The notes under the pieces: generated by a model
What the model was told of the DNA's origin: nothing
The model's input: only the letters and a program-made list of their open reading frames with translations
Databases searched by the model: none
Part shown: positions 1-30,923 of the stretch, in pieces
How positions within the stretch are numbered: the first letter of the stretch is position 1
Layout of the letters: each line of letters opens with the position of its first letter
From: a virus
IMG/VR virus record: IMGVR_UViG_3300025102_000165
Span: 1 to 30,923 of that record
DNA length: 30,923 nucleotides
Reading direction: 5' to 3' (one strand)
Translations under genes and position numbers: made by a program

Positions 1-59
1 GTCGTAGCGGCTAGCAACAGCACCAAAAAAAACAGTACCCCTAGACCGGACGCAACCAT
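1..59 (-). CDS. small two-helix membrane protein, N-terminal part (continues at 30923)
   Basis: An ATG at 57-59 opens a frame running off the left edge. If position 1 is joined to 30923, the frame continues without a stop to a TGA at 30809-30811, giving a 57-residue protein. The first part has a hydrophobic run (GVLFFLVLLLAA, residues 7-18). A second long hydrophobic stretch lies in the part encoded at the other end. The gene sits between the HNH gene and the ParB/methyltransferase gene. No clear ribosome-binding site precedes the ATG. Function is unknown; a small holin-like or other membrane protein is possible. The T-rich strand favours open frames, so this is a moderate call. Confidence 0.45.
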   Translation of the reverse strand, partial: MVASGLGVLFFLVLLLAAT

Positions 60-78
60 TAGAGAATTAATCAAGTAA

Positions 79-414
79 TTAAACAGTTTTAGCCCCTTTC
101 CTTGAGTTACAAGAACGATGCAACACTTGCAGGTTGGCCAAGTCATTGGTTCCACCTTTAGCTAAGGGAATTTTGTGGTCAACAGTTAAAGGGTCGCCAG
201 GCAGCCCCACCCCCCGGCATTGAACACAATAAATAGCGTTTTTTAACAGAATTTGACGATTACGACGGTACTCACCCAGGTTATAAGCACGCCCCGGCCC
301 TTTACGCTGGCGGATCCTTTGACAATTACGACAAAACGAACGACTAGACGCAGTAGGACTGAACAAAGCCCGACAATTCAAACAAGGCCGTGGTGGTTTT
401 TTATTTCTAGCCAG
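79..414 (-). CDS. HNH homing-type endonuclease
   Basis: Small HNH nuclease of about 110 residues. Seen in order: an N-terminal zinc finger made of CLNC and, 17 residues on, CRNC; then CVQC; then the HNH core with TVDHKIPLAKGGTNDLANLQ and a final HRSCNSRKG. The DH and the later N and H are the expected metal and catalytic positions. HNH proteins next to terminase genes often assist packaging or cleave DNA; here terminase is upstream across the circular join. The start is uncertain: no ATG or GTG is in frame. A TTG at 379-381 would remove the first zinc cysteine (codon 382-384). I therefore favour a CTG at 412-414, preceded by an AAGGGGG-type ribosome site and giving a natural MARNKK N-terminus. 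Confidence 0.8.
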   Translation of the reverse strand: MARNKKPPRPCLNCRALFSPTASSRSFCRNCQRIRQRKGPGRAYNLGEYRRNRQILLKNAIYCVQCRGVGLPGDPLTVDHKIPLAKGGTNDLANLQVLHRSCNSRKGAKTV

Positions 415-760
415 GACCCCCCACCCCCTTATTTTTTATTTCAAGCAAGGCCTCAACATAAGATAAACAAAACGCTTGAATTTCCATAGCATTGCAATCA
501 GCTTGAACAGCAAGGCCTTCAGCTCCATTGATTATTAAACTAAACTGCCCAGCAGTTGTCTCAGCAAGAGGACCTCGGTCAGCCTGAACTATTATTTGAA
601 TTACATTAACAACATTTGACTCTTGCTGCCATGCACTAAATTGATAAACAACACCTGAACCATGAACGTTAATAATTTCTTTAAAATTATCAGCAGCAAA
701 CCTAAACGACTCAGGAACTACCTCATTAACTAACCGTGCTGAATCAGACTTAAAAACCAC
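407..760 (-). CDS. hypothetical phage protein
   Basis: 117 residues from a GTG start. I do not recognise the family. Composition is mixed alpha/beta with no membrane segment, no cysteine cluster and no obvious DNA-binding motif. It ends in a short glycine/proline tail encoded by a G-rich run (GGGGGTGGGGGG), and its stop codon lies inside the start region of the HNH gene, so the two are probably translationally coupled. About 80 bp of AT-rich DNA separates it from the replisome-organiser-like gene upstream. Part of the early leftward operon. Confidence 0.6.
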   Translation of the reverse strand: MVFKSDSARLVNEVVPESFRFAADNFKEIINVHGSGVVYQFSAWQQESNVVNVIQIIVQADRGPLAETTAGQFSLIINGAEGLAVQADCNAMEIQAFCLSYVEALLEIKNKGVGGPG

Positions 761-842
761 TATTTATTTCTATCTTTCTTTTTTTCTTTCTCCTCATACG
801 CTACGCATACGGAATTTATACTGAACAGATACCATACACTTA

Positions 843-1277
843 TCATAAGGACTTTTTGTCCACTAGGTCAGAGAACTTAAAATCATTTAAAGTTTCAGTT
901 ATTTCTTTAGCATCAGCCTTATGCTTTTTCTTTTCATCCCTCCACTCGGCAGCACGGTCACGGTTACGCTCAACCTGCTTTATATACTTACCGCCATAGT
1001 TGTCCCAATCATGAATAAGCCATAACTTATTTTTTAGTTCAAGGAAACCTGAGTCAAACATGGCATCAACTAAGTCCTGAGCGTCACCCTTCCACACGCA
1101 AGCATGAGCAATCTCATCAGGGTCCTGGTCAACAATGCCATGGCCCCAATTATTTAGAGAGAACAGCCAGAAGTTAACTATAAGACCCAACGCATGAGCC
1201 TCCTCAATTTCCAGGGATCTAGCCAAGCGGCGGACCTTACGGTGGTCTCTTAAGCCAGTGTCAACACGGGTCCACAT
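843..1277 (-). CDS. phage replisome organiser / replication initiator-like protein
   Basis: 144 residues. The N-terminal ~100 residues resemble the winged-helix domain of phage replication initiators (DnaD-like or replisome-organiser N-terminal): WTRVDTGLRDHRKVRRLA, then a helix with GLIVNFWLF, an acidic GIVDQDPDEIA stretch, LVDAMFDSGFLE and a terminal IHDW. The family recognises an origin and recruits the host helicase loader. The C-terminal ~45 residues are charged and lysine-rich. A GAGGAG ribosome site lies a few bases upstream, inside the preceding gene, with a 17-bp overlap. It is the best candidate for a protein acting on the iteron region at 5621-5875, which is inference. Confidence 0.7.
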   Translation of the reverse strand: MWTRVDTGLRDHRKVRRLARSLEIEEAHALGLIVNFWLFSLNNWGHGIVDQDPDEIAHACVWKGDAQDLVDAMFDSGFLELKNKLWLIHDWDNYGGKYIKQVERNRDRAAEWRDEKKKHKADAKEITETLNDFKFSDLVDKKSL

Positions 1278-1395
1278 GCAGCTGCTCCTCTTTTATTATT
1301 TCACAAAACTTAAAATACGATAGTTGGTTAATTATTAAGTCCGGGTCTTTTTTTAATTCATTGTTTTTAAACTTTATTACATAAGCCCTAGACAT
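1261..1395 (-). CDS. small hypothetical protein
   Basis: 44 residues, MSRAYVIKFKNN onwards. The frame is open further upstream, but the ATG at 1393-1395 has a good GAGGAG ribosome site and overlaps the stop of the WhiB gene by 8 bp, so I choose it. The extra upstream codons would lie almost wholly inside WhiB. No domain is recognised. It bridges WhiB and the replisome-organiser-like gene, overlapping both, as expected for a translationally coupled early operon. Confidence 0.55.
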   Translation of the reverse strand: MSRAYVIKFKNNELKKDPDLIINQLSYFKFCEIIKEEQLHVDPC

Positions 1396-2110
1396 TCTTA
1401 TGCTCCTCAACAATTTGATGAGCAGAACGGATACCCAGTGCTTTCTTTTTATTTTCTCGCCAGGTTTTCTCATAAGCAACCATGCAACCCTTACACCAAG
1501 ACTTTAGACCACCAATACCTTTTGAACGCTTTGAGAAGTTAGCAGCATCCTGCCGAGTCTTGCATTTGCTGCAAACCTTTGAAACCAAAGAACCCCACTC
1601 ATTAAAGATAGGTGCAGCTGACGATTGTCGAACCCCAGCCTTTTTATTATCAACAATACAAGCAGCACAACGAGATTGACGACCACCCCAATCGTTGTTA
1701 TTTATTGGAATTTTATTAACACGACGATAACAAGACACGCAGCGACGACTCAATAACCGGCCATCACGATGAAACTGCGGTTCTAAATTATTAAACTCAG
1801 AGAACGCACGACGAATAGATTTATAAACATTAGATTGTAAGCTCATTTTTTGACGATTAAGTCCAGGCAAGCCCATAAAGCCTTGGTCATCTTTACGAAT
1901 AACAGAACTAGCAACACATTCAGGCATTACAGGACACCCAAGGCAGATAAGATGCGTCTCAAAATACTCGAAGTCGGTGTGTTCCCTTGGACTTCCTGGA
2001 AAAAATAACGAAGTTTTAGAGTCCCGGCAATTAGCACGCTCATACCAAGAGTCAAGAAAAGCAATTTCTTTAAATTCAATTACTAGCCGCCTGTTCATTT
2101 GCTTGCTCAT
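1388..2110 (-). CDS. WhiB-family iron-sulfur regulator with C-terminal zinc-ribbon extension
   Basis: About 240 residues. The N-terminal part carries the WhiB signature: cysteines at 28, 56, 59 and 65 (C-x27-C-x2-C-x5-C), expected to bind [4Fe-4S], followed by a GFMGLPGLNRQK segment where WhiB proteins have their G[IV]WGG turn and basic tail. WhiB proteins bind the principal sigma factor and act as regulators; they are confined to actinobacteria and their phages, so this identifies the host group. Unusually, ~120 further residues hold two CxxC pairs (124/127 with 148/151, 180/183 with 206/209). The second resembles the zinc motif seen in endonuclease VII-like phage proteins. The start could be 2110, 2098 or an upstream ATG at 2164; I chose one that limits overlap with the Rad52-like gene. 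Confidence 0.8.
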   Translation of the reverse strand: MSKQMNRRLVIEFKEIAFLDSWYERANCRDSKTSLFFPGSPREHTDFEYFETHLICLGCPVMPECVASSVIRKDDQGFMGLPGLNRQKMSLQSNVYKSIRRAFSEFNNLEPQFHRDGRLLSRRCVSCYRRVNKIPINNNDWGGRQSRCAACIVDNKKAGVRQSSAAPIFNEWGSLVSKVCSKCKTRQDAANFSKRSKGIGGLKSWCKGCMVAYEKTWRENKKKALGIRSAHQIVEEHKNV

Positions 2111-2510
2111 CAGTAATTTTATTATATAAGAAATACTCATCTCCGCACCACAAATGCAAACCAAGGCCTAAGTTCATAGCAGCCCTCTTGAACGCATCGG
2201 ACTCAGCATGCTTTAAATTAGAACCATTTGAACCTTGGTCTTGCTCAACATCACCAGCACCTTGAACAGAAACCAAATCCAAATCGCCAGGCATACGACA
2301 AGTTAAAGTACCAACGCAACCTGTTAACTTTCCATCTTGGTCAAAAATCTCACGATCTACCGACCAAGTGTAAAAACCAACAATCATCAACAGACGCTGA
2401 CGTACAACACCGTGAGTCACATAGCTAGCGTTGCCCTTTCCAGGTTTAATTTTTATATAATCCTTAGGAAAAGGAGTAGCTAACTCCTTTAATATTTTGT
2501 CATTTTTCAT
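2076..2510 (-). CDS. Rad52/Rad22-like single-strand annealing protein
   Basis: 144 residues. It matches the short phage and actinobacterial Rad52-like family: an N-terminal segment with KPGKGNASYVTHGVVRQRL, a central beta region (GCVGTLTCRMPGD) and the hallmark AESDAFKRAAMNLGLGLHLW near residues 110-130. Such proteins anneal complementary single strands in phage recombination and replication. A GGAGGG ribosome site lies 9 nt before the ATG, within the end of the upstream HTH gene, which it overlaps by 11 bp. No dedicated exonuclease partner is evident beside it. Confidence 0.8.
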   Translation of the reverse strand: MKNDKILKELATPFPKDYIKIKPGKGNASYVTHGVVRQRLLMIVGFYTWSVDREIFDQDGKLTGCVGTLTCRMPGDLDLVSVQGAGDVEQDQGSNGSNLKHAESDAFKRAAMNLGLGLHLWCGDEYFLYNKITDEQANEQAASN

Positions 2511-2673
2511 TTATTAGACCCTCCAAGTCAGAACGACGGATAAAAACACGACGAACACCCGGCAATTTAACTGACGGAAGTCGTCCATCTTTAACCATGT
2601 CATAAATAGTTGTTTTTGAAATTTTTAAAAGGTCAACTGCCTCAGCAATTGTTAATAAATTAGAGTCGCTCAT
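2500..2673 (-). CDS. helix-turn-helix excisionase-type DNA-binding protein
   Basis: 57 residues, MSDSNLLTIAEAVDLLKISK at the start. The body is a MerR/AlpA-like HTH_17 fold: helix TIAEAVDLLKI, turn, recognition helix SKTTIYDMVKDG, then the wing RLPSVKLPGVRRVFIRRSDLEGLI. This family includes phage excisionases and small regulators. It lies about 750 bp from the integrase, separated by a divergent promoter region, so a role as recombination directionality factor or as early regulator is plausible. It overlaps both neighbours (14 bp upstream, 11 bp downstream). It is also a candidate reader of the TAGATCCC sites, without direct evidence. Confidence 0.85.
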   Translation of the reverse strand: MSDSNLLTIAEAVDLLKISKTTIYDMVKDGRLPSVKLPGVRRVFIRRSDLEGLINEK

Positions 2674-2953
2674 GCGTTACCCCAACAACACCAATCGAGT
2701 GAAGTGGTAAAACATGTTGCTCGCCTTCGTGAATGAAAACAACCAAGTCAATAGCATTACGAACATAACACTTGATAAAGGTGGAATTATTAAATTCTTG
2801 TAAAACCAAATTACGACCTTTTGAATCGGCAGAATATACAAGATTGACCTTATCGCCCCGTTTATATTTTAAAGAACGCAAGGGATGACCCGTACGCACA
2901 CAAAGAGAAGAATTGACCTCAACGGCCTCTCCTTTTATTTTTTTATTAATCAC
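2660..2953 (-). CDS. hypothetical early protein
   Basis: 97 residues from a GTG start with an AGGGGTG ribosome site 5 nt upstream. First gene of the leftward early operon, directly behind the divergent promoter region. Predicted mostly beta (VNLVYSADSKGRNLVLQEF, IDLVVFIHEG, HVLPLHSIGVVGV), with basic residues near the N-terminus. No family recognised. Confidence 0.65.
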   Translation of the reverse strand: MINKKIKGEAVEVNSSLCVRTGHPLRSLKYKRGDKVNLVYSADSKGRNLVLQEFNNSTFIKCYVRNAIDLVVFIHEGEQHVLPLHSIGVVGVTHERL

Positions 2954-2978
2954 AAATCACCCCTAGCGTCTTTTTATA

Positions 2979-3008
2979 AAGATACTACAAAAGCCAAAAC
3001 ATAACCAA
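2979..3008 (-). promoter_or_regulatory. putative leftward early promoter
   Basis: On the minus strand, TTGGTT (3003-3008) and TATCTT (2979-2984) are 18 bp apart, 26 bp before the GTG at 2953. A sigma70-type match of moderate quality. The region is AT-rich and divergent from the rightward gene at 3076. Confidence 0.35.
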
Positions 3009-3040
3009 CCAAAGCTAAAGATGTTTTTCTCACTCTTGGT

Positions 3041-3069
3041 TTGTTTTTTAAAATCTAGGGATCTAAGAT
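3041..3069 (+). promoter_or_regulatory. rightward leaderless promoter containing a TAGATCCC-type site
   Basis: TTGTTT (3041-3046), 17-bp spacer, TAAGAT (3064-3069), then 6 bases and the ATG at 3076. This spacing puts the transcription start at the A of the ATG, so the mRNA would have no leader, a common arrangement in actinobacteria. GGGATCTA (3058-3065; TAGATCCC on the minus strand) fills the end of the spacer and touches the -10 box, where a bound protein would block RNA polymerase. Confidence 0.5.
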
Positions 3070-3075
3070 AATTTT

Positions 3076-3297
3076 ATGAACAACGAGCAAAAAATCCTTG
3101 ACTTCATAAACAGTTGGAAGTCAATACTTAAGAAAAGCGAGCTCGAGTCAGTCGTTGACACTTTACAAGCAGCAATCGATAACGCAGAAGTAAGTAGCCT
3201 CAAAGACAAGCAGGAAATAAGAAATAACACCATCAATAAAGCCTTATCTCAGCCAACAATACCAAAACAACCAAATACAGCAGAAATAGACAAATAA
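3076..3297 (+). CDS. lone rightward gene, hypothetical, candidate lysogeny regulator
   Basis: 73 residues and the only convincing plus-strand gene. Residues 1-52 look like helices (NEQKILDFINSWKSILKK, SELESVVDTLQAAIDNAE); the rest is polar and proline/threonine-rich. No helix-turn-helix is visible. No ribosome site precedes the ATG, consistent with leaderless expression from the promoter at 3041-3069. It sits between the divergent early operon and the 3' end of the integrase, the classical place for an immunity or maintenance gene. It may be part of the repressor system, but that rests on position only. Confidence 0.55.
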   Translation: MNNEQKILDFINSWKSILKKSELESVVDTLQAAIDNAEVSSLKDKQEIRNNTINKALSQPTIPKQPNTAEIDK

Positions 3298-3368
3298 CAG
3301 GCCACTGTAAGCCCCTGAGAGCCATTTAAAATAAGCCTTGGCCTAGTTGTCCCAGGGTCAATAGCCAA
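3298..3368. repeat. intergenic repeat copy A
   Basis: First of four related intergenic elements (others at 5885, 10983, 19343). It begins CAGGCCACTGTAAGCC, identical to copy D for 17 bases counting the A before it, and diverges to about 70% over 70 bp. Both contain GGCCTAGT near the 3' side. AGGCC and GGCCT can pair as a stem. On the minus strand, AT-rich hexamers follow a CTAGGCC block, so a leftward promoter or an RNA structure is possible. Confidence 0.6.
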
Positions 3369-3380
3369 CAAAACTAGCAC

Positions 3381-3409
3381 AAAAGCAAAAGCGACGGATA
3401 GACCGCCGC
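3381..3409 (-). terminator. rho-independent terminator of the integrase gene
   Basis: On the minus strand, GCGGCGG and CCGTCGC form a 7-bp stem with one G-U pair and a 5-nt loop (3391-3409). TTTTGCTTTT follows. It lies about 20 bp after the integrase stop, in the right orientation. Confidence 0.7.
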
Positions 3410-3429
3410 CCTTGCAAAAACGCACCTTT

Positions 3430-4623
3430 TTATTTTAGTTCATCAGCCCATGCTGATTGGCCAGCAACAAGGTCATCATCAGAGATGTGAACGTAGGTGC
3501 GTAAAAATGTTTCGGGAGTTTGACCCAAAAGAGTTGCAGAAGTTCCAATAGGAACGTTTGCACGGTGTAGACCCGTAGCAACAGTATGACGAGTGGCATG
3601 AAGTCCCATATAACGGAAACCTCCCTGCTTACAATAACGCTTAAAAGCGGCAGTATAAGAATCAGGCACAACAGCTCGACCATTACCACGATGGAATAAC
3701 CACCCATCATTGGACCATAAATCACGGTCCTCATTATTTGAGTTCCAAGAACGACCATAGACCTCGCCTGAGTGACATCTCTCTAGGTGCCTTTTTAGTT
3801 CAGCAGTAGAGTCAACGTCAAGAGGAACCATACGGTTATGGTTTTTCTTAGAGCTAGACCCAACGAAGTCTACAGTACGTCCTCCATTTCTTACTTTTTC
3901 TACGTGTTTATTGACTGAAATAACGGCAGTAGAGCCATCGGCAGAGTACTTGATATCCTCAAGCCTAATGCCACAAAGCTCACCACGTCTAAGACCCGAA
4001 GTCAAAGCAAGATAAAAGAAAAAATAATCACGTCTAATGTTGTCATTATTTTTAATAAAGTGCAAGATCCCTCGAACTTCCTCGATTGAGTAAGCGTCTC
4101 GGTTAGTCTTTGGAATTTTTACACGAACAGTCGCCTTTTTTTTCATTGGATTAGTTCCCAGGGAGTTAGTCTCAACAGCCAACTCAAAAACAGAACTAAG
4201 AACACCCTGCAAGCGAGCAAGATAACCCTCAGACAAACCCTCAGCTCGTTTAATTTCAAGCCAACGGTTCAACATAACACTATCAATCTTTGTCATTTTT
4301 AAAGACCCAAAGTGCTCCATCCAATGATTGTCCAAATACATTTGATACTTTTTTAATGTTTCGGCACGCTCAACCTTAACACGGCAAGACGGCAGCCAAA
4401 CATTAAGACAAAAGGCTTTAAAATTAGTTTTATCAACTACGTGCTTTATGGTGCCTTTATTGACACCGTCAAGATATTCAGTAACAGACGCTTGAGCCTC
4501 ACCTTTAGTTTTAAAAGTCCCTGACCAAATTGTCTTATTTTTACCTTCAATAACTTCTTTAACACTAGCTTGATAAACTGTGCCTTTTTTACTTTCACGT
4601 TTACGAATATGAGTCCAAGCCAT
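3430..4623 (-). CDS. int: tyrosine integrase
   Basis: 397 residues, the usual size for phage integrases. An N-terminal arm-binding region (VYQASVKEVIEGKNKTIWSG) is followed by a core-binding helical domain (about 65-165) and a catalytic domain. Catalytic residues seen: Arg in TSGLRRGELCG, HATRH with His 342 and Arg 345, and the nucleophile Tyr 377 in FLRTYVH. The position usually held by His or Trp (LGH) is Gln 368 (LLGQTPET). Substitutions here are tolerated in some recombinases, but it is worth noting. The enzyme integrates the phage into the host chromosome. The attP site is probably within 3298-3430 or the divergent region, but I cannot identify its core. It overlaps the upstream gene by 1 bp (TAATG). 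Confidence 0.95.
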   Translation of the reverse strand: MAWTHIRKRESKKGTVYQASVKEVIEGKNKTIWSGTFKTKGEAQASVTEYLDGVNKGTIKHVVDKTNFKAFCLNVWLPSCRVKVERAETLKKYQMYLDNHWMEHFGSLKMTKIDSVMLNRWLEIKRAEGLSEGYLARLQGVLSSVFELAVETNSLGTNPMKKKATVRVKIPKTNRDAYSIEEVRGILHFIKNNDNIRRDYFFFYLALTSGLRRGELCGIRLEDIKYSADGSTAVISVNKHVEKVRNGGRTVDFVGSSSKKNHNRMVPLDVDSTAELKRHLERCHSGEVYGRSWNSNNEDRDLWSNDGWLFHRGNGRAVVPDSYTAAFKRYCKQGGFRYMGLHATRHTVATGLHRANVPIGTSATLLGQTPETFLRTYVHISDDDLVAGQSAWADELK

Positions 4624-4817
4624 TAGTTACCCTTCTCAGCTTCAAAGCCACGAAAAAAACCTTCCATATAAAGATTTTTATTTTTATCTAACCAAACACC
4701 AACCTCAACAGGTACTAAATTTTTAACACCGTTGAAGTCAGCCATGTTAACTAAACCTGACTCACGCACAAAGCTAAGAGCTTTAAAAACGGACTCAGGG
4801 ATTTTTACCTTAGACAT
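4623..4817 (-). CDS. small phage protein, DUF5049-like
   Basis: 64 residues. The pattern of a helix with FVRESGLVNMADFNGV followed by a second helix and a VWLDKNKNLYMEGF segment recalls the small phage family DUF5049 ("iR.sG..NMfd"); this is from memory and unverified. Function is not known for the family. It is coupled to the integrase (TAATG overlap) and overlaps the zinc-ribbon gene upstream by 1 bp. Confidence 0.6.
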   Translation of the reverse strand: MSKVKIPESVFKALSFVRESGLVNMADFNGVKNLVPVEVGVWLDKNKNLYMEGFFRGFEAEKGN

Positions 4818-4993
4818 TACAGCACCTCCTTTAATAAAACCTCATCGACCACGAGAATAACCTCGTCGCAGTCGTCACAAGTGAATACCTTGTTTAATTT
4901 AAGGTCGATTGGAAAAATCAAATTCATGTGATTACTTTGAGCAATCATACACTCACAACCACACTCAACGTTAGTACATTCAATCTCTAACAT
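4817..4993 (-). CDS. small cysteine-rich protein, possible zinc ribbon
   Basis: 58 residues, MLEIECTNVECGCECMIAQS at the start. Cysteines at 6, 11, 13 and 15 and a CDDC pair at 39-42 could bind zinc. The rest is acidic and aliphatic. It lies exactly between two genes, with a 1-bp overlap downstream and a 1-bp gap upstream, and a purine-rich AGGGGAGG ribosome site before the ATG. Function unknown; a DNA- or protein-binding ribbon is likely. Confidence 0.65.
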   Translation of the reverse strand: MLEIECTNVECGCECMIAQSNHMNLIFPIDLKLNKVFTCDDCDEVILVVDEVLLKEVL

Positions 4994-4994
4994 T

Positions 4995-5240
4995 TTAAAC
5001 CTCCCCTATAAGAGAACCCTCAGGAAACTCACCGTGCTCGTCAAGAACCTCATCAACATTCATGTCGTGAACTTCTAATTTAACAACCTTGTCAATTAGT
5101 TCTTTTTTATGTTTTAACTCAATATTTACTCCATACATAAGTTGATTACCTAACTCCTTGGCTTCTCGCCAATCACTAGCCATCACCTCGATAGTTGTAG
5201 GAAGTTCAACACTAAGAATAAATTTTTTATCTTTACCCAT
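4995..5240 (-). CDS. hypothetical early protein
   Basis: 81 residues, starting MGKDKKFILSVELPT. The frame is open 15 bases further upstream, but the ATG at 5238-5240 is preceded by GGAGG at the proper distance and overlaps the previous stop by 8 bp (ATGGGTAA), so it is the better start. It predicts a short beta-alpha-beta protein with an acidic C-terminus. Not recognised. Confidence 0.6.
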   Translation of the reverse strand: MGKDKKFILSVELPTTIEVMASDWREAKELGNQLMYGVNIELKHKKELIDKVVKLEVHDMNVDEVLDEHGEFPEGSLIGEV

Positions 5241-5544
5241 AGTGACCTCCGTCAATCCAATATTGAAGTGTCTCTTCGTCTAACTCATGTAATTTATAAA
5301 CAAATACAGTCTCGCCGTAGCCTTCCCATTTGAGCTTATAGTCAATCACATCAGATATGATACGAAAACCAACAACAGACATAGTGTCGGATTTTTTATT
5401 CACTGTCCTTTTGACAATAAAGTTAAACTTGGGAACGTTCATAAACATACTGAAGTCAATAGCTTCACTTCCACGTTTTGTAACTAACCCATTAGTTTCT
5501 AGTAGTGCCTTCTGTTTTTCAGTTGGCTTGATATTTTCGGTCAT
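5233..5544 (-). CDS. hypothetical early protein, first gene of the integrase-side operon
   Basis: 103 residues with an AAAGGAG ribosome site 5 nt before the ATG. The N-terminal part is helical and charged (PTEKQKALLETNG), the middle is beta-rich (KFNFIVKRTVNKKSD) and the C-terminus is acidic. No family recognised. It heads the leftward chain 5544 to 3430 ending in the integrase, behind a 400-bp repeat-rich control region. Confidence 0.6.
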   Translation of the reverse strand: MTENIKPTEKQKALLETNGLVTKRGSEAIDFSMFMNVPKFNFIVKRTVNKKSDTMSVVGFRIISDVIDYKLKWEGYGETVFVYKLHELDEETLQYWIDGGHYG

Positions 5545-5575
5545 TTTTCTCCTTTGTTGCTAACCAATAAATAAG

Positions 5576-5605
5576 ATTTTAACTCAAATCCCAGGGATCT
5601 GTCGC
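5576..5605 (-). promoter_or_regulatory. putative promoter of the integrase-side operon with a near-match TAGATCCC site
   Basis: Minus strand: GCGACA (5600-5605), 18-bp spacer, TAAAAT (5576-5581), 32 bp before the ATG at 5544. The spacer contains CAGATCCC (5594-5601), one base different from the TAGATCCC octamer, in the same orientation. The -35 match is weak. Confidence 0.35.
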
Positions 5606-5620
5606 ATTTTTTCTTTATTT

Positions 5621-5875
5621 TTTGGCTCAGTTTTGGCTCAGTTTGGCTCGGAATTATTGGAATTAACGGAATTATAGGAATTAACGGAATAACAAGACTC
5701 TAAAATTACCCCGTTTTCTTTCCGTTATTTCCGTTATTTCCGTACCGTCCGTACCGTCCGAAAAACACGGGGAGAGTAGGACACCACCGACCTTTTGCAG
5801 AATAAGCCAATAAAAGCAATTGATTGTTGCTTAAAACTGAGTCAAAAACAGCCAATTGGCTCAGATTTGGCTCCG
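5621..5875. repeat. iteron cluster: candidate replication origin or control region
   Basis: The gap 5545-5945 has no gene but is highly repetitive. Three TTTGGCTC(A/G)G copies lie at 5621, 5632 and 5642. Five perfect-phase 9-bp units, GGAATTATT, GGAATTAAC, GGAATTATA, GGAATTAAC and GGAATAACA, fill 5650-5694. Inverted TTTCCGTTA units lie at 5719 and 5728, a variant at 5737, then CCGTACCGT twice (5740-5757). The outer element returns inverted at 5837 (CTGAGTCAAAA) and direct at 5856 and 5866. Phased iterons with flanking inverted copies are typical of initiator-bound origins or multi-site operators. Confidence 0.65.
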
Positions 5876-5884
5876 TTTCAAAAA

Positions 5885-5940
5885 ACTAGGCACTTGTGAG
5901 CCTTTCTAAGCGTTTTGTAAAACAGCGTAGAACTGACACC
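5885..5940. repeat. intergenic repeat copy B
   Basis: CTAGGCACTTGTGAGCC then TCTAAGCG and an AT-rich stretch align with copy D (AGGCCACTGTAAGCC, TCTAAGCG). It lies directly after the stop of the minor tail gene and upstream of the leftward operon at 5544. It is the most diverged and shortest of the four copies. Confidence 0.5.
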
Positions 5941-5945
5941 CACAC

Positions 5946-7172
5946 TCAATAAGCAAGACGGTCGTCGTCAAGTTGCCCATAAGTTGCAGAGTTAAGACGA
6001 AAAAACGCAGAGTTCACAGCATCAGATACATTAAAACGGACAACAAAGTCCTGCGGCGAGATAGCAAAAGAAATACCATCAATAACAGACTCACGAGCCA
6101 CCTGAGCAGACTCGCCAGGCGGGGTTATTTCAATTTTTATACCGCTTGATAATTCAAGACCAAGAACCGCTAATTGGTTAGAAGTTGATAAAGTGTCAAC
6201 ATTTAAAACCATAGACGAAAACCTAGGCAAAGCGTCCTTAAATTTAGCAAGCAAAAACTTTGCAGCATTCAAAACATCAGAATCACTTGAATTCAAAAGA
6301 CTGGTCCTCTCCAGGTAACGCTTTAAATATTTAGCTTGACTAGCCGTGTCACTTGCCGACTGAACAGATCCCCCTTCTCTTTTTAAATTTATGACATTAA
6401 AAATTAAATCGTCATCAACAGGTTGGCTAACTTCCAAATAAGGAATGTCAGAACCATCATCAGAAAACACTTGTGAGGAAGTAGTAGGAAAAGATGCGTG
6501 CCGGTTTTTAAAATTAAGAGTTCCATCAGCACCAGTGAAAAATGCACCGTTCTCGCTTTTTTCAATTTCTTGAATTAAACCCAAAACATTGGTGGACTTA
6601 TTTATTGACTGCATCGTTGAGTTGCCGGTGTCAATTGAAGTTGAACCTGAAAAGGCAACCTGAGAATTAGACAAGATAGATGAAACCATTGACCCGGAGT
6701 CAGTAGAACTAACAGACAAAGAAGTAGCCTCAATATTTGACAACTTAACAAAAGAGTCAGAACAAGAAACCTGGACCTTTGAAGTTGTTTTATTTGGATA
6801 TTGAGTAACCCAATCAGTAACAAAGCCAGTGTAAAGATTTGTATAAGATGACTCACCAGCAACAAGAGCATCGATAGAAACCTCAATCAATGGCTCAATG
6901 CCTGGGTAATAAGGACTGTTAATATTTGCTGGGTTAAAACGACCATCGCTCGAGTTTTCAAGCAAAACAGTTGCGGTACCAGAACTAAAAGAGTTTAAAT
7001 CACGGGATCTACCACGGTTAACATTTACAGATTGAACAAAAGAAGTGACATCAACTAAAGTCACCCCACCACCTAAAACATTCCCTGAGGCCAAGCGGCC
7101 ACGAATAGCGTCATCCAAAGTAAAAACATTAGGGGTAAAACCAAAACGAACACGCAGAGTAGGTGCAGCCAT
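5946..7172 (-). CDS. minor tail protein (distal tail / hub-like)
   Basis: 408 residues directly after the tape measure gene, with a 1-bp overlap (TAATG). The N-terminus has a beta-rich region with DVTSFVQSVNVNRGRSR and TATVLLENSSDGRFNPAN, a pattern common in actinophage minor tail proteins that form the distal tail or hub. Further on are YTGFVTDWVTQYPN and a stretch resembling baseplate-hub folds (FSDDGSDIPYLEVSQPVDDDL). Its position as last gene of the tail operon fits a tail-tip role. The exact structural part is inferred from position. Confidence 0.8.
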   Translation of the reverse strand: MAAPTLRVRFGFTPNVFTLDDAIRGRLASGNVLGGGVTLVDVTSFVQSVNVNRGRSRDLNSFSSGTATVLLENSSDGRFNPANINSPYYPGIEPLIEVSIDALVAGESSYTNLYTGFVTDWVTQYPNKTTSKVQVSCSDSFVKLSNIEATSLSVSSTDSGSMVSSILSNSQVAFSGSTSIDTGNSTMQSINKSTNVLGLIQEIEKSENGAFFTGADGTLNFKNRHASFPTTSSQVFSDDGSDIPYLEVSQPVDDDLIFNVINLKREGGSVQSASDTASQAKYLKRYLERTSLLNSSDSDVLNAAKFLLAKFKDALPRFSSMVLNVDTLSTSNQLAVLGLELSSGIKIEITPPGESAQVARESVIDGISFAISPQDFVVRFNVSDAVNSAFFRLNSATYGQLDDDRLAY

Positions 7173-9388
7173 TAAATTATGTCCAAAGCACTTATACGAA
7201 GTGGAAGTGGACCATTAGAACGCTGGAACTTTCTAAGTTGCTCGACAATTTCACGACCAATCTCAGAACCATCAGCACCCATGCCAGCGTTGACTGTTAT
7301 GTTTACATTTGAGCGGCCAAGGTTGTCGCCAGCTCTCGACAACGGAATCACAGCCTCAGGCCCACTCTCACCGATTAAAGCGGTCGTGGGTTGAGTTACA
7401 ATGCCACCCTTGGCCAAGCGTGGAATATTTGGGATGTCAGGTGGGTCAATATCGATACCAAAGAACGAAAAGCCCAGGCCTGAATTTAATGAGCTGATAA
7501 AGCCGTTTAATTTGTCAATAACTTTATTAAATACAAACTTAACACCCTCAAATACAACACCCGCTGAAGTTTTTAAAACCGTTGAAATAGTTTCTAGTAA
7601 ACCCTTACCGAAATCTTTTAACTTAGGAACGATGAAATCCTTGACTTTTTTCAAACCATCAATGATGACACCAGCTAAAACTTTTACAAAGTCCCAGCTG
7701 TTTTTGAAAAAATCCAGCAGATCCCTAAAGATACCTTTAAAACCATCAACAGCCAACGAAACATCGCCAGTTAATAAACCAGTTATAACCTTTACAACAG
7801 ACTCAAAAAAACTTTTTAATCTATTAAACACCTCAGTGACTTTTAAAACAGCAGACTCAAAACCAGCCTGAAACCCCTCGCCCTTAAAGAAGTTAATAAA
7901 ATTAGAAAATAAGTTTTTTAGAAACGCTATAGAATTAGTAACAAAGTTTCTAAAACCCTCAACATTATCAAATGCAAAACGGAAACCAGCAGCCAAAGCA
8001 GCAACAGCTCCAAGAATTAATACAAAAGGACTAAACAAAGCAGCAACAGCCGTAGCTAAAGATACAACAGATGCAAGCAAGATACCGCCAATAATTGTAG
8101 CCAAAGCAGTAAAAGCAACCTTGGGGTTTTCTTTTATAAAGGCCCGGATGCGTTCAAAAACAGGAGTCAACCTCTCCTCAAGCTCCTCAAATGCCGTACG
8201 AATATTTTTAATTAAACCAAGAAATTGCTCCGAACCAATGAACGCACGAACAGCATCACTAAACTCCTGAACCTTAGGTTGGAGTCGTTCAAAAACACCT
8301 CGAGCTTTATCAATAAAATCTAAAAGAACCGGTGCTAATTTTTGGCCAATTTCAATTACAAACACATTAATACCCGCTCGAATTTTATCAAGGACAAGAC
8401 CGATACCAGACGCACCAGTTTGAAAAGCAGCATCCGTAGCACCAACAGCCTCACCAGCCGCCTTAATTTCCTGTGCAAACTTTTCAGCACCCTTACCAGT
8501 TAAAACTTGAGCAGCACCCGCAGCCTCAACAGAACCAAAATAAGCAGACAAAGATACACCACTAGAGTCTGCGTCTTTTTTAATTAAATTAAGAGCGTCA
8601 GCAACATTTCCGCCTTCAGCAATAAAAGCAGCAAAATCCTTGCCCGCAAGCTCCTTGAATTTTTTTGAAATAACAGTTGTTGGTTTGGACAATTCAGCAA
8701 AAACAGCACGCAACTGAGTCGCAGCAACAGAAGTAGGAGTACCAGCCGCCGTCAAAGTTGCAAGAGCAGCAGTAACATCACCAAACTCAACACCAAGACC
8801 AGCAGCAACAGGTGCAACCTGGAATAGGGATCTAGACAATTCATCGACCGTGGTCTTACCACCTTTAACAGCCGTAAAAATTAAATCGCTTGCCTTTTCA
8901 AAACTTACAGCCTCCGGACCAAAAGCATTGACAACAGAAGTCAAGCCATCAACAGCAACACCTAAATCAGTAGCACCACCAACAGCCAACTTATTAGCAG
9001 TTTCTAAAAACGCAAAAACATTATCAGGCGGTACACCAGCAGATAAAGAGTTATAAAGTGAGGGGATGACCTCCTCAGGCAAAACACCAATGGCTTTTGA
9101 AGTTGAGAGAACATCAGCCTGCATGGTGTCCATTGCAGCTTTAGAAATGCCAGGCATAAGAGTAAAGACCTCAAGCATTCCATCCTCAAAAGCACGAAAC
9201 TCGCCGATTGCTTTAGTTGCAACAGCACCAGCAGCTAAACCCATACCAGCAAAAACTTTATTTATTTGACCACCGACTCGGTTCATGTCTTGACCTAAAG
9301 CGTCAAACTTTTTTCCAACAGCTCCAACCTTGCCTAGAAATTTTTTAGTGTCGGCAAGAAATTCAAACCTTAATGTTTTCTTTTCCAT
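7172..9388 (-). CDS. tape measure protein
   Basis: 738 residues, the longest gene of the tail module. The N-terminal domain resembles the TP901 phage tail tape measure family (FEDGMLEVFTLMPGISK, then SLYNSLSAGVPPDNVFAFLE and repeated Ala/Gly-rich helices). The middle has hydrophobic segments (VAFTALATIIGGILLASVV, FSPFVLILGAVAALAAGF) that could cross the host membrane during ejection, and the C-terminus carries AKGGIVTQPTTALIGESGPE, common in tape measures. Using the usual ~1.5 angstrom per residue, the tail would be about 110 nm. It follows the tail assembly chaperone and one extra gene. No lysozyme domain is visible. Confidence 0.93.
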   Translation of the reverse strand: MEKKTLRFEFLADTKKFLGKVGAVGKKFDALGQDMNRVGGQINKVFAGMGLAAGAVATKAIGEFRAFEDGMLEVFTLMPGISKAAMDTMQADVLSTSKAIGVLPEEVIPSLYNSLSAGVPPDNVFAFLETANKLAVGGATDLGVAVDGLTSVVNAFGPEAVSFEKASDLIFTAVKGGKTTVDELSRSLFQVAPVAAGLGVEFGDVTAALATLTAAGTPTSVAATQLRAVFAELSKPTTVISKKFKELAGKDFAAFIAEGGNVADALNLIKKDADSSGVSLSAYFGSVEAAGAAQVLTGKGAEKFAQEIKAAGEAVGATDAAFQTGASGIGLVLDKIRAGINVFVIEIGQKLAPVLLDFIDKARGVFERLQPKVQEFSDAVRAFIGSEQFLGLIKNIRTAFEELEERLTPVFERIRAFIKENPKVAFTALATIIGGILLASVVSLATAVAALFSPFVLILGAVAALAAGFRFAFDNVEGFRNFVTNSIAFLKNLFSNFINFFKGEGFQAGFESAVLKVTEVFNRLKSFFESVVKVITGLLTGDVSLAVDGFKGIFRDLLDFFKNSWDFVKVLAGVIIDGLKKVKDFIVPKLKDFGKGLLETISTVLKTSAGVVFEGVKFVFNKVIDKLNGFISSLNSGLGFSFFGIDIDPPDIPNIPRLAKGGIVTQPTTALIGESGPEAVIPLSRAGDNLGRSNVNITVNAGMGADGSEIGREIVEQLRKFQRSNGPLPLRISALDII

Positions 9389-10050
9389 TATTTACCCTTG
9401 ATGGCTTTCTTTGCTAGTTTTAACATTTGGTCAGCATAATCCTCAGAAAGTCCCGGAACGATTTTAGCTATTGTTTTTTCAGCAACATAACCGCCAAACT
9501 TGGTCCCCTCAGGAAAACCACCCTGACGAGTCCAAAAGTCACCAACCCACTCCTTATAAACCCTACGCTTCATTTTTTCAGCAGGATAATAAGAACCTTT
9601 TATACCTCGATTATTTAATTTAACTCCAGGTTGAACAGCACGACCAACAGCACCACGCTGCGTCTTGCTTATTTGATTTGATGAACCCAAATCTCTAGAC
9701 CGACCAACAATAAGATTAGGTATAAATTGATACTTTCGGCCAAATTCTAAGTTTCTAACAAATTTATTGGTTTTACGAATATCAAGGTGTGCAGTTTTAT
9801 CAGTGCCACCACCAACAAAACCAGCAGCTCCCCGTTTTCTTTTTGGTACAGCTGAACCTTGCTCACGCTGACGCAAAGCCTCAGCACGAGTAGCAGCCTC
9901 AACCTCTTTACTTAAATCCTTATGAAAGGATCTAAACTCCTTACGAACCTCGCCAGCTTTTTCTAAGCCACGCAGCCCACGAATAACATCGTTTAAACCG
10001 TCAGCAGCAATACCGGACCCACTGGTCGTTTTTGTTAAACCTTTAGCCAT
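9388..10050 (-). CDS. tail-associated protein between chaperone and tape measure
   Basis: 220 residues, basic. The first ~60 residues are helical (LNDVIRGLRGLEKAGEVRKE, then a KEVEAATRAEALRQRE helix), resembling the start of HK97 gp10-like tail-completion proteins. The rest is lysine- and glycine-rich with aromatic patches (NLEFGRKYQFIPN, GDFWTRQGGF). It overlaps the end of the frameshifted chaperone frame and the tape measure start by 1 bp each. Most siphoviruses have the tape measure directly after the chaperones, so an intervening gene is unusual. Assignment is by position and weak resemblance. Confidence 0.6.
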   Translation of the reverse strand: MAKGLTKTTSGSGIAADGLNDVIRGLRGLEKAGEVRKEFRSFHKDLSKEVEAATRAEALRQREQGSAVPKRKRGAAGFVGGGTDKTAHLDIRKTNKFVRNLEFGRKYQFIPNLIVGRSRDLGSSNQISKTQRGAVGRAVQPGVKLNNRGIKGSYYPAEKMKRRVYKEWVGDFWTRQGGFPEGTKFGGYVAEKTIAKIVPGLSEDYADQMLKLAKKAIKGK

Positions 10051-10205
10051 TACTTGCTTGCTTGCCTTTCCTGTTCATTTCTTTTAATAATTGAATTTTG
10101 TAAACCCAAGAAATACTCGAGTGGTAAATTGGCCACTTCTAACGGACTTAAACCCGCAGCTAAAGCAATATCACAAATTATGCTGACGAAGTGACCGTCA
10201 ACTAC
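10050..10205 (-). CDS. tail assembly chaperone, -1 frameshift extension (T part of GT)
   Basis: A 51-residue frame with no start codon of its own, entered by a -1 shift at 10205-10211. It continues the 89-residue chaperone into a 140-residue product. The extension reads VVDGHFVSIICDIALAAGLS, then PLEVANLPLEYF and a charged tail, as expected for the T domain that contacts the tape measure protein. Its TAA overlaps the ATG of the next gene (TAATG). It lacks an independent ribosome site. Confidence 0.85.
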   Translation of the reverse strand, partial: VVDGHFVSIICDIALAAGLSPLEVANLPLEYFLGLQNSIIKRNEQERQASK

Positions 10206-10471
10206 CCCGGGGAATCATCCCCTTCAAGGCCGTCAATTTTAGCAACACCCTCCAACCATTTATCAAAAGAGTCAGTGGTGCCTAAACGCTTTGACGCATT
10301 CCAGCATAAAAACATTAACTCCTCAAATGCTAAATTTTGAAGTTCAGCAGCTGGACGAGTTCCAAATTTACGCTCAACAGCGACAAAGTCAATAGGCCTT
10401 AAATCAAGCTCTTGCTTAGTTCCGTCTACTAGCACCAAAGTGAGCTGGTGCAACCCTGATGGATTAGACAT
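10202..10471 (-). CDS. tail assembly chaperone (G part)
   Basis: 89 residues ending at a TAG. Small acidic protein between the tail tube and the tape measure, as in lambda gpG and its relatives. It begins with a beta region (LHQLTLVLVDGTKQELDLRP) followed by helices (AAELQNLAFEELMFLCWNAS). Together with the shifted product it coats the tape measure protein before tube polymerisation. The last codons CCG-GGG before the stop form the slippery site. Confidence 0.85.
   Translation of the reverse strand: MSNPSGLHQLTLVLVDGTKQELDLRPIDFVAVERKFGTRPAAELQNLAFEELMFLCWNASKRLGTTDSFDKWLEGVAKIDGLEGDDSPG
10205..10211 (-). promoter_or_regulatory. programmed -1 ribosomal frameshift site
   Basis: On the minus strand, C-CCG-GGG in the zero frame fits X-XXY-YYZ with X=C and Y=G. 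After a one-base backward slip, both tRNAs can re-pair (CCC, GGG). The zero-frame stop TAG follows directly, and the -1 frame is open for 51 codons. Programmed -1 shifts at this position are a conserved feature of long-tailed phages. Confidence 0.8.
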
Positions 10472-10472
10472 A

Positions 10473-10880
10473 CTAAGAAGTAGCTCTCGAAATTGTACCG
10501 GTGGTAGGCCAAGTAACGCTTACAGTTGCAAGGTCACCTACAGCATTTCCAAAAGGAACATGCTGAGTCACTAAACAGTTTCCGGTATATTTTGGATTTG
10601 TTGAACTTACAGAACCACTGGTTGGCCTGATGTCAAAAGCTACAGAAGTTCCCAGGATTGGAAAAATTGTAGCGTCAACTTCACTAGCAGCAAAGTCAGA
10701 GTTGAACTCAAGAGAAATCGATCCGTCCTTAAGTCCCCCTTTCCTTGACCTAAAAGTCGCCGACATGGCAGTGTCATCTTGCTCTTCAGATGTGATGTCC
10801 AAAGTTACAGAACGAACATGGTCGGATAAGTTCACTGAATTTATAGTCACAGACGCATCCGTGAAAACAAAAGTAGCCAT
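10473..10880 (-). CDS. major tail tube protein
   Basis: 135 residues. MATFVFTDASVTINSVNLSD, then VRSVTLDITSEEQDDTAMSA, FRSRKGGLKDGSISLEF and a C-terminal VGDLATVSVTWPTTG are typical of small actinophage tube proteins. It is directly upstream of the tail chaperone, the canonical position. An AAAGGA ribosome site lies 10 nt before the ATG. It is related over its first ~60 residues and in a later VGD block to the protein at 19533-20264, so the phage has two tube-fold paralogues. High expression would be expected from the control region 10881-11168. Confidence 0.85.
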   Translation of the reverse strand: MATFVFTDASVTINSVNLSDHVRSVTLDITSEEQDDTAMSATFRSRKGGLKDGSISLEFNSDFAASEVDATIFPILGTSVAFDIRPTSGSVSSTNPKYTGNCLVTQHVPFGNAVGDLATVSVTWPTTGTISRATS

Positions 10881-10982
10881 AATAAATATCCTTTTCTTTT
10901 TACTTACAAAAATAATACTTTTATTTGTTAATCAAAAACCTTAGTGGCCTAGTCAGAAGTAAAACAGATAATCGGTGTATTA

Positions 10983-11040
10983 TGGCCATTTCAAGCCCCT
11001 GTGTGCGATTTGTAATATGAGTAGGCCCAATGGTAGCCTA
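10983..11040. repeat. intergenic repeat copy C
   Basis: TGGCCATTTCAAGCCCCTG, GCGATTTGTAATAT, AGGCCCAATGGTAGCC align with copy D. The left arm GGCCATT faces AATGGTAGCC, where D has GGCCACT facing AGTAGTGCC, so the ACT/AGT pair is replaced by ATT/AAT, a possible compensatory change. The rest of 10881-11168 contains another GGCCTAG (10946) and an AT-rich stretch before the tail-tube gene, and no gene. Confidence 0.55.
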
Positions 11041-11115
11041 GACAACAAATACCCGTTAAAACAAAACCTAAGGCCTGTCATGGCCATATTTTGTGAATCA
11101 ATGAATTTAGGCTAT

Positions 11116-11139
11116 AAAAAACCAGGCCCGTAGGCCTGG
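11116..11139 (-). terminator. rho-independent terminator with UACG tetraloop
   Basis: Minus strand: CCAGGCC, loop TACG, GGCCTGG, followed by six T. A perfect 7-bp GC-rich stem located about 30 bp after the stop of the gene at 11169. It should end the lysis-side transcript, making the tail operon independently transcribed. Confidence 0.85.
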
Positions 11140-11168
11140 CTTTCCATTTTCAGTGACTTGACCGAAAC

Positions 11169-11576
11169 TCAGTCAAACATACCAGGGAAAATAATGTCAC
11201 CATCACTATAAGTGACCTCCTCAAGTTGGTCAAAGACCTCCTCTAGACCTTGCAAGCATTCCTCAAGCATTTCATATTTAAGAGTCCCCTCAAAGTTAGT
11301 ACCTTCTAGGTTTTCTTTCCACTGCTCGATTTCATACTTGATGTCCTCGACATCTTGCTTGGCCTCAAGAACCTGGTCAACCGCCTCATTAAGACGAACC
11401 ACCCGGCTCTTGGATTTTCTCATTTGCTTACGGTCCCAGTGCCTTTTGACTTCATCATAGAAGTTGTTGAGCTGACGGTCCGTAATTACCAACTCCCCAG
11501 TGGTCCAGTTGACCTCCGGATTAGTTGGTAGCTTAATAACGACAGGTGGCTGCACCCGCCTTAATTTTTGAGTCAT
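11169..11576 (-). CDS. hypothetical acidic coiled-coil protein
   Basis: 135 residues from the ATG at 11574-11576. This start has AAGGAGG 6 nt upstream; ten further codons upstream are open but would contain the ribosome site. Residues ~45-120 are highly helical and charged (VDQVLEAKQDVEDIKYEIEQ and onward), a probable coiled coil, and the C-terminus is acidic (SDGDIIFPGMFD). It has its own promoter-like sequence and terminator, so it appears to be a single-gene unit between the lysis and tail modules. It could be a regulator or accessory structural protein; function not recognised. Confidence 0.7.
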   Translation of the reverse strand: MTQKLRRVQPPVVIKLPTNPEVNWTTGELVITDRQLNNFYDEVKRHWDRKQMRKSKSRVVRLNEAVDQVLEAKQDVEDIKYEIEQWKENLEGTNFEGTLKYEMLEECLQGLEEVFDQLEEVTYSDGDIIFPGMFD

Positions 11577-11612
11577 GACGACCTCCTTATTTTTATTGCT
11601 AACCATGGCGGT

Positions 11613-11643
11613 ATGTTACCATAACTGTTTTGATTTTGGTCAA
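11613..11643 (-). promoter_or_regulatory. putative promoter of the coiled-coil gene
   Basis: Minus strand TTGACC (11638-11643), 19-bp spacer, TAACAT (11613-11618) preceded by TGG, an extended -10. It lies 36 bp before the ATG at 11576. The gap 11607-11769 otherwise shows only AT-rich DNA. Confidence 0.35.
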
Positions 11644-11769
11644 TAAATGCTTTTGTTAATAAGCCATCGATAAAATTTAATATGCAAACCGTCAATCCAC
11701 CACCACAACTCCCACAAAACCTCATAAGTAAAGATAAGAAATAATTGATAGTAAATTTTTAATTTAATT

Positions 11770-12201
11770 TTAATGAATTGAAATAAGTTTAATTTTTTCA
11801 TTTGGTCCTTTCCAACACGCAGCAGACTCAGCCCAATGGCCCCAGCCTTGCGGTGTTTTATATTTTAAGAACGCAGCAAAGTGCGTAGAAGTGTGGGGAT
11901 CTAAAGCAGAACCCTCAAAATTTAATTTTGACGAAACCCAGGTCCAGGTTTTATCTATAAACTGCCATAAACCGGCAGCAGATGATGTGGGGTTTTTAGC
12001 TGACGAAACCCCGGAACTTTCACAGCCAATAATTTTATAAGCAGTTAAGTGGTCCTCAGGTAGGAAATGGTCCTCAACAAGGTCAGACCACTTGGCTCCA
12101 AGAACCCAAACATTACGATGAGCAAGGCAATGCTGATAAACAGCAACATCTTGATTAGTTGCAGGCATACTCAAGGTGCAAGCTAACAATAAAGCTACCA
12201 A
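11770..12201 (-). CDS. secreted lytic transglycosylase-like lysis protein
   Basis: 143 residues from a TTG start with an AGGGGG ribosome site. A short N-terminal hydrophobic segment (LLLACTLSMPATNQ) looks like a signal peptide or signal anchor. The body resembles the SLT/lysozyme-like fold: IIGCESSGV with probable catalytic Glu 61, then AAGLWQF (75-81) and DKTWTWV, as in actinobacterial transglycosylase-like domains. It would cleave peptidoglycan glycan strands. It is last in the lysis block, downstream of a two-helix membrane protein. Two cysteines beyond the core could form a disulfide. Confidence 0.75.
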   Translation of the reverse strand: MVALLLACTLSMPATNQDVAVYQHCLAHRNVWVLGAKWSDLVEDHFLPEDHLTAYKIIGCESSGVSSAKNPTSSAAGLWQFIDKTWTWVSSKLNFEGSALDPHTSTHFAAFLKYKTPQGWGHWAESAACWKGPNEKIKLISIH

Positions 12202-12214
12202 AAACCCCCTAGGT

Positions 12215-12424
12215 TTACTTTCTAAAGCCGATGGTTAATAACCAAAGACCAAGCGATATAAGTATAGCAACACCAACTATATCCTTAGCGGTTCCGGTTA
12301 AGGTTAACCATGCAATAAAAAATCCTAAGAGCGTAAAAGTTTGAGCAAGAGTCTCCTGCAATATACTTTTAATCCACTTAAAAATTTTAATTTTTTTAAG
12401 CAGCCCTAATAATTTTTTTATCAA
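12215..12424 (-). CDS. small membrane protein, possible second holin
   Basis: 69 residues from a TTG start preceded by AGGAGG. A basic amphipathic N-terminus (KKLLGLLKKIKIFKWIKS) is followed by two hydrophobic helices (FTLLGFFIAWLTLTG and IVGVAILISLGLWLLTIGF). It overlaps the end of the acidic protein gene by 4 bp and precedes the transglycosylase-like gene. Class II holins have this shape. Since a clearer holin sits at 14367, this could be a second holin, an antiholin or a spanin-like helper. Confidence 0.6.
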   Translation of the reverse strand: MIKKLLGLLKKIKIFKWIKSILQETLAQTFTLLGFFIAWLTLTGTAKDIVGVAILISLGLWLLTIGFRK

Positions 12425-14361
12425 TTTATCCTCCTAAACGGCACAACACTAGCCGAGATAATCTGACTAGCAATAATAACGGGAACGACAACCTCCTGTG
12501 CCTTTTCTTTTTGTTGATTGGTTAAGTCATCGCCCAAACCAGCAAAGCTAATCTCCTCAAAATCCACCTGAAAAATTACGGCTGGATTTTCAAGAAACTC
12601 CTCAACCTGAACCTCAACAACAACATCAGACAAGTTGTAATCCTCAACTTCTTTATTCTCAACAGCACGCTCGACAAAAGTGTCAACCGCCTCAGCAACA
12701 GCCTCGTCAGTTTTAACAGCTTCAGCAATTACAGCAACATCATCAGACTCCTCAAGACCAAGAACTTCAGCAACCGTCTCGACCTGCTCCTCGGTCAATT
12801 CCTCAACATCATCGATAGCAGACTCAACAACCTCCTGGACAACAACAACCTGCTCCTCGGTCAATTCCTCAACACCAGCGTCGACAACGTCCTCGATTAT
12901 TTCCACCTTCTCAGTTTCCGTCAAAGTTTCCACATAGACCTCAACGACCTCCTCGATTTCATCCTCAGTAAGGTCCTCGATTATTTCCTCAGGGATTTCA
13001 GGAATTTCATCCTCGACAATTTCAATTGACTCAATGACTTCAATAACAATCTCAGCGATTTCATCGTCAACCTCCTCAAAGACTTCATCCTCAAGGTCTA
13101 ACTCAACAACCTCGACAATTTCATCAGAATCAAAATCCTCAATAATTTCTGGCAGATCTAAAACATTTTCATCCTCCTCTACAATTATAAGAACGATGTC
13201 ATCTGGAAATTCAATGTCATCAAGCTCTAGGACTTCCTCCTCAATAATAAAGATGTCAAAGTCAGTCTCCTCAAGCTCTTGAATAACATCAATAAACTCT
13301 TGGAGGTCCTCCTCCTCAAGGTTTAAATCCTCAAGGTCAATAGACTCCTCAAGTTCCGCTAAAATTTCAGCCTCAGCTTGAGCCTCAAGCTCCTCCAGGT
13401 AAATTTGATATTCAATTTCCTCACGGACCTCACGCTCCTCATCAGTTTCAAAAAATCCAGTTTCCTCAAAGTTAGCATCTAGCTCAGCTTGATACTCAGC
13501 CTCCTCACGCTCAAACCTTTCATCATCAGTTTCTAAATAACCAGTCTCATCAAAGTTGGCCTCCATTTCCTTATTTAAAGCCTCCTCAGCAGCAATACGA
13601 GCAGCCTCCTCCTCAGCAGCAATACGAGCAGCCTCCTCCTCAGCAGCAATACGAGCAGCCTCCTCCTCAGCAGCAAGACGAGCAGCCTCGGCTTCAGCAG
13701 CCTCACGGTCGGACCTTTCCTGGTTAGTTTCAAGAATTCCAGTCTCAGAAAAATTATTATTTCTTTCAATTGTCAAGGGATCTAAAGTAGTGGTGGTCGT
13801 GGTTGAAGTTGTTGTGGTTGAAGTGGTTGTGGTTGAAGTGGTTGTGGTTGTTGGAGTTCCAAAAGTCCAAAAAATATCATCAACAATAACATAGTCATCA
13901 TAAACAATCTCAACAGAAGTAATAAATTTGTCAGTAACCGAATGCGTTATATTTTCAAACATAGTCGCAACATTCGCATTGGACTGAGCGTCATAATTTT
14001 CAGTAACAGAAGTTGAATCGCTGTAGTTCCAAGTGACCGAATAAGCATCATTAACGCAGCCTGATAAGAAACCAGCAGAACTAACACTTGACTCAGGAAA
14101 AGTCATGGTCAAAACAGCATCGTCAACATTCTGCATATTAAAATGAACAGCCTGAGAACTTGAACCACACTCACCGGAATGAATATCTAAACGGTTCCAG
14201 GACGCACCACCATAGTCAAAAGTAAGACTGGTCTGATTTTGACCATCATCAGCAATACGCTCGTAAGTTGTTGATTGATTAGCCAATGCCGGGTAAGGAA
14301 AAACTAAAAATAAAACAAGTCCAATACGAACTAAAGTATTAAATTTATGAACGAAGTTAAT
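12421..14361 (-). CDS. very acidic secreted repeat protein with lectin-like N-terminus
   Basis: About 645 residues. Order: signal peptide (LVRIGLVLFLVFPYPALA, cleavage after ALA), a ~140-residue beta-rich domain with conserved Cys and Trp and a VDDIFW end, a Thr-rich linker (~20 residues), four AARIAAEEE-type 9-residue repeats, three copies of an NF.ETG..ET..ER motif, ~300 residues dominated by Glu, Asp, Val and Ile, and a hydrophobic C-terminal segment (EVVVPVIIASQIISASVV). The signal peptide is in frame only upstream of the TTG at 14284-14286. The frame opens at 14361 with an ATT, 9 nt after AAGGG, and has no ATG, GTG or TTG in between. Initiation at ATT, or a sequence error, would explain this. 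It lies inside the lysis block; a cell-surface or virion-surface role is possible. Confidence 0.75.
   Translation of the reverse strand: MNFVHKFNTLVRIGLVLFLVFPYPALANQSTTYERIADDGQNQTSLTFDYGGASWNRLDIHSGECGSSSQAVHFNMQNVDDAVLTMTFPESSVSSAGFLSGCVNDAYSVTWNYSDSTSVTENYDAQSNANVATMFENITHSVTDKFITSVEIVYDDYVIVDDIFWTFGTPTTTTTSTTTTSTTTTSTTTTTTLDPLTIERNNNFSETGILETNQERSDREAAEAEAARLAAEEEAARIAAEEEAARIAAEEEAARIAAEEALNKEMEANFDETGYLETDDERFEREEAEYQAELDANFEETGFFETDEEREVREEIEYQIYLEELEAQAEAEILAELEESIDLEDLNLEEEDLQEFIDVIQELEETDFDIFIIEEEVLELDDIEFPDDIVLIIVEEDENVLDLPEIIEDFDSDEIVEVVELDLEDEVFEEVDDEIAEIVIEVIESIEIVEDEIPEIPEEIIEDLTEDEIEEVVEVYVETLTETEKVEIIEDVVDAGVEELTEEQVVVVQEVVESAIDDVEELTEEQVETVAEVLGLEESDDVAVIAEAVKTDEAVAEAVDTFVERAVENKEVEDYNLSDVVVEVQVEEFLENPAVIFQVDFEEISFAGLGDDLTNQQKEKAQEVVVPVIIASQIISASVVPFRRIN
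13577..13681. repeat. 27-bp coding tandem repeat
   Basis: Three near-identical 27-bp units (GCAGCCTCCTCCTCAGCAGC then AATACGA; the last has AAGACGA) at 13601, 13628 and 13655, preceded by a 24-bp copy at 13577. They encode the AARIAAEEE repeats. Near-identity in DNA suggests recent slippage expansion. A triplet-repeat tract for the Thr linker lies at about 13788-13858. Confidence 0.85.
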
Positions 14362-14366
14362 TTAAA

Positions 14367-14570
14367 TTAACCCTTATTTTGAGGGGTCCACTCTTCAAGG
14401 CCATTCTGTAAAGCGGTCACCGCAGCGACGGCCCCAGCAACAAGTGCGTTAGTTAAGACATCCATCTCAACCATACCAGTACCTGATGCGGTAAGAATAC
14501 CTAGAAAAGCCTGGATAAAAGTCCTTAGGGTTCTAATCCCGACCTTTATAGCCCAATCTTTAAAATCCAT
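14367..14570 (-). CDS. holin
   Basis: 67 residues with a layout like actinophage r1t-type holins: a short charged N-terminus (MDFKDWAIKVGIRTLRTF), a first hydrophobic segment (IQAFLGILTASG), a turn with EMDV, a second helix (LTNALVAGAVAAVTALQNGL) and a polar tail. It would form membrane holes that time lysis. It lies 9 bp after the cell-wall enzyme gene at 14579, supporting a lysis-cassette role. Confidence 0.75.
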   Translation of the reverse strand: MDFKDWAIKVGIRTLRTFIQAFLGILTASGTGMVEMDVLTNALVAGAVAAVTALQNGLEEWTPQNKG

Positions 14571-14578
14571 TTTTACTC

Positions 14579-15322
14579 CTAAGCGTGTTTTGATAGAGCA
14601 ATAGCGGTCATAAAGTCGATTGAGCCAGACGGGTCCAAGTTGTTATCGCTTTGAAAGGACTTAACGGCCTCCTCAGTCTCGCCACCAAAGTCAGAGTCAG
14701 CTCCAAACTTAGGCATACAAGCAGCGTCCCATTTAAGCAGTAACTCCTGCAAAAATTTAACATTTAAACCATTATCACCTTTAGACAACAGATGCTCCTT
14801 TTTTTCAATTTTAATTTTACTACTTGCAGCAGGAGTCGAAACTTGGCCTAGATTAGAGTATTTAATTGTGACTTTTTCGCCAGCAAGCAAAGCGTCCCGG
14901 ACTTTAGGATAAAGAGCCTCATAAGCGGCACGGGATCTACCAATAAAGCCGTCCTCGTTTTTATCCAGGTCGGCCTGAGTTTGGCCAACAAGCAGACAGC
15001 CCAGGGTGTCAAATTGGTCATTCCCGGGATGGATTAATATAAATTGGAACCCAGGCACCGATTGCAGCCAAAGCATGCCTTGATGCCAACCAGGACCAAA
15101 ACCATCCTTTGCATCATAGTGCTTTTTAGTACGGTCATGAAAACCGCCAACGGTTCTTAATTTTATTTCATACTCGCCAAGTGGAATAGCGGTCTCGCCG
15201 TAGACTTTAGGACCGTCCCGAACTTCATCCTCCAGGGTAAAACACTCCCGGACACCATCAATAAACATCTCGCCATTTGTGGCATCGGAACCAAACTGAG
15301 TTCTTTTTACTTCAAGTAACAT
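14579..15322 (-). CDS. endolysin-like protein: DUF5675 catalytic domain plus peptidoglycan-binding domain
   Basis: 247 residues. The N-terminal ~150 residues match the DUF5675 fold as I recall it: FTLEDEVRDGPKVYGETAIP, then LIHPGN with His 98 and DTLGCLLVGQ with Cys 109, resembling the His/Cys pair of L,D-transpeptidase-like enzymes. Residues ~175-245 are a PG_binding_1-type repeat (LLSKGDNGLNVKFLQELL, ETEEAVKSFQSDNNLDPSG). The pairing with a holin suggests a cell-wall lysis enzyme, though the chemistry of DUF5675 is not established to my knowledge. An unusually AT-rich upstream stretch contains the perfect palindrome ACACTTAAAGTGT (15337-15349). Confidence 0.75.
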   Translation of the reverse strand: MLLEVKRTQFGSDATNGEMFIDGVRECFTLEDEVRDGPKVYGETAIPLGEYEIKLRTVGGFHDRTKKHYDAKDGFGPGWHQGMLWLQSVPGFQFILIHPGNDQFDTLGCLLVGQTQADLDKNEDGFIGRSRAAYEALYPKVRDALLAGEKVTIKYSNLGQVSTPAASSKIKIEKKEHLLSKGDNGLNVKFLQELLLKWDAACMPKFGADSDFGGETEEAVKSFQSDNNLDPSGSIDFMTAIALSKHA

Positions 15323-15370
15323 ATAATTATTTTATTACACTTAAAGTGTTAATTTTATGGCCTATTGATT

Positions 15371-16096
15371 TTAATATTCATAAATTGATTTCCAATTATC
15401 TTGATGAAATCTATTAATTTTTTGATATTCAATTTCTTTCTCTTCACCAGGAGTCATTGACCTTACAATTATATTATCTTTTTCTGTCCTTCTTTTGATT
15501 GGTACAATATGGACTAAAGGGTCCCCGGCTTTAACAATAAAGCTGCCTTTGCCTTTAATTTCATTATAAAATTCAAATGGAAAATTAGTCTCATGCCAAT
15601 AATCGCTTTCAACTATTCCAGGTAAAAATCTTATGTTTTTTCTAAACATATAAAACGGGTCACTGAAATATAATGAATAACCCTCTGAAACTTTAAAATA
15701 GTATGGACTTGTTAACTTTAAAGCACCAACACGACCCTCAATGTTAAGGTCCATGTGCTCAGTTTGAAATGAATTGTGAGGTTCTAAATAATTTTTTATT
15801 GGAACTTCAGTAGCTTTACGAATAGGCATATCATACTCGAACGTGTCGACGTCCCATCTAAAATAAATATCAGACCACGCCGGAATTATTATGCCTTCAT
15901 TAATTACGTTTCTAATTGCTGGACATTTCTTAGCGTGATTATTTCCGCTTTTAAAATAAAATTCAGTATCCTGTCTTGATTTAGTTATTTTTATTTTTTT
16001 ATACCAATCAGGCAGGAATTTATTTGCTGCTTTTGGTGGATATTTTTCAATTAACTTTGAAAGTTTTTCATCTCTAATTAATAATTCAATTTTCAT
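15371..16096 (-). CDS. hypothetical protein, paralogue of 16086-16811
   Basis: 241 residues. No signal peptide or membrane segment. Seen: PDWYKKI near residue 30, KKCPAIRNVINEGIIIPAWS (about 56-75), DIYFRWD, a KLTSPYYF block and YSLYFSDPFYMFRK followed by LPGIVESDYW. Similar patterns (KKC..., a G-I-I-P-x-W-x-D motif) occur in uncharacterised marine phage proteins; this is from memory. The neighbour at 16086 has the same length and block order. The pair is clearly more AT-rich than its neighbours, which suggests acquisition by transfer. Function unknown; position beside fibre genes hints at virion decoration or host-surface modification. Confidence 0.65.
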   Translation of the reverse strand: MKIELLIRDEKLSKLIEKYPPKAANKFLPDWYKKIKITKSRQDTEFYFKSGNNHAKKCPAIRNVINEGIIIPAWSDIYFRWDVDTFEYDMPIRKATEVPIKNYLEPHNSFQTEHMDLNIEGRVGALKLTSPYYFKVSEGYSLYFSDPFYMFRKNIRFLPGIVESDYWHETNFPFEFYNEIKGKGSFIVKAGDPLVHIVPIKRRTEKDNIIVRSMTPGEEKEIEYQKINRFHQDNWKSIYEY

Positions 16097-16811
16097 TTTT
16101 TCGTACCCGGATGTACCTGTTTTTTTTGTAACTTAACAATTTTGTCATTTTTTGATTATATTCATCTTTTTGTTTTTGATTTGCAACTTCAATTCTAACG
16201 TCATCAGCGTCAGGAAAAAATAACTGCATTGCACCATCTCCATTTAAAAGTTTTAAATTTCTTTCATACGGCTCAATCATTACATTAAGCTGTGGAACAT
16301 ATTTACAATCGTACATACCAGGAACTACCTCGTAAGCTCTTTGATATTCATAAAATGGATTTAGCAACATCATACGGTTGCTTACATCACTTGAAATAAA
16401 AAATGGTGCTTTTAATTTTACTGCCGTTAAAGTTACAATTTTTTCTAATGCTTTTGATGGAACATAGTCATAATATTTATAACTTTCAAAGTGTGAACCA
16501 GCATTAGAGTCAACAGCTCCATGAGTGCTTATGCTCACATCATAGTCATATTTATTTATGTCATAATTAATATTTATATCTGCCCACCATTTAAGCAGAA
16601 AAGTGTCATCCAAAAATTCATAAATGCCACCGCAACCCTTGAAAGTTTTGTAATTTATTTCGTGACCTTGAGTAATTTCATTTTTTGGTGCGTGAAGTGG
16701 AATATCTTTAAACCAACTAGGCCTGCAATTTTTATAAGGTTCAACAACTTTATTGTCTAATAAAAATTGTTCATCAGCAAAAATATAAACAATATTTTTC
16801 TTTTTAAACAT
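16086..16811 (-). CDS. hypothetical protein, paralogue of 15371-16096
   Basis: 241 residues overlapping the downstream paralogue by 11 bp. Matching blocks in the same order: RPSWFKDIP (PDWYKKI in the other), KTFKGCGGIYEFLDDTFLLK (the KKCPAIRN region), WADININYD (WSDIYFRWD), VKLKAPFFISS (LKLTSPYYFKV) and LLNPFYEYQRAYEVVPGMYD (FSDPFYMFRK...LPGIV). A local duplication followed by strong divergence fits best. The 55-bp gap after 16811 is almost pure A/T. Function unknown. Confidence 0.65.
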   Translation of the reverse strand: MFKKKNIVYIFADEQFLLDNKVVEPYKNCRPSWFKDIPLHAPKNEITQGHEINYKTFKGCGGIYEFLDDTFLLKWWADININYDINKYDYDVSISTHGAVDSNAGSHFESYKYYDYVPSKALEKIVTLTAVKLKAPFFISSDVSNRMMLLNPFYEYQRAYEVVPGMYDCKYVPQLNVMIEPYERNLKLLNGDGAMQLFFPDADDVRIEVANQKQKDEYNQKMTKLLSYKKNRYIRVRKNEN

Positions 16812-16866
16812 TTAAATATTTTAATAATTAAAATTTAAAAAAAAAATTAATTTTTAAAAAATTGTT

Positions 16867-17235
16867 TTATCCGCCACCGGAACCGTTATCGACCCATTCA
16901 TTAGTTTCAGGCAAAAACGACCATTGACCCGGAGTGCCGTCAGCATTTTCATACTCGCCCGTTGGATGATTATCTAAAGGTGGTATATATTTCTCTTTAC
17001 CATTATCCCAGGTAAAATCAGACCTTGGACTTTGAGGCAACCATCGACTATTCGGTTCGTCATACCACCAACCAATACCACCGTCACCAAACTCAAGATC
17101 GGCGTTTAAATTTTTTAATTCAACAATTTCTAAAGAATCATCTAAATCATTTGTGTTAGTAGCTAAAAGAACTTTAATAATAACTTTTACATTATCATCA
17201 TCAGTTTCAACAATTCCGTATTCTTTTAAAGACAT
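16867..17235 (-). CDS. fibre-associated protein, tryptophan/proline-rich C-terminus
   Basis: 122 residues. The N-terminus (YGIVETDDDNVKVIIKVLLA) is a beta-strand region; the second half is rich in W, P, N and D (GWWYDEPNSRWLPQSP, DFTWDNGKEKYIPP). Such short aromatic modules accompany tail-fibre genes in several phage groups and may attach or chaperone the fibre. It overlaps the glycine-rich adhesin gene by 1 bp, so they are made together. Family not firmly identified. Confidence 0.55.
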   Translation of the reverse strand: MSLKEYGIVETDDDNVKVIIKVLLATNTNDLDDSLEIVELKNLNADLEFGDGGIGWWYDEPNSRWLPQSPRSDFTWDNGKEKYIPPLDNHPTGEYENADGTPGQWSFLPETNEWVDNGSGGG

Positions 17236-18029
17236 TACAATTCAAACCTTAAAATTACTGCTCCCGGCTTACCAGCTGAACCGGACATAGAGCCATGACC
17301 ATAAGTGTTATTTAAATCACTTGTTTGTGAACCACGTCCCGGTGCTCCACTTGAATACTCCTTACTTGAACCAGAAATATTATAACTTTTACCTGTACCT
17401 CTGCCACCTGAGCCACCTGATGAGCCACCATTACCTGCACCACCGCCTCCAGCTCCGCCATTATTATTACCCCAGCCAGTACCACCACCATGACCATATC
17501 CTGTACCGCCTGTGTTAGTTCCTAAATTATTTTGTGTAGCATTTCCGCCACCTTTACCACCACAACAAGAACGACCACCGCCACCGCCACCTGAGCCACC
17601 ACTAGCACCAGACGAATTACCAGCACCAGCACGCCCACCACCTTTACAAGTTAAACCGTCAAATGTTGTATCGCCGCCGTTATTTCCAACTGCCCAATCA
17701 CCGTAAGAACTAACACCGTTACCACCAGCTCCAATAGTTATAGATTTTGTACCGCTTGTAATTGTTCTGGACGCTTGATAAAACAAACCACCAGCACCGC
17801 CGCCGCCGCCTTGGTTTGGACTTGAGTAACCCGCACCACCCGCACCGCCGCCAGCCATAGCTAATACTTCGGCACTTATGTCACCGCCGTCAATTACAAT
17901 ATTTCCGGATCCCGTGATTGTCATGACTGTAAAATTACCGTCAGTATTTGTAGTTCCAGTAGCATTACCAAACTCAACAGATGTACTCACACCGCCACCA
18001 AAAACAAAACGTGCAGCACCAAATGGCAT
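17235..18029 (-). CDS. glycine-rich receptor-binding adhesin
   Basis: 264 residues. After a short N-terminus, residues ~40-250 carry long Gly/Ser/Asn runs (AMAGGGAGGAGYSSPNQGGG, GYGHGGGTGWGNNNGG) broken by short strands, ending GKPGAVILRFEL. This matches the Gly-rich domains of phage fibre tips, which fold as stacked polyglycine helices and display variable loops to the host receptor, as in the T-even gp38 adhesin class. It sits next to the tail-fibre gene at 18039. Likely the host-range determinant. Confidence 0.75.
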   Translation of the reverse strand: MPFGAARFVFGGGVSTSVEFGNATGTTNTDGNFTVMTITGSGNIVIDGGDISAEVLAMAGGGAGGAGYSSPNQGGGGGAGGLFYQASRTITSGTKSITIGAGGNGVSSYGDWAVGNNGGDTTFDGLTCKGGGRAGAGNSSGASGGSGGGGGGRSCCGGKGGGNATQNNLGTNTGGTGYGHGGGTGWGNNNGGAGGGGAGNGGSSGGSGGRGTGKSYNISGSSKEYSSGAPGRGSQTSDLNNTYGHGSMSGSAGKPGAVILRFEL

Positions 18030-18038
18030 AATTACTCC

Positions 18039-19271
18039 TTAGCTAAAATCAAGCAATGCATTAATTAATGGGGTACCAGCGTCAAAAAATAAAAACGTTA
18101 CAAGGTCGACATCGTTAGCACCCGTAGACAACGTAAGGCCACCTCCGCCAGCAGTTAAACCAGTTACATTACCGCCACCGTTAACCGTTATGGCATTTAT
18201 AGCCATTGTTCTAGAACCAGTACCATCTTGAGTGGCTTTCAAAGTAAAAGATGAAGTGCCATTTGCCGGCACGTTCGTAAAATCAATATCAGTAACATTA
18301 TGTGCCAAGGTTACGCTTCCTGTGTTTCCGTTTGCAAGATTTATAGATAAAGTAGTTCCAGAAGTTACCGCAACATCTGTCTCTGCGTAATCTTTAAATA
18401 ATACTTTTGATAATTCATTATCACTTAAATCAGTTGCACCTCTGATAGTTCCACCATCAACAGAAAAACCGCCAGCCGTCAATTGTGAATCACCGCCCAT
18501 ACCTGAATGGCTTGTACAATAAATATATAAACGTTCTGGCGTGTCAGCTTTTACTTCAATTTGAGTATAAGCTCCAGTATTTCCAGGTGTTCCATTTGTT
18601 GTGACATTATCGGTGTACTCACTGCCAGATGCGTGAGAGCCATCTTTTGTGATACTAAATCTTAAAGGATGAGTTGCATTAGATGCATTTGACTGGTCAA
18701 AACGATATTTAAAACCCGTAGTTAGATTTATTACTTGGTCCTGAGCTCCTTCTAAATAAAATTCATTTTGTGAGCCTGACCCATTATCAGCAACGGTCAC
18801 CGCAATGTCTGTCCTTATTGCAGTAGTTCCACCAGTTATAGCATCGAGTGCAACCTGAGTGGCATTAGAAACCGGCAAATCATTTAAAGTTGTTTTTTTA
18901 ACAGCATTTGAGGCACTAACATCAGCAATTAAAATCTCGTCACCAGTTACAGGAGTGGCAGAACTCGCAGAATTTATATCAACGTTAAGAGTTACGGCAC
19001 CAGTTGCACCACCACCGCTCAAAGCAGTTCCAGCACTAACAGCCGTAATATCCCCCTCGCCAACAAAATTATTCCAGGCTGACGAATAATAAAATTGCAG
19101 CATTGATGAATCGAGTAAAAAACACGCCTGACCATCTACAGGACTTGAAATCTGAGCATCTCGAGTCGTGCTATTTGAAAATATAGCCACACTTTGCTCC
19201 ATTAAATAATCGTTAACATCAGCAGCAGTAAGAACCTCAGACACGTTGAAAACTTTGAAACCATTAGCCAT
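18039..19271 (-). CDS. tail fibre protein
   Basis: 410 residues. The N-terminal ~70 residues (NGFKVFNVSEVLTAADVNDY, LMEQSVAIFSNSTTRDAQIS) match a virion-attachment module common in fibre proteins of phages of aquatic bacteria. Then come repeated beta-strand and Ser/Thr/Gly-rich segments (ITAVSAGTALSGGGATGAVT) as in trimeric fibres. The C-terminus repeats TVNGGGNVTGLT-type strands. It is the first gene of the fibre block and starts without a ribosome site, 7 nt behind a TATAAT box, so it is probably leaderless. Confidence 0.75.
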   Translation of the reverse strand: MANGFKVFNVSEVLTAADVNDYLMEQSVAIFSNSTTRDAQISSPVDGQACFLLDSSMLQFYYSSAWNNFVGEGDITAVSAGTALSGGGATGAVTLNVDINSASSATPVTGDEILIADVSASNAVKKTTLNDLPVSNATQVALDAITGGTTAIRTDIAVTVADNGSGSQNEFYLEGAQDQVINLTTGFKYRFDQSNASNATHPLRFSITKDGSHASGSEYTDNVTTNGTPGNTGAYTQIEVKADTPERLYIYCTSHSGMGGDSQLTAGGFSVDGGTIRGATDLSDNELSKVLFKDYAETDVAVTSGTTLSINLANGNTGSVTLAHNVTDIDFTNVPANGTSSFTLKATQDGTGSRTMAINAITVNGGGNVTGLTAGGGGLTLSTGANDVDLVTFLFFDAGTPLINALLDFS

Positions 19272-19278
19272 AGAAAAA

Positions 19279-19307
19279 ATTATAAAGCAAAAACAAGGGA
19301 TCTAAAA
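19279..19307 (-). promoter_or_regulatory. leaderless promoter of the fibre operon with an embedded TAGATCCC site
   Basis: Minus strand TATAAT (19279-19284) lies 7 nt before the ATG at 19271, so the predicted start is the ATG itself. TAGATCCC (19297-19304) sits 12 bp upstream of the -10 box and overlaps a weak -35 (TTTTAG, 19302-19307). No ribosome site precedes the gene. Confidence 0.55.
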
Positions 19308-19342
19308 CTTTATGGCCTAGAAAAGAAAAAACAAAAATAAAC

Positions 19343-19409
19343 AGGCCACTGTAAGCCATTCTAAGCGATTTTTATAAAGAACAGGCCTAGTAGTGCCAGG
19401 ACCAAAAGC
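19343..19409. repeat. intergenic repeat copy D
   Basis: AGGCCACTGTAAGCC, TCTAAGCG, an AT-rich centre with TTTATAAA, AGGCCTAGTAGTGCC. It is the best reference for the four-copy family. The minus-strand sequence TGGCAC, 16 bp, TATAAA could serve as a leftward promoter for the fibre operon. Confidence 0.6.
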
Positions 19410-19419
19410 CCAAAGAATA

Positions 19420-19518
19420 AGGACAAACTCCCGGTGGGTTGTGATGCAAGCTGCAATGACGCTCCGGGAGTTCCTGAATACGGTTAGCATAAAGGAGTTG
19501 TCCTATCGGTTGCCCGAT
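19420..19518. other. structured non-coding segment with mutually exclusive stems
   Basis: AACTCCCGG (19426-19434) is perfectly complementary to CCGGGAGTT (19464-19472). The overlapping segment AGGACAAACTCC (19420-19431) instead pairs with GGAGTTGTCCT (19494-19504), with one bulge. A third hairpin, ATCGG-TTGC-CCGAT, is at 19505-19518. It lies in the 260-bp gap between a tube-like gene and the fibre promoter. A regulatory RNA, attenuator or protein-binding DNA structure is possible. It has no tRNA cloverleaf. Confidence 0.5.
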
Positions 19519-19532
19519 AATTTATGAATTAA

Positions 19533-20264
19533 TTATACTATCCCAACAGTTATAAAACATTTAAAGGACGGGTTGGTCCCGGAAATAGTGTAATTAATTC
19601 TAAAGTAATCATCGGTTATAGCACCAGCAACACTTGAATATTGAGCTCCAACTGCCGTAAAGTTAGTTAAAGTTATTCGGTCAGTTGCAGAAGTGAATCC
19701 TGAATTATCATCGCTTTGAACTTTTAGAGCAAGAGTAGGAGTTGAAGTACCAGAGATAGAAACCACATGAGCAGCAACATATAAAGACTTGCCCGCAGCA
19801 ACAGCTCCAAGTTGGCGGCCCGTTGAATTTCCAGTGGCGGTCAAATTAGCAGAATCATCTACCATTATGGTGCCTTTTACAGCACGGTCAGAACTATTTG
19901 AATTATTAATTGAGAACGGCATAACATCGCCAACAGCTCCACCAATTTGATAAGAGAACTGCCTGGACTTTAAAAAATAAGCATTGTCACCAGCAGATGA
20001 AGTAGCAGAAACCGTGCCAATTAGTTCAGCACCAGCAGATACACCAAGCAAAGCGTCAGGCTTGTCAGTACCAGCCTCAAAAAAACCATTTGCAGATAAA
20101 GTCGCGTCAGACAAACCCGCAGCTTTAGATCTAAAGCCGCCTGAATTTATAGGAGTAACATCGACCTCATCAGCAGATAAATCCAAGGTCATTGATTGCG
20201 TGTGGCTTGATAAATCAAAACCACCTAAAAATAAACGGCCATCAGTTAAGACAAAAGTCGCCAT
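19533..20264 (-). CDS. second tail-tube-like protein with C-terminal extension
   Basis: 243 residues. Residues 1-60 parallel the tube protein at 10473: MATFV(L/F)TD, SxxSxTLDxSxxExDxTxxx, FRSKAAGLSDAT, and later GGAVGDV. The extra C-terminal ~100 residues form another beta domain (SLYVAAHVVSISGTSTPTLA). It sits at the classical tail-tube position directly after the head-completion genes. It could be the main tube protein, a minority tube or tail-tip subunit, or a decoration protein. I read two tube-fold paralogues, not a duplicate gene error, because they differ clearly. Confidence 0.7.
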   Translation of the reverse strand: MATFVLTDGRLFLGGFDLSSHTQSMTLDLSADEVDVTPINSGGFRSKAAGLSDATLSANGFFEAGTDKPDALLGVSAGAELIGTVSATSSAGDNAYFLKSRQFSYQIGGAVGDVMPFSINNSNSSDRAVKGTIMVDDSANLTATGNSTGRQLGAVAAGKSLYVAAHVVSISGTSTPTLALKVQSDDNSGFTSATDRITLTNFTAVGAQYSSVAGAITDDYFRINYTISGTNPSFKCFITVGIV

Positions 20265-20339
20265 TTACCTGCGGCCCTTCTTTCCTTTACCGCCCATGCC
20301 GTATTTTTTACCACTTGTGTATTTTTTACCTTTAGGCAT
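20265..20339 (-). CDS. tiny basic peptide
   Basis: 24 residues, MPKGKKYTSGKKYGMGGKGK then KGRR, made almost only of K, G, R and Y. It fits exactly between two genes: its ATG overlaps the preceding TAA (TAATG) and its own TAA abuts the next ATG. That tight fit and extreme composition argue for a real gene. A nucleic-acid-binding or internal virion peptide is possible; no family recognised. Confidence 0.6.
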   Translation of the reverse strand: MPKGKKYTSGKKYGMGGKGKKGRR

Positions 20340-20494
20340 TACTTAGCTCCTTTTTTATTTTTTGGTTCTTTTTTAACCTTTTCAATATGACCACCAGCGA
20401 TAAGAGAATCAGCAACAGCCTCATCATTTATTTCAATGACCTCTCCAGGCTTAGCGTCGTTTATTTTTTTATTACCAACAATTTTAAATTTCAT
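20339..20494 (-). CDS. small head-tail region protein
   Basis: 51 residues, MKFKIVGNKKINDAKPGEVI at the start, then NDEAVADSLIAGGHIEKV and a lysine-rich tail. The pattern of a GEVIEI strand, a helix and a second strand resembles the short proteins found beside head-tail connectors. It overlaps both neighbours by 1-3 bp (TAATG-type junctions). Confidence 0.65.
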   Translation of the reverse strand: MKFKIVGNKKINDAKPGEVIEINDEAVADSLIAGGHIEKVKKEPKNKKGAK

Positions 20495-20916
20495 TAACTT
20501 GACCCCTTAGTATAAACAGTAATGCCGAGTCTAGCCCCGATGGACTCAACGCCATTGACTGCATAAGTGCCTCCATAATCACTCATTGTAGTGACAACAG
20601 CAGAAGTGTCAGATTGGCCTAGGCTTGAATTATTAAAGATAGCCTGACGAATTGAGTTTGACCCGGAACCATTTATAAAAGCATCCAATTGATTTTGACC
20701 GGACCTGGAATCAGCACGAGAAACTACAACAAGTAAATCAAATTCATAACGGTCAGTACCACGAGCCATAGCCTCGGTAAAATTTATAGAAGTAGGAAGT
20801 AGAACAGCAGCAGGAACATTGACCATGTCATCAACGGTGTCATAGACACGAATCCCGGAAACATTATCGCCGATAGTTGTTTTTAAAGCGGTGCGGATAG
20901 TTGAAAAGCTGGCCAT
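20494..20916 (-). CDS. tail terminator / head-tail joining protein
   Basis: 140 residues. ASFSTIRTALKTTIGDNVSG, then VNVPAAVLLPTSINF, a central FDLLVVVSRADSRSGQNQLD, and a C-terminal GARLGITVYT strand. This alpha-beta pattern (helix, strand, YEFDLLVVV, helix, strand) is that of siphovirus tail terminator proteins, which cap the tail tube. It lies between the adaptor gene and the tube-like gene, and overlaps the adaptor by 1 bp. Confidence 0.7.
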   Translation of the reverse strand: MASFSTIRTALKTTIGDNVSGIRVYDTVDDMVNVPAAVLLPTSINFTEAMARGTDRYEFDLLVVVSRADSRSGQNQLDAFINGSGSNSIRQAIFNNSSLGQSDTSAVVTTMSDYGGTYAVNGVESIGARLGITVYTKGSS

Positions 20917-21542
20917 TAAGCCAACCCAAAAGAATCCCCGCGACGGTAAGGGTCAAGCATTCTAGTTATTTGTCGATTTTGACGAACAGCCAAAACACCA
21001 AACTCACCAACACCAGCAATGCCCAGGGGAGTGTTTCGCATTGCAAAGTTTTCACTGCTAAGCATCAAACAGGCCTGACGGACTGGTTCAGGCACAGCAG
21101 CAAAACCCCACTTTGCAGTTACTTGAATTCTAGGTCGATTATTTGACGCAACAGTTGGAAACTCGTGAGGCCCATTGGTTAGCAATTCAATATGAGTAAA
21201 ACCAAGGCCGGCAATTCCAAAAGCCTCAGCATTTAACGGATACAAAATATAGTCTGATGCAGCAACAGTGGTGTCATAAGTCCCATCATCAGAATCATCA
21301 TACTTGAGAACCAAACCAGTGGCAGTTGAAATATCATCAACGGTAACCTTATAAGGGTTAGTAGATCTATAGACTTTCGCAGAAGTTCCACCATCAGCGT
21401 AAAATTTACGACCGCAATATGCGTCGATTTGACGACTTGCAGAATTAACAGCATCCTCCAACTCAGCGTCGTCATTTGAGTCGGCAATATTAACAAAAGC
21501 CTTTAATTCACTTAAGGCACAATACCCATTTGTTATAGCCAT
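20916..21542 (-). CDS. head-tail connector (adaptor) protein
   Basis: 208 residues. The N-terminal segment (GYCALSELKAFVNIADSNDD, AELEDAVNSASRQIDAYCGR) is the classical start of gp6-like or adaptor-type connectors: a helical region with RQIDxYCGRxF. The later parts are beta strands and a C-terminal PVRQACLMLSSENFAM helix. It forms the ring between portal and tail. It is the first head-completion gene after the capsid block. Confidence 0.8.
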   Translation of the reverse strand: MAITNGYCALSELKAFVNIADSNDDAELEDAVNSASRQIDAYCGRKFYADGGTSAKVYRSTNPYKVTVDDISTATGLVLKYDDSDDGTYDTTVAASDYILYPLNAEAFGIAGLGFTHIELLTNGPHEFPTVASNNRPRIQVTAKWGFAAVPEPVRQACLMLSSENFAMRNTPLGIAGVGEFGVLAVRQNRQITRMLDPYRRGDSFGLA

Positions 21543-21545
21543 TTT

Positions 21546-21752
21546 TTATTTTTTCGGTTTTGATTTTGTCGCTGGCTTTTTCTTTGCAGCAGTTTCAGCC
21601 TTTGGTTTGGCCGCAGCAGTTTCAGGAACTCCAGCATCAGCTAGAACTTTTTTAACAGCAGCTGCACGCTTGGTCATTTTTTTTATTTTATAACCATGCA
21701 GCTCATCCTTTAAAGCAGCAATTTCATCTTTTGAAAGTTTAAATTTCGCCAT
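21546..21752 (-). CDS. small lysine/alanine-rich protein
   Basis: 68 residues, beginning MAKFKLSKDEIAALKDELHG, with a helical first half and a low-complexity tail of K, A, P and T. An AAGGAG ribosome site precedes the ATG. Such short Lys/Ala-rich proteins commonly follow the capsid gene and may be disordered DNA-binding or head-associated factors. No family recognised. Confidence 0.6.
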   Translation of the reverse strand: MAKFKLSKDEIAALKDELHGYKIKKMTKRAAAVKKVLADAGVPETAAAKPKAETAAKKKPATKSKPKK

Positions 21753-21769
21753 TTTTAACTCCTTTTTAA

Positions 21770-21799
21770 TTTAGCCAGGACCCGCAGGCCCTGACTAAA
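21770..21799 (-). other. post-capsid stem-loop with UGCG tetraloop
   Basis: Minus strand TTTAG-T-CAGGGCC, loop TGCG, GGTCCTG-G-CTAAA: a 13-bp stem with two G-U pairs. It starts about 10 bp after the capsid stop. No T-run follows, so it is not a typical intrinsic terminator. It could protect the capsid mRNA 3' end or reduce read-through. The loop and stem resemble the terminator at 11116-11139. Confidence 0.55.
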
Positions 21800-21808
21800 A
21801 AATCCTAA

Positions 21809-23140
21809 CTAAAAGCTAGGTGTTACTAATCCAGTACCTTGAATTTTTGTAATTCCAGCTGGGTAACGACCTGATGCATAAGCAACATAGCCATAACATA
21901 CCAACTTGACTGTAAGTGACCCGGACCCGACATCGTCGAATCTTAGTCTGAACGGACTACCTGACTCTTCAAAGAGAATATGGTCGTCAGCTTTTACAAC
22001 ATAAATCTGGTCTTGATTATTACCACCACCGTCAACAGTTGTAATATTAGCGTCAGCAATAACTGGTAAACCAGCAATCTGACCAACAACTTGACCGTAG
22101 CCAGCAGCCTCACCAATACCAAATGCATCGCTTGGATTATTTCCAGCAGGCAAGACCAATGGTCTTGAGTTTCCATCTACACCAGCAGAAAAGAAACCCC
22201 ACCTACGAGGATGCATAATGATAGCGGTCGCCGCAGCAAACCTATTGCTATTAATTTTTTGAATCGCATCAATTAATTTTGGATAAAGCTCTCCAACAGT
22301 TGGGGATGCATCGGTATAAGTTACGGTGTTTATTCCTGTAACATTACGGATGCCTTCAGGTGCTCCACCTGTACCATCACCATTAATTAATTTTTCATCA
22401 AGTTCTGTGTAATACGCAGCAATGAGGTCACTAAAAATAATTCCCTCAAGATCGGTTCCTCTTTCAATTGCTTGACGAGAAACATCTTGCTGACCACCAA
22501 TGGTGTTGACATTCACGGTATAGAGAGTGTCATCCATATTGGTCTCTTGAAGTGCAGAGTTTTCAGTTGCCTGAAATGCATTCGCAGAACCTGTGGTAAT
22601 TCTTGATAGCTCAACCTTCATGCCTTTATCTGGTAAAGGTGCCTTGGGTAAAGCATTATAAAATGGACTTCCAGCTCTAGCTTTTTGAGCAACCAAGTCA
22701 GTAAGGTATTGAGGAACGACGAGTCCAGCAAAAGCACCGGTCCCAACATCTCTCTTCTCACCGTTTCCAGCTTGGTGCCTGTTTATTCTATCTTGAGCTT
22801 GATAGTCACCATTTCTAGCATTAAAAGCATCAGAAAGAAAAGCATGGTCAGAACCACGGTAATAAACACCAGGCTCTTCAATTGCCTCGACAACAGGGTC
22901 TAATTTTTCCTCATCGACTCCTAGTTTTTCTCGGCTTTCAGCTATTTCTTTTTCAGCTTTTCTGATTTCCTCAGCTTCAGTAATTCTGTCGCCAAGTTCA
23001 GTTATTTCATTTTTAAGGCTTTCATATTTTGAAGTTTCATCCTCGTTGAAGTCACGCTCCTCCTTATCGGCAAGCTCAGTCATAGACTTGACATCAGCGA
23101 TGAGTCCTTCTCTTTTTTCTAACATTTCTTTAATTTTCAA
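21809..23140 (-). CDS. major capsid protein, HK97 family
   Basis: 443 residues from a TTG start with a GGAG site 6 nt upstream. Residues 1-80 form a charged coiled coil (KIKEMLEKREGLIADVKSMT and on), the scaffolding-like delta domain that the protease removes. The rest is the HK97 fold: GTGAFAGLVVPQYLTDLV, NTIGGQQDVSRQAIERGTD, IIMHPRRWGF and a C-terminal VKLVCYGYVAYASGRYP. It makes the capsid shell. It follows the prohead protease and portal genes, as usual, and is followed by a stem-loop. Confidence 0.95.
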   Translation of the reverse strand: MKIKEMLEKREGLIADVKSMTELADKEERDFNEDETSKYESLKNEITELGDRITEAEEIRKAEKEIAESREKLGVDEEKLDPVVEAIEEPGVYYRGSDHAFLSDAFNARNGDYQAQDRINRHQAGNGEKRDVGTGAFAGLVVPQYLTDLVAQKARAGSPFYNALPKAPLPDKGMKVELSRITTGSANAFQATENSALQETNMDDTLYTVNVNTIGGQQDVSRQAIERGTDLEGIIFSDLIAAYYTELDEKLINGDGTGGAPEGIRNVTGINTVTYTDASPTVGELYPKLIDAIQKINSNRFAAATAIIMHPRRWGFFSAGVDGNSRPLVLPAGNNPSDAFGIGEAAGYGQVVGQIAGLPVIADANITTVDGGGNNQDQIYVVKADDHILFEESGSPFRLRFDDVGSGSLTVKLVCYGYVAYASGRYPAGITKIQGTGLVTPSF

Positions 23141-23210
23141 TTTTTACTCCAAATTAAATTATTATTTTTTTAATACAAAAGTGTGAGTGTTCAATAAAGT
23201 GTTTCCGGCT

Positions 23211-24911
23211 TTAGGAACGGCTCTGCATGTCCCAAATTTCCAAGTCACGAATTGCAGCCCTCACATTAGACTTGGTTATTTTAGGCGTTGGTAATAAATC
23301 ATTTAATTGACTTATTACTTCTTTTATTTTTGACACTTGCTCATCATTAGGTTCATTATTTCTAACTTCGCTAAGGACCCCCTGAAGTTCCCCTAAATCA
23401 ACACCACGAATAGACGCAAGCGTTGCAGGGTTAGCAGGCCAAGTGACAACTGAAACATCCAGCAGGCGTAACTCCTTAAGAGTACGAGTCTCGCCATTCT
23501 CGCTGAATTCATCCTTGATGGCGTGAAAACCAAAAGACATCTCGCTTAGATCCCCTCGTTTTAGAGCAGAACCAATCTCGGCAACCCTTGGGTTGCTTTC
23601 ATCAAGTTGAGCTTTCACAAATAAACCGTGCTCATCCTCCCGGAGTTCTAAAGTACCGGACTTGGTGCGAGCCAATGGAATACCATCATGATTGATTAAA
23701 AATTTAACATCGTCCTGTTCATTTAAAGTTTTAGAGAACGCACCCTGGTTGACGATTTCATTATAAACACCACGGGAGTCAGCTACAGAATAAGGGGAAT
23801 TGAAAACAGACGCATATCCAGTAAAAACTAAATCGTCAGTGTCAATACTTGCCTCAGCCCGAAGTTCAAAAAAACGGGTTTCTTTATTTTCACTCATGCG
23901 TTTTATAATACCAACAGACTGATTATACGACTGTGGCCTAGTTGCAGAACGGTCATCCTCATGCCTTGCAACTTGACGCTCGGCCCATTTCATAGCATCC
24001 ATGCGAGTAGCAGCAGCTAAAGAACCACCCCACAAAAGCCAAGCCACGAGTCCAGGACTCATGCGTTCGCTTTCGCCGGATAAAAATTTTTTAGCAGAAT
24101 CGCCTTGAAAATCTGAAACATGACGCTTGAACCAGGCCTGCATACGCAAAGCCTTATCATGAGAGATAACACCATCACGCATTTGACGAGCCTCACGTTT
24201 GGTTTTTTCAGTTAGACCTTGGCCTGCAAATTGTAAATTTTCAAGACCTCGAGCTGCGTTATTTTTTATAAAGGCAGGTACACTAATCTCATGCCTGAAA
24301 TCTTTGTTATTTTTTTCTTTTTTTGGTGCGTGCTTTGGATGAGCCTCAGGAAGTAAATCATTGTCACCAACATACTTTGGATTTTTTGGTTTATCGTTTA
24401 TTAAAAGATAACCAAAAGCCTTAAGACGAGCAAGACCCCAGGCATTCCTTGAAACTCCAGGACGATGAGAAGTTGAGTAGGCCCCAAAGCCACGACGCAC
24501 TACAGCCTTAGCGGTTGAAGTTCTTAATCGCCTCCAAGTGCTCATGCCCCCTTCTTTTACTTTTTCATTATGCAGCTCAACGATTGTCGCTATTGATTTT
24601 TCAGTTTGCTCAGAAAATTTAATACTCCCGGACTTACCTGATGCAGAACCGGGTTCATTTTTAGCTGATCCCTTGACCTGGTCCTTTTTTGGTGCTGGCT
24701 CAGACTCAGCCCTTTCATCAACAAGAGTTGGGTCCTCATCACTTGCGTGCTTTTTACCAGTTAAATTTTCGTAGTCCTCCATTTTCTCACAAGGCATATA
24801 GAAAACCTCGCCGTCAATTTCATGAGTATGAGAACCAACACAACCAATCTCTTGAGCTTTAGCTTCAGCCTCAGCCTTTGTACCGTACAAGTCCTGCTCA
24901 GGATATGGCAC
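23211..24911 (-). CDS. prohead protease fused to a large N-terminal region
   Basis: 566 residues from a GTG start. The C-terminal part, from about residue 340 (KETRFFELRAEASIDTDDLV), is an HK97-family (S78) prohead protease with His in FLINHDG and Ser in EMSFGF, which would cleave the capsid delta domain. The N-terminal ~330 residues are not part of that family: YGTKAEAEAKAQEIGC with a CVGSHTHEIDG patch, a disordered acidic/Ser linker, and a helical region with NAWGLARLKAFGYLL, TKREARQMRDG and LVAWLLWGGS. That last region recalls a phage head-morphogenesis domain seen elsewhere in actinophages. The portal overlaps by 1 bp. Confidence 0.85.
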   Translation of the reverse strand: MPYPEQDLYGTKAEAEAKAQEIGCVGSHTHEIDGEVFYMPCEKMEDYENLTGKKHASDEDPTLVDERAESEPAPKKDQVKGSAKNEPGSASGKSGSIKFSEQTEKSIATIVELHNEKVKEGGMSTWRRLRTSTAKAVVRRGFGAYSTSHRPGVSRNAWGLARLKAFGYLLINDKPKNPKYVGDNDLLPEAHPKHAPKKEKNNKDFRHEISVPAFIKNNAARGLENLQFAGQGLTEKTKREARQMRDGVISHDKALRMQAWFKRHVSDFQGDSAKKFLSGESERMSPGLVAWLLWGGSLAAATRMDAMKWAERQVARHEDDRSATRPQSYNQSVGIIKRMSENKETRFFELRAEASIDTDDLVFTGYASVFNSPYSVADSRGVYNEIVNQGAFSKTLNEQDDVKFLINHDGIPLARTKSGTLELREDEHGLFVKAQLDESNPRVAEIGSALKRGDLSEMSFGFHAIKDEFSENGETRTLKELRLLDVSVVTWPANPATLASIRGVDLGELQGVLSEVRNNEPNDEQVSKIKEVISQLNDLLPTPKITKSNVRAAIRDLEIWDMQSRS

Positions 24912-26113
24912 TAGCCCTCGCTTTTTTCCTCGGAATCAGTAAGTTCAGGTTCCACTTCATCCTTTCCAAGCGGTGGAATATCAGGACCAACAGGTGCTCC
25001 TTGCAATCCAAGATAAAAGTTATCGCCACCCTCATAAGGTTCATAATCAAGTTGCTGCCTTATTTCATTAGGCGTAAAGATACCGGAAGTAATAGCAACT
25101 TGAGCAGCACGAATCGTGTTAGCACGGTCGCCTCTTTGATATTCACTAACATCAAAACGAGCATAAGAAGTGCCAGGCAACAACCCTGAAAAACCCTCCT
25201 CAATCCTGGACAACCAGGGGAGTAGCGTGTGCCTTACAAATTGGATACCGGAACTCTCAACATTTGAATACAAACCAGTTGAACCCTCAGCATGAATTAA
25301 ATAACTTGGAATACGATAAACCCTGGCAATTTCTTTTACAATTTGGTCCCTGGCTTTTACAAGCTCCTCACCAGCAGCGTCAGAAATGGCCTTCCATTTC
25401 AAACCACCCGTTAGAACCGCAGGCTTTCTGTTTCTGTTATGAGAAGTGGTCCAGGTCGATTGCAGAACCTCCGCCTGTTCCTTAGTCATTGCTTGGTCAG
25501 TTTCAAGGATTGATGAGGGAGTGGCACCCTGGCCATAGAACTGACCGATGTGGCGTTCCATCGCAAGAGCAACACCGATGGTGTTCTTTTGAGTTTTTAA
25601 AGGACTTACTCCAAGATAAGAACCAGGATAAGTAAACCAAGTGAAGTGTAAAATATTATTTTTTGAGTAAATGCGGTCGTTAAATTTGTAAAGTTTTTGA
25701 TTACCCTCCATTTTTAATTTAACTTTATCGGGATGGACGCAAGTCAAAGCAATAGGACGCTCAGCCGTGTCACGGTCAACAAGAACGTAAGCATTACCAT
25801 GCAAAGCCATTGACGCAACAAGCTGGTGGATAAATTCAAACCTTGATTGGTTAAGGTTAGGGGATCTAAGAAATCTAGGAGTTTTTAAACTTATATTTCT
25901 ATCGTCAAACTCACGGTAAACCTTGATAGGAAGTGCAGCAATCGAATCAGACAAGATAGACACGCAGGCCAAAACAGTTGACACACCCAAAGCTGTTATT
26001 TCATTGACGCTCTCCCCGGAATAACCTGGAACGCCCTCACGCTGAGATAACAAGTCGGCAAGGTTGCCTAAAGCTGCGTCTCTTTTTTCATTACCCCTAG
26101 AAAATATACTCAT
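24911..26113 (-). CDS. portal protein, HK97 family
   Basis: 400 residues. Typical portal blocks: TALGVSTVLACVSILSDSIA (residues 44-63), ALPIKVYRE, a VASMALHGNAYVLVDRD block, WFTYPGSYLGVSPL, ATPSSILETDQ and QLDYEPYEGGDNFYLGLQ near the C-terminus. It forms the dodecameric vertex for DNA entry and exit. It overlaps the upstream small membrane protein gene by 4 bp (ATGA) and the protease by 1 bp. Confidence 0.93.
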   Translation of the reverse strand: MSIFSRGNEKRDAALGNLADLLSQREGVPGYSGESVNEITALGVSTVLACVSILSDSIAALPIKVYREFDDRNISLKTPRFLRSPNLNQSRFEFIHQLVASMALHGNAYVLVDRDTAERPIALTCVHPDKVKLKMEGNQKLYKFNDRIYSKNNILHFTWFTYPGSYLGVSPLKTQKNTIGVALAMERHIGQFYGQGATPSSILETDQAMTKEQAEVLQSTWTTSHNRNRKPAVLTGGLKWKAISDAAGEELVKARDQIVKEIARVYRIPSYLIHAEGSTGLYSNVESSGIQFVRHTLLPWLSRIEEGFSGLLPGTSYARFDVSEYQRGDRANTIRAAQVAITSGIFTPNEIRQQLDYEPYEGGDNFYLGLQGAPVGPDIPPLGKDEVEPELTDSEEKSEG

Positions 26114-26250
26114 CGATTATAAAAATAACTCCCAATTAATAAACCAGCACCCAAAACTATGGACGCCGCCCCTTTGCTAAAAGTATAAACACCGCCAACG
26201 ATAAACATCAGGCCGATAAACTCAATAGCAATAAACATGGCTCTCACCAT
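26110..26250 (-). CDS. small membrane protein between terminase and portal
   Basis: 46 residues, MVRAMFIAIEFIGLMFIVGG at the start. Two hydrophobic helices (MFIAIEFIGLMFIVGGVY and ASIVLGAGLLIGSYF) with a short SKGA turn. It exactly bridges the two genes, overlapping terminase by 7 bp and portal by 4 bp. Overlaps on both sides in the late operon argue that it is translated. Function unknown; it may assist membrane-linked assembly or be a superinfection factor. Confidence 0.65.
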   Translation of the reverse strand: MVRAMFIAIEFIGLMFIVGGVYTFSKGAASIVLGAGLLIGSYFYNR

Positions 26251-27695
26251 TCTACAATACCAATATTTGAATCTTCAGGTGGCCTAGTTGGAAAAGTTAA
26301 ACGGTCCAAACACATGACCATAGCAATTGCCCCGTCAATTTTTCGCTTGCTTTTACCTTTTGATAAACGAAAACCACGGTCAGTAGGACGAGAAACAGCA
26401 GACAAAACCTGGTCATTAAAAGTGCTTTGATTTTTATGCTTTAATTTTTTTGAAGTGACAAGCTCATAAGCCTGACCACAAGCAGGAACCATCCGGCCAT
26501 GGGATTGAGGAAACTCAACCATTGGTACATTTTGGTCATACAAAGCCTGAGCAGAACGCTCAAAGAACGCCGGGTCATAAGCAACCTCAACCAAGTTAAA
26601 CTCACGGTTTAAATTAACTAAAAATGTTTCAATTTCAGCATAGTCAAACATTACGCCGTCATTCCTCCAAATTTTTGAGTCAACATAAATCATGCCGTCC
26701 TCATTCATTTGACCCCAAACAACAGCAACAGAATCATGCTTGATAGCCATGTCAACACCAACATAAGTAGGAAGTGCAGGGTCTAATTTTATTGATGAAT
26801 CAGCAAGCTCAGACCAAAGACCATCCGGCAGCCAAGACTCATCCTGGGTCCGGGTCCACATGTTAAGATGGTAGCGTTGAAACTCCGGAAGTGGCAGTGC
26901 AGCACGACGACGGCGTAGGTTTTCAATTGGCCACCAACCACCCTCAAGTGCAGGGTTGACTTTCCTCCAGGTTTCCTCATTTTCAAAATCGTCTTTTTCA
27001 TCAGGCTCCAACCAATAGAAATAAAAATCGGGATCTAAAGACTCGCCTGACTTTTTACGCTTACCACGCAGATAAAGACGACCACAAAGAGTGTCCAGGT
27101 CATAACCAGCAGTTGTAATATTTAAGATAAGTGAATCCTTACGCTTAGCCGTGTTATTAGAGAGAACATAATGAACACGCTGCAAGTTAGGAGTTGACCA
27201 TTCGTGAACCTCATCAGCAATAAAAGCTGAGTTTCGGCCACCGTCAGCTGTTCCAGCTTTAGCAGCAACACGATAAACACGACCCGGTCCATTTTTTACA
27301 CCTATTGAATTTTGATAAACCTCGGTTATTTTTTTTAAGTAAGGCGACTGCTCACACATGCTCCTCATATTTCCAAAGACAATGTCAGCTTGCTCAAAGC
27401 TAGCAGCAGCAACCGTCACAAGCGGGGAAGTGGTGCCGTTGCCCAAGAGTTCATAAAGACCCAACGCAGAAATCAATGCACTCTTGCCGTTGCCTTTTGG
27501 AACACCAAGCAAAGCCTCACGATGACGACGCTGCCCGTCTTTATTTAACTCGTATAAATCATAAATTATTTTTCGCTGCCATTGGTCAAGACGGAACGGC
27601 TGACCATAAAAGTCACCCTCACCATGAACGCAGAAATTCTCAATAAACTTGACGACACGAGCTCCACGAGTCTCAGGTAAAACAATTTTACTCAT
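26244..27695 (-). CDS. terL: terminase large subunit
   Basis: 483 residues. ATPase: Walker A GVPKGNGKS (64-72), Walker B AFIADE (157-162) followed by VHEW. Nuclease: VGVDMAIKHDSVAVVWGQ, with the first acidic residue of the RNase H-like fold, then VEVAYDPAFF and a C-terminal segment with DGAIAMVMCLDRL. It pumps DNA into the prohead and cuts it. It overlaps the methyltransferase upstream by 4 bp and the membrane protein downstream by 7 bp. Confidence 0.95.
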   Translation of the reverse strand: MSKIVLPETRGARVVKFIENFCVHGEGDFYGQPFRLDQWQRKIIYDLYELNKDGQRRHREALLGVPKGNGKSALISALGLYELLGNGTTSPLVTVAAASFEQADIVFGNMRSMCEQSPYLKKITEVYQNSIGVKNGPGRVYRVAAKAGTADGGRNSAFIADEVHEWSTPNLQRVHYVLSNNTAKRKDSLILNITTAGYDLDTLCGRLYLRGKRKKSGESLDPDFYFYWLEPDEKDDFENEETWRKVNPALEGGWWPIENLRRRRAALPLPEFQRYHLNMWTRTQDESWLPDGLWSELADSSIKLDPALPTYVGVDMAIKHDSVAVVWGQMNEDGMIYVDSKIWRNDGVMFDYAEIETFLVNLNREFNLVEVAYDPAFFERSAQALYDQNVPMVEFPQSHGRMVPACGQAYELVTSKKLKHKNQSTFNDQVLSAVSRPTDRGFRLSKGKSKRKIDGAIAMVMCLDRLTFPTRPPEDSNIGIVEW

Positions 27696-28846
27696 TCCTC
27701 CTCCAATAAACTTAAATCAAAAACCATAGTTCCAAGCTCATCAGCACGTTTTATGAGTCGACCAACAAGCTCTGCACATTCAGGAACTACAGCGTTTCCT
27801 AATGCTTTTAATTTGTCAACACGACCAGGGTATTCATCTTTAGACCGTGGCATTCCATACTCCCACAAGTCATAACCCTCCTCAAAATAAATTTTTGGGT
27901 CCTCGGCTAAATTTTTCTTTGGATTATTACCTTCTAATATTCTTTTAGTGCTTGGACGGTTAGAACTTGTGATGGGAGTGCTAAACTTTTGAGTATTACC
28001 AATCCAAACATTAACTAATCCAAGTCGAGCCATCCATCTGGGTAGCCCATAAGCCGTGCCACCCATCCATAGTTGAGCCTCCGACCTATTAGTTTTTTGT
28101 TGCGTTCCCCCACGTCCATCTCTAGAGTCGAGCCGTGCTTTTTGTTTTTTACGCTTGGTGCCATTTGATTTATTGGTTTGCTGGCCTGACTTGCTCTCGG
28201 AGTCGACCAGTTCCCTGTCACCTTGGGATTTTCTCTCAAGTTCCCCGTTGACGTTCTCCTTGTGTTTTTTGTCACGTCCCCTCGATGCAGAGCTTTTATA
28301 TAAGCGTCTCCCGTCCTTGCCGGCAAGTGGTCCATGGTGTTTGGAGTCTCCCAACGTCCCGACTCCAAAGAATCGCTTGCGTAAGTGTGGACCACCAACG
28401 GACCTAGCTGAAATAACCTGCCACTCAAATCTATATAACCCGCTCTCGGCAATATCTTTGAGAACTCTGTTGATTGCTTCGCCTTTATTTGCTGTAAATA
28501 TCCCCGGGACATTTTCCACGAGGAAGTATCGCGGTCGTAAATCATTGACAAAACGCCAAACTTCATCCCATAACCACCTTTCATCATTAAGACCCTTTTG
28601 ATTACCAGCAACAGATACAGGCTGACATGGAAAACCAGCCGTTAAAATATCAATCGCAGGCAGATCTAACGGGTTTATATTCTCTACCTTATCATTAATT
28701 ATTAAACTATTCTTAAAATTTTTACGCAAGACCGTGCAGCAATACTCATCCATTTCAATCATCCACTCGTGAGAAGTTGCAAGACCCGCACGCTCAAGAC
28801 CATACTCGAGTCCACCAATACCAGAAAATAAACTTCCAACTCTCAC
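27692..28846 (-). CDS. DNA (cytosine-5) methyltransferase
   Basis: 384 residues with the ordered C5-MTase motifs: motif I VGSLFSGIGGLEYGL (3-17), motif IV GFPCQP with catalytic Cys 74, motif VI ENVPGI (111-116), motif VIII-like GGPHLRKRFFGVG, a variable target region, and motif X ALGNAVVPECAELVGR near the C-terminus. It would methylate phage DNA against host restriction. Its placement between the small and large terminase genes is unusual, with 4-bp overlaps on each side. No cognate restriction enzyme lies alongside, so it is a solitary phage enzyme. Confidence 0.92.
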   Translation of the reverse strand: MRVGSLFSGIGGLEYGLERAGLATSHEWMIEMDEYCCTVLRKNFKNSLIINDKVENINPLDLPAIDILTAGFPCQPVSVAGNQKGLNDERWLWDEVWRFVNDLRPRYFLVENVPGIFTANKGEAINRVLKDIAESGLYRFEWQVISARSVGGPHLRKRFFGVGTLGDSKHHGPLAGKDGRRLYKSSASRGRDKKHKENVNGELERKSQGDRELVDSESKSGQQTNKSNGTKRKKQKARLDSRDGRGGTQQKTNRSEAQLWMGGTAYGLPRWMARLGLVNVWIGNTQKFSTPITSSNRPSTKRILEGNNPKKNLAEDPKIYFEEGYDLWEYGMPRSKDEYPGRVDKLKALGNAVVPECAELVGRLIKRADELGTMVFDLSLLEEE

Positions 28847-29355
28847 TCTTCCTCCAGGAGTTCTAATATTCGTGGGTCAGTTGCAGGGTCCTCGCTCGCA
28901 TTTAACAAATCATTGATAGACGCAAGAGAAGTAGCAGCCTCACCAACTGCAATACCAAGCCGTTGGCGAGCCATTGGAGTTAAACCCAACTCATTCTCAA
29001 GCCTTAAAATCTGCGTTTCAAGTTTTAAAGCATGCTCAGCCAACGGGTTAGTTCTTATTTGACCAGTTGAACCACGAACCACTAGAGATTTTTTAACAAC
29101 TTTTTGAACCCTGGCATATTGGTCATACATTCCAAACAGACGCTCGACCGCTGGTAGGTCAACCTTTTGAGCTACACCAGCAACATCAGAATCCCAATAC
29201 TCAAACCAACGGTCCCGTGTTTGTTTTAACCAGCCACGGGTAGGTTTTGGTGGCGAGGACTTAAGCTCACTTGAGCCTGAAATTATTTGTAATTCTCTAG
29301 ATCTATGACCCTGAGCGTCCTCAGGCGGCTTTGCAAGCGGCCCCCGTTTACCCAT
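28843..29355 (-). CDS. terS: terminase small subunit
   Basis: 170 residues from the ATG at 29353-29355, which has AAAGG 8 nt upstream; a GTG nine bases further upstream is open but would lie on that site. It resembles P27-type small terminases: GKRGPLAKPPEDAQGHRSRE at the start, a central helical block (ERLFGMYDQYARVQKVVKKS), NPLAEHALKLETQILRLENE and the conserved LGLTPMARQRLG. It recognises the packaging site and stimulates the large subunit. It overlaps the upstream methyltransferase stop by 8 bp. Confidence 0.88.
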   Translation of the reverse strand: MGKRGPLAKPPEDAQGHRSRELQIISGSSELKSSPPKPTRGWLKQTRDRWFEYWDSDVAGVAQKVDLPAVERLFGMYDQYARVQKVVKKSLVVRGSTGQIRTNPLAEHALKLETQILRLENELGLTPMARQRLGIAVGEAATSLASINDLLNASEDPATDPRILELLEEE

Positions 29356-30793
29356 CCGCCGCACCTTTAAGGTGCTTTATTTCCTCATCAGGATAAGCAG
29401 CAGCAAAACGCTCAACAATGACATCACAATAAGCAGGGTCAAGTTCAATCGTGTAACACTTACGACCAAGAGCCTGACAAGCAATAAGAGTAGAACCGGA
29501 ACCAGCAAAAGGGTCAAGAACTAAGTCCCCAGGCTTACTTGAATATTTTATAGCACGAGATAAAAGCTCCAGGGGTTTCATAGTTGGATGCTCCTTATTA
29601 TTTCTAGGCTTCGGCACATTCCAAACATTTGACGGACCCCAAACTAAGTCAGCAATATTAAAATTACGAGTACCCTCAATGAAATTAGAGTCAGGCCTTG
29701 AGAACATGCCAAGACTAAGGTCGCTGGGTTGAGCAGCGTTAATATTGTTAAGCAGTTCCTCAGCCTTGGCGTTCTCGTTTAGCTCAACAGTTAAATTAAA
29801 ACCCGAGTCAAAAGTGTCAAGCTGGCCGGAACCAATAGAAGTCGCCTCCAGGTCATCCCAAACATTTGAGATGTCACGCTTACCAATAAAATAATGAGCC
29901 TTTCCTTCAGGCCAGCCATACATTATAGGCTCAAACCTCCAGTGAAAATCAGAACGACCCAGCACAAAAGTGTCCTTGACCCATATTATATTGGACGAGT
30001 AATGCATTTTCGCTTTATCCCAGGCCTCAAAGACTGAACGAGTTGCAGCAGTTGCGTAAAACATATAAACAGCACCATCAGTAAACGCATGAATTAAAGA
30101 TAAAGAATCATAAAGAAACTTAGTAAAACTATCCTCGGCCATTTTATCGTTTTCAATTGAACGGCCGTGGACATCCTTGTAGTCAACATTATACGGTGGG
30201 TCAGTTAGACAAAGAGCAGCCGGACCTTTTAAACCATAGAACGAACGAGCCTCAGTAGCAGAACCACAAACAAGCCAATGCTCACCTAAACGATAAACAT
30301 CGCCCGGCTTGGTTTCGGGATCTAAAGGCCTCTCGCCAATTTCGCCCTCATCAGGAAGTTCAGCCTCAATACCTAACAACTTCTCAAGGTCAGCTAAATC
30401 ATAACCAGTAGCGTCAAGCATTGACTCATCAACAGCAACACGCTCAAGCATTTCAGCCAAAGCAGAATCGTCATAAGTTCCAAGGTCAGCCGTTCTATTA
30501 TCGGCCAAAGCAAAAGCCTCAGATACCGATACATCCTCATCGACAATTGACGCAGCAATATGAGTCCAGCCAAGTTTGATAGCAGCCAACAATTGATGGT
30601 TGCCTGAAATTACAATTAAAGAACCATTTGACTCACGACGAGCCACAATAGGCTTACGCTGGCCAAACTTCTCATAGCTTTTGACAACAGCCTCAACATT
30701 GCCTCGCCTAGGATTTCCAGGCAAAGCCGTAAACTGATCGATTGGCGTAGCCAAACTTTTTAGGTCGTCAATTATTTTATGTTTAATTTGCAT
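29348..30793 (-). CDS. ParB-like domain fused to DNA N6-adenine methyltransferase
   Basis: 481 residues. Residues ~14-140 are a ParB/Srx-like domain (ALPGNPRRGN, then VISGNHQLLAAIKLGW with GNHQLLA where ParB has GxxRxxA). Residues ~160-475 are a beta-class N6/N4 methyltransferase: DPPYN (198-202) before FAGSGST (429-435), the order that defines the class, then IELDPAYCDV. This fusion is common in actinophages and prophages. It would modify phage DNA, with a possible target-binding ParB part. It is the first gene of the late operon, with a GGGGGA ribosome site 9-10 nt before the ATG. Confidence 0.93.
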   Translation of the reverse strand: MQIKHKIIDDLKSLATPIDQFTALPGNPRRGNVEAVVKSYEKFGQRKPIVARRESNGSLIVISGNHQLLAAIKLGWTHIAASIVDEDVSVSEAFALADNRTADLGTYDDSALAEMLERVAVDESMLDATGYDLADLEKLLGIEAELPDEGEIGERPLDPETKPGDVYRLGEHWLVCGSATEARSFYGLKGPAALCLTDPPYNVDYKDVHGRSIENDKMAEDSFTKFLYDSLSLIHAFTDGAVYMFYATAATRSVFEAWDKAKMHYSSNIIWVKDTFVLGRSDFHWRFEPIMYGWPEGKAHYFIGKRDISNVWDDLEATSIGSGQLDTFDSGFNLTVELNENAKAEELLNNINAAQPSDLSLGMFSRPDSNFIEGTRNFNIADLVWGPSNVWNVPKPRNNKEHPTMKPLELLSRAIKYSSKPGDLVLDPFAGSGSTLIACQALGRKCYTIELDPAYCDVIVERFAAAYPDEEIKHLKGAADG

Positions 30794-30808
30794 TTTTTAA
30801 GTTCCCCC

Positions 30809-30923
30809 TCATGCCACAACACCGCACGACACCGTACGACTACAAACAATAAAAAAAACAAAACTAACTAAAAACAATAACAACCCAAAAACACAAAAAA
30901 ACCTGAGCAAGAAAAAAGTGTTG
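30809..30923 (-). CDS. small two-helix membrane protein, C-terminal part (starts at 59)
   Basis: Continuation of the frame opened at 59 when the ends are joined: after the split codon the sequence reads NTFFLLRFFCVFGLLLFLVS, FVFFIVC and a short polar tail ending at the TGA 30809-30811. The second hydrophobic helix is here. The stop is 16 bp before the ATG of the ParB/methyltransferase gene. The tail is encoded by two similar 10-bp units (CACCGCACGA, CACCGTACGA, plus strand). Confidence 0.45.
   Translation of the reverse strand, partial: NTFFLLRFFCVFGLLLFLVSFVFFIVCSRTVSCGVVA

What the first reader, a model, noticed from the sequence alone, without database searches (positions are those of the whole stretch)
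1214..30324. Strand-polarised TAGATCCC octamer spread across the genome: a possible new stoperator system
Eleven exact copies lie on the minus strand (transcription direction) against one on the plus strand. From the approximate base composition I would expect fewer than one per strand. They are spaced through early, lysis, tail and packaging genes in two reading frames. Two exact intergenic copies, and a one-mismatch third at 5594, fall within or against -35/-10 elements. In L5-type mycobacteriophages, asymmetric one-way sites bound by the repressor silence prophage transcription; this looks analogous with an unrelated sequence. Alternatives are a polar recombination or segregation motif.
Basis: partly seen in the sequence, partly recalled or inferred. 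Interest (0 to 1): 0.87.

Follow-up and report, generated by a model that had tools for sequence, protein, structure and literature searches.

The report
One-way DNA word scattered through phage
A marine temperate phage, probably of an actinobacterium, carries the exact eight-letter word TAGATCCC about fifty times more often than its proteins and codons predict, almost always on the strand it transcribes; its close relatives put different words at some of the same promoter spots, so it is probably a repressor-type binding site resembling, but not belonging to, the known mycobacteriophage 'stoperators'.

Summary
In detail: 11 exact TAGATCCC on the coding strand, 1 on the other. Against shuffles that keep every protein and codon count, 0.2-0.3 are expected; it is the strongest 8-mer in the window. 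The word is exact: one-mismatch forms are not in excess (3 seen, 6.5 expected). It occurs in two reading frames and between genes and is evenly spaced (shortest gap 1155 bp, P 0.007). It is not a word of the likely host group (~10/Mb in 42 Actinomarinales, at most ~45/Mb in 296 Acidimicrobiia, against ~390/Mb here).

The stoperator reading is partly supported. One copy lies between the -35 and -10 of the divergent gene's predicted promoter; relative G012 keeps that promoter but has its own commonest one-way word there. A late intergenic copy also has relatives' words in register. Distant relative L024 keeps 3 of 4 copies. Against it: the same pipeline finds the true stoperators of phage RedRock, but 16 of 18 of those sit at gene edges, while 9 of 11 here lie inside genes. 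No L5-type repressor was found, and many relatives carry their GATC-containing word the other way round. I propose lineage-specific one-way operator/stoperator-like sites (0.4). Binding is untested.

The parts
1214..1221 (-). TAGATCCC copy, coding (GCT AGA TCC CTG) in the replication-initiator-like gene 843-1277
   Evidence: G012 has TAGATCAC here
3058..3065 (-). TAGATCCC copy, intergenic; read on the plus strand it lies between -35 TTGTTT and -10 TAAGAT of the predicted promoter of ORF 3076-3297, running into the -10 by two bases. Candidate operator
   Evidence: G012 keeps the same hexamers and 17-bp spacing but has CCAGGAC, the reverse complement of its own top 7-mer GTCCTGG
3076..3297 (+). 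Only clearly oppositely transcribed gene, 73 aa, all-helical model; next to the integrase gene
   Evidence: no Pfam or PHROG hit; AlphaFold2 pLDDT 75, helices 3-17 and 20-57; 54-57% identical homologue in G012, remnant only in L150
5594..5601 (-). One-mismatch copy CAGATCCC, intergenic, overlapping the promoter-like GCGACA-18-TAAAAT upstream of ORF 5233-5544
7004..7011 (-). TAGATCCC copy, coding (GGT AGA TCC CGT)
   Evidence: L150 and L151 carry AGGGATC about 10 bp away in the same conserved RSRDL peptide
8827..8834 (-). TAGATCCC copy, coding, tape-measure-like gene
   Evidence: G012 has TAGATCAT
9927..9934 (-). One-mismatch TAGATCCT, coding
11896..11903 (-). TAGATCCC copy, coding (TTA GAT CCC) in the transglycosylase-like gene
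   Evidence: G017 and L151 carry AGGGATC about 9 bp away
13777..13784 (-). TAGATCCC copy, coding (TTA GAT CCC)
14528..14535 (-). One-mismatch TAGAACCC, coding; probably chance
14932..14939 (-). TAGATCCC copy, coding, endolysin-like gene
19297..19304 (-). TAGATCCC copy, intergenic, overlapping the -35 of TTTAGA-16-TATAAT (10 of 12 matches)
   Evidence: relatives have AGGGATC (G017, L019, L021) or TAGATCCA (L024, L059) in register
23547..23554 (+). Only opposite-strand copy; probably chance
   Evidence: 1 against ~0.25 expected; absent in L009
25861..25868 (-). TAGATCCC copy, coding, portal gene
   Evidence: kept in L009 and L010
27030..27037 (-). TAGATCCC copy, coding (TTA GAT CCC), large terminase gene
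   Evidence: kept in L009, L010, L024 and L025
30317..30324 (-). TAGATCCC copy, coding (TTA GAT CCC), DNA methylase gene
   Evidence: TAGATCCA in L024
2500..2673 (-). 57-aa HTH_17 protein, excisionase/Cox-like; candidate reader of a short asymmetric site (inferred)
   Evidence: Pfam HTH_17 1e-14; PHROG excisionase/regulator 2e-9
3430..4623 (-). Tyrosine integrase; marks the phage as temperate
   Evidence: Pfam Phage_integrase 5e-17

Best explanation
TAGATCCC is most likely the recognition word of a phage-coded DNA-binding regulator. At intergenic copies it would act as an operator over the -35 or spacer (3058, 19297, near copy 5594). The other copies, evenly spread and all on the transcribed strand, would act as one-way roadblocks to RNA polymerase or as reserve sites in the prophage. 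Specificity would turn over between relatives, so each lineage has its own word. Shown here: excess, exactness, polarity, even spacing, placement in predicted promoters, in-register word swaps, no excess in the likely host group. Inferred: that a protein binds, which protein, and that transcription is blocked.
For: 11 sense copies against 0.2-0.3 under a protein- and codon-preserving null. The same method on RedRock, a stoperator phage, also ranks its stoperator core first (CTTGACAT, 16 against 0.59, 2 antisense), so the statistical signature matches. The divergent promoter TTGTTT-17-TAAGAT is identical in the window and G012, yet the spacer holds the top word of each genome (chance ~0.004 and ~0.005). 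In the 19297 gap, relatives have AGGGATC or TAGATCCA in register. L024, about 75% identical, keeps TAGATCC at 3 of 4 places against a 14-16% baseline. Seven of 10 TAGATC loci in relatives coincide with window copies (0.16 expected), although conserved Arg-Ser peptides explain part of this. Even spacing, P 0.007 for the shortest gap. Not a word of the likely host group.
Against: 9 of 11 copies are deep in genes, unlike RedRock (2 of 18). Near-consensus variants are missing, which is unusual for a repressor site. AGGGATC in relatives is on the opposite strand relative to transcription, whereas L5 stoperators lose function when reversed (PMC9283540). No repressor identified: ORF 3076 has no recognised DNA-binding fold; the HTH_17 protein could equally be only an excisionase. 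G012's GTCCTGG is also common in relatives that lack this promoter. The in-register AGGGATC matches come from only 3 window sites (P 0.012). The promoters are consensus predictions, and the region around 3058 and 5594 holds no more promoter-like matches than shuffled sequence.
Confidence: 0.4

Rival explanations
1. It is a Chi-like or other one-way recombination, segregation or packaging word: an exact, polar, dispersed octamer read by a host or phage DNA-processing enzyme.
For: Exactness, no flanking consensus, indifference to gene borders, polarity and even spacing are all Chi-like. The phage has a Rad52-like annealing protein at 2076-2510.
Against: A host Chi should be abundant in the host; the word is at background in 42 Actinomarinales and 296 Acidimicrobiia genomes. 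Most close relatives lack it. It gives no reason for in-register word swaps inside promoters.
Confidence: 0.18
2. It is tied to DNA modification or restriction: GATC is a restriction target, and TAGATCCC is a protected or required modification site, perhaps of the phage methylases.
For: GATC is strongly avoided (30 against 91) and over a third of what remains is the octamer. Asp-Pro is GAT CCC only inside TTAGATCCC (4 times) and GAC CCN otherwise (17 times), an all-or-none pattern. The window codes a C5 and an N6/N4 methylase. Exact recognition is typical of such enzymes.
Against: A merely tolerated site would stay near 0.2 copies instead of rising to 11. Strand polarity is not explained by a site that only needs to be modified or tolerated. 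The N6/N4 methylase is 78-83% identical in relatives without the word.
Confidence: 0.2
3. It is read in the mRNA (UAGAUCCC), for example by an RNase, small RNA or RNA-binding regulator, or is a side effect of the strong sense-strand word avoidance of these phages.
For: Polarity follows the coding strand, and these phages avoid many 5-mers on the sense strand only.
Against: The 3058 copy is in a predicted promoter spacer and its in-register replacement is most simply explained at DNA level. Avoidance of other words is unlikely by itself to raise one 8-mer fifty-fold.
Confidence: 0.12
4. Chance, composition or codon effects.
For: The order-4 Markov expectation is 1.1 and order 5 is 9.9, but those models contain the word's own copies.
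Against: P about 1e-13.7 under the codon null; leave-one-out still 1e-12.7; two frames plus intergenic copies.
Confidence: 0.02

Closest known systems
Stoperators of Cluster A (L5-clade) mycobacteriophages
   Same: Over-represented asymmetric word dispersed through the genome, oriented with transcription, a few copies in promoters, specificity differing between relatives (PMC6550527, PMC9283540; RedRock control)
   Different: 8 bp exact rather than a 13-14 bp consensus; mostly deep inside genes; no homologue of the two-domain repressor found; many relatives carry a GATC-containing word in reversed orientation
Chi sites of RecBCD/AddAB
   Same: Exact polar octamer, dispersed, evenly spaced, indifferent to gene borders
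   Different: Not enriched in the likely host group; lineage-specific among close relatives; copies inside predicted promoter elements
P2 Cox boxes / excisionase-repressor sites
   Same: Short asymmetric sites read by small winged-helix proteins similar to the 57-aa HTH_17 protein (from own knowledge and PHROG names)
   Different: Cox boxes cluster near att and the early promoter rather than being spread over the genome (own knowledge)

Membership tests
L5-clade stoperators | Large excess of an asymmetric word in the genome | tested here: met
   positive control RedRock
L5-clade stoperators | Orientation with transcription | tested here: met
   11 of 12 copies; the single opposite one is at chance level
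L5-clade stoperators | Location in short intergenic spaces or gene edges | tested here: not met
   2 of 11 intergenic and 9 inside genes, against 16 of 18 at gene edges or between genes in RedRock
L5-clade stoperators | 13-14 bp consensus with some variation | tested here: not met
   strict 8-mer, few one-mismatch forms, no consensus flank
L5-clade stoperators | Cognate ~180-196 aa repressor with HTH and Stoperator domains | tested here: not met
   tblastn of the 196-aa RedRock repressor gives no hit in the window and nothing below E 2 in relatives; a sequence search only
L5-clade stoperators | At least one site in a promoter as operator | tested here: met
   3058 and 19297 overlap predicted promoter elements; the promoters themselves are predictions
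L5-clade stoperators | Motif differs between relatives together with the repressor | tested here: inconclusive
   words differ in register but the cognate protein is unknown
L5-clade stoperators | Repressor binding and one-way block of elongation | not testable with these tools
   needs bench work
Chi sites | Over-representation in the host genome | tested here: not met
   ~10/Mb in Actinomarinales, at most ~45/Mb in 296 Acidimicrobiia; the true host is unknown
Chi sites | Exact, polar, dispersed octamer | tested here: met
Methyltransferase / restriction recognition word | Modified base in the word | not testable with these tools
   no methylation data

The most novel reading that the evidence does not exclude
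These phages carry a new kind of genome-wide one-way DNA code: an exact, lineage-specific word with a GATC core, placed without regard to gene borders, that can be exchanged or even inverted as a set during evolution while some positions stay, read by an unidentified phage or host factor. It would coexist with near-absolute sense-strand bans on other short words.
Probability: 0.25. Interest if true: 0.82.

Novelty: new variant of a known kind. Interest (0 to 1): 0.6.

Why it matters
Genome-wide one-way repressor sites are, to my knowledge, established in essentially one group, the Cluster A mycobacteriophages. An independent case in marine phages, with a different word, placement inside genes and specificity that turns over between close relatives, would show that silencing or marking a prophage by dispersed one-way sites arises repeatedly. 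It would also give a compact test bed for how the specificity switches. If it is not a stoperator system, an exact polar word this strongly selected in a 31-kb genome still needs an explanation.

Tried and rejected
Chance or composition: rejected. Codon-pair effect: rejected, two frames plus intergenic copies. Host Chi-like word: no excess in 42 Actinomarinales or 296 Acidimicrobiia genomes, but the host is inferred only. Insertion of a mobile 8-bp element: rejected, nearly all copies align with relatives without a gap at the octamer, so they arose by substitution. GATC avoidance with TAGATCCC as a tolerated gap: explains the missing variants, not eleven copies. ORF 3076 as a classical repressor: no HTH. 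L5-type repressor: not found. AGGGATC as operator of the XRE repressor in L151-L153: no GGGATC in that regulatory gap. The phage DNA collection had no near match to bases 1-25000. Look-ups of the accessions I remembered for L5 and Bxb1 failed, so RedRock served as control.

Full report
WHAT THE WINDOW IS. G000 is an IMG/VR virus record of exactly 30,923 bp. It is a temperate siphophage-like genome with nearly all genes on the minus strand: ParB-N/N6-N4 DNA methylase 29348-30793, small terminase, C5 methylase, large terminase 26244-27695, portal, protease fusion, capsid, tail genes, endolysin, integrase 3430-4623, HTH_17 protein 2500-2673, Rad52-like, WhiB fusion, and an HNH gene at the end (names without a family hit are from sequence and gene order). 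Relatives are IMG/VR contigs. A 61% capsid relative lies in a Candidatus Actinomarina single-cell genome (L128). The host is therefore probably a marine actinobacterium, but this is inferred.

Eleven exact sense copies and one antisense. Markov expectations of order 1-3 are 0.04-0.12. A stricter null, which shuffles synonymous codons within the genome and so keeps every protein and the codon usage, gives 0.20-0.28; TAGATCCC is the top 8-mer. The word is exact: all one-mismatch forms together number 3 against 6.5 expected, and neither flank is fixed. It falls in two codon phases and twice between genes. Copies are more evenly spaced than random (shortest gap 1155 bp, P 0.007). The single antisense copy is at chance level and absent from the 98-99% identical L009, which keeps both sense copies it covers.

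GATC CONTEXT. GATC is depleted (30 against 91), and of the 30, eleven are TAGATCCC and eighteen TAGATC. Asp-Pro is written GAT CCC only within TTAGATCCC and GAC CCN in the other 17 cases. So GATC is mostly removed except in a few contexts, chiefly the word. Given 30 GATCs, chance would place about 0.08 in this exact context (30 x 0.25/91), so tolerance alone does not explain eleven.

RELATIVES. Most relatives lack the word, including some with 95% identical terminase. In several of them the sense strand is instead enriched for AGGGATC: G017 8:0, L151 8:1, L152 and L153 7:0, G016 14:4. The closest full-length relative, G012, has GTCCTGG 15:1 as its top 7-mer, although this word is also common in relatives. 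Two places link the words. First, the promoter of the divergent gene: TTGTTT-17-TAAGAT is identical in the window and G012, but the spacer carries the genome's own top word in each. Second, the gap after CTAGGCCATAA at 19297: TAGATCCC in the window, TAGATCCA in L024/L059, TAGGGATC in G017 and others. At two coding sites (7004, 11896) relatives carry AGGGATC 9-10 bp from the window's word. Counted as unique loci this is 3 against 0.47 (P 0.012), suggestive only. L024 keeps TAGATCC at 3 of 4 places where same-composition words are kept 14-16% of the time.

HOST WORD? No sign of it. About 10 per Mb in 42 Actinomarinales and at most about 45 per Mb in 296 Acidimicrobiia, against about 390 per Mb here.

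POSITIVE CONTROL. The same script on mycobacteriophage RedRock, named among the Cluster A phages in PMC6550527, returns CTTGACAT first (16 against 0.59, 2 antisense). Sixteen of its eighteen sites lie within 30 nt of gene ends or between genes. The window matches in excess and polarity but not in location, length or degeneracy. RedRock's 196-aa repressor finds no homologue in the window.

CANDIDATE READERS. ORF 3076 is the only clearly opposed gene and lies next to the integrase, but its model is two helices without a DNA-binding fold (modest confidence, two-sequence alignment). The 57-aa HTH_17 protein is excisionase/Cox-like. The locus is variable: L151-L153 have an XRE repressor operon there, G016 and L154 nothing, L150 only a remnant of ORF 3076. 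None of these was tied to the word.

VERDICT. The word is real and under strong selection. The best account is a set of one-way operator/stoperator-like sites with lineage-specific sequence (0.4), with methylation-linked (0.2), Chi-like (0.18) and mRNA-level (0.12) rivals. It works like a stoperator set in some respects but is not a member of the L5 family on the features tested.

Noticed in passing
window, whole, and relatives G012, G015-G017, L023, L045, L051, L150, L151: Near-absolute strand-specific avoidance of short words against a synonymous-codon null: GAATC sense 0/26 but antisense 33/31; GCTTC 0/31, TCTTC 1/35, TGATC 0/29 and others; similar pattern in these relatives and absent in Actinomarinales host genes. 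Looks like mRNA-level targeting or one-orientation (Type III-like) restriction evasion.
   Followed up: partly
window minus strand, 7 sites incl. intergenic copies about 100 bp 3' of the integrase gene and beside 19297: A second dispersed one-way octamer, CTAGGCCA (7:0 against ~0.2), strongly conserved at homologous places in relatives (5/5 in G016, 6/7 in G017 against ~24% baseline).
   Followed up: partly
window and relatives: CCTGG is 2-4 times enriched on the sense strand in the window's group but completely absent from G018, G022 and L128; in G018 and G022 GATC is instead two-fold enriched.
   Followed up: partly
L151-L153, 11248-12295; L150 near 11400: The immunity locus next to the integrase is exchanged between relatives: XRE repressor plus a second gene in L151-L153, no gene in G016 and L154, a remnant of ORF 3076 in L150.
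   Followed up: partly
27692-28846 (window) and G012 2656-4080: The C5 methylase is 82.5% identical to G012 in its first part but 98.8% in its second, with an extra stretch between them in G012: looks like recent exchange or insertion.
   Followed up: no
5620-5790: Short repeats (GGTACGGAC..., AATAACGGA..., TTCCGTTAATTCC...) upstream of the 5233-5544 gene; possible origin or attachment region (seen).
   Followed up: no
1388-2164: WhiB-like domain fused to a C-terminal region similar to endonuclease VII families.
   Followed up: no
L125 (PACV01000075.1): A contig labelled Flavobacteriaceae MAG carries a phage of this actinobacterial-type group (81% capsid identity); probably mis-binned.
   Followed up: no
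G018: GCGATCGC, the HIP1 palindrome known from cyanobacteria, and CGATCG are enriched (5 against 0.2 and 18 against 1.5-2) in a relative of the phage.
   Followed up: no

Follow-up and report, generated by a model that had tools for sequence, protein, structure and literature searches.

What purpose is served by a gene-free gap that carries two facing arrays of short repeats, bracketed by copies of a further repeated element, close to the integrase gene of an uncultured phage? The window (the whole stretch of DNA analysed) is a 30,923-base virus record with phage structural genes and a tyrosine integrase on its left, and nearly all of its genes run leftward. The repeats sit in the gap 5545–5945, which lies between leftward genes and is non-coding, as an earlier note made from the letters had stated. 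That note read the region as an iteron origin of replication or a multi-site operator controlling the integrase-side genes. The comparisons described below lead us to a different reading, which we consider likely: that 5620–5875 is the attP of a temperate actinophage, with integrase arm sites, a core derived from the 5S rRNA gene and two opposed excisionase arrays.

Repeat anatomy of the gap

The features of the region, in order along the window, are as follows.

5620–5630, plus strand: TTTTGGCTCAG, putative P-arm integrase arm-type site 1, a direct 11-bp repeat kept in relatives
5631–5641, plus strand: TTTTGGCTCAG, putative second P-arm arm-type site of the integrase, 11 bp on from the first
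5642–5651, plus strand: TTTGGCTCGG, a third, weaker left copy, which among the relatives only L010, the closest, shares with the window
5645–5689, minus strand: left array of five 9-bp units, predicted excisionase sites (shuffle test, relatives)
5690–5719, no strand: linker separating the opposed arrays, about 30 bp in the window
5720–5764, plus strand: right array of five 9-bp units (TTCCG/GTCCG), predicted excisionase sites
5769–5792, plus strand: GGGGAGAGTAGGACACCACCGACC, predicted attP core, a 24-bp block of which 21 bases match an actinobacterial 5S rRNA at its 3' end
5837–5846, minus strand: TTTGACTCAG, an inverted copy with one mismatch, whose conservation in relatives is not clear
about 5855–5864, plus strand: ATTGGCTCAG, putative P'-arm arm-type site 1, +83 from the core in all relatives
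about 5865–5875, plus strand: ATTTGGCTCCG, putative P'-arm arm-type site 2, +94 from the core in all relatives

The arrays are oriented toward each other, with GGAA units on the left (TTCC on the minus strand) and TTCC/TCC units on the right. In the left array GGAA begins at 5650, 5659, 5668, 5677 and 5686, a pitch of exactly 9 bp; the earlier description of five in-phase GGAATTA units is correct for four of them, but the fifth reads GGAATAA. The right-hand units start at 5720, 5729, 5738, 5747 and 5756. These too had been described as five inverted units, and five there are at the 9-bp pitch, all of them sharing TCCG, but the exact form TTTCCGTTA occurs only twice. When the region was shuffled 300 times with dinucleotides preserved and scored for tetramer runs at any fixed period of 7–12 bp, the longest run was three copies, compared with two runs of five in the real region. 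One further run of five in the window falls in repetitive coding sequence at about 12.7–13.2 kb.

The bracketing element had been counted as three copies on the left and, on the right, two direct and one inverted. The count stands, with the third left copy the weaker, but the unit, taken before as 10 bp, is best defined as the 11-bp repeat TTTTGGCNNNN (TTTTGGC-type), which lies outside both arrays. P-arm site 2 follows 11 bp past site 1 in every relative that extends to the P arm. The right direct copies TTTGGCTCCG, of TTGGC type, are likewise 11 bp apart and come after a spacer of about 60 bp from the core block. Paired 11-bp repeats occur at fixed positions on the P' side in nine phages and on the P side in eight. 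Their final four bases differ among phages (TCAG, TCGG, TCCC, CGAC, CACC) and are largely common to the copies of one phage on both sides of the core, which fits sites read by one protein.

A candidate core and its conserved surroundings

Adjoining the right array is a block that was absent from the earlier description. Twenty-one of its nucleotides, GGGAGAGTAGGACACCACCGA (5770–5790), reproduce exactly the 3' end of the 5S rRNA gene of Actinomyces oris. In a relative, L009, the equivalent block agrees at all 21 nt with the end of an Arthrobacter 5S gene, at the same place as the window's match. Both bacterial genes were confirmed with Rfam RF00001, and the model match stops 2 nt past the 21 nt. 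A permissive Rfam scan of the gap itself returned nothing but a chance microRNA match, the 5S segment probably being too short for the 5S model. Eight of the nine distinct phages keep GGGGAGAGTAGGACAC unaltered, at integrase identities down to 71%, and the terminal 5S stem bases within the core differ between phages, as variation of host 5S genes would give. A copied 3' end of a host RNA gene next to an integrase gene typically marks an attachment core, a rule established with tRNA genes (PMC3861242, for example).

A tyrosine integrase, as expected of an attP, is encoded near the site. The two proteins that matter for this reading are given here.

3430–4623, minus strand: tyrosine integrase with arm-binding domain (Pfam Phage_integrase 5e-17, Phage_int_SAM_3, Arm-DNA-bind_4)
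2500–2673, minus strand: predicted excisionase (RDF/Xis) of BldC/HTH_17 type, 57 aa (Pfam, NCBIfam, PHROG and fold matches)

The HATRH and TYVH motifs of the integrase are invariant across six relatives. Just downstream of int, 3076–3297 (plus strand) is a gene-like rightward ORF among leftward genes, with a similar ORF at 7368–7565 (minus strand) in L003; at this place L012 has two opposite-strand ORFs, one XRE-like HTH, and the position may be an immunity locus.

An integrase search gave seven contigs at 80–96% identity and two partial ones at 71–73%. A pattern search with the 5S block brought in L021 and L025, and one with the right array L083; after near-identical records had been merged, nine distinct attP regions were available, the window included. 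Further integrase and excisionase scans yielded no records beyond this set. The earlier note had made its reading depend in advance on conservation of the repeats in relatives, and the layout is kept in all nine phages: core, right array and P' repeats are present in each, and the left arms and left array in eight, the ninth record (L083) ending before them.

Positions were counted from the initial G of GAGAGTAGG, window base 5772, taken as coordinate 0. On this scale all nine regions have the right array beginning at −52 and the two P' repeats at +83 and +94. Among relatives reaching them, the P repeats are found at −151/−140, −150/−139 (one at −150) or −141/−130, and in every relative that extends there the left array, five 9-bp units, begins 29 bp after the first P-arm site. 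The left module shifts as one rigid unit, by 0, 1 or 10 bp, the maximum being close to one helical turn; correspondingly, the linker measures about 30 bp in the window and the longer-form relatives and about 20 bp in the others, roughly one turn less. The 58-bp spacer (+24 to +82) retains only 46% identity with no net change of length. A layout so fixed despite a diverged spacer is what would be expected of selection by a nucleoprotein complex of fixed geometry.

We also ran the arm-array pattern TTTTGGC-N4-TTT-N5-GGAATTA over 2.9 million viral contigs. It matched the 5S-core phages and 21 others, which are coding-like and have no arrays, arms or core; the layout was not seen with a different core in this collection. 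Records L039–L059, L082, L084 and L085 were set aside as matching the pattern while lacking the layout, and L019 as carrying a core-like match situated outside any such layout.

The WhiB gene, the 5S match and a terminase similar to those of actinophages, among others, point to a probable host among the Actinomycetota. The terminase is 33% identical to that of Pontimonas phage phiPsal1, whose annotation lists no integrase. A 20-nt core query had no exact match in a genome collection of 84,980 species (one genome per species), an integrase-alignment scan of the same collection found no relative, and neither the viral nor the genome contigs showed an attL or attR junction. Because metagenome-assembled genomes frequently lack rRNA operons, the absence of a host attB match is weak evidence. 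One record, MT835585, was rejected as a 5S-integrated prophage: it starts inside a 5S gene, but the adjoining proteins look cellular (polyprenyl-synthase-like, for example).

Several other genes of the window deserve mention. The WhiB-like domain (Pfam 8e-8) lies near the start of a 258-aa protein (1388–2164, minus strand) and is followed by cysteine-rich, zinc-ribbon-like segments; this long fusion is unusual and is kept in L003 and L012. The first genes past attP (5233–5544, minus strand, in the window; 4601–5053 in L003) share about 15 N-terminal residues, MTENIKPTEKQKALL, and then diverge, suggesting module exchange directly beside attP. Elsewhere on the minus strand are a very acidic, Thr-rich protein of 621 aa with EEAARIA repeats (12421–14286), two neighbouring 241-aa proteins of low GC (30–35%) that are possibly paralogues or recent acquisitions (15371–16811), and, judged by eye, an ORF resembling cytosine-C5 DNA methyltransferases (27692–28846), next to the gene for the large terminase subunit, and a ParB-like/methyltransferase-like ORF (29348–30793).

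The predicted excisionase and the 9-bp arrays

The ORF at 2500–2673 matches Pfam HTH_17 (1.1e-14, 54.8 bits against a cut-off of 27) and several excisionase families of PHROG; with NCBIfam TIGR01764, 'excisionase family DNA-binding protein', it scores 48.7 bits against a cut-off of 28.8. It is present in the window and in all five relatives whose records run far enough beyond int. An AlphaFold2 model of moderate confidence (mean pLDDT 76) had BldC–DNA complexes (probability 0.96, E 0.02) and Pukovnik Xis as its first Foldseek matches, with high rmsd; given the poor global superposition, the fold match is support for the assignment, not proof. Likeness to BldC is clear by family profile and weak by direct sequence comparison (E 0.6–0.8). 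Known RDF sites more often have a pitch of 10–11 bp, and two opposed arrays of five are unusual. BldC forms head-to-tail multimers on DNA with one protomer per 9-bp direct repeat (PMC5859096), and RDFs in general occupy, cooperatively, tandem repeats spaced by roughly a helical turn, bending the att DNA (PMC7498355), so a 9-bp array within an attP suits an excisionase of this kind.

Comparison of the arrays between phages provides a link to the protein. Over 75 units the consensus is TTCC(G/A)NNNN, and the fifth base is phage-specific. It is G in 8/10 units of the window and 9/10 of L016, and A in nine of the ten units of L010 and of L012 and in all ten of L011. The recognition helix reads SKTT-x-Y-D in the window and L016, and SKSS-x-Y-E or SKSS-x-Y-Q in L010, L011 and L012; residues 21 and 25 are accordingly T/D with TTCCG arrays and S/E or S/Q with TTCCA arrays. 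In the HMMER alignment to 6ama/6amk, residues 21 and 25 of the window's protein correspond to Lys26 and Arg30 of BldC, its two base-contacting residues. The association was first noticed in four phages, and the L011 helix, read later, agreed with it. A perfect 2-versus-3 split among five phages has a 1 in 10 chance if the two characters are independent, and we regard the co-variation as suggestive. Two of the cases are not what shared ancestry alone would predict: L010 has an integrase 96% identical to that of the window, an excisionase 64–67% identical and arrays of the A type, and the L011 excisionase is 80–83% identical to the window's yet combines the SKSS/E helix with A-type arrays. The attP regions of L025 and L028 have mixed fifth bases; these are truncated records without the excisionase gene.

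How far could other readings account for the same repeats? The operator proposal came close but was incomplete, since the arrays are most likely bound by the excisionase within attP. In its stricter form, in which the arrays are operators for a transcription regulator acting on the int operon (leftward, 5544 to 3430) and are unrelated to recombination, it is unlikely, although the arrays are situated 100–220 bp ahead of the first leftward gene, some HTH_17 proteins act as regulators (PHROG 66 is described as 'excisionase and transcriptional regulator') and the RDFs of P4 and KplE1 repress int (PMC7498355). The distance of the arrays is fixed to the 5S core and the arm repeats, not to a gene start; the window and L003 have different downstream genes while the attP geometry is constant, and the promoter match is at chance level only. 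By analogy with P4 and KplE1, it is plausible that the excisionase additionally regulates the leftward int operon. We think it improbable that the integrase or a host architectural protein occupies the arrays and that the excisionase works at some other place. That the right array ends beside the core would suit such an arrangement, as would the position of the excisionase gene, some 3 kb from attP and not adjoining int, which counts against the excisionase reading that we prefer. Between the window and L010, however, the fifth base changes from G to A with near-identical integrases and clearly diverged excisionases, and the 9-bp pitch is that of BldC.

Two further readings seem to us very improbable. 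Short in-phase direct repeats in an AT-rich gap, and a match of 843–1277 to a replication-initiation family, would fit an iteron origin bound by that initiator; against this, GC skew is negative throughout the window with no switch at the repeats (5.6 kb), the initiator-like gene is 4.4 kb away, and an origin leaves unexplained a core identical to the end of actinobacterial 5S genes and the paired arm repeats, a layout specific to integration. An equally remote alternative is a functional hairpin, of DNA or RNA, made by the two opposed arrays. The inverted arms 5666–5689 and 5720–5743 are 83% complementary, but outside the shared GGAA/TTCC letters complementarity is 34% within a phage compared with 32% between phages, with no co-variation.

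Proposed mechanism and known attachment sites

From the anatomy of the site and what is known of the protein families, we infer that the integrase binds the 11-bp pairs and the excisionase the 9-bp arrays. The integrase (3430–4623) would contact the core, use its arm-binding domain to hold the TTTTGGCNNNN pairs, and recombine the attP core with the 5S rRNA gene of the host; the 3' end of that gene would be restored by the phage. Phages that target tRNA genes restore the tRNAs on integration, and the 5S rRNA gene is essential and often multi-copy. For excision, the BldC-like protein (2500–2673) might polymerise head-to-tail along each array, one protomer per repeat, so that two filaments running in opposite directions would bend the P arm and let the integrase span the distance from arm to core; regulation of the leftward int operon may be a second role of this protein. 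Narrowly, we favour the fuller account in which this actinophage lineage integrates at the 5S 3' end and uses opposed BldC-type filaments, the recognition helix and nearly all ten units having changed together from TTCCG to TTCCA.

If this is true, the 5S rRNA gene joins the targets of phage integrases, and the core sequence lets uncultured actinophages be paired with their hosts. The five phages would then represent a natural experiment in co-variation of an excisionase and its DNA sites, within an RDF family whose specificity is hard to define, and the regular 9-bp array opens the BldC filament model to direct testing in recombination. A full-text literature search of partial coverage returned no report of phage integration at a 5S rRNA gene, and cases may already be known.

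The closest parallels to the proposed protein–DNA assembly come from regulators and directionality factors of related fold. BldC of Streptomyces is, like the phage excisionase as modelled, a small wHTH protein with an HTH_17-like fold, and it binds 9-bp direct repeats with AT-rich parts as head-to-tail filaments (PMC5859096), as proposed here for the phage system. Equivalent positions of the recognition helix appear important in both. BldC is, however, a chromosomal developmental regulator; it has Lys26 and Arg30 where the phage excisionases have Thr/Ser and Asp/Glu/Gln, and its repeat is AATTXXXX(C) rather than TTCC(G/A)NNNN. Pukovnik Xis (PDB 4j2n) and RdfS (PMC11963761) are recombination directionality factors with a wHTH, and the predicted phage protein belongs with them structurally. 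The sites of RdfS have no visible consensus (PMC11963761), whereas each phage unit carries a strong TTCC motif.

Among attachment sites, those of lambda, L5/Pukovnik and 186 are built from parts like the ones proposed here: a core taken over from the host target (probable in the present case), direct arm-type repeats paired to its left and right, and RDF repeats in tandem in the interval from arm to core, the phage encoding an integrase together with an HTH excisionase. They differ in that their targets are tRNA or protein genes, whereas the candidate core here is the 3' end of the 5S rRNA gene, and in the RDF repeats, which have a pitch of 10–11 bp in 186 and are organized here as two opposed arrays of five at exactly 9 bp. 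A marine actinophage fragment attributed to Ca. Actinomarina is similarly uncultured and also combines a WhiB gene with a link between integrase and att site (PMC3861242), but its 43-bp att matches tRNA-Val and not 5S rRNA (PMC3861242). Overall, the proposed machine is of a known type, set apart by its probable 5S target, the 9-bp pitch and the doubled, opposed arrays.
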